Shown: in pieces, positions 1 through 64,000 of the stretch
How the letters are laid out: the number at the start of each line of letters is the position of its first letter
Numbering within the stretch: the first letter of the stretch is position 1
From: Stachybotrys elegans
Taxonomy: Eukaryota; Ascomycota; Sordariomycetes; Hypocreales; Stachybotryaceae
DNA length: 64,000 nucleotides
Direction: 5' to 3'
Assembly (NCBI GenBank): GCA_020746835.1
Contig: JAGPNK010000002.1
Location: forward strand, 1,612,001 to 1,676,000
The notes under the pieces: generated by a model
What the model was told of the DNA's origin: nothing
What the model saw: only the letters and a program-made list of their open reading frames with translations
Database searches by the model: none
Translations under genes and position numbers: made by a program

Positions 1-738
1 CCGCAAAGAAACTTGACAGCAAATGGGAGAGAGAGGGAGCCTGCCGTCGCATCCGCAGTCAGCGCCCAGGCTGGGCAATACCACATCATCCTCCAATGAC
101 TCTGCTTTTGCTCTCGCGTGCATTCAACCTAAGCGCCTGTGGTCAATCTACCGCTGGACGAGCAACAGGCGCCCGGGCTTCTCTAGGGGCCGGCGGTGCG
201 GGCTCCACGGCAGCGCTTACGGAGTACAGGCGGTTGGCTCTACAAGGGAGATGCGCTTGGCGCTGTTCTGTCATTGGATAGCCGCTGGTGAGATTTGTAT
301 GGGAGGGGGGGCTTGGGGGCTTGGGGAAGCTTCAATTCAAGATGGGGAGGGGTCCAATGGTGGTTATTCGCCTCCCCTCGATAAATCCACGACCGCCATA
401 GCTTCTTCCTCTTTTCCTGCCCTGACTGATTTGTTCTTCGTCGCGCTACTTGTTTCTTGTTCCCTCTTGTTGGGTGTATCGTCTCAGAGTTTGAGTCCAA
501 TTCTCTACTTTGAAGCTGCTTCCCGAAGCTGACGTCGTGCGGGGCATCTCCCATCTACATCTCCATCTCCATCGTCAACCTCAGCTACCTCCGCTACAGC
601 TTCAGGCTTCGAGCTCCCAACTCCATAGGCTGCCGCATATAACGTCCATCTTTATTAGATTTCATCTACTTCTTCGTTTGCCGTTCCATCGAATTGAGCA
701 GCCAAGATACAGCTTGCGCGCCCACCCGTCCTCCCACA
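1..738. other. Upstream region of the AIM24 gene, no gene seen
   Basis: No convincing coding exon. The stretch from about 540 to 738 is pyrimidine- and CTC-rich and probably is the promoter and 5' leader of the AIM24 gene. Open frames here have no family resemblance. Confidence 0.5.
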
Positions 739-2326
739 ATGTCTGGCCAGCAACATTTCTACCCGCGTAAGCCACCTTCTCCCGACCTCAGCAACAACCA
801 GAGCAGATGGCTGACACTAGTGACCAAACAGCTCCTCCCGGGGCACCAGGCTCCGGTTAGTTCGCGCAAGCTCAAACCGCACTCTGTTATCCCACTGACC
901 TTGCCCAGTATCATCTCCTCCGCCTCCTATGCAGCCCAAGCAGTACGCTTCTCCTCCGACATCACCACCCGCGAACCGGACACAGTTCTACCCGCCTCCT
1001 CCCCAGCAAGGCACCCCGAGCCAAGCCGCCTCCTACCCTCCACCTCCTCAGCAGGCCTCGCCGTCGCAAGCTACCAAATACCCTCCTCCACCTCACCAGA
1101 GAATACCCAGCCAGACCAGCTATCCTCCTCCTCCCCAGCATACGCCGTCCCCTCAGCTCCATCAGCCCTCGCCTTCACACTACCCGCCACCGCCAACCAG
1201 CGCAGCATCCGCCGCTCCAGTACCACCCGCGCCACAGACGGTAGTCGAGCTGCGGCCGGCTGCCACACCATCCGCAAAGGAGCAATACCCGGGCCCGCCT
1301 GCACCGTCCCAGCCGCAGGCTCAGCATAGCCGTCTGCCTTCGTACGATGGTGGTGCTAGTGCCAGTGGTAGCACTGGCTACCCGGACGAGAAGGCCCAGC
1401 CTGTCCAATCCACGGCGCCCATCCAGATGATATCTGGTGCCCCGCCGCCCGAGCATTTCGTTGGCGCTGCTGCCACGGCGGACGACATTGGAACCTTCAA
1501 TGGAGGTAGCTACCGTGTTAGCCACCGCGACTCCAACAGCATCTTGACCATTCAGCTGGCCAAGGGCTGTCCCCTCGAGTCAAGACCCGGTACGATTCTG
1601 AAAGCCATCGGAAGCTGTCCCACTCTAACTCTATCCCAGGCGCTATCGTTTCCATGTCCCCTTCTATAACGCTCAAAGGCCAGTGGAAGTTTAGTTTCAA
1701 GAAGGTTGTCTCAGGCAGCGATATCGGAACGTCGACTCTCATCGGCCCTGGAGAGGCCATCTTGGGCCCGCCAATGCTGGGCGACATCACGGTTCTCCGC
1801 CTGGCCGGGAACGAAGTATGGTCCGTTGGACATGACGCCTACCTCGCCTCGACGCAAGGAGTCGTCAAGGATTACAAGCGGCAAGGTCTCGGCAAGGCAA
1901 TCTTCAGCGGTGAAGGTCTCTGGGTGTACAAAATTAGCGGCACCGGCCTGCTATGGCTGACCAGCTTTGGCGCAATCATTCGCAAGGACGTGAGTTGATG
2001 TGCCGATCCGCCGCGTGTTCGCTTGGACGATGCAGGCTAACCACCCCCGTGCAGCTGATCGAAGGCGAGAAGTACCTCGTCGACAACGGCCACCTTGTTG
2101 CTTGGAACACCAAATACGTCCTAGAGAGGGTGGCATCGGGCGGTCTCATTAGCGGCATGGCAGCTGGTGAGGGACTCATGTGCAAATTCACAGGGCCTGG
2201 CTCTGTGCTGCTCCAGACCCGTAACCCGGTAAGCTTCCAAGCCCCCAGCAAGACCGACATCCTTAGCTGACAGCCGCGCAGAAAGCATTCAATGCGTACA
2301 TGGGAGGACAGGCCTACCGAGAGTAG
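739..2326 (+). CDS. AIM24: AIM24 family (DUF124) protein, six exons
   Basis: Exons 739-766, 802-855, 909-1589, 1640-1989, 2055-2228 and 2282-2326 sum to 1332 nt, giving 443 residues. The N-terminal 180 or so residues are low-complexity Pro/Ser/Gln/Tyr repeats of the PPPPQQ type. The C-terminal half is the AIM24/DUF124 beta-rich fold, recognisable by [37 protein letters not shown] and [14 protein letters not shown]. In yeast Aim24 is a mitochondrial protein needed for MICOS integrity, but filamentous fungi also have Pro-rich versions without an obvious presequence, as here, so location is uncertain. The start was chosen because MSGQQHFYP opens a frame that splices in phase through all five introns. 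The 28-nt first exon and 54-nt second exon are short, so the N-terminus is the least certain part. Confidence 0.85.
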
Positions 2327-3162
2327 CCGTTGAGGTGGTGGTGGCGCTGGCCGCATTGTGGTCGATGGGGTTTCACAACTTTGTGATATGTCTGACTAAA
2401 TACCTATTTCACATGGCAGTTGTTTCTATAACGCATCATGAATATATCTGGCTATCGTCATGTCCAGCAATAGGTCCACTGGTGAACGGCAGCAATGAGG
2501 CTGGGCATGCCGCCTTCTCCATGTAGGATCTTTCTTTCGGCAGACGATGTAAAGGACAGCATTGGGGAAGGTGCTCCGTACACGCATAGGTACCGTGACC
2601 CTAAATACTCACTTGCCATGCAACACCAACGCCAGGTTCACCTACCGCATGTCCATCTCTATTCTTGCAACTCGTCGTCATGACGCTACGCTCTTCTCCC
2701 ACCCCGACTATTCCTGCAACCTCCAACTCCATGCAACTACATACCAAAAGATCACTTACGAGAATTTCTCTAAAAGCAGACCCGAAGCGAATCTTTCCAT
2801 TCCATCTTCACCTCCGAAGGTTGCCAACCAGGCTGTGAAACTTTCTGTAGCCCAATCCATTCACTCGGCTCGAGACCCAGGGCTCGGCGACTCTTACTTT
2901 CGATCTTGAAGCCTTTGATCCTCTCTACAAAGGTAATGTTGTGCTCTCCTCACCAAAGAAAATACGTTTGTCGCTTGATCCCCTAGCGAGTGTATTATTG
3001 ACGATATTCTCCCAGCGTGTCCTTGCAGCTATTGGCACCTACTTTTACAACTTACGATACCCTGTCATACAGCGCCATTACCCAAAGGCGGGAAGCAAAC
3101 CTCGAAGTCGACTCTTCTCCAAGCCCCCTCTATACGCTGGGCAATAGGGGCGCAGGTACAGC
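2327..3162. other. Intergenic, 3' end of AIM24 and leader of the next gene
   Basis: No gene seen. A GTAATG-type donor near 2935 and several pyrimidine tracts before 3160 suggest that the next gene may have a 5' leader intron, but this cannot be decided from sequence alone. Confidence 0.4.
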
Positions 3163-4998
3163 ATGGCTGCTTCCAACATGACAAGCTCATCAAAGCTTTC
3201 TCGCCTGGGCACCGAAACCGAAGTTACCTTTGTGCCCAGCCAGATGAGCTTCTCCAAGCCGCGGCAGATGCTGAACAGTCGGAGAAACGGGTCTGAAGAC
3301 TCTCACACCTCATCGTCCCGGTTCGAGGAGGCAATGAACAATCCCAACTGGCGCCAGCGCCGATCCCAAGCAAGATCATCCTCATCGAGTTTCATGGACA
3401 TAAGTAGCTGCGATCTGAATATCCCTAGGGCTCAAAAGAACACCACTGCAGCCGGGGCACAGGGCGCCATTGGCAAGATTTCCGAGTCAGATCGACAAAT
3501 GATGTTGGAGTATGCTGCCTTGTTCTCACGTCAGGCTCTCCTCAGCAAGTCTTCTATCAAGGGAGAAGACGACTGGGAGAAATTCGACTACGGAAGCCTT
3601 ACCGAAAATTCAAGTGAGAGCACCCGCTCAGACCGAGGAGCATTGTGCCAGGTTGTCAGCCACATTGAACTGCCAAAATCGATCTCTGAAGAGCACGGCT
3701 TCTGTCTCATCGAGCTCTGTCCCGTAGATGGCAAGAGTACCAGTGTGGAAGACAAGAGCGGAGCGAGTGCCGGCGACTTTCCGACGATCGTGGAGATCGA
3801 ACCATGGAATACGGAACATCGACGTGACTGCACCGATCGAAAGAGGCAGAGAGGAGAATTTGGCGCGGCAAGAAATCGGCGAGAGCGAAGCTCGCAATCA
3901 TCGCAATGCACCAGCCATACTTCGTTTGATCTAATGTTCTCGGACCTCAACCCCTTCCAGAAGGCACATAAGGCCGTGCTGGAGGATCCTGCCATTGCCG
4001 AGATTGGCTCATCCGTCCACACATCCGGCTTGGATGACAAGCGTGAGGACCAGGACACAAAGATCTCACCAAAAGCACCACCGAAGCCTGCCTTGAATGT
4101 GCCCAAGCCAGAGGAGATTGCCTTCCACCGAATGCTGCAGAAGCTTCAACGTGGTAAAGCCGCGACAACGCAGAACACAAACCAGCACGAGTCCGAATCG
4201 GTATCGGCAAAGGAGCACCCCAGGCAAGCCACATCAGTGGATGAGCACACACCGCAAGCCGTCAAAGCCGAGGAGGCCTGCGCTTCATACCACTCAGATG
4301 CCATGTGTAGCAGATACGGGTTGCAGCATGTCGACGCGGGCTCGGCTAGCGAGTTAGAAACCAAGTACAGCACCTGGAATCCGCGGGCGCGAGAGTTTTT
4401 CTCCTTTACTACTGATGCTCCTTCAAAGTCTACAGGCACGTCTGAAGAGTTGTCGACTGAAACCTTTCTCAGCCAGGTCGCCCTCAAGAATGAGCCTGAT
4501 CTGGAATATCCGCCTCGCAAAGGGCCCGAGACGGACAAGTCAGCACCAAACCCGCCACCGCTTCTTCCCATGCCTTTATTTGACGGCGCCACTCCTCTAA
4601 TGCTACCGCCTGTTGTACCGATGGCACCCCCGTTCATGCCAGGAGTGAAGGCTCCGCATATTCATGTTCCAGAGCCGTACTCGCTTCCCGCAGTTGGTGG
4701 CGCCCCTGGGATCGTCCCAGTCGCATTGCCTGGAAGTCTTCCATTTTCCCAACTCCCTTATATGAACGTAGGTCCGTTTCAATACAATCCCGTGGGCCCA
4801 AATCTCGGGCTGCCTCCTTGGCTTGGCGGACAACCCAGACAGACGCATCCTGGCCCGGTTCCCAAACCTCGAAAGCCGGATCCTGGCGACCAGCAAGCAT
4901 ACGAAGCCTGGATCGAATGGCGCAAAGCAAATGAGCCTGGATACGCTCTCCAGTGCAAGCTCCGCCAGCAGAGGCGAGCCCATAGAAGCCGTACTTAG
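3163..4998 (+). CDS. Conserved hypothetical Pro-rich, disordered protein
   Basis: One exon encoding 611 residues from an ATG in an A-rich context. I recognise no named domain. The N-terminal 60% is Ser-, Glu- and Lys-rich and likely disordered. Residues 460-570 are strongly Pro/Leu/Met-rich (LLPMPLFDG, MLPPVVPMAPPFMPG). The C-terminus is a basic amphipathic block around DQQAYEAWIEWRKANEPGY followed by KLRQQRRAHRSR, which looks like the conserved part. The mix of a prolyl-rich linker and a terminal basic Trp/Tyr helix would suit a protein or RNA scaffold, but that is only inference. No signal peptide or membrane segment is present. Its frame is clean for 1.8 kb and reads through without introns, so coding status is secure even though the function is unknown. 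Confidence 0.8.
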   Translation: MAASNMTSSSKLSRLGTETEVTFVPSQMSFSKPRQMLNSRRNGSEDSHTSSSRFEEAMNNPNWRQRRSQARSSSSSFMDISSCDLNIPRAQKNTTAAGAQGAIGKISESDRQMMLEYAALFSRQALLSKSSIKGEDDWEKFDYGSLTENSSESTRSDRGALCQVVSHIELPKSISEEHGFCLIELCPVDGKSTSVEDKSGASAGDFPTIVEIEPWNTEHRRDCTDRKRQRGEFGAARNRRERSSQSSQCTSHTSFDLMFSDLNPFQKAHKAVLEDPAIAEIGSSVHTSGLDDKREDQDTKISPKAPPKPALNVPKPEEIAFHRMLQKLQRGKAATTQNTNQHESESVSAKEHPRQATSVDEHTPQAVKAEEACASYHSDAMCSRYGLQHVDAGSASELETKYSTWNPRAREFFSFTTDAPSKSTGTSEELSTETFLSQVALKNEPDLEYPPRKGPETDKSAPNPPPLLPMPLFDGATPLMLPPVVPMAPPFMPGVKAPHIHVPEPYSLPAVGGAPGIVPVALPGSLPFSQLPYMNVGPFQYNPVGPNLGLPPWLGGQPRQTHPGPVPKPRKPDPGDQQAYEAWIEWRKANEPGYALQCKLRQQRRAHRSRT

Positions 4999-6894
4999 CG
5001 CCAGTCGCGTATGGAAGCATACGGTTTACTCACAATCACTACTGTTGAAGCGACCTCCCTTGTCCCCTGTTTTATACACACAATGCTTGACTTATGCTGT
5101 CTGCTTTCGATGTTGGGATTTTACCAGCACAGCGGCCTATCTTTTTTCGAGGGCTGCATCTGGCTTCACACGGATAAGGGATTTCAAGCATGGCATGAGC
5201 GGATGAACCCAACAGGGTGATGGCCTCGTCTCTGGAATACGATATTGCATATCATTTCACAGGGGAAGCTCAGAGGTTGTCAAACTTCTATCGAGGGAGA
5301 ATGATTGTCGGATTAAAAGCATGTACTATTGCACGGGGTTATTGGAGCAACGGCAACATATGCCTTGGCCTATTGCAGTCATATACGAAGCCAGCGGTGG
5401 GCATAGAGAGGAGTGTATAGGCTTTAGAAAGATGGAAAATTATGAGCATCAACACATGTCCAATGTCTCCTCTCTTCTCCATTTGAGTTTGACTTGGGCC
5501 TACCTACCAACCCAATTCATGGTTGCTCTGAGCAGTATCGCGGGACCTGGGCAAATACATCGCTTGCCTGGTCGAAGTGCAAAGCCCAGTCTACGGCAAG
5601 ATGTTTCAATGCAGTTCGCCCCGTGGTTCGCCCATGATAGTCCACCAAGCTGCATTGCAGCAAGCAACAGCTGGCAAAAAAGAGTCACAGGGGAGTGAGA
5701 TGGGACTTTGGGGTTTCCACAACTTCCTAGCTGCATACCTACCTTGGTATCTATCTATGGGGGTGAGATGGATGCCCAAGTGGAAACAAGATGCGAGGAC
5801 GAATGACCTGAGGAAGATGGGGCAAGGAAAGACTCAGGTGGAAAATAGAACAGCAACCTTGTCGTGCGGCAATACCGCCAGTACAGCCTGTAACGCCGCC
5901 CCGCAGCTTCTTGATAGGGGAAGGGAAGGGGAAAGGAGCAGCAGCAGCTACGTCTACCTGCATGAAGTGACAGTTCAGACGTTGTTCAGCCGGGCATCGC
6001 CGATACTACCTTGCGGCTCAAGCGATAGCAGAAAGTCTGTTGTTATGCAGAGAGAGGGAGTGTGCGTGGCATGTGCAGAAAGACGAGCGGGATGGAAGGC
6101 GTGTGTGTGTGTGTGTGTGTGTGTGGGCGGGTGGATCAGGTAGGTATGCAGGAGGGTTTCTTTCTATTTGGGTTGCACTTTAGGGGTGGGCAAGGTGAGA
6201 GAGAGACGAGTGGGCGGTTTTGGCATTCATTCTTGCGTACGACTGTATTGGAAAAGGAAGGGGGGGGCGGCAAGGAACAAGGGGGCGAACGCGATGAGGA
6301 AGAAAGAGAGACGAGATCAAGCATGACGTTTGCGAGGTCAATTTCAAGTAACAACGCGACGCAGTACAGTAGAAGCAAAGCATAAAGTCCTAATTGTCCA
6401 TCCATATCGTAAAAATCGTGCGGGAGACATTTCCTCCTGTGGAGGTGTCCCCCTATTCCATCTATATTACCCATATTCCCGGCCATTTCCCTTCTCTGAA
6501 ATACCTGTATTTATAAACAAAAGAAAGCAGAAGAAAAGAAGTGAAAAGGAAACCCTCGCTCAGTAAAAAGATGGATAGAAGAATGGCCGCACAGAGAGCA
6601 CATCCATCATCCACGCGGTCGGCTGCCTTGCCTTCCTTGGTATCAAGTCTCAGTCCGTCTCTCGCTCGTCATGGTTGGAAACAGATGATTTCCCATGCCC
6701 TAAAAGACAGATAGATGTATACAGAAGCAAAAAAAAAAACAATGAGAAAGGGGTCAAGGACGAGGGAAAAGAAAATAGCAGAAGCTGCGAGAGCCGAACA
6801 AGAAAGAAATTGAAAGGTGGCAATAAATAATACATGGCTGTTTTGTGTTATGTTTGGTGTTTAGATTGATTGAAGGAGATGATTGCCGGCCATC
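4999..6894. other. Convergent intergenic region, no gene seen
   Basis: This 1.9 kb lies between the 3' ends of two convergent genes. Open frames are short and show no family motifs. It holds a (GT)12 microsatellite at 6101-6124 and G/A-rich tracts at 6240-6320 and 6520-6560. Much of it probably is 3' UTR of the zinc-finger gene on the minus strand. Confidence 0.5.
6101..6124. repeat. (GT)12 microsatellite
   Basis: Uninterrupted GT dinucleotides between two convergent genes; no other role is visible. Confidence 0.9.
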
Positions 6895-8520
6895 TTAGTA
6901 GTCCTCGCCATCTGCATCTCGCTGGAAGGATCCCGCGCTGGAGTGTCTGCCGCCGTTGTCACCCTTCAAGGGGTTGCAGAGCTCCCAGCTGTTGGCGGTT
7001 CTGCGGACAATGTCGACATCCTTCCTCTCGGCCCAGGCGGTCAAGGTTGTGTCGTAGTTGCCGCCGAAGCTGATTGGTAGTTCCTGGCCCTTGGCTACAG
7101 CGTCGAGGTGTCGAGCGACGTGCTCCATGCGCTGGTCCCAGGCTCCCTCGCCGTCAAAGGTCATGGAGCAGCCAGTGCTAGGACACCGCATGTGCGTCGG
7201 GAGTTGGCACCGCACGCGCTTGGCCTCGACTTGCAGCTTGTGTAGGTGTTCGTCTCGCTGGGCCGACTTGCCCTGCTGGTCGGACGGGTAGTGCATGCGT
7301 CGGACGTGCTGGGTGAAGAGGTCTTTGCGGTTGAAGATGGCTCCAGTTTCAGGCAGAGATGTAGAACGCTGATGGCTAGGAGAGCCTCTGTTCTTGGCGC
7401 AGCTGCCCATGGCGCACACCCAATACACAAGGCCGAGGTGCTGAGACGAGACGTGCCGCTTCCATTCGTTCTTGGAGGCAAAGTTGGAAGTGCACCCAGC
7501 GTATGAGAAAACGCACGTATAGGGCCGCGTGTGGTCTGACTGGACGTGCTTCTTCAGTGACGCGCTGTCCTTGAAGTTGCGATTGCACGGGGAGCATAGC
7601 TTGAGGCTCCCCGAGGGCGACAGTGGGAGAGGAATCGAGCTTCCCAATGGCGCGGAAGTGGCCATGGTATCTGAAGCACGGAAGCGGCGCTTGGATTTTG
7701 CCCGCTGTCTGTTGGTCTTTTCGCTTGAGCGGCTTTGTTGGCCATGGTTTCTCGGCGGGGAGAAGGCGTTCGATGTCGCAGAGAATCCCTGAGACGCCTG
7801 CATCCCATTCCCTTGTCGGCCGTCGTCAGATACCGCAAATGGGCTGCTCGGTAGAGGCCGCACGTGGATCTCGTCTTGGAACGCAATGGTCGTGTCCCCA
7901 GGGCTCAGGTGCGATGTGGGCTCGGCATAGGAGGTGAAGCTCGTTGCTGTCAGGTGGAGTGTCGGGTCTCCTGCAGACAGGTAGCAGTTCTCGAACTCAT
8001 GATGCGAGGGGCTTTTGCGCCCATCCAGCGGGTAGTTGATGTCGGGGCTAGGGCTGAGGGCAGATGGGTTGATGTAGCCGGTGTCGTGGACGTGCGCAGC
8101 CTCGGGCATCATGGAGCGGCTGACAAAGTTTGCGTGAGAAGGAATATACTGCCCCGTGATCAAAGGGGACTGAGTGTAGGCAGGAGGATCTGAGGGAGTA
8201 GCAGGCCCCTGGGTACAGCCATCGCTCTCGGGACGAGGGCTCTGCATGTTGGCCTGGGAGAAGGGCGACCCATGCCGGCCAAGCGGCAGTGGGAACATGT
8301 CAGTGGCCGCGTGAGGGTTGGCGAACGGGTATGGCATCTCGCTGTTGTAGCTCGAGAAGCCCCCTTGATCGTGGAGTATCGGGAAGGAGTTGCTCAAGTT
8401 GGGGTCGATAAAAGCGTCCTGCACATTGCCAGACCCATGAGCGCCATGGTAGTTGCGGTTGCCACTGGTAGAGCTCAGGTTGTTCATACCAGACCCGGGT
8501 TGAAATGCGCTGTATGCCAT
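6895..8520 (-). CDS. C2H2 zinc-finger transcription factor, 541 aa
   Basis: Single exon on the minus strand starting MAYSAFQPG. The first 300 residues are Ser/Pro/His-rich and likely form an activation region. A basic stretch (KTNRQRAKSKRRFRAS) precedes the fingers. Fingers start near residue 307: CSPC with HVQSDH (C-x2-C-x12-H-x4-H), then CVFSYAGC with HVSSQH, then a longer irregular third finger from CAMGSC to HVRRMH. A further Cys/His pair, CPSTGC with HVARH, lies near residue 445. The same finger grammar recurs twice in the next gene on this strand (13981-16409), so the two are paralogues. The gene has a very long upstream region, which suits a developmentally regulated factor. The DNA target cannot be read from the sequence. 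Confidence 0.85.
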   Translation of the reverse strand: MAYSAFQPGSGMNNLSSTSGNRNYHGAHGSGNVQDAFIDPNLSNSFPILHDQGGFSSYNSEMPYPFANPHAATDMFPLPLGRHGSPFSQANMQSPRPESDGCTQGPATPSDPPAYTQSPLITGQYIPSHANFVSRSMMPEAAHVHDTGYINPSALSPSPDINYPLDGRKSPSHHEFENCYLSAGDPTLHLTATSFTSYAEPTSHLSPGDTTIAFQDEIHVRPLPSSPFAVSDDGRQGNGMQASQGFSATSNAFSPPRNHGQQSRSSEKTNRQRAKSKRRFRASDTMATSAPLGSSIPLPLSPSGSLKLCSPCNRNFKDSASLKKHVQSDHTRPYTCVFSYAGCTSNFASKNEWKRHVSSQHLGLVYWVCAMGSCAKNRGSPSHQRSTSLPETGAIFNRKDLFTQHVRRMHYPSDQQGKSAQRDEHLHKLQVEAKRVRCQLPTHMRCPSTGCSMTFDGEGAWDQRMEHVARHLDAVAKGQELPISFGGNYDTTLTAWAERKDVDIVRRTANSWELCNPLKGDNGGRHSSAGSFQRDADGEDY

Positions 8521-9776
8521 GATGGAGGAAAGGAGCTGTCGTAGTTGGCGGCAGAAGCCGCTATATTATTCGTATGAAACGGTATGTCTTGGTGGCCCAC
8601 GGGGACGCCAGAGATTTGGTGCAAGTCCCTTGTTGGTTTGGCCGCACGGCGGGATACGGGTTGGCGAGTTAGCCTTGGGGTCCGCCTGTCCAACAGGCAG
8701 GACGCCTCCTTGAATGTGGTTGACTCGACGTGAAGTGAGAGACGCTTCGTCATAGATCAGCCAGTTTCAAGCTAGGAAGAGTGCCGTGCGTTCAGAGAGA
8801 TGGGCGGATAGTCAATAGGGCGCAGCAGGGCAGTGCTGCTATCCAAGTGGACGAAGAGGCGGGGGAGGGGAGAGGCAGTAGAGGAGGTCAAGTGGAAGAG
8901 GACGTGTTCTGGTGCAAGCAAGTATAAGGAACAAGGTCGGTAGACAGGGTATTGCAGTAAGGAAAAGTTCATAATCATCAATCGAGGTCTTGGGGAAACA
9001 GATCAAAGGCAGTTGAGAAAGGGGGGAGAGGAGATGTTAATATGGATGGGCTGGAGGACCTGGAGCGCAAGGACTACTACACTCCATCGGCAGCATTGCG
9101 TGGAGAGATCAAAGGAGGGAGCGTGGAAGGCAAGGGCTGGACTGGCAGGACTGGGACTGGCAGGACTAGCTGGGTCTGGCATGCGCAACATGGTGGGATC
9201 GTGTCGTGCCTTACACACAGCCTTGGTACGGAGTACTTGAGGCTCTGCGCAGGTACAATGTACCTCTATTAACCTTGTACCGATGGTGAGGGCAGCTCGC
9301 GCTGACAGGGCACAAGGGAAGAGATGGGCTAGTAGGGGTGGTGGATGTCCGTGTCCTTGTCCGTCTGCATGTGTGTGTGTGGACGTCGGCTCGAGTAAAT
9401 TCAAGCGACAGCACAAGCCCATGGTGGTGGTGGTGGTGGAGGACGCTGCACGTACTACGAGCTGCTACATGCAGCAGATCCACCCCCTTGGCTGTGTCTT
9501 GGGGTGCCGTAATTAGCTCTGGAGATCATCCATGCCTTGGCCTTGGTAGCCTTGAAGAGAAGCGAACGTACCGCCCATCCAAGTCTGCCAGACCAGACTT
9601 CCCATGCAGGAGCAAGTATAGGAGAAGGGGGAAGGTATTCGTAGCGGCGGTGTGGTCAGACGATCAGATAGAGGCCTTGAGCTGAGGAAAAAGCCAGGGA
9701 TCGGTAGCGGATGAAACATGTAGGTCGGCCAGCTGCGACCCAGCAACTCCATGAGGTAGCAGTCGACTGACTGATT

Positions 9777-9808
<32 letters not shown>

Positions 9809-12800
9809 TTGGTTGCCCACCCCCCTATCTCCACTACCCAGCTCAAGTCGCCGACCATTTACTTGCTCGGCCACCCGAGATGCTTGCCTTTTGACGTCGT
9901 CCAATTCCAAGGTAGCATCCAGATCTGCAGCAGGCACTTCAAAGCACTTTATTCCACTGCAATGAGATTCTCTTGACCGCCTCTTCCCATGCACCATCCC
10001 CGTGGCCCGAGAGAGATGGCCCGAGACAGTCCTGGCCGAGAACGTGCGCCATAGTCCCCGTCCGCACAAGCAATCGTCATTCCCGTGTCATGCCCTGGGA
10101 GTGGCGGTCGGCGCAGCAGCAACCATTCTTTCGTGGCTTTGCGCTAAAGCTGCTCTCGAGGCTTGCCGCCGTGGCTGCTGATGGGCTGGACCAAGGGCGC
10201 CTGCGAAAGGTCCAGAGCGGCATCCCGCAGGCTCTGGGCGGCCCGGACCGTGAGAAGAGAACGATGCCTAACCTGTCAGCTGCCAGATGGGCGTAGGAAG
10301 CCTTCAAAGTGTTCCGACTGACGGCGAGCCGTACGCATAGCACCGCCAGCGGGGGATGCAAGCATCTGAGCCGTATAAGCCTACATTTCATGAACAGATT
10401 GAAGGCCCATAGATAGGACCGCTGACTCTGCTGATTGGCAGGGTGGGCGGGAGGTCGCGCAGGATAGATCGACAATGCCACCGACATGTCGCACCAGCAG
10501 GTACAGGGCACCGACGACTGGTTGACGGGCGGATGGATGGGCGTTCTGGAAGGCTGCCTCGTTGGTCTCAGCTGTCCTACGCTTTGAGCAGGCCAGCGGG
10601 TGCCATGGCGTCTACTAGCGCCCATGGATGTGTCTGCAGGTCGCCGTCAAAGGATACCACCCCAAACAAAACCCTTTTCCTTTCCTGCCCCATCACCAGA
10701 TTGAGCCGTCACCATCCAGTAACCCCGTCGTCTCTTATCTCGCTATGTCCGAGCTCCCCATAGCCCACGATCCACGGGCACTTGTGAGGGCCAGGGTAGG
10801 CCGGGCAGAAGGACGGGCCCAGTGGGTAAGTAAATGATGGGTACAGCGCATCGGGTAGGATGCTGCGTGATGGATGACCTGGAATGTCGAAGTTCAAATT
10901 CAGCAACAGGGAGTGGGGCCGCGCCGTAACTTTAGTACACATTATCCGCACTTAGGTACTTACATACTAGCTGTAAGTAATCTGTGCTGTAAGTGCTGGT
11001 AAGTGTAAGGTGCGACTGCCAATAAGTGGGGTGGGTTCTCGTCGGGAAGGTCCACGTGCCATGCCGTGAGGCCCCGCCTTGGCAGGTTACAGTGGCTGCT
11101 ACGGAGTAGAGGCACAAGTCATTAGTACCGTATGTACATTACATACTACTAACTACTATGTAGCTTGGAGAGGAGAATCACTCTTCTTGGTGATGATCTT
11201 TATCGGTCCCGATCCTGCCTGTTTCGCCCTTTTCCGCACATGCCACCCACCGTCTTCATATGGGGCATTTTCCCTCTTAGGAAAACAAAAAAAAAAAAAC
11301 ACAAACACAAACCCCACTCTTGGCGGTATGCGCCCCCCAGAGGGGACAGATGGTTTGAGGTTTCGGCTTCCATACCTACCTGTACGTACCTACCTCCTGC
11401 ACATATTGGGATGTCTTGGTCCGGCTGCAGCTGCAGGAACAATAGCCCCTGGCCACTTCTTAGTACCAAGCCTCCAGCGCTTACAGCTTTTCCCTTGATC
11501 CTTCGAATTTGGCGCGTCCAACTTCTTTCGAATTTGTTCTCGGTCCTAGGCGCTATCCCGCCATCCCTCCATCCCTCCATCCCTCCCGCCTCAGCTCTCT
11601 CTTAGCTTCAGGCTAGGAGATAAACAAGCGCGGGTGGGGAGCAGTAGTGGCCGCTCCCCATCTCTAATCCCTCCCAAACCACCATCATCCCCTCGTCATC
11701 ATCCATGGACGCTCCATGAACGACCCATCCCAATCTCAAGGCCCCGGCCAGGGTTGCTTTTCTCATATTATCCCCAATGCCGGGTCGATTCTCATCCCTT
11801 GGCCCAGTTTATCATTGGCTCCTTAACCCCCCTGATTCGCCTGAACATTATGTTTAGCACCAGCCCAAGGCGTCCCCTGTCATCCCCGGCCACCCTGTCC
11901 ACCCTGTCCACACTGGCCTCCTTCTGGGGTCAGCCCTATCCCTCTTCTTACCTGGTTTTGTTTTTCCTTTTTGTTTTTTGCCTTCCCTTCATCGACTATG
12001 GATGGTCTCCGGCTAGTGAACCTGGTCGGCCGTCCGTCTACTAATCGCCGTCACCCACCCCGTTATGAGCCTGTCCAGGTCGGACCTAGCCTCGACGCCT
12101 ATTCCTCTACTTGGGCGAAACACTTCGAGTTGTTCCTACGCGGTGTAGAATGTCCTTCTGGGCTCCACCTGCGGAACAGGGACTCACGAGAGCCGGTCCC
12201 GATTCCAGAGATTTGGTCCCCGTGTGTGTGTGTGTGTGCTGCCTGCGATTGGAGAGGCCGCATCTGTTTCGACCTCCGGTAGGCCTGATGGCTTGCTGAC
12301 CGACTTTACCCATCCATCGGAATGGGCAACAGGTTTCTAATCGAACCCCTGACATTGTGGGCCGAGATCCCAGACCAGCCAGCTGCCGCCCGATGCGTAG
12401 GCCTCATGCTCATGCTCATGGGCTGTCCTCATGTACCGGCAATCTTTCGGGCACCGCAACTGGCCCGCGCGCTACTCGTGGTCCCTGCGTGAGCTGTGAG
12501 AGGGGGAAGCCCTGGCCTGCCTAGCACTGGCCCGCGCGCTTAGCTCGACCCTCTTGCCCTCCTTGTCAGAGACTGCATCATGGATATGATGGATGTCTTA
12601 CCCTCCCACACCTTGTTGTTCGCCTGGTCCACCTTTTGGCAAACAGGTCTGGTTCGCGCCCGGTTCCACTGGCCAGGCGACGGCCTGGTCGCCTTCTCGA
12701 CCCATGCCAAATGTATTTACAACAGCCAAGCACGCGCTCCTTCTGAGGGATTCCACGCAATCGTCTCCTACCTACAACCTTACAGGCATAAGTAGGGGCA

Positions 12801-13980
12801 CACCTTGCTCCACTCTTGGCGTAGCTACTGGGCGATTTAATGTAGAACAGTACAAACAGCCTGTAAATATAGGGTAGGCTCTTCTAGGTTCCATTCTCCT
12901 TGTCAAGACTTTCTAGTACCCTAGTAGCTACCTTTAATGTGGGTCTAAGTGTGCCTCTACTTATGCCGGATAGGTTGTAGTACTGACTTACCCATGCCGC
13001 CATGTACACGTATACGCACAACCCCTATCCGTCAGGAGTGCTTGAGGCTCTTTTCCCAGGAGACGGGCGGCCACTCTCTCCCAATCGAGATCATTACACC
13101 TTTTCCCATGACTCCATGACTCCCCCTTCCCCTGTCCACCCAGTATCTGTCAGCCGAAAAGATTTTTCTCTGCGAGTTGACATGCCGGGAAAGGATGCCT
13201 CGGGCTTCGTTTGGAAACCCGACGACCTCCCAGCAGCTTCACTCCATCCGGCGATCCTGGCGCTTACGGGGTTACACCAACACAATATTGTCATTTGGCC
13301 CGGCACCAAGTCCCCTCTCCCATCTGCGCAGAGCAGAGAGGGTCAATAAAGTAAAGGTTCGTCGGAAACGTCATGATGTGCTCCGCTCTTTCGGGTAGGT
13401 AGGTAGGTCAGGACTCCCGCCAGCACACGTCCTTTCCATCCACCCATCCGTAGTATGTACCCAGCCACGTTCAGCCGATTGTGGGCATCATTCTTACATC
13501 CCGCGCCAGTATACTTTATTTAGAATTGCTCATAGCAGACTTGATATAAATACACAAAAAAAAGCAGTAGCTTCAACTTGGTAGTCCGAATACGAGCAAT
13601 GCCGTCACATGCCAGTAACTGCGCTTGTACTTGATTTACTGGCACTGAGAACTTGATTTGGACATCAGCTCCATCGCCAGGTACGTTATATTTATCGCTC
13701 AATATCAGAGTGGAATCTTTCAACGTAAACAGCTGGCAAGCCCGCAAATCCAACCCAGAAAGGACTCCTCAACGCCACACATTCCACATAACTCTTCGAC
13801 TAACATTTCGGTAATATCAAGAGCAGCCGGAGAGTGTAGGACAGACCATGTTGAAAAGAAGAGGGCGATCTTCCTGCACTGTTGGCCTTCACTGTGCTGC
13901 TCTCTTAGCTATCTCCAAGGTACACCCGGAGCAGTATGGATGTTGGCACTCTGCGCAGGCAGGGTCTATAGATTTCGTAT
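8521..13980. other. 5.5 kb gene-free region upstream of the C2H2 gene
   Basis: No exon on either strand could be supported. The first kilobase is probably promoter and leader of the minus-strand zinc-finger gene. It includes a (CAG)9 run at 9781-9807, GGT triplets at 9422-9440, an A12 tract near 11288, and scattered TAGGTAGG/CCTACCTA motifs (for example near 11380 and 13398). Open frames of 100-200 codons here are compositionally odd and start in unrelated frames, so I left them out. A long non-coding transcript cannot be excluded. Confidence 0.45.
9781..9807. repeat. (CAG)9 triplet repeat
   Basis: Nine perfect CAG units in the upstream region of the zinc-finger gene, not inside a supported coding exon. 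Confidence 0.9.
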
Positions 13981-16409
13981 TCATGCCGCCGCATTCATGC
14001 TGTTCTCTTTGGTAAGCAAGGCATTCTGGGAGTGATGGGAAGTTGAGAAACTTACACAAAACCAGAGGTAACATTCATCGCCTGTAGCGCGTTTTCGGGA
14101 GTGTGGGCCAAGATCGCTTGTTGCTTTGCGCCTGCGATCGTGTAGGCCAGGAAGCGATGTGTTGGCAGCAGTAGGCGCTTGACAATCAGGTGTTGTCCTT
14201 GGATTGTCAATCTTGTCGATATGGTCCTCCTCGTATTGCCAGTCCTTGCTGTTCTTCTGCTCCAACCCTTCTTTGCCAAACAAATGGTTGTCGATATGAT
14301 CACATCGTTTCGTCCACGTATTGCCTGTGGGCTCATCAATGATGATGAACTTTACGCAGAAGCCGCACCAAAAACGAGGGTCGCAATGCCGCCCCAATCG
14401 GCATTTCTCAACCTTTCTGTCAATCGTTGGCAGGTCCGTAATCTTGTGGTCCCTCTCCAGATGGCTTTTGAACGTCTCCCTTCGCTGGCAAGCCTTCTTG
14501 CAGCCAGCTTCTTCGCAGTGCCATGTTTCGAGATTATAGTGCTGACTGCTCTCGTGTCGCTTCCAGTCGTTTTTGCTCCCAAATTCCTTCATGCAGCCGC
14601 GAAACGTACATCTGTAGGGCTTCTCGTGTCTTTTCCGGTGCTTTCTTCATCATTGTTAGCGGCAATCTCTGTATCTGAGGGAGTATGCTCACTTGAGTTC
14701 ACAAAGTCGGTTGAAGACCTTGGGACAGTCAGGGCATGGTCTCCGATTTTTAGATGCATCAGACACTTCCGGCAACGGTGATCTGCCGTCGATGCTTCCC
14801 GGGTCTTTCGCGATCGTTTTCAGTATCTGCAGGAGCTGACTTTTACTCATATGAGGTAGCGACGAGCTGATTTCAGCAATAATACTATCACTCGTCGACA
14901 TCGGTTCAAGGGGGATGTCCAAGCGAGATGTGTCCTCGTCGGACTCAGTCAGAGATTCCGCCGTCAACTCTTGACTTTGAGCTGTATCCCCATCTATCTG
15001 CACAGTCGAGGAACGGCTGCGAGCTTCGGTGATGGCTGTGCCTTCGGATACACTCATGGATGCACTTGTCTTCTCTGGGTGTAACCCGGCAAATTGCGTT
15101 TCGATTGCGGCATGGCTGTGTGCAGAAAGGTAGGGCCTGTGCTGGATGAGCAATTGCTCATCAGTTGTATTGTATCTCATGAATGAGTTGGTCGCGCGGG
15201 GGTACATGTGCTGGATTCTCTCCTTCACCGCCAGCGAGTTGGTGGTATCAGCGTCGAGGATTTCTTGTCGGGAGAAGTCGTCTCTCAATGCTTGATGCGA
15301 GTGTACAGGCTGAGGCATCATGTTAGGGAAAGAAGGAGCCATTGGTTCGTTCTGAAAGGTAAATCCAATGAATTCCTTCTCGGGGAGGATGTCAACTCCG
15401 TCGGAGGAGTTATCCACGTGAGAGTCGTGGTGAATGTCGGCCACTGAACTCCCCACCCCTTTCAGAGTGTCGCGAAGCGCAGGGCTAGGGCTTTAGAGGG
15501 TTAGCCATGTCGACTTGTTATCATGGGCCTGCTGTAGACGGGCATACCTGTGCATGAACTCGGATAGATCATCATCGGAGCCGACCTTCTTATGGTGTAC
15601 CCGGTCCAGGTGATGACGAAAATTATCAGCTCTGGGCCAGAGTTTACTCTTCTCCATACATGAACCCTCTCTGCAGACAAAGACGCGACCGTTGCCCTCG
15701 AGCTCCCGGTGAACGGATTTCCTGTGTCTTTGGAGGTCGTTTTTGGTGCTGAATCCCTCCTTGCTCCGTCGGCAGCTGGTGTAAGGGCAGAGATGCGGCT
15801 TGCTGTGGCGCTGGTGGTGCTTGCTATATATTGTGAGCACAAAACATGATAGCATGCAGGGACGAGGGGTAATTACTTGAGCTCCGACTTTGTCTTGAGG
15901 GCACGATTGCAAGTATGGCAAAAATGCTGCTTCGAGCTGGTATTGGAGTTGACTACAGAGGCAGAAATCGTGGAATGTGTACCCAAGAAGGCCATAGGCT
16001 TGGTGAGCTGGCTATCAACGGTACTGTCGTCGTCGCGAACTGAAGGCGCGCTGGCAACGCTGTATGGATTGTTGTAGGTACCATATCCTGAATCGCCAGC
16101 GACGGTGTCGCAGTCAGAAGGGAGATTCCGTTCCCTATAGGCAGTAAATCCTAGGTTGTTGGGCATGTATGGAGCTGACCCGGTGAAGTTCAAGTTCGGA
16201 TCACCAAGGCTCAGGCCTACCCATGGATCCTCATTGCCACTCCGGCAGAAGGCGCTGATTCCGTAAGGCGTGGATGTCATGGCATTTTGACTTGGGTTTA
16301 AGCCATTCGGCTGCTCCAGGGTTCGACGGACATCTTGGTTTCCGAAGAGGACACCACCATGAGGCAATCCAAATCCTGGAGAGTCGTTCCGATGGCCAGA
16401 AGCGTTCAT
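13981..16409 (-). CDS. C2H2 zinc-finger protein with two copies of a three-finger module
   Basis: Exons (minus strand) 16409-15877, 15823-15548, 15484-14693 and 14644-13981 sum to 2265 nt, 754 residues. Two modules of three fingers each are visible. Module 1, spanning the exon 1/2 junction, has CHTC, CPYTSC and CREGSC fingers. Module 2, spanning the exon 3/4 junction, has CPDC, CTFRGC and CEEAGC fingers. In both, a phase-2 intron interrupts the codon just after GluLeu in finger 1, showing that the module and its intron were duplicated together. Between the modules is a Ser/Thr/Glu-rich linker of about 250 residues. ATG 16409 (MNASGHRN) is the first Met of the open frame; an upstream exon is possible. 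It is likely a nuclear DNA-binding regulator with an unknown target. The last 20 residues may be altered by a further small intron, because a GTAAGT lies at about 14053. Confidence 0.8.
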
Positions 16410-18718
16410 GTTGAACCGCCAGTTCACAGCAATAATCTCCCCGGCAGCGATGCGGTTGGCAGAGCAAAAAGTCGATGTGCGATCAGGTGCGTCGGGTTCG
16501 GCAACGTGCTAAGCGGTAAGGCCAAAATTGGGCGCTAGAAAGCTATATAGGTTGTTGCTGCTATGAAGCCCTCTTCAGGCATGTCCAGAGGAAGGTAGAT
16601 AAACACTCGAATAGGCAGCGACTATAGCAGGTACTTCGAAAACCGTAGCGGCGTAACACGAGGGCAGAAGGATAGAGTAGACAAGGTTCCGCAGTCGAAT
16701 AGTATACCTCAGGCGGTAATGGTTGTGGCAGATGAGGGAGAGTAGGGTAGAAGAGGGATGCGTGAGGGGTGGGTGGGAGTAGTTATCTCGGTGTTGGACG
16801 CGGACGTGCGACGAGAGTGCTATTGGCTCGGTGGCTCTGATGCTGTCCCACGTGTCTTGCTATGTGCGCTGATGTGTGGCCAACCCGGATTCTTCAATCA
16901 TGGTGAAGTGATACAAACAAAAACTGAGGAAGGCCGATGGTGGCGGTGCAGTGCGGCTCTTTGTCCTCGCTCGTGCTGGAGTTCTACCCCGGGCGACAGG
17001 GTTGTGGGAGATGGAATTGCGATTGAGACTGGGCATCGGGCACCTCCGACAAGGAGGCTGACAGCAAAGGCGAGCAAAATTTTATTCGATTTGATGATTT
17101 CAATTTCCGCACGAGGGCGTGTGTTGGAGAAATTGCTCGGTACCTGCAAGGGTATGCTCTTGACGTGGTCGATGATGTGTGGGAGGGGATGTGACGGACG
17201 GTACAGAAGGGCCGAGGCGACTGACCGCCGACTCAGATTGACGTCGGAGGGGCGCAGGGAGCGGGTGGCTGGCCGGCGGGGGACTGCTCAGTTGACCGAC
17301 TGATGAAATAAATACCAAAGCAGCCTGATCGTCAATCCGCTTTGCAGAAGCTGGCCGTGGTTAGAGTTGGTGCGGAGTCGTATGTGAGAAGAAGAAGGGA
17401 GGGGAGGAAAGATGACGGGAGGAATATGGAAGGTACCTTGAAGCAAGTCGTGGTGGAGGTGTGGCAGGCGTGCGTGGAAGGTGGGAAAAGTGCGGCTGCT
17501 TTGGGTCGACAGTTGTGCAAATGCGCAAGGTGCCCAAGCTGGCAAGCAAGCAGCAATGCAGCAATGCAGCAACGCAGCCTACCTTAGTACGCAGCGCGAT
17601 GCATCGCTTCGGAACACAACGGGAGCCTGTGGTTACGTGTATGACGGGCCAAGCAGGGTTTGTGGCCCGACTGGTTGCGATAAGACAAATTCTAGGCTTC
17701 CACCCACGCTCCTCTTGGCCTTGGTCTTCCTGTCGAGATTCCCCTTTCGGATCCAAAAGAATGAGTTGCTATTTATCCGCCCAATTGATGCACACTTGAC
17801 GCATCTGTTGTATGTCCTGATGTCTGCGCGGTTGTCGTATGGCAAAGGTGCGCGTAACCGAGCGTGGCTCATCATCAGACTTGATCCCGGTGTGTACCAG
17901 GAGCCTCATCGCTGGCCTTTTCTTGCTGCCTCGCCATGGGCTAAGAAGTCTCCTCATGCCGCAGCTCAGCTGCAAGGAGCCTGCAGGCGACTAAACCAAT
18001 CACGCCGGGCATTGGGCGTTCGGATGCATTCTCGCACCATTGGTCAGCACAAGGCAACCGTAAGGCAACCGTCACGGGAACGCCCCCATTTGCGAACCAG
18101 CTGCGTTTTGTATGCGTAGCATGGCATGGCCTTCTTTTATTCGGCATGCCGAATATTACGAGTCATAGGATCCTGGTCGGGCATCCAGAGCGGAAGTAGG
18201 GACGGAAGATAGAGGCCGTCGGCAGCCCCCGGGCCCCTTTTCCATGCAGTCACTCTGAATAGAGTACATTCTCGTGACTGTAAATAGGTAGGTACTTATG
18301 TATCCTATCATGGGTTATGTTTGGACAAGTGCGGCTCTACTTGTCTCGGTAGACTTGGCTGATGGCTGTTGTCTCGTGTCACCTTCACTTTGGACTTGGC
18401 TTCGCTGGGGCCCATGCACAAAGTGCCGAGTGCGGACATGTACTTGCGCAATTCAGGATGCAAGTCAGAGTGTGCCCCTCCCTGTAGGGATTTCGAGTCT
18501 TGCGCAGGTGGTTTACCCTGCATAGCAGTGACGTTACACAGCACAATCTGGGTATCTTGAGAAAGCACGATACGACTTGCTCTGCCTCGCGGGAGATGGA
18601 GAAGGTTTATGACATGTTTTTACTGGAATTTCACCTATGAAAGGGGCTGTGAGACAATGCTCATCATCAAACGATGACTCCAGCATACCGCACTCGAGCA
18701 CTGCCATCACGCACTGTC
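16410..18718. other. Intergenic region, no gene seen
   Basis: 2.3 kb between the start of the two-module zinc-finger gene and the 3' end of the DAP1-like gene. Several open frames overlap on both strands but none has domain motifs or sensible splice structure. The part next to 16410 is presumably the promoter. Confidence 0.45.
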
Positions 18719-19381
18719 CTATTCCATGTTGGTGGCGCCCTGGACAACTCCTACGACATTGTAACGCTTCGAAAAGAAGGTGACCCAGTCGTTGAGCGTC
18801 TGGACCTCCTTCGGCTCCAGTGTGCTCCAGTCGGGCGAGACATCTTCAGCTTTGGTGGAAGTCTTGCCCAATGCCCTCGAGGCATCCTTGCCCGCGAAAA
18901 CTAAGGGCTCTATATTAGTATCGTCGAGAGGAAAAGGGGGGGCCCTCGGACTCGAACTTGGGGGCCGTACCGTGATATGAGCCTCCGGGCTGATACGCCT
19001 TGTTGCCCGTAACGTCGTAGACCTTGCCCTATAATTACAACTCAGTCCTGCTCCGTGGATGAGCAGTTTCCATTGGACAATGTCCGAACCTTGATGGCAA
19101 CGTAGCATTTCGCCCCGTCGACTCCTAGGTAGCCAGTTAGCAAGGCACTGTAAGCGCACGTTCTGACGAAACTGAAGCTGCATGACGGGCCGATGACGGG
19201 CTCGCTCCCACTAGATGTCGCGCTGTCCCGGCAAGACTTTATTGGAGTAGGGATGGAGGGGTAAAGAATGACACCGAAGCAGAATACATACCGTTGGCCT
19301 GGGCGAGCTCGTCCAGCGAGATGGGATCGTCCTTGGGGGGCTCAGGTTCACCGGAGCCTTGGGCTCAAATTTTCCTGCCAT
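18719..19381 (-). CDS. DAP1: DAP1/MAPR-family cytochrome b5-like heme protein, frameshifted in exon 1
   Basis: Four exons on the minus strand: 19381-19292, 19124-19090, 19028-18971 and 18909-18719. Translation gives the small cytochrome b5-like fold of the DAP1/PGRMC family: CYVAIKGKVYDVTG, then a PGGSYH turn, then FAGKDASRALGK, ending in the helix DWVTFFSKRYNVVG. Family members bind heme through a tyrosine and support P450 sterol enzymes such as Erg11. The summed exons are 374 nt, one short of a whole number of codons. Exon 1 begins MAGKFEPKAPVNL, but the conserved PPKDDPISLDELAQ follows in another frame. The switch falls exactly at a run of six C (19335-19340); seven C would give one continuous frame of 124 residues. 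So this is either a base-calling error or a real inactivating indel. It is divergent from the Mgr3-like gene with 299 bp between starts. Confidence 0.8.
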
Positions 19382-19680
19382 GGCGGAAATGCGAAGAAGA
19401 TGGAGGCTGGGTGGTGCAGAGTTGGTGAGAGAAGCGTGTGCTCTTGAAGCTCGACAAAAGCACTTGATGCGCAACCGTTGGAGGGGCAGCCAGCCGCTTA
19501 GTACATAGGTACCCGCCGGAGAGCCATTCGTGCACGGACCATCTCTCAATGGTCGATGATCCATCCATACAGAATTAATTCGCCATTGCCGAGTCAAGAT
19601 TTCATGTCAACTGCCAGCTTGTAACCGTTCACCACCAACGCCACAGCCTCGCACCGCTGCGACGCGGCCGATCAGCTTTC
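19382..19680. promoter_or_regulatory. Shared bidirectional promoter region
   Basis: The 299 bp between the DAP1-like start (minus) and the Mgr3-like start (plus) must contain both promoters and leaders. No specific factor site was assigned. Confidence 0.5.
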
Positions 19681-21330
19681 ATGTCCGCCACGGCAATAGC
19701 CTCGTTGAGGCCCTTTGGCCATCAATGTCTCCACCGATCCCATGCCGCCCTCCTGACCGTCCAGCTCAAGTCGCCCAAGGCCAAGTTCGAGCTGTCTGCC
19801 GTCGTATCCTTGCGTCGCGGTCAGATCCGATTCGCATCCCAGAAACGATTCGAAAACGATGGGCGCTCCGAGGCGCCCATACCGAGGCATAAGCTGTCGC
19901 CCTTGCCGAAGTTGACATTCCGCCAATTCCTCCGGCGCGTTGCCCTCGGCAGCTTTCGCAACTTGCGGTCCTCATTGACGGCCGAGGGATGGAAAGCAGC
20001 CTGGCGCGACAGTCCTTACTTCATGTCCATGGTCATTGTTGTGTAAGTGCCGTGTCGTATGTCTATACGTGCGATGGTCTGGGGCTGACTGTACAACAGA
20101 TGGATCGTCTTCTTGGGCTTCCTGGCTGCTACACTGCCGACCTTTTATCGTACGTTTTATGGCCCAGAGATGAGCAAATTCCCAGAACCCGTTGCGAATA
20201 CACTACGGCGGGCCATCTACTACACGATCTCAAAACCGGAGCCGGAGTTGGCGCTCAAATATTATCAAAAGGCCATGCAGGAATGTGCCGATATTGGCCT
20301 GGATCCCTTCTCCGACGAGGTGCTGGGCATCCGTATATATGTTGCTGGTTGGCTCGAGAAGATTGGCAATTACGCAAACGCTATCCAAGTCATTGAGTCT
20401 ATCCGCTCTGACTGTCTAAGATGGGTTGACGTAATGGAACAATCCGTGAAGGATGGCAAGATCAGCGAAGCGGGCAGGTTGGTCTCGGAACCGAAGCCTA
20501 CGCAAGATGAGATCCTGAAGGATGGGCAAGAGGCGTCAACCAAGGACGCCGCAAAGCCACAGGCCCAGACTGAGGAGGAGAAGGACATGCCCACCGAGAC
20601 GTTGTGGCACAAGCGACAGCGATTGCTCCAGAGAGCCATCAGCGCCAGCGTCAAGCTAGGACACCTCTATGCCGACGAGCACGTCATAGATCCCGAGAAC
20701 TCACACAAGCATCTCCTCTGGGCTGTAGAGGCGTCGTTGAAGGAAATGGACCGGCGCAGAAAGGAAGACACCAAGCCGGGCGAGGAAAGCTGGCTTACCG
20801 CGGAGGAGATGGGCGCTTCAATGGAGTCACTTGGCCTAGACTACATGAAGCGCTCGCAGTTCCAGTTTGCCATTCCGCTCTTCTTCCAGGCGCTCCGGCT
20901 CTGCGAGAGCCCTTGTCACAGAGCTGTGATTATGAACAACCTGTCGGCAGCATTTGCTCAGCATCCCATCTACAGCCCCAAGGCGGCCGAGATGACCGAG
21001 GTGGACAACTTGAAGGTCTTGTTCGACTCGTCGATGCCGTCGACGCGGGCCGAGTGCCTCGAGGCCGCTGCGGCATGGGCTCGCAACGCATATGCGCACG
21101 GCAAGGACGTCAAGGGGGAGCAGCGCACGCCAGACTGCGACGAGGCATGCGCCGTGGCCCTTTGCAACTGGGGCGACGTAGCAGCGATGCAGGGAAAGCC
21201 GGAGCTGGCTCGTGGTAAGTATCAGAAGTGCATCGAGATGAGCGAGAAGTTGGGATTCGCGGCCGGGGCCAAGCAAGCCAGAGAGGGGCTGGCGAAACTA
21301 TCCGGCACTGCCACACAGCCGAAGAAATGA
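19681..21330 (+). CDS. MGR3: Mgr3-like mitochondrial inner-membrane TPR protein
   Basis: Exons 19681-20042 and 20100-21330 sum to 1593 nt, 530 residues. The first 55 residues are Arg/Ser/Ala-rich with few acids, typical of a mitochondrial presequence. A single membrane helix (MSMVIVVWIVFLGFLAATL) spans the splice junction near residue 120. Beyond it are TPR-type helical repeats: ALKYYQKAMQECADIGLDP, IRIYVAGWLEKIGNYANAI, and a C-terminal ELARGKYQKCIEMSEKLGF. This layout matches the Mgr3 family, which in yeast joins Mgr1 as a substrate adaptor of the i-AAA protease Yme1 and places its TPR domain in the intermembrane space. The second exon reads into the TPR region only with the GTAAGT donor at 20043, which fixes the intron. 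Assignment to Mgr3 rather than another anchored TPR protein is good but rests on architecture. Confidence 0.75.
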
Positions 21331-23966
21331 TAGAAAAAGACCTCACCTTCTGCCAGGTCAAGCGTGAGCAGGACAGCAGGACGGATGAGCCTCCATGGCA
21401 ACGAGCATGCAAGAGGCGTGGATTGATAACCACGCCACAATGCACGAAGAGATAGAGTTCGGAGGGACTTTGTGGCCGCATTCACCCCAGTATCCGGGAA
21501 CAACTGGACACAGGGGCCCAGTTATGTATAGTAGACTTGCCCCCTCGCCATTTTCTTCCTCAATGGACAAGACTTCCTTGTTGGGAACAGGACCAGATGT
21601 GATTTCCGGGGCGTCTGCTGGCCTTGTGGGACCTGAGGTTTACGTCGCAGGTCGTATCATAGGGCTTCACCCACAGGAAGGCGGAGACTTGCAGCTCGCG
21701 AGTGGCATCTCACAGAACACAGCCACAGGGCATGGCATGGGAGGGACATGTTTGATCTGCCGGCTTCGACTTCAGGGGTTAACACGAGAATCGGTGATGG
21801 CAAACGAACGACGACGACGACCAGAAACATGGGCAGCCAGCCTTTGGGAGACGCCCGTAGCGGCACAAGGCACTGCAAGGGGGAGACTCCGATAGTGGTC
21901 GTCATCCACCCATCACTGCCCTCCGCGTCCTGCTCGGACCGTACCTTGCGGTTCTTCTCAGCGCCACGTTGTTCTGACGTCTCATCCACCAGGTAGGGCT
22001 TGCTGCCTGGCCTCGGGCGAATGAATGGCCGCACAAGCGCTCACAGCGTGACAGGGCGCGCCAATCAGGACGCAGGACTTGACGTTACACGGACAAGGGT
22101 AGGGTAAGTCTGACGATTTACGGTGTGTGACGCCCATAGTAATAACCATCCAAGGAGTCACCCAAAGAGCGGAGGGCATGCCGGTGGACAAGCAGTGGCA
22201 GAAAAAGCCAATGGTTTGCGCGGCTTGAAACACAGCACAGAAGGATCGTCCCGGCGTCGGATTGAGTCGGCTCAACCGCCTGCTACACTTATTCATATTC
22301 ATTGGGCCAGGTTCATCGTCTTGGAATCCTGGGGCTAGCCGTCTGGTGTCAAAACCTGGGCTGAAGGGGGGGGGCAGCGATCCGCAGGGCCCTGATCCTG
22401 GTCCCGTTAGAGTAAGTGATGCCGATGCTGCATGCAAGCGCATACACTTTCTCGTACCCCTGTCTAGCGTATATTCAGCCCTTTGGGGCAATGGTCATGG
22501 GGATGGAATGCTCATTCGGCATCGTTGGTCACTCAACAATCTTGTATTACGTGGGTTTGTTTGTGTAACACACACTCAGGTCAGGGTCAGGTCTCTCTTG
22601 CCTTCTTTTATCTCTCTATTTCTGCGCCTCCTCTCGTCTGGGATAGAAGGAGGAGACTGTCTGATGATGGGCTGGGTAGAGGAGCTCATCTCATGTCGGA
22701 GAGACCTGCCAAGCTCCGACAAAGGGTCCGAGAGGGTACGTACTACGTCTACGGTACTGTCAGGGCAGGTGATTGGTAGGATATCAAGACGATGCTATGG
22801 AATTTCACTAGGCTGCTGGAGACTGGATATAACCTGGGATTAGTACATACTAGCCAGACGGGAAATCCCAGTATAGCGGGTACGAAGCCCGGCCGAAAGT
22901 CACCAAACCCGGCTGGGCGGTAACCAGCATAATACTACCATCCCTAGTACAGTAGTATGTACCCGTACAAGGAGCATGGCGGGGGAGGTACCCAGCGATA
23001 ATGTGCATAATACGGCCGATCGTCGGGCAGAGGATGGAGCGCAGAGCCCGGTGATGGGCGATGTCTGGGATGTGGGCAAGGGGGGGTGGGCTGGATCCTC
23101 ACAGCGGTCATGGCGGTTGAGGAGGGAAGGATGAAGGATGAAGTAACTCCGTAATCTAAGGTAGAAGAGAGAGAGTGGCAGATGGGTTGTGCCGGACTAT
23201 GTATCAATATGGGCTCTGGAAATAGTAGGATTGATACCATGGGGTCGGGGATCTATTCATCGGTGAGTGGATATTCAGCCCATCGAAGGGGGACAGGGGG
23301 TAGGGGACAAGGGGAGAGAGATTATGGTTCTCTCGCCCTGTGAGGTGAAAATGGCATGGCCTGGCCATGATGAGGCGTCCATCAGCATGACCATGACGGG
23401 TGTGGGCACGTGTTGGCGCCTTGTGTAGCATTGCCTCTGCTAAAGGCCGTAGAGATATGTCGGCCCAGTCGAAATGGGGGCCAAGTGCGTGAGCCTCAGC
23501 AGAAAAGAAGAAGAAAAAGAGGAGAGGAATGATGGTTGATGGTTGATGGTTGGTGGTTGGCGGTCACGCAAGCCTCCTGCATCTCGTCCCACCTTTGGGC
23601 CTCGCCGCCCAAGCTAAGCCGGGTGCAGGCCGGGTGTCAAGTGAGTGCCGAGTGCCTGTGCCATGCCAGGCCCGAACCACGTCCCCCACCCTTTTTCCCT
23701 TCTGGATCTCGGCCCTGCGCTAGAGAGGCGCTGCGAATCACCCAATTGGGAATAGTCCCTGGCCGCTACTTTATTAGTGTACCAGGACTGGTTGGCGCTG
23801 TCACGGGTTACTACTTCGAGATACCTTTGCGGCTCCCTGAAAGAGACACTCCTCAGGACAGACACCTGTATGCTGCTGAGTCTGAGTCTGACTGAGTCTG
23901 AGTCGTTGAGTGCGGCAACAGCGAGGCACATACCTCATCCTCCTCTTCCTTCTACCCCTCCTCTCA

Positions 23967-24000
<34 letters not shown>

Positions 24001-25401
24001 TCTCTCCCTCTCCCTCTCTTTTATCTCTCTCTTCATCTCTCTCTCCTCGGGTATGTCCATCTCCCTTCCTCCCGCCCGCCCTGCATCAAGTGCACCCAGC
24101 CGGCAAGATTCAACAAGCCAATCCTGCCGCGGAGAAACTGGCCTGACCTAGCCCAGGCCCCTCGACCTGGGTACCAGTACCAGTACCAGAGAGGTGGATA
24201 GTCCCATCCATATCGTGCCTGGCAGGGCTTGTGGAAGTCGGCAGACAAAGGGGACTCGGGGGGACCCGCCGGACAAGAACGCGCCAGGGTCTCGTGGAAC
24301 GTCATGTATATTTAGCACTCTGCTAGACCTGTCACGGGACAATTAATAATTGTTCATTGTTAATTGCTAATTATCACAGACTGGCGCGTCGAAACCCTCC
24401 CCATCGTCCCAACCAATATCCACACCGTGAACCGGGGAAACCCTCCTCGTCGGCCGAGACCAATATGCGCGAAGGATCATGGCGCCCACCCCCCCGGGCC
24501 TCTTTTCCTTCTATGCCTCTTTCTGATAGACTACACGACGCTGTACTATTTTCTTCGGTCCTGGCTGTTTTTCTCCTGCATGGGTAATCGATGCTTCGTC
24601 CAGGGCACAAACACGATGTGACGTCGGCCACCCACGGCAACACAGCCCACCACGGCTTTCCTCCTCCTCCTCCTCCTCCGCCTTCGCCTCCTTCTCTTCT
24701 GCATGTACTCGTTCCGCCCACTTGGCCCAGGAGGACATCCACCATGGCCGTTCTAGGCTCATCCGCGTAGTATGTCCCGTATCCCACTCCACTCCTGGTC
24801 CGACAACATGCAAGCAAGTGTCAAAGTCCCAACCGTACATTACACTTCGTCATCCTTCTCCTCCCTCCCTCTCTGTGGCGAGATATCCCCCTTCCACCCT
24901 AGGAGGGGGAGGGGAGGGGACCTTAAGATTAGCTGTATGCAACCAGAAGCCAGCGTGGAACCATGCCATTCTGCCCGCTGCCTGTTTATGGGCCCTGGTC
25001 TATGTGATGCTCAGTGCGTGGTTCCAAGCGGGCACCAGCATTCTACAACTTATACATAGCACCGTGCTGCCGCCTTCATCAGCAAGCAACATCTCCAAAC
25101 CACTCTGACTTGATCTGACCTGTGCTGTCCCGTCAGAGTTCAAATCATCCACGCCCCCTCCGCCTTCTCACTCGCTCACTCTTTCTCTGCCGCCCCTTTA
25201 CTCGCCCCGAGCACTGGTAGAATAGGCTCGATCGACATAAGCATACCCTGGCGTCACCAGGCCGCTGGATTCGACTATAAGACGGCTATTTTCCTGCACT
25301 TCTCCCCCACATACCCCAACACCCGTCTTGTGCTGCAGCAGCAACGTCACGACAAACCACCTCGACAAGAACAAGAACTGCATCAGACACTGCAGAGAGA
25401 G
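21331..25401. other. 4 kb gene-free region upstream of the bZIP gene
   Basis: No exon could be supported on either strand. It contains a (CA)n tract at 23970-23999 followed by CT-rich sequence, a CTC-rich patch at 24655-24700, and G/A-rich patches. The last 300 bp, rich in CCTC and CGAC, probably is the 5' leader of the bZIP gene. A long promoter upstream of a regulator is common in filamentous fungi. Confidence 0.45.
23970..23999. repeat. (CA)n microsatellite
   Basis: About fourteen CA units followed by CT-rich sequence in the upstream region of the bZIP gene. Confidence 0.9.
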
Positions 25402-26226
25402 ATGAACTCGGTCAGAACCGCCAGGATGCCTTCCTCTGAACAACACGAGCAACACTCCTTCGACATGTCTGCCCACCTCAACGCATGGGACGCCTACTAC
25501 AACCCTTCTGTAAGAGCCTCCCCCCTTCCCCCTTGATAGGGAACAAGACACTAATCGCTCTCAAAAGCTGGTCAATTCACACTCAAATTCCTCAGATGCC
25601 GTGTCTGTCGTCTACTCCAGCCCCAACAGCACAACGGACGACGTCAGCCCCTTGCCCAACATGACGGCCGAAGACGACGACGCCTTGTCCGAGACGGCGG
25701 CCCCCAAGAGGAAGCGAGAGAATCGCTACAAGAACGCCCCTCAGTCCGTCCTCTCTGTGAGTTGAGCACCGCCCCAAACCTCCCTTGCCCTCTTCTGTCC
25801 GTTGGAGAATGACGGCCAGCTAATGCCACCCAGAGACGACGAGCTCAGAACCGTGCCTCCCAGCGAGCATATCGTGAGCGCAAGGAGCAGCGCATCCGCG
25901 ACCTCGAGCAGCTCCTCGAAGAGTCCAACCAGCGCTACCACTCCCTCGGCCAGGCCTACTCGGCCCTCCACACCGAGTGCTCCAAGCTGCAGGCCGAGCG
26001 CCAGCACCAGCACCAGCAAGCCTGCCGCCAGGTCTCGCCGCTCGTGGGTATCGACATGAGCCCAGAGAGCATCTCCTTTGCGGTCCCCCATCACCCCCAT
26101 CCTCACCCTCCTCATGCTGCTCCCCAGGCGCACCACACGCACATGCCCGTCTCGTTATACCAGAACCACTTCTTGGGCGACTACCCACCATCACCGCCCT
26201 CCGCGTCTTACTCAATCCGCCCTTGA
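25402..26226 (+). CDS. Yap-type bZIP transcription factor
   Basis: Exons 25402-25509, 25568-25756 and 25834-26226, all phase 0, give 229 residues. The basic region begins exactly at exon 3: RRRAQNRASQRAYRERKEQ, with the N-x2-A-S-Q-x-A-x-R signature of fungal Yap/Pap1-type bZIPs. It is followed by a leucine heptad helix (LEQLLEESNQRYHSLGQAY). A basic patch KRKRENRYK just upstream may serve as a nuclear signal. The C-terminal 75 residues are His/Pro-rich (PHHPHPHPPHAAPQAHH), with no cysteine-rich redox domain of the Yap1 kind, so this is not the main oxidative-stress Yap1. Small Yap-like bZIPs of this shape regulate stress or secondary metabolism in other fungi; the target here is unknown. The start was chosen as the first ATG in frame. 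Confidence 0.88.
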
Positions 26227-26709
26227 GGCTGCATGATGGCTTGTCCTTTTTGTCTCTACTGTAGGGGGCCATTCATGAAAACGGAGCATAAAGCGAAGGA
26301 TTTTGGAGGCGTTTCGGACACATGAGTTTGGGTTTCTTATCTTCTGCATCTTTCCCTTTCTATTCTTACCGCTGCTCCCTCCCTGGATGGGAAGTTGAAG
26401 GTGTCAGGTGTCTCGGCGTTGGATGGATGACGAGCTGTCAAGTTGGGCATGGCTATATATAAACATTAACGCTGCACGTATAGACCTGAAATAACGAGTT
26501 TATCTAGAGCAGGCATCGTCGCAGCACGCGCGATACCGTGCAAGAAATATTCATTTGACGCTCAATAACCCCAACAAACACGCCTTTGTCGTGACCCCTA
26601 GCAATCCTCGCGCAGTAGAAACACATGTAATGGTCCCAAAAGGTCCGGCTTACGCCCCAACGCCAGCCCTGCCAAACGCCAGCAGCAACTCCTGAGTTCC
26701 AAATCAAGC
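26227..26709. other. Convergent intergenic region, no gene seen
   Basis: 3' flanks of the bZIP gene and of RAD52, which run toward each other. Nothing else was recognised. Confidence 0.6.
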
Positions 26710-28370
26710 TCATGTCATTTTTTGCCTTTTCGCATCCACCCCCCCTGCAAGTCCTGCATCGACAGCCCCGGCTCCCATCTCATTGGTCGGCAGGTCGGCC
26801 AACGGCTGCCTCTGCTGCGCGCTGGGGTCGTTGGCCAACGGTCGCTTCATGGTAGGAGGCTTATAGGAGCTTCTGTTGGCCAAAGGACTACTAGGTCCAC
26901 CAGGCGCCCCTATTCGACGCGTGTAATCCAGAGAGGGGTTCACCACATTGGCCCTCAGCCCTTGGTTGTGGTTCATGGATGGGCGCACGGGCGTAAAGCT
27001 ATTTCCATTATGCCCGGGAGTCACGGCAGTGGTCGACGACGTTTGGCTAGCAGCGGGAGGAACGTGTTGGCCTCCCTTTGAAACGGGCTTCGAGCTGTTG
27101 TGGTCGATTCCGGGCGTCTTGCGAATGGATGGGCTCTCGGCTTTGGGGTTGAAGAGTTGGTTGGTTCGGGGCGCCACAAAGCCACCTTGTGATGCCTGCA
27201 GGCTGGTTTCCGGGAGCTGATTAACCGCCCTTGCGGAGAAGAATGCCACTGGCTCGTTTGACGTGGTGGATTGCGGCGCTTGTTGCGCCTGCTGCTGCGG
27301 CACAGCAGCACCGGCGGGGGCCGTTGGTCCCTGTCTGCCTTGTGGCATCTGTGCGGGCCGGCTCTGGTTCGCCACTCGGGTAGCATTCTGGGGCCCAGGG
27401 TGACTTTGGCCATGTTTTGGGGTTTGCGGAGGACGGCTTTCATTGCCTCCTGAGAAGGATCGGGTTGGGGGAGGAACCACCTGCGGTGGCACGGATGCGT
27501 GGTTCGGCACGATGATCTCGTCAGGGTGACCTTCTCCCGGCACGCAAAAGTCGGCACTGTCCAGTTCTACCACGGCATTAGTTTCCGGTTATCTTTGCTG
27601 CCAAGAGAGACCTACCTCCAAAGAAATCCTCAAACGAGTCCTCTGGGTCCGGCTTGAGGTCTGGGAGGGCCGGGGCAGCTGGTGCGGGTGCTGGCGCTGG
27701 CACTGGCGCTGCTGGTTGCGGCTTTACGGGCTCCTTTTTGACGATAAAGTCCGAGTGGCGGTGGAGGTTGTCAGGGTTGAACTTGGTGGGCTGGACCTTG
27801 AGTTTGGTGACTTGCTTGACATAGTCTTGGTCGTAGATGCAGTTTCCCAGCACGTTTCCAAAGCTCCTCAACGCCCTCTTCAGGCCATCTGTCGTTCCTT
27901 CCTTCTTGGCCTTCTCAAATGCCATTGCTTTCCCCTTCGCGTTGTCGATGGATCCATAGCCGATGTCCTCGTGATACGTTCCATTTCGAAGCGTGACACG
28001 CACAATCACGGAAAGCCCGATGCTGACACGCTGCGTCTGGGGGTTCTCGTCGGCGAAATCGACCTGTATGTTCTGTATAGACGATGACCATCCGTTGAAG
28101 CCAAAGACTTCGTTTGCGAGCGCGATACACTTCTCGGCCGTGAGGTAGTGAACTCGGCTGCCACCAGGTCCTGCTCGTGAGGAAATGTATTCGGGGCCGA
28201 GTTTCTTGTCGAGTTTGGAAGATATGACGGCAAGCTGGTCTGGAGTCCACTCAAACGCCCCAGGCTTGCTCTCCTCGAAGGGGTTTGCCCATGCTGTGTG
28301 CTGCTCGCCTGACCTAGACACGGTATTAGAAGCTGAGGTGGCGAGGGACATGGGGGACAAACGCAGGCAT
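26710..28370 (-). CDS. RAD52: RAD52 homologous-recombination protein
   Basis: Exons (minus) 28370-28363, 28313-27616 and 27566-26710 sum to 1563 nt, 520 residues. The N-terminal ring-forming DNA-annealing domain (residues 20-200) is unmistakable: LGPEYISSRAGPGG, ALANEVFGFNGWSS, GTYHEDIGYGSI, KKEGTTDGLKRALRSFGN and GNCIYDQDYV. The rest is Pro/Gln-rich and disordered, where other fungal Rad52 proteins bind Rad51 and RPA. Rad52 loads Rad51 and anneals single strands during break repair in the nucleus. The 8-nt first exon (MPA-) with a GTTTGT donor is preferred because it gives an N-terminus like MPASGEQH. A two-exon alternative starting at the in-frame ATG 28352 (MSLATSAS) would add ten residues. 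Neighbouring STS1 lies upstream on the same strand. Confidence 0.93.
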
Positions 28371-29128
28371 GGTGGAAGAAAAGCGCAGTCTCTATTCTGT
28401 CATCTACCAGAGGTCGACGTTTCCGAGCTGTGCGTCGAATGCAAAGTCGTGGGGTTACAGTGGATGTCGCCGCGTCGTCGAGAATGATTGAAAGTCGCGT
28501 CCTGCTCATGTTTGAGTGTCGGGCGTGGCGCGGGTCCAGGCACCAACCCACCACTACTATGACGGGAAAGCACGTGATCTTGTATCCCTATCGCTTCGAC
28601 CAGACCAAAGATAACACTTAATTACATCACTACCATGGCTTTAATAAGGTTGCATTGGTTTCATGGTGATCTAATACATAGGTAGGTCATTCAATGACAT
28701 GAATGGCATCATTGAGGTAAGTCAGTATTTGCACATCCAATGCAATCCATTCTCTTGAAACTCCGCCAGAGTGAAGAATTATGAGAACGCAGCTTCATCA
28801 ATGACGTTGTGCATTATTGGGTGAAGAGGTGCTCGTAGTATATTGCGTAACCCATTGCTTTGCTACGGTATGCTTGACCTATAGAAGAAACTGTGCCTAT
28901 ATGCATGGACCTCTTTCTGGAGCTAGAGGTACCGGTATCCGTACAACCGTTTACCAGATTTGCCACTCTCAAAATGAAGGAAAGGGATATCAGGGTAGAA
29001 AAACAAAACGCCATTCCATCCAGCCGTGCAGGAAATCATGTCCGGAGTCTATGTGAGCCTTATGCAAAGTATCGTCATGACACGTGTCGTGAATGCAGGA
29101 TTCGTTCCAATCCTGGAGCGAGCTTGAA
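28371..29128. other. Intergenic, RAD52 promoter, no gene seen
   Basis: The region between the RAD52 start and the STS1 3' end is AT-richer than its neighbours near 28610-28800. No gene was recognised. Confidence 0.5.
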
Positions 29129-30084
29129 CTACCATGGTCCAACCCTGACGGGAGCGCCATAGGTGCCCGACATTAGCTGGTTAAGGATGGAACTCTGTTC
29201 CGAGGCTACCTGGCTCTGAGCCGGGTCCATCCATCCCACACTATTTGCCATGGCGGCCATGGCGCTTCCGAGGCGTCCGCCAGATCGTTCATTGTGCCGC
29301 GTCAAGGTTTGATCCCATCCGCCCGAGTAGAGATTGAAGCCACCAGCCCGCTTGGCTGCCTCGTTGATCACCAGTGCCCATGCTCGCGAGATTTCTTCGT
29401 ATGCGTTTTCCTTGTGATGGCGGTAGGGCAGGGCCTCCCAGTTGGGCAGATCATGGATGAAGTCGGTGGCGCCGTGGAGGAATTCAAGAGATTTCGTCGG
29501 TTGCATCTCGATGGGAGGCAGGAACTGAGGGGTGAAGTCGGACAATGCCTCGATAAGGGCGACAAGGGCGTCTTTAACACGATAGTAGGTGTACTCGGGG
29601 CTCGATTCTCCATACGGGACGGCGTCGTTCAGTCGATTCTTGTATCCTTGCAGGATTTCCAAAGTGGAGGATACAGATGGCCGAGGGGCGTCGGAAACGA
29701 CCTCGTGTCCGATGGCTGGGTGCTGCTCACAGATGCGTTCGAGGACGGAACGCAGCTGCTGGGTATCCAAGGTCTCCAGGAGGCGAGGGAGAGTAAGAGG
29801 CCGGCCGATGACTTCGTTGGATCGAGCTTTCTTGGAGGCCCGGATTAGGGGTCGTGCTGATATCGCTGGGGAGTTGGTCGGAGACATGGTTTCGTCGCCA
29901 TCTTCGTCGGCTTTTCGCTTGCGGCCCATCATGGGGTGCATGGGTGAGACTAGGAGAGGTCAGTAGCTGCTGCAGAGGCTGGGGGCAGATGCGGGAGCGG
30001 CTTACGAGTTCTTTGGGGTGATAAACGAGAGGCTTCGTGGAGATGAGGGAAGACGGGCGGCTGTGGCGACAGCAGTACGTTCAT
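29129..30084 (-). CDS. STS1: STS1/Cut8 nuclear proteasome tether
   Basis: Exons (minus) 30084-30006 and 29949-29129 sum to 900 nt, 299 residues. The protein has the Cut8/Sts1 layout: an N-terminal tail with two basic clusters (GRKRKADED and RASKKARS) that would act as nuclear signals, then the helical bundle with LLETLDTQQLRSVLERICEQ, LVALIEALSDFTPQF and HDLPNWEALPYR, and the C-terminal domain with EISRAWALVINEAAKRAGG. The family holds the 26S proteasome at the nuclear envelope and helps import it, linking protein turnover to DNA repair and mitosis. The first exon (MNVLLSPQPPVFP) is required for the usual N-terminal motif and splices in phase to LSPMHPMMG. Confidence 0.9.
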
Positions 30085-31499
30085 GATGGCAAGCGCCAGC
30101 CAGTCAGCAGAATTTTGAACAAGACAGGCGGCGTATATGCGGTATTTCGACAGCGGCTGATGGCTGGTGATGATGATGGGATGGCACCGTTTGGCGGAGG
30201 ATGACGGGCTGGGTTGGGAAAGGAGGAAAAGTCGAAAAGGAAGTTCGGTGCAGACCGAGAATCTGAGTCGAGGATGGATCCGTGCGGAGGGACAAATACC
30301 AATACCTGACTCCCGCTAAGAGACCACTAACGGCTTAGTACCTTGCCAGAGGTACCTCACCTCAGATAGGCCCTCGTGAGGAGCGGCGGGTGGGTCCACT
30401 GAACCAAAGAGGCGCACTCAATCCCTTAGCCCGTAAACAGACTCACCCGCAGCATCAGCCGGGGCAGGCAGCGGAAAGCGGTCAAGGAAAAAGTCTCTTC
30501 CTCGGCACCAGCACGGGGCAGCTTGCAGGGGTCGGCGGGCAGCCAAGGCGACTTGTTGTGCCGTCCAGTACTCCAGAGACGCTTGTTGCTATGGGCCGGG
30601 GTGGGAGGAGGGGCTGGGCGAGGGTTGGAAACAACCCAGGTGGGGGATCATGGCATTAGACTTGGAGCCTCCAGCTGGCATTGCAGGCCCGGAGTGAAGT
30701 GGCCTACCTTTACGAGGAGGAATAGATCCACACGTGATGTTTTCGCATGCTTGCTTACTTTATGTACTATGCTTTAGTATGTTGATTAGCTTCGAATGAC
30801 CCGGGAACATGGATTCCATCTTGGGGTGAATGCTACGTAATTTCATGCTGATGCTTGGGCGCCAAAGAGTCAGATACCAATGGATGGGACAATCCGTACA
30901 GACTGCAGCGCCAACAAACCAGTGCGTCATCCCCTGCCTCCAGAGCCCGTGCGCGCGTGGGATTGCCCAATGTGAACAGGCAATTTCTATATCTGCTGCA
31001 TCGAATAGCTCGCGCCATCGGGCAGCCACGGCAAGAAATTAATCAGGAGGAGGGGAATGAAATTAAGACCACTTCCATGTGGCGCCAGGATCAGTGTTCA
31101 GCCCACAGCCCCATGTTCCATGGAACGATTTAAATTCATTTCATGCTGCAATGTCAAAAACGCATGCCGTATACGACGCAATTTGGGTCGCTGTTCCGTC
31201 AAGCGATAGATGTCATATTGCGTATCAACCAAGGTGCCCCTTATTCTGATGGGAAACCAAAAAACAGCGCAGGAATGGCGTCAATGAATCTATACGCAAC
31301 CGGCCATCCTCCCGGGTAGGATGACCCCACGCAAACTTAACCCGATAGCCCCGCCACGATTCGCTACTCCAGAGGAAAAGAAGTGGAGGTACTAAGCTAG
31401 AACGGCTGCTTATCGCTTATCACCTCGAAGGCTGAAGGGGAAGAAAAAAAAAACCCAACACAAGGATTTTCGTAGAGGCAGAACAGCCAAACAACGAAA
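30085..31499. other. Divergent intergenic region, no gene seen
   Basis: 1.4 kb between STS1 (minus) and NOP13 (plus), holding both promoters. Open frames on both strands lack family motifs. An A10 tract occurs just before the NOP13 start. Confidence 0.5.
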
Positions 31500-32693
31500 A
31501 TGACATCAGACTCGGAGAAATCCCCCAGCCCGGAGGTCGAGGCAAGGGCCACCTCTGCTGCCAAGCGGAAATCCACGATTGACGAAATCGAGGTTGATCT
31601 AACCGCACCCGAGCCTCCCTCCAAGCGAGCACGCAGAGCCCTCAAGAAGGGCAAGCCTCTCCCAGCCAAGCCCAACAGCGACGAAGAGAAGGAGAAGGGC
31701 GAGGGTGATCAGAAGGAGAAGAAGGAGAAGCCCAGGTCGGAACATGGCGTCTGGATCGGCAACCTGCCCTTCACAGTGACTGCGGCCGAACTCCGCAACT
31801 GGCTCATTGAAAACTCGGGAGGCGTCATCACGAGCGAGGCGATTGTGCGAATCAAGCTCCCCACGACAAAGGAACCCGGCGCAAAGGAAGCTGGCGCAAA
31901 GGGCAAGAACAAGGGATTTGCCTACGTCGACTTCACCGACATTGGCGGCAAAGTGGCAGCCATTGCGCTGTCCGAGACGGGTCTTGGTGGCCGCCGACTG
32001 CTCATCAAGGATTCGAAATCATTCGAAGGCCGCCCGGAAAAGGCAAAGGAAGAAGATGGCGAGGAGGGCGAGGGCGCCGATGGAAAGACGGGCCAGGCCG
32101 CCCAAAAGGACACCAATGCCAGCAGAAAGGTCTTTGTCGGCAACATGAGCTTCCAGACGACCGAAGACGACGTGAGACACAATTTTGAAAAGTGCGGCGA
32201 GATTGAATGGGTCAAGGTTGCGACATTCGAGGATACAGGCAAATGCAAGGGCTTTGGATGGGTCAAGTTCCGAGAGCCCGAGGCGGCTGCTTGGGCCGTC
32301 AAGGGCTTTGTCAAGATCAAGGAGGAGGTGGAGACGGAGGAGGACTTTGCCGACCCAGAGGACGAGGATGAGGACAAGGCCAAGGAGAAGCAGTTCAAGA
32401 CGCGCAAGTGGTGGGTAAACCGCATCCACGGCCGCAATCTAAAGCTGGAGCTGGCCGAGGACGATCAACTGCGGTACAAGAAGCGGTTCGGCAAGGACGC
32501 CAAGAAGAACGGCGAGCAGCGGGAGCCCAAGGCAAGGAATAACCGGCCATACAACAAGGACGGAGATGCGTCTGAGCCACAAGCAGCCTCGGAGCCCTCG
32601 AACAAGCCCCTGAAGGAGGCGGACAACATATACGAGGCAAGGCTGAAGGGTGTCGTGGTGAAGCACACAGGTACCAAGATGACATTCGATTAG
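31500..32693 (+). CDS. NOP13: NOP13-like nucleolar protein with two RRMs
   Basis: One exon, 397 residues. An acidic/basic N-terminal tail (KSTIDEIEVDL, KRARRALKKGK) precedes RRM1 from about residue 82, with RNP2 VWIGNLPF and RNP1 KGFAYVDF. A Glu/Gly-rich linker leads to RRM2 from about residue 210, with RNP2 VFVGNMSF and RNP1 KGFGWVKF. RRM2 carries an acidic insertion (EEDFADPEDEDEDK) before its last strand, NLKLELA. The basic C-terminus includes KKRFGKDAKK. This order and the acidic insert match Nop13, a nucleolar pre-ribosome protein of yeast with partly defined function. The start ATG follows an A-rich leader, good for fungi. Confidence 0.87.
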   Translation: MTSDSEKSPSPEVEARATSAAKRKSTIDEIEVDLTAPEPPSKRARRALKKGKPLPAKPNSDEEKEKGEGDQKEKKEKPRSEHGVWIGNLPFTVTAAELRNWLIENSGGVITSEAIVRIKLPTTKEPGAKEAGAKGKNKGFAYVDFTDIGGKVAAIALSETGLGGRRLLIKDSKSFEGRPEKAKEEDGEEGEGADGKTGQAAQKDTNASRKVFVGNMSFQTTEDDVRHNFEKCGEIEWVKVATFEDTGKCKGFGWVKFREPEAAAWAVKGFVKIKEEVETEEDFADPEDEDEDKAKEKQFKTRKWWVNRIHGRNLKLELAEDDQLRYKKRFGKDAKKNGEQREPKARNNRPYNKDGDASEPQAASEPSNKPLKEADNIYEARLKGVVVKHTGTKMTFD

Positions 32694-32816
32694 CGGAATT
32701 GAGATATACTGAAGTCCACTATAATGTGAGGGCGTAAATGGAGGTAGTTTTGGTATAGTAATGACACCTCGCGTGTGTACGTTGCAGCCACCCCGCATTT
32801 CTCCCGCTCGTCCGGT

Positions 32817-32901
32817 CGTGTCATTGAGTTGAACGTGTCATTGAGTTGAACGTGTCATTGAGTTGAACGTGTCATTGAGTTGAACGTGTCATTGAGTTGA
32901 A
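32817..32901. repeat. Five perfect tandem copies of a 17-bp unit
   Basis: The unit CGTGTCATTGAGTTGAA is repeated five times without a mismatch, in the 257 bp between NOP13 and the DsbA-like gene. Seventeen is not a multiple of three and no coding frame crosses it. Perfect identity implies recent expansion by slippage. It could lie in the NOP13 3' UTR or the next promoter. Confidence 0.95.
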
Positions 32902-32950
32902 CCTTCTATCCTCGCAACATCACAACCAAAATACACATAAATATTAAAAG

Positions 32951-33732
32951 ATGTATGAGTCGAATGTGGTCTTCACACTGGACACCATCTGCCCATGGTA
33001 AGCGCTGGCTGCACTCACAGTATCATGACGACTTGGTCGATAGCTGACAGGCACAGGACATTCGTCGCAAAGAAGAGGTAAGCCCTAGCCATAGGCCTCT
33101 GGTACATGACTTAATTATGCTTCAGGCTGGACCAGGCCATCGAGCAAGTGAGATCCTCGCCAAGCGCCTCGGCCATCGCATTTACTCTGCGCTTTGATCC
33201 ATTCCAGCTGCAGCCCGACCTGCCGGAGACGACCGACAAGCAGGAATGGTACCTCGAGAACAAGCACATGGGCAACGCGGAAGCCCAGAAGATGTACCAC
33301 GAGCACATGAAGGCTCTGGCCAGCAGCGTTGATGCCGACCTCCGCTTCGATGGCCATATAGGTAACACGTTCCACGCGCACCGCGTCATCCAGCATTTCC
33401 AGGAGGAGGCCGGGCCTGAGACGGCGAACCGTCTCGTCGATGTGCTGTACCGCCGGTACTTTTGCGAGGCCAGGCACCCGGCCGCCGACGACACGCTGAT
33501 CGAAGCATGCACCGAAGCAGGCATTGACGAGAAGGAGGCCAGGCGTGTGGTCGAGGACCGCTCCCTCGGCGAGAGAGAGCTCAAGCAGACGCTCAACAGT
33601 GTGGGCATGGACGTGGACGCCGTCCCGGTGGTGCGCATCGAGGGGAGGAGGCGAGACATTACGCTTACGGGGGCCAAAGAGGTGGCGGCCTATGTCAAGG
33701 CTTTGGAGACGGTCACGAAGGAGAGCGCATGA
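32951..33732 (+). CDS. DsbA/FrnE-like thioredoxin-fold protein
   Basis: Exons 32951-32997, 33057-33077 and 33126-33732 sum to 675 nt, 224 residues. It belongs to the DSBA-like oxidoreductase family (FrnE / 2-hydroxychromene-2-carboxylate isomerase type). The first strand and active-site helix read VVFTLDTICPWTFVAKKRL, FRFDPF-like LRFDPFQLQPDLP follows, and NTFHAHRVIQHF and VPVVRIEG (cis-Pro region) complete the fold. The active site is CPWT, not CPWC, so a classical dithiol exchange is not possible with this motif alone. Glutathione-dependent or single-cysteine chemistry is the alternative, as in GST kappa relatives. No signal peptide is visible, so it is probably cytosolic. The 21-nt middle exon is very short, but both its splice junctions are in phase and yield the conserved CPWTFVAKKRLDQA. 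Confidence 0.85.
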
Positions 33733-34015
33733 GATGAATAATATATAAATGGCTCAAGATAAGGATATAAGCTACCTAAAGAAACGCCAATGGATTGCTC
33801 CACGAGAAAGACAAAGGAAATGTAGAGTACATGAATGATGGACAATAGTAGGTATCAGGCATTACAAGTCATAAGTTTCGTTCCGACCAGACGGTCTCGT
33901 TCCACCGTTTTTCTTTCTTTTTTCTTTTCTCTTCTTTTCTTTTCTTCTTTTCTTCTTTTATTCTTCTTTTTAAAATTTTTTCTTCTTTTTCTTTCTTTTC
34001 TTTTGTCTCGTCATG
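33733..34015. other. Convergent spacer with a pyrimidine tract
   Basis: Between the convergent DsbA-like and F-box-like genes. From about 33905 to 34005 the plus strand is almost pure C/T with TTTCT units, read as an A/G-rich end in the minus-strand transcript. Confidence 0.7.
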
Positions 34016-35932
34016 TCATGATCGGCTGAACATCAATGGTACCAGTAGGCTCTGGCTCTCAAACGGCCTCCGATCTTCGAGTACTTCCCGGCTGCAGCCG
34101 TAGAACTCTCGGCTGGCCATGAAGCGGCAGGCCGAGACGGCGTCGGCTACGCGTGGCTTCTTGCTGGAGAACTCGCCGCGGAGCTTCATGAGCACGGCGG
34201 CCTTGGCCTTCTGCAGCGCGCTGACGCGGGCGGCGGCGTCCTCGGCGAGCAGGCGGTGGGCTTCCTCCTTCTCAATGTCGCGCTGGACGGCGGTGATGCC
34301 GTCGTCGGGCGCGTGGTAGGCGGAGGGGTCATATACGGTGGGCTGGAGGAGGACGGGCCGAGGGTCGGAGATGAGGATGGGGGCGGTGATGGTGGACTTG
34401 GGCATAGGGGTCATGGGGCGGAGGATGTCGGACTCGAGGGATGGCTTCAGGTGTGGCCGTGAGGGCTGGCGGCGGTGGAAGATGCTTGGGGACTTGTGGA
34501 GGACGGGCTCTGGCTCGTCGTCGCGGTGCTTTCTGCGACGACGGCGGCGCTTCCTCAGCTTCGTCGTGAAGCTGAGGGTAGATTCTTGGGCTTCTGTGAG
34601 CTCGCTGGGGTAATCTTCAAAGTCTCTGGGGTAGTCTTCTAGACCCAGACCCCCGAGGTCTAGATCGAAGAGCTCTCTGCTCGCGGCCTCGACGGCGGCG
34701 CTGGGGGTGGGCAAGTCATCCACGCTCTCGGTAGTGAGGAGGCTGCACTCGGAGTCGGCGGTGAGGCTGCTCCTGGACCACATGTCGTCGCTATCTATGG
34801 GCGCCAGGGCCTCCTCCCAGTTGCCGTTGTTGATGAGGACGACGTTCTCAAAGTCGTACTCCTTGACCGTCTTGCGGTGGGAGCAGATGAGCTCCTTGAG
34901 CTGGGGAGCGTTCATGGTGGCATTGCGGATCTGCAAGTAGCGCAGCTTGGGGAAGTGGATGGGTGTACGGGTAGGACGTAGGGGAAGGGGGGACATGGGC
35001 GACGTGACCTCGTGGAAGAGCTTCTTGGTAGAGCGAGGAGGAGCGAAGAGGGGGTCCGCGGCCAGGGAAACGGGGCAAGGGCCCTTGTGGTTGATCCAGG
35101 CAAAGGTGAACTTCTCGAGCTGGGGAGCAAAGTTGCGGATATAGTCATCGATGACCTTGAGGTGGTCGAGGCCGGGAGAGGGGCCGTAAAAGTCCCAGGC
35201 CTCGACGGAGATGTGCATCTTCCTGATCTGCTTCCACCGGCGAGCCGCCGAGGGTACAGTGCCGAAGCCTTGGACGTGGCGGAGGTAGTTGAAGGAGGAA
35301 GGGTGCATGGAGGAGAGGGAGAGCTTGTGGAGGTTGAGCAGGGGGGCACGCTCGACGGCAATGCGCAGGCTGATGAGGGCATAGTCGACAATGTCGCGGC
35401 GATACCTCTCGCTGGGGTCTTGGCCAGGGCAGCGGATAGTGAGGTGGCGGATGTTGGGGATCATCTTCATGGCGTGGATGAAGCTGGGGACGTTTGTGGC
35501 GGCGTGGAACAGGGGAGGGTACTGCTGGGTCAGGATGTCGCCCAGCTCCGTGTTGGCGTACTTGGGGCGGGTGAGGACGGAGCCCATGCTAGTGTGCGGC
35601 GTGTAGAGGAAGTTGATCTCATGGCCGGTGAGCGGGTGGATGAGGGGAGGCAGGAAGGTGGCCTCGGAGTGGGGGAAGTAGAAGGTGAGGTGCTCGATGT
35701 GGTGGCCGATGCGGCCGAGGGCGGCGACGCGCGAGGCGCGGGTGAAGGAGCTGGCGTTGAAGGAGACGGTGACACGGGTGAAGAGGTGCTTGGTGACGAT
35801 GTCGCGGCAGGCCGAGGAGGTCTGGCGCAGGGCGCACAGGTCGGCCGTGGAGAGGAGGGGGAGGAGGTGGCTCTTGATGTGGTGGCTCCTCAGGAGGGCA
35901 TCGAGAAACTGTTCTGAGGAAGCCATATCCAT
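34016..35932 (-). CDS. F-box-like hypothetical protein
   Basis: Single exon, 638 residues, starting MDMASSEQF. An N-terminal F-box-like segment runs from about residue 10 to 50 (IKSHLLPLLSTADLCALRQ, TSSACRDIVTKHLF), followed by a long region with leucine-rich, LRR-like spacing (IRHLTIRCPG, LLNLHKLSLSS, LEKFTFAWINH, PKLRYLQIRN). This is the layout of the large fungal F-box families, where the box binds Skp1 in an SCF ubiquitin ligase and the LRR part selects a substrate. The C-terminal third is Ser/Asp-rich with a basic patch RKRRRRRRKHR, probably a nuclear signal. The F-box is weak by eye, so the SCF role is inferred. The opposite strand has a long mirrored open frame caused by high GC; it is a shadow. 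Confidence 0.72.
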   Translation of the reverse strand: MDMASSEQFLDALLRSHHIKSHLLPLLSTADLCALRQTSSACRDIVTKHLFTRVTVSFNASSFTRASRVAALGRIGHHIEHLTFYFPHSEATFLPPLIHPLTGHEINFLYTPHTSMGSVLTRPKYANTELGDILTQQYPPLFHAATNVPSFIHAMKMIPNIRHLTIRCPGQDPSERYRRDIVDYALISLRIAVERAPLLNLHKLSLSSMHPSSFNYLRHVQGFGTVPSAARRWKQIRKMHISVEAWDFYGPSPGLDHLKVIDDYIRNFAPQLEKFTFAWINHKGPCPVSLAADPLFAPPRSTKKLFHEVTSPMSPLPLRPTRTPIHFPKLRYLQIRNATMNAPQLKELICSHRKTVKEYDFENVVLINNGNWEEALAPIDSDDMWSRSSLTADSECSLLTTESVDDLPTPSAAVEAASRELFDLDLGGLGLEDYPRDFEDYPSELTEAQESTLSFTTKLRKRRRRRRKHRDDEPEPVLHKSPSIFHRRQPSRPHLKPSLESDILRPMTPMPKSTITAPILISDPRPVLLQPTVYDPSAYHAPDDGITAVQRDIEKEEAHRLLAEDAAARVSALQKAKAAVLMKLRGEFSSKKPRVADAVSACRFMASREFYGCSREVLEDRRPFESQSLLVPLMFSRS

Positions 35933-38261
35933 CTCATGTCGGGACAGTAGTCTTGTATTTGTTGAATGTAAGTGATCTGTCTTTGGTGTTGTTTTGTGAT
36001 GCTGACGGTGATGCTGTTTTGGTGTTGTAGGCGACCTGTCTTTGGTGTTGCTGGTGTTGCTGGTTTACAAGGCTTGATATTGCACACAAAGTAAAGAGAC
36101 GACGGATGATATCAGACACAGACACAGGGAACACAATGCAGAAGAGAAGGGAACGAAACAAATCTGAAGAGACCCGAAACAAAGGCCACGAGAGACGAGT
36201 GCCTGAGGGCCGTGGTATATATTCCTCCCGGCTGATTTCCCATGCTCCCCTTCTCCCTCGTCTAGCTTCTCTCTCGTCTGGTGCGTCCCCTCCCTCGTGC
36301 ATCCATCCGCCTGCCGACTCCATGCATCGCGACAGCGACAACCAAGCAAAGCGACTGGCTGGTGAGTCACGCCAGCAGACGCAGGGTGTTGCACGCCAGC
36401 GGAGTGGATTGCTGCGTGTCTGTCCCACGCCCCCTTGCTCGCGCGTTTTCCCGAGAGCCCCCCCCATATCTTTCAGAGGAATAGACTTCAAGGCCAGAAA
36501 GAAAGGACTGGCCAGCGCATCTCGTTGGCCAGCGACGTGCAGCGCCGAGCGTGTGCCGGAGTCTCGTAGCGTCCAACGTCGGCAGCCAGTCAACCAGAGA
36601 AACAAGAGAACCCCTGCATGCACCTGTGCGGATCCCCTCTCCACTGACAAGACGGCTTGCATGTGCAATGGATGTTGTTGCTTGTTTGTGGGGAGGCTAA
36701 AGGCGCCGGCTGGTTATCGATAGCGGCATTCCCGCGTCATAGCCTGTGTTTTTTTTTGTCCTTTTTCGCGACTCTACCAGCCACATCTTCATTTTTGGGC
36801 CAATCAGCGCTGCGGCTGGCGACGCGGCCTGCACCCTGCGACGTGATCCCTGCACGTGCATCGACCGTGGACGCGGCTCCTACAGCCAGTCCCGAGGGCT
36901 CCTGCCAGAGTGCAAGCGCGGTCTGGCCAGCGGTGCGTCGCGCACACAATCCAAATTAGGCAATTTTTATAGTATCGCGAGTCTCTCCCCCCCAACAGCA
37001 GCGCAGTTCGCATATTATCCTGCCTGCATGTGTATTTGTGTGTGTGGCTCGACCGCACACCTGCACCTCGTGTTGTTGTCGTTGTTGTCCCCTTCATCAA
37101 CGCTGGGCAGAGAGGATCGTCGAGGAAGTCTTTGCACGGCGCCTAACGACTGGCCTGGATAAAACATGGCATCTCGCGCACGTCGTCGCAGCCATCACCT
37201 CGAGTGTGGCTCCGAGCAACACCTCTGACCTCCAGGCTAGGGCTGATTCGCCCTCGGCGCTCCAACTGCATGGCAGCGCACAGCCATGCCGGCCAATCCC
37301 CGCCGCTCCTCGCGGGCTGGTTGTCGTCGCATGGATCAGACACCCGGCAGAGCCTCTCCCCCCGGTCCGCGACGATCGAAACAAATTCGTTTCTCAACCT
37401 CTCTTGCGCTACAGTGAAACGACAGCAGAAGGACAGGTATATGCACCCCACCATCCCTGGTCGACCTCCCATTGGCGAATGAATGCCTCGTGGCTGCGAG
37501 CACCCTCTCGCACGCATGCCGACGAATCGTCGCTGCAGCTCCAAGGACTGCAGTCGAACCAGGGGTCGGCCATGCATAAAAAAAAAAGAATGGCGGATCA
37601 TGTCCCCACGGGTCCCGCGCAACCAACATGCAGAAAGCGACCGCGCTTCTGCATCCTGTGGCTCGTCGGTAGACGTGTCCCTCCACACTCGAGCAGCGTG
37701 GCATGCTTGGTGAGGCATACTCGACAAGGTCCCATCCGCGATGGGCTGGGGGTGCTTGCTTGTGCTTCCTCTCCCTCCCACATTCCGATTTTTTTTCTTT
37801 CCTCTACACCTCAACTTTGACTCATCCAACACTCCTCAAGGGTATAAAGTAGCCTGTCGCAACGTGTCAAGTCTTTTTGACTCAACCGCCAGGGTTAAGG
37901 GTCCAGTTCGCCAGCGCAGCTGCCGCTAATAGTCACCGCTGTCTTCAAATTCCCTGCCATGCCATGCTTTTCCCATGCTTTTTCGCAAGCGAGGACCCAA
38001 GGATGCGGATGGCAAAGCCCAAGCAATGTGTCTGAGCAAATTTTTTTCTCTATCCATGTTGGCACACCATGAAATTTGACTGGTGGTTGGCTATAGTACA
38101 TGAAGCTCTTGGGTATCAAATTGTAGCATCGTAACCTCGAATGATTCGTCCTCGGCAGCCTCGAGACCGTGGGGTAAACCTGCAGCAGTCATGTCATCAA
38201 GTGCCAGGAGGTGCGCCTCCGCACATATTACCACCACACCTCAGCACACGCGCACAACATC
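35933..38261. other. 2.3 kb intergenic region, no gene seen
   Basis: Upstream of the F-box-like gene and downstream of the zinc-knuckle gene. The leader next to 35933 contains CTGTCTTTGGTGTTG at 35978 and again at 36036 (plus-strand reading), with GGTGTTG repeats. Mono-T tracts occur at 36749 and 37790. No exon could be supported. Confidence 0.45.
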
Positions 38262-40007
38262 CTATTTGCCGCGACCTCTGCCTCTCCCTCTGCCTCGCCC
38301 GCCGCGTCCCCCGCGCTGTCCAAAGCCTCCCCTAGCCTTGCCATTCCCTCTCCCCTGCTGCGACGCGCCACCCTGATCGCCGCGCCACGATTGGCTGCCG
38401 AAGCCTTGCGCTGGTGGTGGGGGGACGTTGCGATAATCCCTCGGCGCCGTGGGCGGCTTCGCTGGCAGCGAGGCAGGTCGCTGGTTCTGTCCTGCTCGAG
38501 GCGGAGGCGGCAGAGAAGGTGGTGGCCCTGGAGGTAAAGGAGGTTGTGCGCCGTTGACTTTTGGAATCTGGAGATTGCTTGCCACGCGAATTTGCCCAAT
38601 CTGTGCGCTCTGTGTGCGCTGCTTGAGAGGCTTAGCCCCGAGGAACTCCACCTCCGAGTCGCTCTCCGAGTAGTGCACATTGTTCGTTCGCGATGCGTGA
38701 CCGCGAATCTTGAGCCCCGAGCCACGCGCCGCGTCTGCTCCCGTCGCAGGCGCGGCCGCCTCCTCGATCGCCACTTGTTGGCAACCTTGATCGAGGTAGC
38801 GCTCGAGATTGCGCATAGACCACGTCGGGTTTCGCGCGCACGGCTGCTTCTGCTCGCAGTCGGTCGAGTAGTGCTGCGAGCTGCCACACTCGGCGCATCC
38901 AGGCCGGAGCAGCTTGACCTGGTTGATAGTCTCCTCGTCTGGATGAAAGGATCGCCAGATCTCCGTGCAGTCATTCTCCAGGTGGTCGGGAGACGCGCAA
39001 AACGCGCAGGCAAGCCCTTCTTCCTTGGTCAACGCGAGCTTCTCAGCGCACGTAGTGGCTGCGTGGCCAAGCTGCCGGCATTTGCTGCACCTCGAGCGTG
39101 TTGGGCATGCAAAGTGCCAGTGCTCCTTGTCGCCACAGAACTTGCATGCTGTGTGCGAGCACTCGGATACAGCATGGCCCTTGCGCCCACAGAGCAAGCA
39201 CATTTCGCTTGGGTCTTGAGCAGATGGAAAGTATTTGCGCTGCTGCTCCAACATCTCTGACGGATCTAGTTTGCTGTCGTTCATCTTGCCGTTGATATGC
39301 GTCTTGGAGGTTTGTCCAGGCCCTTGCGACACTGGTTGCGCTGCACTAGCAGCTGGCGGCTCTGCACTAATCTGTGCGGAAGCCGGCGTGGCAGCTGATT
39401 GCAGGGCCTGCAGTAGAGTAGCCAACTCGCCTTTCTCGCTCATCACCTTGAAGGCCTTCTTGACCGTCTTCTTTCTTGGCTTGGGCAGCCCACTGTGCTG
39501 GTGAATGTAGTGGTTGTATGCATCCTCAACCACACCCAGGGAAAGCTGTCCTTGGGCTGCGTTGTTCATGTAGAACACCTCTACCCAGGACTTTAGTTTC
39601 GGGCCTGGCCCTCCTTTCTTGTTCTCTGTTAGACTGGGGAGATTGTAGGAGCGCCCACCGGCACGGTAGATGGGCGGCTTGTCGGGCATGAATGCCAGGT
39701 GCTTTGGGTCTGTCGTGAATTTATGAGACGCAGCACCGTTTGGTTCTGACTGCTCGCCACTTGAGGGTTCGGTGTGGCTGGGTGTCTCGTTTTCATCAAT
39801 CTCTCCGTCCTCGGAGCTGGAAGAGCCTGTACTACCAGACCTGGAGCGCCGAGTCCTGACTCGCTTCGAGCTGCGTGATCCCTTCTGATCTGTGTCTGAA
39901 CCCGAGGACGCATCTGAATCATTGTGAGGACGCTTCAGCGACACGCTCACCTCATCGTCAGATGAGATGCTGATGACATCCCCAGGAACCTCTCCATCCA
40001 TGGCCAT
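38262..40007 (-). CDS. Five-zinc-knuckle RNA-binding protein (AIR1/AIR2-like)
   Basis: Single exon, 581 residues from MAMDGEVPG; the open frame extends further 5' but contains no earlier ATG. Five CCHC knuckles (C-x2-C-x4-H-x4-C) lie in tandem from about residue 272: CLLCGRKGHAVSEC, CKFCGDKEHWHFAC, CSKCRQLGHAATTC, CAFCASPDHLENDC and CAECGSSQHYSTDC. Five knuckles in a row is the hallmark of Air1/Air2, the RNA-binding subunits of the nuclear TRAMP polyadenylation complex that feeds RNAs to the exosome. The N-terminal half is acidic and Ser-rich (SDDEVSV, SSSSEDGEIDE) with basic nuclear signals. The C-terminus is Pro-rich and ends in an RG-rich tail (RGGRGGRGRGRGRGRGK). It is longer than yeast Air proteins, so the TRAMP role is inferred from the knuckle count. 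Confidence 0.8.
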   Translation of the reverse strand: MAMDGEVPGDVISISSDDEVSVSLKRPHNDSDASSGSDTDQKGSRSSKRVRTRRSRSGSTGSSSSEDGEIDENETPSHTEPSSGEQSEPNGAASHKFTTDPKHLAFMPDKPPIYRAGGRSYNLPSLTENKKGGPGPKLKSWVEVFYMNNAAQGQLSLGVVEDAYNHYIHQHSGLPKPRKKTVKKAFKVMSEKGELATLLQALQSAATPASAQISAEPPAASAAQPVSQGPGQTSKTHINGKMNDSKLDPSEMLEQQRKYFPSAQDPSEMCLLCGRKGHAVSECSHTACKFCGDKEHWHFACPTRSRCSKCRQLGHAATTCAEKLALTKEEGLACAFCASPDHLENDCTEIWRSFHPDEETINQVKLLRPGCAECGSSQHYSTDCEQKQPCARNPTWSMRNLERYLDQGCQQVAIEEAAAPATGADAARGSGLKIRGHASRTNNVHYSESDSEVEFLGAKPLKQRTQSAQIGQIRVASNLQIPKVNGAQPPLPPGPPPSLPPPPRAGQNQRPASLPAKPPTAPRDYRNVPPPPAQGFGSQSWRGDQGGASQQGRGNGKARGGFGQRGGRGGRGRGRGRGRGK

Positions 40008-41520
40008 ATCCGGCCACACTGTCGGCTGGGAGGATGGCTTTTCTTCGAGAACGTCGTGGCAAGAGGGAGATGTTTGAGGATGAAAAAGAAAATTAATGGT
40101 TGAGCTGGGTACTCGGTACTCCGATAAGAAAGAAGGCACTGCCGGTCCTACCCTTCTTGGCCAAGGTGAGCTGACGCCGTTGATCAGTGTATGCTCTCAC
40201 CTTGAACAACTTTTCAGCAAAGTCGTTGACAAATCTATGGATTATCGAATCGAGCCAATCACGGGCAAGCTGTCAGGGAGAAAAATAGAAAATACGGATA
40301 CGCAACAAAGCATGTATTAGCCGAGGATTAGCCTGTCGCAGTGGACCGGCTGCGTCAACAGCAAGCAGTAGGCCCGATATTAACAATTTCGCATTGATAC
40401 CGCGGCCAGGTTCTCTCAGGGGAGGAAAGCCGTGCTGAGACCAGGCAGCCCACGCATTGGGAAAGGTGCCGACAAACGAAACATTGTGCTGCCTCGTTAC
40501 GGATACGTGTTCCGGTGATAATGACAATTACTCGTGTTACGTCTAGGACGGAGAGTTCGGACTTGTGCTGACAGACAAAGTTTATCATGTCAGCCCGGAA
40601 TGGCACGTCAGTCTGCTGTTTGGTTCGATTCTGATAGTACAAAAGATCCAATCAACTGAGGCTCATATCCGAGCCCATGGAAGTAAGTGAATGCAATTGA
40701 GAGGTGGGTAGAGACCCCTGCTGCTCCTTTCGCAGAGGTAGCCGGTACTTGGACACAGTGGTCACATGCTGGGGTACGATCCGAGCGGAGATGAAAGACA
40801 CCTTTGCCCAGTGCGCCCTTAGGCGCAACTGCGTGTTACTCCTAGCAGCCTCTCCGGATCGTCTTCCCTGCATAACGCCGCACGCCCGTACCGTCTACCT
40901 GCCTGGCCTGGCCGGACCCTTTGCAGGTTTGGGCCTGGCCTCCACTGATGTTACAGCACATACCTCCTGCTAAAAATCGACCTTCTGACCCTCCTGGACG
41001 GACTCCGTGTCCTGGAGCTCGAGGCAGGAGACCCCGGCAGGGTTCAAGGGAGTGCCTCGTCATCGACAACCTCCAAAATCTCCCTCTGCTGCCACATCAC
41101 TTTCTTCACGTGTACCACCACCAGGCCGACCGACGGCGACGTTCTCTATCTATCTCAGCCGCCTTCACCACGAACCATTCTTTCTGTATAACTAATTGCT
41201 TTCATTGCTGTTGCGCCCAACCAATCCGCCACAGCCATCGTCGACGCTCTTCCCCGTGACATCACCCCACGCCGATCCAGGAGCTTGTCCTTCTCGGTGC
41301 ATTGTTTGCCTGGTTGTCGTTGGCACAAGCAGACAACGCAAACCAGCTCATATACTCAGGCTCACAGTCGCCCGCCCGCCCATCCACCTCCTTTCCCGGC
41401 GCTGTGCGTCGTGATCCGCAGAACACCGCCAAGCTGTCTTCCCCAATCCTCCTTCCGCGCACCGTCTCCTACGACGCGGGCACCAAACCTCCGCGCCGTG
41501 GAAGCAGCACATATCTCGAG
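40008..41520. other. Divergent intergenic region, with ORMDL leader
   Basis: Between the zinc-knuckle gene and the ORMDL gene. From 41258 to 41520 a frame continuous with the ORMDL start stays open but has no ATG, so it is either leader or part of a longer protein with an unseen upstream exon. Nothing else was recognised. Confidence 0.5.
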
Positions 41521-42173
41521 ATGCCCGACACAGCCGCTGGTGGCCGCCGGAGGAGATCTAGCAGCATCCTCCAGGTCTACCACGAACCCCCCGAGACACT
41601 CGAGCAGATCAGCGATCAGGCTGCTCTGCCTAACCTTAATGCCAACTGGACCAACGCCAAAGGTACGCCCGCACCCAGCCACCCCGGCGGCTGCTGTTTG
41701 TATTTGCTGACGTTGCTGCAGGAGCCTGGACCATTCACATCGTCCTCATCGCTTGCCTCAAAATCTTCTACGACGTGATCCCCGGCGTCTCCCAAGAGAC
41801 ATCATGGACCTTGACCAACATGACGTACATGTTTGGATCCTACCTCATGTTCCACTACGTCCGCGGCATCCCCTTCGAGTTCAACAGCGGTGCTTTTGAT
41901 AACTTGAACATGTGGGAGCAGATCGACAATGGAGCTCAGTACACGCCTACCAAGAAGTTCCTCCTCAGCGTCCCAATTGTTCTATTTTTGCTCAGCACCC
42001 ACTACACCCACTACGACCTAACGTACTTTGTCATCAACTTTATGGCCGTCCTCGCCGTTGTTATTCCAAAGCTACCTTTCGTACGTCCAATCCCCTTCTT
42101 GCATATGCAACGCTAACAATAACAGAGCCACCGCATGCGAGTTGGCATCTTCCAGACCATTCCCGAGGAATAG
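41521..42173 (+). CDS. ORM1: ORMDL family regulator of serine palmitoyltransferase
   Basis: Exons 41521-41662, 41722-42080 and 42126-42173 sum to 549 nt, 182 residues. The N-terminal tail GGRRRRSSSILQVYHEP is the Arg/Ser stretch that is phosphorylated in yeast Orm proteins. The core is typical: LPNLNANWTNAKGAWTIHI, then WTLTNMTYMFGSYLMFHYV, then GIPFEFNSGAFDNLNMWEQI and YTPTKKFLLSVPIVLFLLS, with four hydrophobic membrane segments, and a short tail SHRMRVGIFQTI. ORMDL proteins bind serine palmitoyltransferase in the endoplasmic reticulum and restrain sphingolipid synthesis. MPDTAAGG is the first ATG of the frame and places the Ser cluster at residues 14-16. Confidence 0.92.
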
Positions 42174-42849
42174 GTGCCGGTGAGCGAGCCACCGGAGGCG
42201 TTGGAGGTGGATATTTACCAGTTGGACGGAGACAAAAATGGAAACCCAAAAACAAGTAATAGCAGAAGGAAAACTAAAAGTACCAGGGAAGAAATCAGCG
42301 CGACCAACTGGAGTTGAGAGACTGGCATATATACATCAGCGAGCATTATTCGTTACGGGCCTGGCGAGAAGCTGGTTGTTTCTCAGTGGTAGTTTGACAG
42401 GAATTGGATCGGGGCCCAGCATTGCCTTTACGTTCATTCACATCTCCCCAATCCGTGAAATGGCTGGTTTGTTTTGATGCTGACCGTTCTCACCGTTACA
42501 GCGGACCTACCGAGTTGTTTTCATCGTGATCGAAGCCTTGTTGTCAAACTCTAACCGGTGCAGAGATGGAATTGGTCGATACGAGCTGGGTGGCTGTAAC
42601 AACAATCATTGTTATTGTCACAAGCGCGTCAAAAGATGGAGATGACAACGCCATCGACTGAGGGTCTACGACGACGTTGACATCTGATCGGAGGCAACTC
42701 CTGTCTATAAAGGAATCCATCTTGTCCGTCCAAACGATGTCTTCCCAGGCCACTCGTTTCCTCCCACATTCGCTTCGACCTCTACAGTGTCCATTCTTTC
42801 AACTCTTCCACTCACTCTTTCAACCACTTTCTTCAAGGACCCTACAGCC
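42174..42849. other. Intergenic region, no gene seen
   Basis: 3' flank of ORMDL and promoter of the surface-protein gene; the last 100 bp is CT-rich leader. Confidence 0.55.
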
Positions 42850-43725
42850 ATGCGCTTCAGCATCATCGCCGTGGTCGCCCTCTGCGGCACCAGCGCCTAC
42901 GCGCAGCTCGGCGACTGGAGCCGTCCCGGCCCCGGCACTGATGTGACCGAGGTGGACGTGGTCATCGAGGAGGAGCGTCCGTTCCGCCATACCACTCACC
43001 ACCATCGCCCGACGACTACGCGTCACCACCACCATCCCACGACGACGCACCACCACCGTCCCACGACGACGCACCATCACCCGCACCACCCGCGCCCGCA
43101 CGTCCCCAAGCCCTGCGACCTCTGCAAGCACTGGTCCAACCCGGGCTGCGGCCACTGCAAGCACCTGCACCCCATCGTGCCGCTGCCCTGCCCCTGCATC
43201 AACGACTACGAGAAGCCCTGCCCGTGCAGGCCTCACCCCAAGCCTACTTCTCACTGCAGCGATGGCAACTGCCCCCAGAAGTCGTGCGACAAGTGCGGCA
43301 CCGAGTGGGCTAAGCCGGGATGCTGGCACTGCAAGCCTTTCAAGGATTGCAACGAGCCTTACTGCACCACCATCTACACGGTGCCTGTTGCTACCTCGAG
43401 CGCCTCGCCTCCTCCTCCTCCTCCTCCCCCTCCTCCTCCTCCCCCTCCTCCTCCTCCTCCTCCTCCTCCTCCTCCTCCTCCTCCTCCTCCTCCTCCTCCT
43501 GCTCCTCCGGCTCCTGCTCCGGCACCCCCTGCTCCTCCGGCTCCTGCTCCGGCACCCCCTGCTCCGGCACCCCCTGCTCCTCCGGCTCCTGCTCCGGCAC
43601 CCGCTCCTCCTGGCAACAGCAGCAGCCCTGTGCCTCCCACCGTGCCCATCTCGGAGGGCTCTCAGGTCACCTTCTCCAAGCTGGGCATGGCCATGTTCGC
43701 TATTGGCCTTGTCTGGTTCTTCTAG
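42850..43725 (+). CDS. Secreted His/Cys/Pro-rich protein, probably GPI-anchored
   Basis: Single exon, 291 residues from ATG 42850. The signal peptide is MRFSIIAVVALCGTSAYA with cleavage before QLGD. Next is a His/Thr-rich block (residues 50-85, repeats of TTHHHRPTT) able to bind metal. Two related Cys motifs follow: CDLCKHWSNPGCGHCK and CDKCGTEWAKPGCWHCK (pattern C-x2-C-x3-4-W-x2-PGC-x-HCK). Then come about 33 consecutive prolines encoded by a CCT microsatellite, and an Ala/Pro repeat (PAPAPPAP). The end is GNSSSPVP then a spacer and a hydrophobic tail FSKLGMAMFAIGLVWFF, the form of a GPI signal. The polyproline rod would hold the Cys/His head away from the wall. I recognise no named family. 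Confidence 0.8.
   Translation: MRFSIIAVVALCGTSAYAQLGDWSRPGPGTDVTEVDVVIEEERPFRHTTHHHRPTTTRHHHHPTTTHHHRPTTTHHHPHHPRPHVPKPCDLCKHWSNPGCGHCKHLHPIVPLPCPCINDYEKPCPCRPHPKPTSHCSDGNCPQKSCDKCGTEWAKPGCWHCKPFKDCNEPYCTTIYTVPVATSSASPPPPPPPPPPPPPPPPPPPPPPPPPPPPPPPAPPAPAPAPPAPPAPAPAPPAPAPPAPPAPAPAPAPPGNSSSPVPPTVPISEGSQVTFSKLGMAMFAIGLVWFF
43408..43500 (+). repeat. (CCT)n microsatellite coding polyproline
   Basis: About 31 CCT/CCC triplets in frame inside the surface-protein gene. Its length should vary between isolates, changing only rod length. Confidence 0.9.
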
Positions 43726-44668
43726 ACAGCTTCGCAAGAACAGAGACTTCAGGAGAACGACTGCATACAAGATGGAAGAAAATGGGGTATACGCCGGGCT
43801 GGTGTCTGCTGCAAGGCATCGCTGGACTGGGTAGATGCTATTATGCTTATCTAGAGTAATAATCATAATTCATTTGTTTTGTATACATACATAACTTGTC
43901 TGTTTTCATGTGACGTACTGGCCATGTGCAAACAGTGCCTAACAGTGAGCTTGATCAAGTCAAGTCTCCATTTGTGACATCCGCCAGACGTAGCTGGTAA
44001 CATTATGAGGCTGCAACCCTGCATCATCGCCGCGGTGTAGGCATCGGTCTCGCGGTGGACGATGGTCGCTTTGCTTGGGGGCTACACATCAGAATTCATC
44101 AGCAAACAACTTCCGCTCTGCCCATGCTGGAGAGCTCGCCAGATAAGCCCGCTTGAGGGATCTCATACACATGCACCTACAAGCCTGACCTTATCTTCCA
44201 GATAAGGCTCGAGACTCCCTCAGCGACAGTGGTCGTTAGCATTACCTACCCTTACACTGTGGGATTGCCTCCTCCCTAGCGACTGATTTATTGACGATAA
44301 TGGCAGTTTACACTGGCTAGCATGTATGGTAAAGGTAGAATTTACAATGAACGGAGAAGTGAGGCTACCATACCATTTCTGTTATGATGTCTCAACTGGT
44401 TTGTTCTGTAGTAAATGCCAGGAATCGTGAACGGTTAGCCAGCCAGCTGGCTACAGGTGACAAACAACAAGCGATCATTGCTCGTGCAAAAATTACAAAT
44501 AATGACCTTCTACTCAACCTCTTCCCCTTTCTTCTTTCTTCCTTTTCTTCTCGTTCACAAAAAAAAAAAAAAAAAAACCTCTGCAAACCTGCAAGCACCA
44601 CCAACACGATCACCACCACCAACAACAACATCAACAAACACCACCACCACCATAACCACACCATCACC
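43726..44668. other. Intergenic; leader of island family member 1
   Basis: No gene seen up to about 44500. The last 110 bp before 44669 is a probable leader: an A18 tract around 44560-44577, then CAC/AAC triplets (ACCACCAACAACAACATC). Similar CA-rich leaders precede the other two family members. Confidence 0.55.
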
Positions 44669-45407
44669 ATGGCAGATAACTCTACAAGCCCAGAGTTCGA
44701 GGCCCGGATCCGACTGGCTCGCGCGGGCAGGCGACTGCTCATCTTAGGAAACATCAACTTCCTGGTGATCACCGAGGCCTTCGAAGTCGCGTGCCGGGGG
44801 CGGATGAACAACCCAGAAAACACAACGTTTCACTGGGAGCCAGCAAATGTCCCCGGCCGGCCTCATCGTGGACGAGTCTTCATTGCCTTTGAAGACCGCG
44901 AGGCGCTTGCCACAGCGCTCCCGCGTCTCGAGAACTGGCGTTACCGTGGCCGGCCCATCAGTGCAAAGCGTGCAAGCCAGGTAAGCTTCAATCATGTCCA
45001 CACATCCATCGTGCATTGCATACATACTGATCATACAGGATGCACGTGCCCAGGCGCACAGGCATGGTGCTGGTGCTGGAAATCCTCCTAACAATCAGCC
45101 TGCCGCTCTGCCCGCCGCTCTGCCTGCTGCTCTCCCTGCCGCTCCGCCCGCTGGCCCTCACCCCGCTGTTGAGCATCTTCGTGTGGCCATAAATGCCATT
45201 CTAGATGGGGCTTATCCCAATATGCCGAACCATGAGTTGGTGGCCACAGTAAATGCGATATCGACGGCTGTGTTCACAATGCTGGGCAGAAATGGTCCTG
45301 CTCCCGCTGCCAATGCCCCGGCTGCTGCCCCGGCTGGTCCTGCTCTCGCCGCCGCCGCCGCCGCCAATGCTGCTCCTGCTGTCGCTCATCCTGCTCCATG
45401 GTGGTAA
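44669..45407 (+). CDS. Island family member 1: RRM-like domain plus Ala/Pro tail
   Basis: Exons 44669-44980 and 45039-45407 give 226 residues. I know no named family. Residues 10-103 look like a divergent RNA-recognition motif: a first strand RRLLILGNINF in the RNP2 position, helix ITEAFEVACRGRM, and HRGRVFIAFEDREALATAL in the RNP1 position, closing with YRGRPISAKRAS. Aromatic residues in both RNP positions (F in FIAFED) would allow RNA contact. After the phase-0 intron come an Ala/Pro/Leu repeat (PAALPAALPAALPAAPP), a helical block HLRVAINAILDGAYPNMPNH, and an Ala/Pro tail ending PAPWW. Member 2 is collinear, and its intron is homologous (both contain ATCCATC-R-TGCATT). The shared 3' structures are listed separately. 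An RNA-binding role is inferred from the fold only. Confidence 0.72.
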
Positions 45408-45541
45408 ATCACCCACCTTGACCGCGCATCCTCAGCCTGCCGTCGAAACCATCAGCCAAAGACACATCTATAACCACGATAAGCGAGGACAAGGTCAGCA
45501 GGAAGATATAGATCACGCAGCTTAGGTCAACTCCCCCGCAT

Positions 45542-45598
45542 GTAAGCTAGCCTTCACAGCCTCCCCTACTGTTTGTCTTGACTCAACTCTTACCCAGC
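45542..45598 (+). other. 3' UTR intron of member 1
   Basis: GTAAGC donor, TTGACTC branch-like motif and TACCCAG acceptor about 135 bp after the stop. Members 2 and 3 have a matching CATGTAAG donor and TGACTC motif at the same place, so a conserved intron after the stop is likely. Confidence 0.55.
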
Positions 45599-45630
45599 TC
45601 CATAGTTGAACGCCTCCCCTCCCCCCGTTT

Positions 45631-45813
45631 GGCCTAAAGGCTTTATTCTTCACTGGCCGCAAGGTCTCATGATCTTCTTCCGGGTCTGCTGAAAGCCTCT
45701 TCTTCCTGCGGCCGAAAGGTCTTATCTTCTTCTTCCAGGCTTTTCGGAGCCTATTCTTCCAGGTCTTTAAAGACCTCTTATTCCGGGCATTGAGCCTCTT
45801 ATTCGGGTCTTTG
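45631..45813 (+). ncRNA. Tandem mini-hairpin array in member 1 3' region
   Basis: Small hairpins separated by CTTATTCTTCC-like linkers: 45631-45642 (GGCC-TAAA-GGCT), 45655-45666 (GGCC-GCAA-GGTC), 45710-45721 (GGCC-GAAA-GGTC), 45737-45752 (AGGCTT-TTCG-GAGCCT), 45761-45776 (perfect palindrome AGGTCTTTAAAGACCT), 45785-45797 (GGGC-ATTGA-GCCT), and 45805-45817 (GGGTC-TTT-GGCCC, whose last base touches the next domain). Several loops are GNRA or UUCG tetraloops. Wobbles are G-U on this strand. No reading frame crosses the array. Confidence 0.7.
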
Positions 45814-45816
45814 GCC

Positions 45817-45913
45817 CTTGGATTTATCCTAAGATCACAGGGCGCGAGAGCGTCTAGGTAGCTCCGTCAGGAGAGAATGTTCGATTCATTCTGTGATCAT
45901 TTCATAATCCAAG
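45817..45913 (+). ncRNA. tRNA-like terminal domain of member 1
   Basis: A 97-nt domain clamped by CTTGGAT (45817-45823) and ATCCAAG (45907-45913). Inside is a 66-nt tRNA-shaped core: 7-bp acceptor GATCACA (45833-45839) with TGTGATC (45892-45898); a D-like arm GGCGC-GAGA-GCGTC (45841-45854); a short middle arm CTCC-GTCA-GGAG (45862-45873); and a T-arm GAATG-TTCGATT-CATTC (45875-45891) that abuts the acceptor exactly as in tRNA. The middle loop is 4 nt, so it cannot be a decoding tRNA. Confidence 0.7.
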
Positions 45914-46452
45914 TGCTGAACGAACTGTTGTGGGGGATTGATGAACTTGGAATGCTGCAAAACGGGAATTCACTTCTCTTACTGACGAATTCCAGATGCC
46001 GGGCCGCTGATGGATGTCAAGCTTTAGCCGTGGAAGAAGGCTGTCGCGAAGGTCAGTGCCGCTGTCTGCTGATGATGAAGGCCAGTATCGCTGTCACTGA
46101 CGAAGATCAGGAGCCCCAGCTGTTGTAGAAGGCTATCGCTGCCGCCGACGAAGCCCTGGAGCAGCCGTGCAAGAAGCAGGATAGCTGCGGCTGTTGCTGA
46201 TGCGATGACAATGGCTGCACGCGAAGGTGTTGATCACTGGCTGTTGACAGGTATCAGGGCTGCCGGCGATGGCTGCTGTGCAGTATCTCTATTTTCATTT
46301 TTTATCGTATTGTGTTTTTATTTTCATTTTTTAAACTTTTTCTTTCCCCCTTTTTCGTCAGCTGGTTTTTGCACCCAACGTAGCCCTAACAACATGCCTT
46401 TACGTTCAGGGTTTACCTCTTCTTCGACGTTTCTGAGCAGCATCCAGACAGA
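45914..46452. other. Spacer with decayed imperfect repeats
   Basis: From about 46030 to 46280 there are imperfect repeats of the GAAGGCT-n-TCGCTG and GCTGTTG type, open in places but without a protein family. Probably decayed coding sequence or a degenerate tandem repeat. Confidence 0.4.
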
Positions 46453-47929
46453 ATGGCCACGCCAAGTCTCCGTCAGCAAACGTCCTTCGAAGGGATCATC
46501 GATCCCTCTGCTCATGATCGATTCGAACAGATCATGACGCATTTTGATGCTCCAAACACCAGCCCTAGTTCTCCCAGGCCCGAGTATAGCCATGTAAAGC
46601 TTATCCGCTGTACATATAATTACGCCCTGACTCTCGAGGCCAAGGGTAACCTCCTACGGGCCTTCTTCAAGGCTGTCCATCTCCCTTTGGATCAGCCAAT
46701 CGATATGATGGATCCAGCGTTTGAGGCCCGTCTCCGCCAGGATATATACGATTACGCAGACTTCTTATTCAACAACTTCTTCCTCCCAAGTATGTTATTA
46801 CTTCGGTTCCCACGCAGTCCGAGGACCTCCGCCGGCATCACGCACCTTCGGCCAGCCTTGTCGGAGCACCAAAGAACAGGATCAAACAATGAAGGGATCG
46901 TCACAATCACCCGTTCACCGGAGCCAGAGAACAACGAGAGGGCAGCGGCAGCGGCAGCAAAAGCGTATGTATTCGGGGGACCTGCGGTTAGCAGACTCGA
47001 TTACATACAGTTCGTCGGCCTGCCATTACGTGTGTTCTGACGAGGCTGGCCGTGTCCTGCGGGTAGCAAGGCCGCTATTGTTCTTTTCCCTCGCTGCACG
47101 CACCTGCTCCATCATTATTTCTTATTCATCTCTAACCTTTCTTCTATAGTGAGAGCAAGCGGACCTACTCCTCAATCTTCAAACTGTTCATGCCAGTCTC
47201 AGACAGAGGATACAGACAGACGAGACCCAACTCTTCGTGAGCTATGTCTCGAGCGCGATAAGAATCGATGCATAATATCAGGTGCCTTTAATTTGGACGA
47301 GGCAGAAAGGCGATATAAGGAGCACCCGAATTCACCATGCGACGATGATGGGAGGCCTCTTACTTCTTGCAGGGAATTCCATTTCCTGGAGGCAGCCCAT
47401 GTCTTGCCGCATTCCCTGGTACAGGAGGGAAAACCGGTATGGTATATTATTTGCTTTAAAAAACTTACTAATAGTTGTCTAGGACCCGCTCAAGAAAACT
47501 GCTCTTGACATTCTGAAAATGTTAGGCACTATAGAATGTACTGAGCTGGACCGTCCTCGAAATGTCATCACCCTAACGTATAGCATGCATCGGTTTTTTA
47601 GCAATTTCGATGTCTTTCTTCAGCCAGGACAATCTCCGTATGAATATCGCATTGGAAGCTATCTTCATCCAGTTATACGCCGGAATTTCTCTATACCATC
47701 CACCAAAACAATCTACCAACACGGGGGAATAGAGGCTCCCTCATCTCGACTACTGGAAATACACGCGGCCATAGCACACATATTGGAACACTCTGGAGCA
47801 GGACGGTACATCGACAAGATACTTCGAGATCTGGACGAGGTTGGTATTAGGGCAGACGGGTCTACTGAGTTGGGTCGCTTGGTGGAGGCTCGATTGCAAG
47901 GATGGCCACTTGGTGTCCGCAATGGCTAA
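46453..47929 (+). CDS. HNH nuclease domain protein (fungal HNH_2 type)
   Basis: Exons 46453-46789, 46818-46964, 47150-47436 and 47483-47929 sum to 1218 nt, 405 residues. The HNH_2 domain begins near residue 180: LCLERDKNRCIISGAFN, then FLEAAHVLPHSL with the first catalytic His, and NVITLTYSMHRFFSNFDVF with the Asn and final His. These lineage-specific HNH proteins are numerous in filamentous fungi and are often near repeats; their biological role is not established. The N-terminal half is a helical region plus a basic Gln/Arg stretch (RGQRQRQQKR). The domain residues are intact, so the gene could be functional. The 28-nt first intron is unusually short and the second, at 185 nt, is long, so the exon 1/2 region is the least certain. 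Confidence 0.75.
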
Positions 47930-48091
47930 TGTGACAAGGCGGCCGATGCCTCCATCTCTGATCGAGCCACGGGCAGAGGCTTTTCGGCGGGCATTGTCAC
48001 GGAAGCTTCCGACCGATTCTTCCTCGCTGTGACCACAGCTACAAGCGCAGACTTCTGTCAAGTGGTGGCTATTGATTTGATATCATCTTAT

Positions 48092-48206
48092 CGTTCTTCG
48101 TCGCCTTCGTCTTCGTCACCTTCGTCACCCTCGTTCTTCGTCTCCTTCGTCTCCTTCGTCTCCTTCGTTCTTCGTCGCCTTCGTCTTCGTCACCTTCGTC
48201 ACCTTT
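48092..48206. repeat. TTCGTC-based hexamer/nonamer tandem repeat
   Basis: Imperfect repeats of TTCGTC, CCTTCGTCT and CACCTTCG, immediately before the helicase fragment. Likely slippage-derived. Confidence 0.85.
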
Positions 48207-48227
48207 GTTTTCTATATCGACCTTCTT

Positions 48228-48999
48228 TTGGCGATGCTGAAGAAGACCACCCAGGATCAGAAAGATTTCAAGGTATACCTTCCACATCCTTCTAACCCTG
48301 ATTCTATGCTAACATTGGCACAGGTCGAAATCATGTCGGCCACCATGGACGCGGGCCTTTTCCAGAAATACTTCAATCAGTGCCCACCCATCGCTATCAC
48401 GGCATATTTTATCGTCAGACGGCGCCTCCTCGAAGTCGCTGGTCCGTATCCCATTGTGACACAGGTTGATCTTGTGCCTTCTCGTTTCCCTCCCTGGAGA
48501 AAATGAGATCAAAAGGGTTTGTGACATCGTCAATGAGGTAGCGGGCAATATCGAGGCCTGGCCGCTGTATTCCGCGTTGCCTGGAGGGGCTCAACATCTT
48601 GCACTGAACGATGCAGGACCTATGCGGAAGTGTATCGTCTCAACCAACATTGCCGAGACCAGTTTGACGATTGACAACGTTGTCTACGCTGTGGATTCTG
48701 GAGTATCGAGGCAGATGGTCTACAATCCTCGCCTGAACATGCACATGCTTCGCGTCCTCCCCATCTCGCAAGCATCAGCGAAGCAGCGCGCAGGCCGAGC
48801 GGGACGAACGAAGGATGGCCTCTGCTTCCGGCTTTACACCGAGAAAGCCATGGAAAGTCTGCCCGTGTCAAACCAGCCAAGTACCCTCACGGCACCGTTT
48901 CATAACGCGGCTCTACGACTCATTGCTGCTGGATACAGAAAGCTGGGAGACTTTTATTATATCACAGCACCTCATCCAGACTTAATCACGCGTGCCTGA
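48228..48999 (+). pseudogene. Fragment of a DEAH-box RNA helicase (Prp22/Prp43 type)
   Basis: The piece starts at LLKKTT, just before helicase motif III (IMSATMDAGLFQKYFNQCP after removing an intron at about 48273-48324). It lacks motifs I and II (Walker A, DEAH). A frame change follows near 48390-48480, where the expected linker is replaced by unrelated residues. The frame then resumes with SLPGENEIKRVCDIV, STNIAETSLTIDNVVYAVD and motif VI QASAKQRAGRAGRTKDG, and ends after ITAPHPDLITRA. The C-terminal ratchet and OB domains are missing. With half of each RecA domain gone and an internal shift it cannot be an active ATPase. It is probably a relic of a duplicated spliceosomal-type helicase gene. 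Confidence 0.8.
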
Positions 49000-49844
49000 G
49001 ATATCGTATGGGCATCTGACTTCAACACTTACTATATAGTTTCCTGGATTCTGTTGGCCTAAATTCAGCATCACTGTACTCGGCATTGTTAATTACCCAG
49101 ACAACAGTAGTGGCTTGACTGTTCATCGAGGGAGGGATATGTTAATTAAGCGAAGCTGGAAAGTTCTCGTTAAACTATTTGGTGCCTTCAACCTTGCCGG
49201 CAGCCCTCGTCCTAAACTTTTTCCACGGCCAAAGCTCGAGACCTTCATGAGTGGCAGCTGTGGTTAGCTTTAGCTGGCAATCTGATGTGGGCTCAACTCC
49301 CAGCATTGCTGGCTATTATATTACAATTGAGCGAGAGGATATGTGAACGTACCATTCACCAACGCTGATCTGACGTGTCTTGTCAGGGCTGGTCATAAGC
49401 AACGTACTGAGCCCAAGGTACCGAGATCAAGAAGCTTGGCATACCCAGACTGAGTCAACGAGGACGGATACTGTCGCACAGCCAGTGGAAGGCTTCAGAC
49501 TGGGGAGGCTAACTTGCACAATATATGATGCACTTCATGAGGGCGGGGACTGCAGAATAATGAATCGTCTATAATAAAATGTCAGCAACAGTGGCAGGTC
49601 TACCAGGATGAGTGGTGAGGTAGGCTATGGGTGTAAAGTTTTAGGCTTGAACGGTGAAGATAGCATCAATAGAGAACAAAACCAACCAGAGCCCTAGAGA
49701 GCTTTGTCGCACCAAAGACATTCGATTTCCAAAGGCTTATTGTGCCAATATACCTTTCAGACTGGACGGAGGACCTGTAGATCCAATCAAGGATTGTAAA
49801 TGCAAAGTGATCATCATCGCAGCCAACAAGAGCTACCGGTAAAA
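49000..49844. other. AT-rich intergenic region, no gene seen
   Basis: Between the helicase relic and the tRNA-like domain of member 2. Only short open frames; nothing recognised. Confidence 0.5.
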
Positions 49845-49940
49845 CTTGGATCTTGGAATGCAGTGCAAATCGAATGCACTTCTCAAGAAGGCCGAAGCCC
49901 AAGTGAGACCACCAGGGCAGACTTAGGATATAAATCCAAG
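49845..49940 (-). ncRNA. tRNA-like terminal domain of member 2
   Basis: A 96-nt domain. Reading the minus strand it is clamped by CTTGGAT (49940-49934) and ATCCAAG (49851-49845). The T-arm GTGCA-TTCGATT-TGCAC (49879-49863) has a stem unlike those of members 1 and 3 but pairs perfectly. Upstream are small arms GGC-TTCG-GCC (49899-49890) and TTC-TTGA-GAA (49889-49880). The regular 7-bp acceptor of the other copies is not seen; a 5-bp CTTGG/CCAAG pairing (49903-49899 with 49856-49852) may replace it. Confidence 0.6.
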
Positions 49941-49967
49941 GAACCATAAGGCACCTGCAGCAGGCCT

Positions 49968-50165
49968 GAGCCTAGCAAAGGACCAAAGCCCAGCAAGAGA
50001 CCAAAGCCTACAGAAGACCTAAGCCTGGCAGAGGAGAAAAAGGCCTCGCGGCCAAATGTCTCAAGGCGAAAGCCCAGAGGAGTACCTGTGTAGAGCGAGA
50101 GAAGGACCTCGTGGTCTCGGGGGTCCCCCCCCCTAAAGTGTTTTGATGAAACGGAAAGGCCGTTT
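49968..50165 (-). ncRNA. Tandem mini-hairpin array in member 2 3' region
   Basis: Hairpins read on the minus strand: AAACGG-CCTTT-CCGTTT (50165-50149), GACC-ACGA-GGTC (50116-50105), GGGC-TTTC-GCCT (50075-50064), GGCC-GCGA-GGCC (50053-50042), AGGC-TTAG-GTCT (50026-50015), AGGC-TTTG-GTCT (50009-49998), GGGC-TTTG-GTCC (49991-49980), and a TCAG-loop hairpin near 49970. Wobbles are G-U in this sense and would be A-C on the other strand. Confidence 0.65.
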
Positions 50166-50216
50166 AGCTTTGAAGGTTTGTCAGAGTCAAGACAACAACA
50201 GGAAGGCTTACTTACA
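50165..50216 (-). other. 3' UTR intron of member 2
   Basis: On the minus strand CATGTAAGTAAG is followed by TCTTGACTCTGAC and a TTCAAAG acceptor, about 42 nt after the stop. This matches the introns after the stop of members 1 and 3. Confidence 0.5.
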
Positions 50217-50257
50217 TGCATTTCGACCTTTAGTCCTCTCAAATAATTTCGTCTTCT

Positions 50258-50972
50258 TCATCGTCGTCGGTTGGTGTCATAGAACCATCGTATTTCTCCA
50301 GCAGGATCGGCAGCGGCAGCATTGGCGGCGGCGGCAGGAGGAGGACGAGCGGCAGCGGCAGCAGCAGCAACAGGAGGAGGAAGAAAAGGAGGAGCAGGGT
50401 CTACGCCCATGATTGCGCTCATCCTGACATGAATCGTGGCGAGAATAGCCTGAATCTCATTGGGTGCCATATCGGCACGTGAATCAAGAATGGCAGCGGC
50501 AGCGGCATAAGCAGCGGCAGCGGCTGCGGCATGAGCTGCGGCAGCGGTGGGAGGAAGAGCGTCGGGGGCATTGCCGTGACCAGCGCGTTGATCGAGGACT
50601 TGGGCTTCCGGACGCTGTACCTCTTGTTAGTGCTGGAAATGCATGATGGATATATTTAAAACATGCCCTGGCTGCTTGGTTTGCAGTGATTGCCCTGTTA
50701 CGGTACCACCAACCCACGAGAAGTTGGAGCGCTGCGGAAGCCCTCTCGCGACTCTCGAAGGCAATCCAGACTCGTCCGCGATGACTTCGATTTGGGGCGT
50801 CTGCTGGTTCCCAAGAGAATTGCGCGTCTGCTGGGCTGTTCATCTGCGTCCGACACGCAGCTTCAAACCTCTCGGGGCTCTCCCGATAGGGAATATTCCC
50901 TATCATAAGCAGTCGTCTACTTGAGCGAGCCAACCGAATCCGGGCCTCGAATTCTGCGCTTGGTGGTGCCAT
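50258..50972 (-). CDS. Island family member 2: RRM-like domain plus Ala-rich tail
   Basis: Exons (minus) 50972-50667 and 50620-50258 sum to 669 nt, 222 residues. The RRM-like part is collinear with member 1: FEARIRLARSSRRLLMIGN, then FEAACRTQMNSP, then HRGRVWIAFESRERASAAL and WYRNRAITANQA. The intron (50666-50621) has a GC donor (GCATGT) and a GAG acceptor after CACTAAC; with it both exons join in phase 0, without it exon 1 runs into an unrelated frame. Exon 2 encodes an Ala-rich stretch, the helical block ILDSRADMAPNEIQAIL, which aligns with members 1 and 3, and a Pro/Ala tail ending WFYDTNRRR. The GC donor could lower splicing, so the product may be rare. The role is unknown; an RNA-binding fold is inferred. 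Confidence 0.65.
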
Positions 50973-51013
50973 GATGATAATTTTGTTGTTGTTGTTGTTT
51001 TGGATGCGTGAAT

Positions 51014-51052
<39 letters not shown>

Positions 51053-52082
51053 TGGAATGGCGTGTTTGCAGTGTGGTTGTAGGTTCTTTTGGAGGAAAGG
51101 GAAAGAAGAAGGAAGAAGACGAGTGGGAGCTCTGACCCCGGTCACTAAGCGAGCGCTTGTAATGGTCCCTTTATTGTTTGGCTCTGTTACATGAACTTAG
51201 TAACTCAATCTTCTCTCATACCAGCTCCCATCTTTGCCCCTGTGCGGACTGCATATCCAACAGTATGGATCAGTGCTTGACAGCTGCAAGCAGGCAACAG
51301 CAAACTGAGAGCAAACAGAGGGGAGGTGAGCGCGAGAAGTAAATCACGTGTTTCTTGACACACAGAAGAAGCACCAAACTTCTTATTTAGGGCCAATGGA
51401 GGTTTTTACAAACTTGGATGCTCGGCTGGCAGCACCTGGCATACATGCCTCTTGCTATGCAAAGGCACACATTGCAGCAAGCACACCAGATTACAGGTGC
51501 AATGAGGATACAAGTACCCTACAAGGCCTGGCCCTTTAACTTAATCCCGAGGCCTACAGCACACCGCAATGTTCGAAACAACAGCACAGCATGGCCAGAT
51601 AACACGCAGGGAACAACCGCCTCGCTATACAGCCATACACTAGACTATACAAGCTGGCAGTGTAGCTACTGTATGTTTGCAATTAGGTATACAAACTAAT
51701 TGCAAAGTACTTGCAAGTGATGTATTATGTGTTTGACGTCCTACACTGCACGTCCCCGGTGCCAAACTTACTGCGGGTCACGTGTAGTTCCTGTTTGTTG
51801 CAACCTCCAGGCGATATGCCAATGCATCAACTCGATATTCTGTGAGGCCTGAGTTGTATTGATAGAATATTATTAAATTTTCTAATGCTCCGTGCTTGTA
51901 TGGAACAATAGGAACACCCTTCACCAACCTCTGGCATCTTTCGTGGTGATCAACTCGAGTTTCACAATCAGACAGATCGTTATGTCATATCATTTCATTA
52001 ACTAATCTGATACAAGACACTAAACTATGACAAAGGAAAGCTCATCGCGGTCATATCGCCTTCAAAACAGATGTTCCCCATC
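50973..52082. other. Intergenic; leader of member 2, no other gene seen
   Basis: Next to 50973 is the CA-rich leader of member 2: AAC triplets at 50984-51000 and (GT)18 on the plus strand, that is (CA)18 in the transcript. The remainder to 52082 is AT-richer with no recognisable gene. Confidence 0.55.
51015..51051. repeat. (GT)18 microsatellite
   Basis: Lies in the leader of island family member 2, read as CA repeats in the sense direction. Confidence 0.9.
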
Positions 52083-53335
52083 TTACAATCCGTGGTGTCC
52101 CTCCCGGCGGGTGTGACCGTTGTATGCCGCATTCGGAGGGCCAACATGCTTCTGCAGGACCGACGGTGGCACCTGAGCAGCATCCGTGGGATCCCTGTGC
52201 ATCATGCCATCGGTGTTTGTTCTGGGCTACCGTCAGATATCCATTCCTTGGGCCGCCCCGTGGCACGATGCGCGTGCGCATGTTTCGCAGATGCCACTTA
52301 CTGGCGGGAGTAGGTCTTGTCGCGGCCGAGGGTCTTTGAACCGTCCATGTCCGAGTCGACCTTTGGATCAATTGAATTGAGCATGTCGGACTTGTGAGGG
52401 CCTGCCGTGTTTGGCGCAGGGCCGGGACCGCTGTTGTTGAAGCCGGTGCCATGGGCGCCATGGGCAAGGCCAGAGGTGCCAGTGGTGGTGTTGACATTGC
52501 TATTGCGAGTGTTTGAAAGATCACTGTCCGTCATTGGGTCGACTTTGTTTGCAATGTTGGAGCTGTGCGGGCCTGCAGTTCGTGAAGCCGGGCCAGGGCC
52601 GCTGGCATTGTAGCCGGTAGTACCGTGGGCGGTAGAGTGGCTGTTAAGACCGGAAGTGCCCGTGGTGTGGGCGTTACTAGTCAGCCCAGTGGTTCCAGTC
52701 GTGTTAGAGCTGCCTGTGCGAGGGTCCAACTTGTTCATGGTGTTGGAGTTGTGGACAGGGCCGGTGCCGTGGGTGGTGGAGTGGCTGTTAAGGCCGGAGG
52801 TGCCCGTGGTGTGAGTGTTACCAGTGAGGCCGGTGCTGGTGTCAGTAGGCACACGGGGATCCAACTTGTTAGCGGCGTTGGAGTTGTGAACGGGGGCGGT
52901 GCCGTGGGTGGTTGAGTGGTTGTTGAGACCCGAGGTGCCGGTGGTGTGAGTATTACCAGTGAGGCCAGTACCGGTACCAGTGTTGGTACGAGGATCCAAC
53001 TTGTTGGCTGCGTTGGAGTTGTGGACAGGGCCAGTGCCGGTGGTGTGGGAGCCAGTGAGGCCAGATGAGGTGTTGCCTCCATAGGTGTAGTTATCACCAG
53101 ACGTGTATGTGCCGTCATGAGCGCCAGTGGTTGTTGTGTGTGCAGCCCGGCCGTCCCGGTCACTATCGATCCTTGGATCAGCTGGTAGCAATTAGCAAGA
53201 GCTTCCATGGGAAGAGATAAGTTGGTTCATACCGGCATTTCCGACTCGTGAAGCGTGCGGACCGTGTGACCCCTCCGGGGCCGAGGCCTTGTTGGGGGTG
53301 ATGGCGTCCTTAACCTTGTGAACGATGGAAGACAT
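52083..53335 (-). CDS. Hydrophilic LEA-like repeat protein
   Basis: Exons (minus) 53335-53233, 53181-52302 and 52221-52083 sum to 1122 nt, 373 residues. It starts MSSIVHKVKDAITPNKAS and carries repeated units built on GPHxSNxANKxDPR: GPHASRVGNAADPRIDSDRD, GPVHNSNAANKLDPR (three close copies), GPHSSNIANKVDPMTDSD and GPHKSDMLNSIDPKVDSD, separated by Gly/Thr/His/Asn-rich linkers (TGLTGNTHTTGTSGL). It has no Cys, no signal peptide and no membrane segment. Such proteins are often named 'cell surface protein' or LEA-like in related fungi and are induced in spores and stress, acting as cytosolic protectants; the function is not proven. The third exon is supported by phase and by its content (DAAQVPPSVLQKHVGPP). 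Without it the frame stops at a TAA overlapping a perfect GTAAGT donor. Confidence 0.78.
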
Positions 53336-54784
53336 GCTGGCGGTGTTTTGAGATTGTGTTAAGATTGAATGTGTGTAAGTGTTTGATGATGCTTCTAACT
53401 TTGTAAGAAGTGGTTGAAGATGATGGTTGTTGTTGTTGTGTTTTGTGATGATGATGAGATGATTTCATTTCGACGACGAGACGACCTCTTTATACCGAAT
53501 CGACCACCATAGATCCGGCCCCCTGGACATGATTGAAGCCATAGCTGCTCTCCTGTCACACGTCAAAAACAGGGAACGGCGATATGCGTGCAGGTTCGTA
53601 GGCATTGGGCTTGATTCCGTCATAGATGGCACCTCGGCTTCACGGCAGCTTGGCGCCCACGGTACATCAACGATGAGACTCTCCACAAGCCCGCCTTGGC
53701 CCAGGCCATAGCGAAGCGAAGCGAAGCGGAAAGGGCGTAGAACGGCGGCGGCGTGGCTAAGCTCAGATGCCGGGAGTACTAGCCACAAGAGACGGGTCCT
53801 CAGGGGTAGATCATGCCTAGCCTCAGACAAAGAAGGCCAACAACGACGTGTGGCTTGCGTAGGGATGGCGAAGGAGTGGAGAGGTTTGCGGCTCAGTGTG
53901 CGTCATGATGTGGTTGGCATCGAGTCGACAGGGACGGAGGTTTTGGTCCAAGGTCACCCCGCCAAGATATGGGTGAGGGTTGAACATAAGTGGGTCCACG
54001 GAAAACCAGCCGATGCAATGAAACGCTTAGCCCTGCAAATTATGTCACTTGCCCGTCATCACTGGCCTGCCGTGGCTGGTGCGCAACGATCAAGGAGCTT
54101 CTTTTTGCGCCACATCGCTCATGATCGTCAATTGTGGCTCACTGTACATACTATGATAGACACTTGACAGACAATATGTATGGGGACAGAAGAGAGAGAG
54201 AGAAAAAGAGGAAAAGATGAACGGGCACGTTTTGGGAGTGGGATCTCGATCTCGGATAGCCCTGTCAATTTGGGTGCATGTTGGGAAATCGCCATGCACA
54301 GGTACAAGCGCATGGGTTTATGCAGAATCGGCCATCGACGGTGTCATCATTCTGATGTATTTACTGTACATGCTTGCTCAATTACTTCACAGCGGGGAAA
54401 TGAAGACTGATTGGAGGAATTACTTTTACATTTTACTTTATGGTAGTGCTGCCGTGAAACGGCGGGTATCAACTGTCCTTTGCCTTGTGATGCCGTCGAG
54501 CTTCCATGCCCACCCCGATACATGGCCAGGTCTCGAGCGGCGAAAATAGCCCCAAACTCCAATTCTCCCGACAAAGAAAGTGTGTCGCTGTGCAACCCAA
54601 GCAAGGAAATCCCCAACTCTAAAATATAGCCATGACGCTATGGCGTAACCATTAGGGCATGCGGCAGGTGATGTGCCTTGGCCAAGAAAGAAACGAGAGG
54701 GCGAGAGGGGGTAGTCGGACGGAGACGGAGAACAAGGCAAGTACAGGAGACGCAGAGCGAATGTGAGTTCGGCAAAGACCGGGG
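53336..54784. other. Intergenic region, no gene seen
   Basis: GTTGTT- and GATGAT-rich leader just above 53336, then 1.3 kb with no supported exon. Confidence 0.5.
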
Positions 54785-55310
54785 TCAGACAATCGTCAGC
54801 TTCTCGGGCTGTGATGGCTGGGATGGCTGGGACTCTTGCTGCTCCAAGCGCATCTGTCCAAGAAAGCCGAGCGTCGCCGACAGTAGCCAACCAGTGGCGG
54901 ATAGGATGATGAAAACGACAGCGGCCTCGGTGTCGTGGCATGAGCCGGTGCTCTTGTAAAGACTGGAGCAGTCGGTTCCCACACCCTACATCTCATTAGC
55001 ACAGGCATGCATGTTATGGCAGGGCTGGACTTACAAAGATGAGTGAGGCAAAGATTCCCCACCAGACAAGACTGAAGATGATGTCGATCGGCCACAGGAT
55101 AAAGTAGAGAGGGAAGAAGAGCCAGATAAAGGCGGCAAAAATGGAAACCGATGACACGCACTCGATGGTGAAGAGGAGATCGCGGCCGTTTCCATCAATG
55201 CCACCTTCCAGCAGGTTGACCGAGTTGATGATGACGACGACAATGGCCGAGATGAGTTGTAACGATCGGAATGCCCAGCTCCAGGCTCGGTGCGAAGCGG
55301 GAACGCTCAT
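54785..55310 (-). CDS. MARVEL-like four-helix membrane protein
   Basis: Exons (minus) 55310-55035 and 54985-54785 sum to 477 nt, 158 residues. Four hydrophobic segments are visible: LQLISAIVVVIINSVNLLE, VSIFAAFIWLFFPLYFIL, DIIFSLVWWGIFASLIF and AAVVFIILSATGWLLSATL. A short extracellular loop, DCSSLYKSTGSCHDTEA, carries two Cys between helices 3 and 4, as is usual in fungal MARVEL proteins. The C-terminal tail is Gln/Ser/Pro-rich. MARVEL proteins sit in plasma-membrane or vesicle domains and shape membranes. ATG 55310 (MSVPASHRAW) gives the expected short cytosolic N-terminus. Confidence 0.8.
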
Positions 55311-57193
55311 TTGACTGTGGATTATGGAATCCAGACAAAGGAAAGAGGAAGCCCGCGATATGGAAACATGCCCGGATAGCCTAGCATGTACAAGGCAGAG
55401 ACATGATACACTCGCGGTCCGCTCAAAAGAAAAGGTGACCAACGACGGAAAGGAAAGGAAAAGGAAAAGGGAAAGGAAACATGAACCAACAAACAACCAA
55501 ATGTCTGTGCCAGACGGGCCGGGCAACAAGTTATTATAACCCCCTCGACAAGCTTTTCGCTGCCCGACTGCCTTGCCTCGTCTACGCCGTCACCACCCAG
55601 GAGCTCACGGGCTCCCGCAGGGCCGTTGCCGCATGTTTCTGCCCGTTGAAACAAGGCTAGAGGCGGCGAGCCCATTGTGTCCCTTCAGCTACCACCGCCT
55701 CTACTCCACGAAACGGGAAGGGTCAGCCTGTGCCGTCGTCCATACGCCTCAGAACGGACGCGGCTGGCCAGGCTCTCTCTCACGCTTCTGCTTCTGACAC
55801 AATGCAGGGTGTGTCTTGGCTGGAGCGGCGCAGCCAGCCCAGTCCAGAATGGGCGAGAGAGGAGCGGCCGGTGGGGCCCATGTGCCGTTTGAGGAAGCTC
55901 TCGTCTGATATTTGCGGTGAAGGGCAGCCCATAGCATACGAATCTCGGTGCGTGGGATGCAAAGGCAGGCCGAAAATGGGAAAATTGTCTGCGTTTAATT
56001 ACGGCTTATTCACCAGCATTGGTGATTGCGGTGCACCGGAGCAAGTGCGACCTGCTCTGCACTTTCCGTTGTACACATGGTAGGTGTTTCCTGCGAGCAG
56101 CCAATCCAGTCCTTTGACTTAGGCTCAATCACATAGAGAAAAAATTTTTAGAAAAAAAAATCGTCACGATGCAAATTCTGGAGACTCTTGGCCGAAACAT
56201 CTCGGAAAAGTTTCATCCCAGCCTCCTACGATTCTTGACCTTCTCGAAAGGAAAAGAGCAGCGTGGTACGCATGGAGACATTTCCCGCGAAATGAGACCC
56301 TGCATCTCTGCTATTTTTAACCCACAACCCCGGCCGGATTGGATCTGTTTGATTGCCTGGCGTGGCACGGAAACATTCTGGGGGAATCCATGGTCTTTGC
56401 ATCTGTATCCTATCTACCACGCGTCAAAGTAAAACACAAAGAAGAAAAGACAAGCAGAATGCGCATGTCGACAGAGTAAGCATTGTGAGGCTACCGTCCA
56501 TACCTTTAACTCACAATGCCTTCACGACGCGCACGCGATCACCAAGGTACATTATAACAGAAGAATAAGGTAGATCATCACGTCCAGAAATTAAATTGCA
56601 TTCTTGCTTCTATTCACATCGTAGCTCATTTGGCTGTGCCTTTTCCCGCGCGGGTCTCTTCGACCACGCCCCAACCGTCCTTGACAATTGGATCGCACAA
56701 AATCCAAGGAACCGTATAGATAGATACCAATATCGCTGCAATGGATGTTGCGCATTGACAATTTTGTGCCCCGGAATATAATCTCGCTGCTGACTTCCAG
56801 CTTCCTTCCAACTCATTCTGCATGTACAATGTAGGGCCATTTCCGATATGCGTTATTATTATTCATCTATGCGGGGTGACCCAGCTCGTTCCAGGTACAC
56901 GGACCGTCATCTCAGTAACGTCATCCCCTACCCTATACAGATCATCCAGAGTTGACACAGAAACAGTTCAACGGCCTGCCGACAGGGCACAGCGACAGAA
57001 AAGTCGTTCAAACAAAATGATTTGGGATATTATGCTTGTCTATGTGCCTGCAAACACCGCCAGTAGCCCAGTGTCCTAATGTTCTAGTACAACACCGGTA
57101 CAAACACCATGCGCCATGAATGCCCCGATGTCCTGGAAATGCGGATGCGACTTTTTATTCCATCAGTTTGCCACTCCATCACTTGCATAACAA
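55311..57193. other. 1.9 kb intergenic region, no gene seen
   Basis: Upstream of the MARVEL gene. An A/T tract with A9 occurs at 56140-56162. Several open frames, none with motifs. Confidence 0.5.
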
Positions 57194-57637
57194 TCACCGG
57201 TGCTCCGTGCTATTCCCTTGAACGAAATCTACCACCAGCAACGAGTCAACAATCTCCCACGATCTCTCAATGAGCGTGCCGTCCTCGGTCGTGATGAGGA
57301 TAAACTGGTACTCGTTGCTATAGGGCCCCAAGTCCGTCATGCCCTGGCCGAAGGCGTGCATGGAAACCATCCGCTGCTCCTCGTCGATGAACATGGGCGG
57401 GCTGTCCGTCATGTTTAGAGACCAGTCGCGCAGGCCCGGCACCAGCCCGCGCAGAAGCCCGACGACGGCCTCGTTGGGCAATTCGGGGGGTCCGCCAAAG
57501 GCCGCCGTCCGAGGCAGGACCGTGTGTAGGGCGTCGGGGGTTCGGCCGTTGAGGAAGACTTCCGGACCCGTGTAGTTGTTCAGATTCGCAACAAACGACA
57601 GGGCCGTGTTGGCGAGGACGGTTCGGAGACAAGCCAT
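57194..57637 (-). CDS. SnoaL-like (NTF2-fold) protein
   Basis: Single exon, 147 residues from MACLRTVLAN. The pattern fits a small NTF2/SnoaL-like fold: a first helix ending LSFVANLNNYT, a middle part with GLVPGLRDWSLNMTD, strands RMVSMHAFGQGMTDLG and YQFILITTEDG, and a terminal IERSWEIVDSLLVVDF. Family members act as small-molecule enzymes or as binding proteins in metabolism; residues for a specific reaction are not obvious. It lies on the same strand as the AidB-like dehydrogenase about 790 bp upstream, which could reflect a shared pathway, but the gap is too large to claim co-transcription. Confidence 0.75.
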   Translation of the reverse strand: MACLRTVLANTALSFVANLNNYTGPEVFLNGRTPDALHTVLPRTAAFGGPPELPNEAVVGLLRGLVPGLRDWSLNMTDSPPMFIDEEQRMVSMHAFGQGMTDLGPYSNEYQFILITTEDGTLIERSWEIVDSLLVVDFVQGNSTEHR

Positions 57638-58427
57638 CTTGTAGGTTGGTGGTTTGGCTCTTGAGATGGAGGAGACGGATGGCAGTATTGGGCTTGGGGA
57701 TAGACTTCCAGCTCACGACTGCGCGCACATATATAGGAATGCAAGACGCCGAAGCCAGTGCACGACACCACCATATCGGAGATGGTCACTGTAGCTATTC
57801 CCAGCAGCGTGATAAATCCGAGCCGCCTTTCGCTTATACAATACCCAGTTAATTGCCTCCTCTGACCGGGCTTTCCGCATAAGCTCACCCAATAGTTTGT
57901 CGCATTCGGCTGGCCATCTCCGACAGAGTCCGGCTTCTCCATGCTCTTGCATCGCCAGCTAATCTCAGACTAACACTGCCCTTTGTATGCGGCTGAGGCT
58001 CGGCGGAATCCCAATTGTCTCACCAGCGCGTGGAATTGCCAGTCACGGGCAAGAGCCGCGAGGAATGCTCCGCTGCGCATTACGTTAACGCGATAAGCAG
58101 GGCACTTGATTTGGCTGATCGTCGGCTTACTTTTCACCGAACTAGGGATTCCCGACTTCTGTATCAATGGATATGGTAAGCATGACTCTGCTCACTTCTT
58201 TCTCAGCATATAAACATGTCAAGGCTGTAGGCAGTCCTTTGTTCATAGAACCCTCCAAGATGTTGACGATCCAACTGGAATAGAAATGATGTGCTCGATA
58301 CCTGTCTATTAAAAGGTCTGTCTGATCAAGTGGACGATATCGGATACCGCGGGATTGACATATCGAATGCAACAATCCAATATCGCTAAAGATAGCCGAA
58401 CAAAAATGCTTCGACCCCCGCCGATTA
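57638..58427. other. Intergenic region, no gene seen
   Basis: Promoter of the SnoaL-like gene and 3' flank of the AidB-like gene. Nothing else was recognised. Confidence 0.55.
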
Positions 58428-60379
58428 TTAAAGTTTGGATCCTTCCCACTTCTCCCCATAAACAATGGACTGGTTTACCAGCAAGTCGTGTCGGGTGTTG
58501 GTGCCCCGAAACTTGGCCTCGATGAAACGGGCAAAGACCTCCTGGGCCGTGGCGTCGCGAGCGTCGACGTATAGCAAGAGACCGACCAGTAAATCTCCAA
58601 CCTCCCACAGAATCTCTCTAGCATGGGGCATGAGGGTTGCTTGATCCTGGGAGGATATCCGATTCCTCAATGCGTTCCAGCGATTGATTGGGTCCCAGTC
58701 ATGTTTCTGGTTGGGCTTGTACATCTTACCAATGATGTGATCCAACGCATCGAGGCTTTGGCTTCCGGGATGTTTGAGGGCCCGGACGAAATCAGTGCTC
58801 AGCACATCCGTGGTGCCCTCCCAGATAGGCAGCACACAGCAATCGCGGAAGATGCGCGAAATGTTGAGGTACTCCTGTTCCTCGTTCCAGAGATATCCGA
58901 CGCCACCCACAGCCTCCATGCAGGAGAAAACAAGTGGTACCGCCGCTTTGCAAACGTACGCTTTGGTGAGCTGTGCCAATACTCTGATCAGAGGCAGTGC
59001 ATGCTGGGATGCCGGCGTGAGGGCTTGGAGATTGTCAGGTAAGCCGGCAGTATCGTATTCGCTGTGCTCAGAGATGCCGAGAATATAGCTGGTCCAGAAC
59101 GTGAGCCTCATCAAGCCACTGTATTCAGCCGTCATCTTGGCAAGAGTCGCCATGTGAAGCGGTGTCTGATCCAGTCGAACCCGTTGGCCCTTGCCGGCAC
59201 CAATCTGTCGCACGCGGGCAAATGCGCGTGCTATGCCGAGGCTTCGACCGACGTATCCCATCGCAGCAACCGCCGAGTGTACTCTGGTTATAGTCAAAAC
59301 ATGGCTTATCTCTTGGATCCCCCGGCCCTCCTGGCCTATCATCCAGCCACGCATATCTTTCAACACGAGCTCCGCCGTAGGGAGCGACTGAGTGCCAAAC
59401 TTGTTCTTTAGACGTGAAATGTAGACGCCGTTGAGCCTTGTGCCATCTGCCCGTGGGCTTCCAGCTAGTGTTGTCGCGTTGTGATCGGGGAGTCTGAGCG
59501 GGGCGACAAACGCCGACAGGCCAAGGTCAGGTCGCGTTCGTGCCAGGAGAACCGTCATGTTGGCATCGGTCGCAGAAGAGAACCACTTGAACCCGCTGAT
59601 GCTCCAGGGTCCTTGAGTAGCCGGCGACACATCTTCATTTGGCTGGTACGTGGCAACCGTCTCCGTCTGCGAAACGTCGCTTCCACCACTGCGCTCCGTC
59701 ATCCATTGTCCGCTGGTCCAGGCATATCCCAGTGTGGAGGAGGTGAGGCGGGCGAATGCATCCCCAAAGACCATTCGCTGAGCTGTCGTGAGCTTGTTGG
59801 TAAGATCAGGAACGGTGAGATGAAGTTGGAGAAGACGGGCAGCACCATCTTGCATAGCCGAAGGGCAGGTAACATTTGCACATGATCCCTCCCACAGATG
59901 AAGACGAAGAAATTCCAGAGGCCTTGCAAACGGACCCAGATTCTTGTCGTAACCAACACCAACGAACCTGCCACAGTCAGTCCCATACGGCACGATGTAA
60001 TGGGCGTTACTTGCCCTCGAGAGAGACCAAAGTTCTGGAGAGAGCGCCAGCCTTCGCCAGTGACAAGCTCGCCTCTGTGCTCTCCAAAGGCGCCGCGCCC
60101 GGACCCTGATACATAGGGTTTGTTCCTTTCTGCATCCCTAACCCAGGAAAATACTTGGTCTGACAGCACATCTTTGCCAAGCGTTTTGACCTCGTCCCGC
60201 CATTGGGCAGCTACCTCGGGGGAAAGGAATACTGAGTACGTTAGTTAAGGGTGGGTGGTGCGTTGCTGGAACCGGTACCTACGATTGTAACACCTTTGGA
60301 AGACGGTATCGTCATCAAACTGGTTGTTCAGAACTGGGGGGCTCTGGAAGAAGCCCGTGTCGGCACTGGCAGGCTCCAT
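58428..60379 (-). CDS. AidB-like acyl-CoA dehydrogenase
   Basis: Exons (minus) 60379-60283, 60231-60015 and 59967-58428 sum to 1854 nt, 617 residues. The N-terminus TGFFQSPPVLNNQFDDD is typical of the AidB-type branch. Core motifs are LWEGSCANVTCPSAMQDGA, then the flavin/substrate loop WMTERSGGSDVSQTE, SGFKWFSSATDANMTVLL, the helix NISRIFRDCCVLPIWEGTT and EAVGGVGYLW. Bacterial AidB is a flavoprotein induced by alkylation stress; fungal relatives are poorly studied and may oxidise unusual acyl substrates. The second intron (60014-59968) uses a GC donor (GCAAGT) and joins SRG to FVGVGYDKN in phase. Reading through it instead gives a stop. The gene appears intact, probably FAD-dependent and peroxisomal or cytosolic. 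Confidence 0.85.
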
Positions 60380-60856
60380 GACGGGGTTCTTGGTGTGGGG
60401 AGACGGAGATGGAGGAGGGAAATGGACAAGCCGCTCCAATGTATCGGGCGCTTCATGTGCTGATAACGTGCCCAAGCACAAGGCGAGGAGCAGACGGTGG
60501 CTTGTGATCAGAGTAAGCCGCAGCCAGCATTATTTCCCCGTCCGAACGTCCCTCTCCCATACAATGTGTTGGTTGACCAGGTTGTCGGATATGCTGGCGC
60601 CATGCAGTCAGTGGGACCATCTGACGACGCAGGCAAGAAGTGCGGAGATGTGGGGTTGGAAAGAGCACATGGTCCAGTTAGGCAGGAGGCGCGGAACCAA
60701 TTCCGGAGCAAACTCCATGTCTCCATAATGAGGTTATACGCAAGATGTACTGTAGGGTAGGGAGATGTGCAGATTGATGCAGAACTCCAATATCCCGATG
60801 AGGTGGTGACTGTGTATTGCTAATTCCTACTCATTCTGAACCGAAACCCGCATCAT
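60380..60856. other. Intergenic region, no gene seen
   Basis: Upstream of the AidB-like gene and downstream of the AT-hook-like gene. The AidB frame stays open upstream of 60379 without an ATG. Confidence 0.5.
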
Positions 60857-61735
60857 CTACTCATGTGGAGAGTCCTCCAAACCATACCCTGGATCGCCGA
60901 GCATGGTCCGATATAGCTCCATCCGTTCCTTTTGAAGTTCTGCGAGTCTGGCGATAACTGCTCTATCGTTTTCCATCATCGTCAAGATACGATCCATGAT
61001 GATACGATTGTTTCCCGTTGGAGAACCCTGAGCTGGCTGAGAATTCGTCTCGCCTCTTTCCGACCGAAGGAGAGGCTGAGGTTGCTCTTGAAGCACCAGT
61101 GATGGCGTTTGTCGTCTCTGGTGGTAATCTTGATCGATGGTATCGACCACGCATCCGCCTGAATCGAGGCCCATGTCCAATTCTTCATTGCCCAAATCAT
61201 CAGCATCCTGATTCTTCACTAGCTCTTCTGGTATCTGTTAATATGAATTTTGAAGCGCGAGATAAGACACATACGCGTTTGATTGCCAGTGGCGATGGTG
61301 ACTTGGTCTGGATGCCGGTTCATTGCTAAACTGTAATTGCAATAAGTATTAGGGTAGCCTAAGCCCCATGGAATGTGCTTCAACTTACTACTCGGCGTTC
61401 AGCCTGCTCCGAAGTGAGACCTCAAGGTGCTCTCTTTGCTCGGCACTGGAGTGTTCCTATTCCTCAGATGCCCGCAACTTGATGAGACGTCTCGCTATAG
61501 TTTTGTTCAATGCCGCACGCCGGTTTTCCTTCTCTCTTACATCAGCGGGCAGATTCACCCGGCGCTGTCGCGCCTTCTTCGTATTGGGATTCTCCGACAA
61601 CATCTCGTCTGCCTTCCGCTTGCAATACGGAGCGCCTGGTGGTCTGCCGCGTTTTCTAGGCATCGCACCTAGTGTTCTGTCAGCTTCATCATGGCATGTT
61701 TCACATACATAATACTGACTCTCTTGTTCGGCCAT
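60857..61735 (-). CDS. AT-hook-like basic / coiled-coil hypothetical protein
   Basis: I do not recognise the family. Proposed exons (minus): 61735-61541, 61456-61389, 61330-61275 and 61227-60857, 690 nt, 229 residues. Near residue 25 is an AT-hook-like RKRGRPPGAPYCKRKAD. A middle part EHSSAEQREHLEVSLRSRL and a C-terminal helix DRILTMMENDRAVIARLAEL with LQKERMELYR are coiled-coil-like. The first intron is 84 nt, in frame, and ends exactly at a TAG that would otherwise stop translation at codon 93. Its sequence also looks coding (basic helix ENRRAALNKTIARRLIKL), so retained and spliced forms may both matter. It could be a small nuclear DNA-binding protein or a domesticated transposon protein. 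The start could also be the downstream MPRKRG. Confidence 0.55.
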
Positions 61736-62236
61736 TCTGATAAGCGGGTGGATTTGTGAAGGTGAAGGGCGATGGTGTTTTGTATTGTGGACGTATGTGC
61801 CGCAAAGGTGCCCTTGATAGGCCTTCGTATTGCCCGAAAGCATCCACGCATGAAGATTGGCTTCTGTGAAGAGCACGAACCGTGAATCGACCGTGCTGGA
61901 GGTGCATTTGTGCTTCAGCCCCTCTTGGAGGATCATGTACCATATATGCCAGGTGCTGCCAGCTGAGTATACAAGTTTACAGAAACCTGCTCCCTGAGCC
62001 CTAAATAAGAAACCCTACGAAGCACACAACATATGGTTCCTCTTTTTTATCTAGGTACTAACTCTGCACTTAGACTCCTACATTCACAAGAACCACAAAC
62101 ACACACACCCGCATCCACGCAAACACACACGCGCGCGCATACGTCTAAGAGACTCTTACAAGCCACCGACAAGCACGCGAGCCTCTCTTTCTAATCCACT
62201 GCCCATACCTACGCTAACTAATCATCAGTATCCAAC
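61736..62236. other. Intergenic; CA-rich leader of member 3
   Basis: The last 150 bp before 62237 holds CACAAACACACACACCC and CGCGCGCGC stretches, resembling the CA-rich leaders of members 1 and 2. No exon encoding the RRM-like domain was found here. Confidence 0.55.
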
Positions 62237-62614
62237 ATGTCTGACTCTGCTGCCCGTCACCCTGCTGCTGCGTCTGCTATTGCGGCCGTCTCAGCCATTC
62301 TCAACGACGCTCGCTCAGATATGTCCCCTGACGAGCTTGCGGCTCTTGTCGCCTCTGCATCTGCCGCGATGAGGACTATAATGTGCGGAGACACTGCTGC
62401 TGCTGCTGCTTCTCCTCCTTCTCCACCTGCTCCTGAAGCCGGTGCTGGTGCCGGTGCTAGTGCGGGCGTTCCCCCTCCTGCCGGTGCTGGTGGTGCTGGT
62501 GATGGTGATGGTGCTGCTGCTCCCGTCAGGGTCTCATGGGCCGATGACGGCCCGGATAGGCAGCTGAGGAAGTATGTGGACGAAGACGAATATGAAATCG
62601 AGTACGATGATTAG
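62237..62614 (+). CDS. Island family member 3: tail domain only
   Basis: Single exon, 125 residues from MSDSAARHPAAASAIAA. It lacks the RRM-like part and keeps the small helical block AVSAILNDARSDMSPDELAA followed by AALVASASAAMRTIMCGD, aligning with member 1 (AINAILDGAYPNMPNHELVA) and member 2 (ILDSRADMAPNEIQAIL). A Gly/Ala/Pro region (AGAGAGASAGVPPPAGAG) and an acidic tail (YVDEDEYEIEYDD) follow. The downstream intron, hairpin array and tRNA-like domain are shared with the other members. It is either a truncated paralogue or a short family form; the clean frame and ATG suggest it can be translated. Confidence 0.65.
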   Translation: MSDSAARHPAAASAIAAVSAILNDARSDMSPDELAALVASASAAMRTIMCGDTAAAAASPPSPPAPEAGAGAGASAGVPPPAGAGGAGDGDGAAAPVRVSWADDGPDRQLRKYVDEDEYEIEYDD

Positions 62615-62630
62615 GTCAACTACCTTCATG

Positions 62631-62684
62631 TAAGTCGCCATTCACAACCCTCCCCTACCGTTGTCCTGACTCTTATCGAGCTTC
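62631..62684 (+). other. 3' UTR intron of member 3
   Basis: CATGTAAGT donor 15 nt after the stop, CCTGACTC branch-like motif and ATCGAG acceptor, matching the position in members 1 and 2. Confidence 0.5.
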
Positions 62685-62786
62685 ATAGCTACACGGTCTC
62701 CATAACATTGTCGAAAAGCCCTAGCAGCGGAGAAAAAAAAGGAGAGAAAAAAAAGAGAGAGAAAAATTGAACAAATAAAATAATCT

Positions 62787-62933
62787 GCCGCAAGGCGTTC
62801 TTATTTTCTATTCGGTCGCAAGGCCTTAATTTATTTTCCGGCTGTAAAAGCCTCTCCCGGTTGCAAAAGCCTCTTCCAGCCGCAAGGCTACTTATTCAGG
62901 TTCAGTCCTCTTATTTATCAGGTCCTTTGGTCC
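62787..62933 (+). ncRNA. Tandem mini-hairpin array in member 3 3' region
   Basis: Hairpins: GCC-GCAA-GGC (62787-62796), GGTC-GCAA-GGCC (62814-62825), GGCT-GTAAA-AGCC (62840-62852), GGTT-GCAAA-AGCC (62859-62871), AGCC-GCAA-GGCT (62878-62889), AGG-TTCAGT-CCT (62898-62909) and GGTCC-TTT-GGTCC (62921-62933, one T-T mismatch). The GCAA loop recurs. Compared with member 1, the stem GGCC/GGTC is here GGTC/GGCC, a pair-preserving change. Confidence 0.7.
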
Positions 62934-63027
62934 TTGGACATATATCCTAAAGGTCATAGGGCGCGAGAGCGTCTGGCTGCTCCGTAAAGGAGAGAGTGTT
63001 CGACTCACTCAATGACCAGAATCCAAG
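62933..63027 (+). ncRNA. tRNA-like terminal domain of member 3
   Basis: A 95-nt domain clamped by CTTGGA (62933-62938) and TCCAAG (63022-63027). The core is 66 nt as in member 1: acceptor GGTCATA (62952-62958) with AATGACC (63011-63017), six of seven paired; D-like arm GGCGC-GAGA-GCGTC (62960-62973); middle arm CTCC-GTAAA-GGAG (62980-62992); T-arm GAGTG-TTCGACT-CACTC (62994-63010). Offsets of the arms within the core equal those of member 1. Confidence 0.7.
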
Positions 63028-64000
63028 CACCAAAATATCTGTAGGGGTATGTGAGGTACTGACGTTGACTTCAGGTAATGATGCAGGTGATAGCGGACAC
63101 AGGGAAGAACTATATCAAGTTGAGTTGCCTAGCAAGCTTTGCGGCACTCACTGAACACTCTAGGTCTGCATAGACAGCCTGCCGTTCAAGCAGCCCACAA
63201 GCTGACTAGGCTACGGAGCAAATAGGGAAGAATCAACAAGTACGGCAGAGGGAGGAGGCTATCCAGGCGCTCGTCAGCAAACACTAAGGAAATGATGGCA
63301 GCTCCCTTTGTTCAGAAGTATGCGACGCTCACCTGGGGGTGATGAGAGGTACGTACAGGAAGAATAAAGCCGTGCAAGTGATGGCGTGTTGCCCAGGACT
63401 GAACAGTCAAGGATTGTGACTGGCTTATCGTGGCTAGGGCATAGAACATTGAGGGGGCACCAACTACAACATGCTAATAGCTGAGGACGGTTACGGCTTT
63501 TGTGTCGCTGTATGAGGTCGAATGTTGTAAGGAGGGACCGGACCAGATACCTTAGACACTGTATCCAGTGACGAACTATGCTATGCGTACGGCATACAAC
63601 AAGTCTTTGCCTCTCTTCACACAACTCGGGCAAAACTCGACCCAACATAGACGCTCGGCCAATATACGTTGGGGGTGGTGATTGCTTACCTGGACCGAAA
63701 CTCGATCGTCATTTATACCTGGCCCCGTAGGTTCAATGGTGATGATGTGGGCAGCAGTTGTCCCAATAGGTCATCTATCATGGTGAGTTGCTCGTCGTCT
63801 ATCTCTATCACGGCTTTCTCTTTATGGGCCAGTTTTGGGCGCTCAAAGCCCATATGGGGTCAAGTACTATTCCTGCCTCATCAGAACATGCGATCACAGT
63901 GCCACTGCTGCCCTGGAAGGTGTCATCGTTCTATCAACGCCCGTCAGTCTTCATTCTGCTGCTATACAAGAAATCCTCTCCCGCAGAGCGACTGACGTCA
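63028..64000. other. Window end, no gene recognised
   Basis: Short open frames on both strands, none with a family motif that I recognise. It may be decayed repeat sequence or the edge of a gene beyond the window. Confidence 0.4.

What the first reader, a model, noticed from the sequence alone, without database searches (positions are those of the whole stretch)
44669..63027. Gene family with a shared post-stop RNA architecture: intron, hairpin array, tRNA-like end
Three loci (44669-45913 plus, 49845-50972 minus, 62237-63027 plus) have the same order: family coding exon(s), stop, intron of about 50-57 nt, tandem mini-hairpins, then a 95-97 nt clamped domain with a tRNA T-arm. Primary sequence has drifted strongly, yet order, lengths and pairings persist. 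Such conservation of structure over sequence suggests a functional RNA joined to an RRM-like protein gene. The protein might bind its own hairpins, or the tRNA-like end could be a processing or replication signal, which would make the unit a mobile or self-regulating cassette. I know of no described fungal element of this form.
Basis: partly seen in the sequence, partly recalled or inferred. Interest (0 to 1): 0.92.

Follow-up and report, generated by a model that had tools for sequence, protein, structure and literature searches.

The report
Fungal mRNAs with tRNA-shaped tails
Two clusters of fungal genes, many of them for small RNA-binding-type proteins, carry after their stop codons a row of tiny RNA hairpins that often ends in a fold imitating a transfer RNA; similar rows also occur where no such protein is encoded, which may point to an undescribed way of making or protecting RNA ends.

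Summary
The window lies in Stachybotrys elegans. All three loci have ORF, stop, intron-like stretch, mini-hairpins and a clamped domain; two fold as cloverleaves, the third keeps the T-arm but has a weak acceptor. I found 11 more array modules in a second cluster (contig C4, about 532-579 kb). Arrays end in one of three folds: tRNA-like type I (7-bp acceptor, tetraloop D-arm, 5-bp T-arm with UUCGANU loop), tRNA-like type II (same acceptor/T core, one long arm), or bulged stem-loop type III. Pairings covary (acceptor/T core: 26 two-sided changes against 9.8 in shuffles), and models built from some copies found unseen ones. Of 14 modules, 5 follow RRM genes, 3 truncated family ORFs, 2 an orphan protein pair, 1 a broken HNH-like ORF, and 3 no family ORF. 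Between C4c and C4g similarity peaks over array end and TLS and drops after it; between window copies 1 and 2 it does not. Function is inferred: most likely a 3'-end processing/protection module using tRNA machinery (MALAT1-like), with RRM proteins as probable binders. I found no sign of mobility. No transcript data were available.

The parts
44669..44980 (+). copy 1, exon 1: RRM domain
   Evidence: gene model; profile and fold
45039..45407 (+). copy 1, exon 2: Ala/Pro linker, helical segment (by eye), C-terminal Trp, stop TAA 45405-45407
45542..45597 (+). copy 1, intron-like stretch after the stop (GTAAGC...CCCAG, 56 nt; 64 nt if the next AG is used)
   Evidence: inferred from sequence only
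45631..45817 (+). copy 1, mini-hairpin array (two GNRA-capped), 24-nt period at 45728-45812
45816..45913 (+). copy 1, terminal domain, outer clamp CCTTGGAT...AATCCAAG
45833..45899 (+). copy 1, tRNA-like structure type I: 7-bp acceptor, GAGA-loop D-arm, short arm, 5-bp T-arm with TTCGATT loop, then A
50667..50972 (-). copy 2, exon 1: RRM domain, 56% identical to copy 1
50168..50216 (-). copy 2, intron-like stretch after the ORF (49 nt)
   Evidence: inferred
49954..50053 (-). copy 2, mini-hairpin array; 18-nt tandem period at 49969-50025
49845..49941 (-). copy 2, clamped terminal domain
49855..49922 (-). copy 2, divergent type I tRNA-like structure: perfect T-arm, 4 of 7 acceptor positions pair
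62237..62614 (+). copy 3, ORF of 125 aa without the RRM exon; ends in a Trp motif and acidic tail
62630..62688 (+). copy 3, intron-like stretch after the stop (59 nt)
   Evidence: inferred
62785..62933 (+). copy 3, mini-hairpin array; 19-nt tandem period at 62838-62885
62932..63027 (+). copy 3, clamped terminal domain
62952..63018 (+). copy 3, tRNA-like structure type I

Best explanation
This is a multi-copy RNA module of Stachybotrys elegans, placed at the 3' end of transcription units. SHOWN BY SEQUENCE: it consists of a row of mini-hairpins, often capped by GNRA or UUCG tetraloops, followed by one of three covarying terminal folds: tRNA-like type I, tRNA-like type II, or bulged stem-loop type III. 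It lies on the sense strand behind RRM-protein genes, behind an orphan protein pair, and in units with no family ORF. INFERRED: the tRNA-like fold, whose 7+5 bp acceptor/T stack, UUCGANU loop and, in 6 of 8 copies, A after the acceptor are what RNase P, RNase Z and the CCA enzyme read in tRNAs (recalled), serves as a 3'-end processing signal. RNase P would cut before the acceptor (8 of 8 copies have AA there) and RNase Z after it. The transcript would then end in the hairpin array, which would hold off 3'-to-5' exonucleases and serve as a landing array for proteins, most plausibly the RRM proteins of the same clusters. Type III would be an alternative 3' signal.
For: Strict scan of 224 kb: 8 tRNA-shaped acceptor/T-arm units, namely 6 of these domains, a tRNA-Asp gene and one further tRNA-shaped unit; 20 block shuffles gave 0-2, mean 0.35. 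Covariation: core 26 two-sided cells against 9.8 shuffled (0 of 500) in 9 of 12 pairs, slid 1-4; type II 7 of 21 pairs, slid 0-2; type I 13 of 18, slid 0-2; type III 5 of 13, slid 0-1. Unseen copies found by models: C4f 53.5 bits, E 4e-10; C4l and C4m 55.8 and 56.7 bits. tRNAs score far lower in R2: 15.3 bits for the genome's own tRNA-Asp, at most 28.6 in 80 viral loci. In 7 of 8 domains the tRNA-like fold is within 0.7 kcal/mol of the best fold. C4c/C4g: 47-48 of 50 identical over array end and TLS start, 43 in the rest of the TLS, then 31, 23, 20. The same module follows the orphan protein B0I35DRAFT_412072. RRM confirmed. C4b's domain scores 25.7 bits against Rfam tRNA (cut-off 29).
Against: No transcript, 3'-end or protein-binding data, and no copy could be sought in other fungi. 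The number of core pairs with two-sided change (9) is reached by 38 of 500 shuffles (mean 6.9), and numbers of pair types are unremarkable for types II and III. Copies 1 and 2 show no conservation peak at the TLS; their RRM exon is the better conserved part. The hairpin before the TLS is not stronger than background (P 0.12). Counts of all hairpins are not clearly above shuffles. Copy 2's acceptor is poor and C4d's has 5 of 7 pairs. With the whole array, copies 2 and 3 do not fold to the cloverleaf. Two of seven RRM genes (C4a, C4e) show no module by eye. Eight of the eleven C4 modules lie within about 20 kb, so relatedness inflates the counts.
Confidence: 0.45

Rival explanations
1. The tRNA-like end is not cut off but kept, and with the array acts as a poly(A) substitute for stability and translation, as the pseudoknot-plus-TLS 3' ends of tobamo- and tymoviruses do.
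For: Same layout of an upstream structured domain then TLS; passages on viral TLS function. Several terminal folds on one scaffold, as expected for an end-protecting part.
Against: No 3' CCA directly after the acceptor in the DNA and no full anticodon arm; whether tails are added is unknown.
Confidence: 0.2
2. Autoregulation is the main function: the RRM proteins bind their own mRNA arrays to control translation or form RNP granules; the tRNA-like fold is a passive end cap.
For: RRM profile and fold; arrays in cis to RRM genes and in the same clusters; tandem hairpins suit multivalent binding (inference).
Against: Modules also sit on non-RRM genes and ORF-less units; C4a and C4e encode RRMs without a module seen; no binding data.
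Confidence: 0.2
3. The conserved feature is DNA: a Pol III B-box (GTTCGANTC) acting as TFIIIC site, insulator or remnant of tRNA genes behind the genes.
For: Three type II copies contain GGTTCGATTCC; a tRNA-shaped unit lies behind C4a.
Against: Compensatory changes through acceptor and T stems outside the box; type III has no such box; the 8 type I/II domains all lie on the sense strand of the ORF before them; ARAGORN calls none of the 8 a tRNA.
Confidence: 0.08
4. A mobile or retro-replicating cassette in which the TLS is the replication start, as in Neurospora mitochondrial retroplasmids.
For: Similarity of C4c and C4g drops at the TLS end; several copies, some truncated.
Against: Confident members only in two clusters in the whole-genome searches; the RRM genes keep an intron. 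Target-site duplications and a linked reverse transcriptase were not tested.
Confidence: 0.05
5. Chance folding plus recent duplication, with no selection on RNA.
For: Few copies, clustered, related by descent; copies 1 and 2 are better conserved in the coding part.
Against: Two-sided changes against slid controls; model hits above 50 bits to unseen copies; C4c/C4g better conserved in the RNA part.
Confidence: 0.04

Closest known systems
MALAT1/NEAT1 3' ends (mascRNA/menRNA, Rfam RF01684)
   Same: Long transcript ending in a protective RNA structure followed by a cloverleaf with 7-bp acceptor, T-arm, small D-arm and few linker residues (part 1 of 2 of PMC11693755, passages of PMC12941219).
   Different: Fungal, behind protein-coding genes, many copies, hairpin array instead of triple helix, other loci with a non-tRNA fold; no RF01684 match in this genome. 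RNase P use not shown.
3' tRNA-like structures of plant RNA viruses (tymo-, tobamoviruses)
   Same: Structured upstream domain plus terminal tRNA mimic at an mRNA 3' end (passages of PMC10976276).
   Different: Chromosomal genes with introns; no CCA encoded after the acceptor; no Rfam match at gathering threshold; one exact type I and one exact type III pattern absent from IMG/VR.
Ordinary tRNA genes
   Same: Acceptor/T-arm geometry; C4b scores 25.7 bits in Rfam tRNA.
   Different: Below the cut-off, no ARAGORN call for any of the 8 domains, no anticodon arm of normal size, D-arm replaced by a tetraloop hairpin or absent.
Neurospora mitochondrial retroplasmids (recalled; search listing only)
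   Same: tRNA-like 3' end in a fungal RNA.
   Different: Mitochondrial and reverse-transcriptase coding; not compared here.
RRM proteins (Pfam PF00076)
   Same: beta-alpha-beta-beta-alpha-beta order, RNP1-like strand (motif recalled).
   Different: Members score below Pfam's cut-off; RRM followed by an Ala/Pro linker and, in several, a Trp/acidic tail; no relatives outside this species found (capped).

Membership tests
mascRNA/menRNA (RF01684) | match to the family covariance model | tested here: not met
   none in the whole genome at E<=10, 68 of 9579 first-look candidates scored
mascRNA/menRNA (RF01684) | tRNA-like cloverleaf with 7-bp acceptor and 5-bp T-arm, short D-arm, few linkers | tested here: met
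   type I copies C12-1, C12-3, C4b against the description; type II lacks a D-arm, C12-2 lacks a proper acceptor
mascRNA/menRNA (RF01684) | cut by RNase P and RNase Z | not testable with these tools
   needs RNA
mascRNA/menRNA (RF01684) | triple helix just upstream | tested here: not met
   hairpin array instead, by eye only
tRNA gene (RF00005) | reaches tRNA model threshold or ARAGORN call | tested here: not met
   best 25.7 bits against cut-off 29; none of 8 loci called (bacterial setting)
plant-virus TLS | match to an Rfam TLS family | tested here: not met
   no Rfam match at gathering threshold; at E<=1 in 7 loci only a tRNA row and a snoRNA row; at E<=5 near copy 1 six chance-level rows of other families
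plant-virus TLS | 3' CCA and aminoacylation | not testable with these tools
   no CCA encoded directly after the acceptor; charging needs RNA
mobile element / SINE | dispersed copies across the genome | tested here: not met
   type I pattern 3 of 3 hits in the two clusters; loose type II pattern 19 hits (reversed control 14), 4 are modules and the other 15, fetched, show none in the model
mobile element / SINE | target-site duplications | not tested
   no empty site available
RRM (PF00076) | profile match above Pfam cut-off | tested here: not met
   4 of 7 members match with E<=1, best E 0.067; the members whose bits I saw lie below the cut-off
RRM (PF00076) | RRM fold | tested here: met
   profile of 7 finds RRM chains, best E 1.5e-9; AlphaFold best model pLDDT 76.7, the other four 47-63, 2-row alignment; Foldseek best hits RRMs, E 3.4e-5

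The most novel reading that the evidence does not exclude
A dedicated, previously undescribed RNP system of a fungus: a fast-evolving RRM protein family together with a family of hairpin-array RNAs, mRNA-borne and ORF-less, whose 3' ends are interchangeable modules. Two of the modules imitate tRNA so that the tRNA-processing machinery makes the ends of protein-coding mRNAs, and the RRM proteins coat the arrays in place of poly(A)-binding protein.
Probability: 0.25. Interest if true: 0.95.

Novelty: categorically new. Interest (0 to 1): 0.84.

Why it matters
[quoted passage not shown] A fungal family in which tRNA mimics sit at the 3' ends of protein-coding genes, alternate with another fold and share a scaffold with ORF-less RNAs would suggest that this kind of 3' end can evolve in mRNAs, and would give a tractable system to study it. 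My searches of the held library listed no such fungal element; that is a limited search, seen as listings.

Tried and rejected
Whole-genome covariance-model search was not possible, so copies outside the fetched 224 kb could only be sought by pattern, DNA or protein; distant ones may be missed. C34 protein hit (E 0.06) rejected: two stops inside the match and no type II match in its locus; its own identity was not tested. C1 hit of the copy 3 protein (E 0.16) not followed. A two-hairpin GNRA pattern gave only C4b and C4h genome-wide. The loose type II pattern gave 19 hits against 14 for the reversed control; the 15 outside the modules were fetched and scored, best E 0.54. The mascRNA family search found none; it rang below cut-off in all 14 control genomes, so it is weakly informative. 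Terminal-hairpin strength was not significant. Folds of whole 3' ends show the cloverleaf only in copy 1. Domains folded alone: the best fold of C4b differs from the cloverleaf but by 0.7 kcal/mol. Protein searches: one search scored only the 7,994 candidates sharing most words and found not even this genome's own proteins, only 7,995, and the queries hold low-complexity stretches, so absence from other species is not firm.

Selection effects told: rows of A10 were cut by me as acceptor and T-arm pieces, with acceptors chosen for pairing, and copy 2 was left out (7 of 8). A6 and A12 are fitted to their models. A3, A4 and A11 used structures drawn by me. The strict scan misses copy 2 and C4d and used mononucleotide block shuffles. 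No shuffle control was run.
Full report
WHERE. The window is bases 1,612,001-1,676,000 of contig C12 of a 43.4-Mb, 61-contig genome. A protein from a second cluster matches a Stachybotrys elegans record exactly, on a contig of the same length as C4 (contig length). Below, C12-1, C12-2, C12-3 are copies 1, 2 and 3 of the finding; C4a to C4m are loci on contig C4.

CHECK OF THE OBSERVATION. The order ORF, stop, intron-like stretch, hairpin array, clamped domain is present at all three places. C12-1 and C12-3 fold as cloverleaves inside an outer clamp, z -3.85 and -2.20 against dinucleotide shuffles. C12-2 has a perfect T-arm but only 4 of 7 acceptor positions can pair; it scores 22 bits, E 1.6e-4, in the type I model, and its own best fold is not the cloverleaf. 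Folded with the whole array, only C12-1 keeps the cloverleaf. C12-3 lacks the RRM exon.

THE PROTEINS. Exon 1 of the family is an RRM: a profile of 7 members finds RRM chains in the PDB, best E 1.5e-9; the best predicted model of C12-1 has pLDDT 76.7 with the RRM order of elements (other four models 47-63), and its best Foldseek matches are RRMs, E 3.4e-5. Pfam alone is weak: 4 of 7 members match RRM_1 at E<=1, best 0.067. C12-1 and C12-2 exon 1 differ with dS 0.74 and dN 0.32, so the protein is constrained but evolves fast. Own-genome searches find 7 RRM exons, 2 in the window and 5 on C4 at 534-560 kb (an eighth hit of E 0.06 on C34 was rejected). My spliced models of C4b and C4c agree with the NCBI proteins B0I35DRAFT_463212 (100% over 242 aa) and B0I35DRAFT_412078 (identical). 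No relatives outside S. elegans were found (within their candidate limits).

MORE COPIES AND THREE KINDS OF END. C4b carries a type I domain like the window copies; C4c and C4d carry a second tRNA-like form, type II, with an acceptor and T-arm of the same size but one long two-part arm and a conserved GGCA in the linker. Model R2, built from C4c and C4d, found C4f at 53.5 bits, E 4e-10; a DNA search and R2 found C4g. C4f lies behind a 350-aa orphan protein; no Pfam family matches it and it finds no RRM exon in the genome. Its only paralogue found, C4h (34%), has GNRA hairpins but no T-arm hit. A scan of 224 kb for clusters of tetraloop-capped mini-hairpins recovered 6 of the 9 modules then known and three new ones, C4i, C4j, C4k; 18 other clusters of two or three hairpins look like background, and no shuffle control was run. 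C4h, C4i and C4j share a bulged stem-loop, type III, z -3.25, -5.19 and -2.97. Model R3, built from these three, found C4l and C4m at 55.8 and 56.7 bits and a weaker copy (29.2 bits) just behind the type I domain of C4b. In all, 14 array modules lie in the two clusters: type I at C12-1, C12-3, C4b and, degenerate, C12-2; type II at C4c, C4d, C4f, C4g; type III at C4h, C4i, C4j, C4l, C4m; C4k unassigned. By what precedes them: RRM genes 5 (C12-1, C12-2, C4b, C4c, C4d), truncated family ORFs 3 (C12-3, C4g, C4j), the orphan pair 2 (C4f, C4h), a broken HNH-like ORF 1 (C4k; likeness by eye), no family ORF 3 (C4i, C4l, C4m). Two of the seven RRM genes, C4a and C4e, show no module by eye.

UNITS WITHOUT ORF. 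C4i, C4l and C4m have an array and type III end but no family ORF. They share an upstream block with GGCCCATAAAT; in the 224 kb scanned, exact matches to these 11 bases occur only at these three places, and five other places match with one mismatch (alignment). They look like separate RNA genes; this is inference.

EVIDENCE FOR SELECTION ON THE FOLD. The acceptor/T core of 7 domains: 26 two-sided cells against a shuffled mean of 9.8 (0 of 500 shuffles), in 9 of 12 pairs (shuffled mean 6.9, 38 of 500 reach 9), covariation score 0.837 against at most 0.198 in slid controls (C12-2 left out, acceptors chosen by me for pairing). Type II, 4 rows: 7 of 21 pairs, shuffled 3.1, slid 0-2; pair types 10 against 8.9, no excess. 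Type I, 4 rows, fitted alignment: 13 of 18 pairs, shuffled 6.1, slid 0-2. Type III, 6 rows, fitted alignment: 5 of 13 pairs, shuffled 2.4, slid 0-1. A strict scan for an acceptor of 6-7 bp, a 5-bp T-arm and a TTCRANY loop finds 8 units in 224 kb: six of these domains, a tRNA-Asp gene and one more tRNA-shaped unit that ARAGORN in its bacterial setting does not call, against 0-2 in 20 block shuffles. In 7 of 8 domains the fold with acceptor and T-arm lies within 0.7 kcal/mol of the best fold, and is the best in C12-3, C4c, C4f, C4g. tRNAs score far lower than module copies in R2 (15.3 bits for the tRNA-Asp; at most 28.6 in 80 viral loci). Along C4c/C4g identity is 10-38 of 50 in the coding windows, where a deletion in C4g adds gaps, 47-48 of 50 over array end and TLS start, 43 over the rest of the TLS, then 31, 23, 20. 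C12-1/C12-3 also peak at the TLS (37 of 50); C12-1/C12-2 do not, their RRM exon (30-38) being better conserved than the RNA part (at most 28). In the eight type I and II domains the two bases before the acceptor are AA; the base after it is A in six and C in C4b and C12-2.

EVIDENCE AGAINST OR NEUTRAL. Counts of all hairpins of at least 4 bp are not clearly above shuffles in single modules; only tetraloop-capped ones are. The hairpin before the TLS is not stronger than background. Rfam has no match at its thresholds; the best is tRNA at 25.7 bits, below 29. One type I and one type III pattern are absent from IMG/VR, so no viral source was found.

HOW IT MOST LIKELY WORKS. The conserved part of the tRNA mimic is what tRNA end-processing enzymes read (recalled), while the anticodon part is reduced, much as mascRNA and menRNA depart from tRNA. 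MALAT1 and NEAT1 carry a tRNA-like fold that RNase P and Z cut out, after which the new 3' end folds into a protective triple helix. The layout here is similar: hairpins, then tRNA mimic, with conservation dropping behind the mimic in the closest pair. I therefore favour 3'-end formation or protection by tRNA machinery, with the arrays bound by the RRM proteins. Rivals are a retained TLS as in plant viruses, autoregulation as the main role, a DNA B-box role and mobility; the last two fit poorly. Nothing here shows a transcript end, a cut or a binding event.

NOVELTY. I searched the held papers for tRNA-like structures in fungal or cellular mRNAs, mascRNA, viral TLS, retroplasmids and tandem hairpins in Hypocreales and saw no such element in the listings. 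With three covarying ends on one array scaffold, shared by coding and ORF-less units, I rate it categorically new, while saying that its tRNA-like ends are a known kind of mimicry.

Noticed in passing
C4 contig 569549-568538 and 552427-551969 (loci L014, L012): Three ORF-less units with a shared promoter-like block (GGCCCATAAAT), hairpin arrays (one with seven UUCG hairpins, 19-nt period) and a type III end; candidate ncRNA genes.
   Followed up: partly
L013 4145-4102 (-): C4b carries both a type I tRNA-like domain and, 11 nt behind its model match, a weak type III stem-loop (29.2 bits), so two terminal folds stand in a row.
   Followed up: partly
L014 7683-6573 (-) and L010 8547-7498 (-): A second orphan protein family (34% identical pair) whose C4h member ends near GLSWDLPF, by eye the same Trp motif as in the tail of RRM protein C4c.
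   Followed up: partly
window 47041-47929; L023 1000-2150; C4 contig about 555.5 kb: HNH-endonuclease-like genes (motif recalled, not searched) lie beside modules in both clusters, one of them broken next to C4k.
   Followed up: no
window 48460-48999: Fragment resembling a DEAH-box RNA helicase (motifs recalled, not searched) between copies 1 and 2.
   Followed up: no
window 38437-38504: ARAGORN tRNA-Ala call inside a coding-like ORF; probably false, not tested.
   Followed up: no
C4 contig about 550130 (-): tRNA-shaped unit not called by ARAGORN, possibly an intron-bearing tRNA gene, about 0.8 kb behind the ORF of RRM gene C4a, which lacks a module.
   Followed up: no
window 50620-50667: Copy 2's coding intron has no GT donor at the homologous site (by eye); a GC donor or a damaged gene is possible, and its acidic tail lies in another frame.
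   Followed up: no
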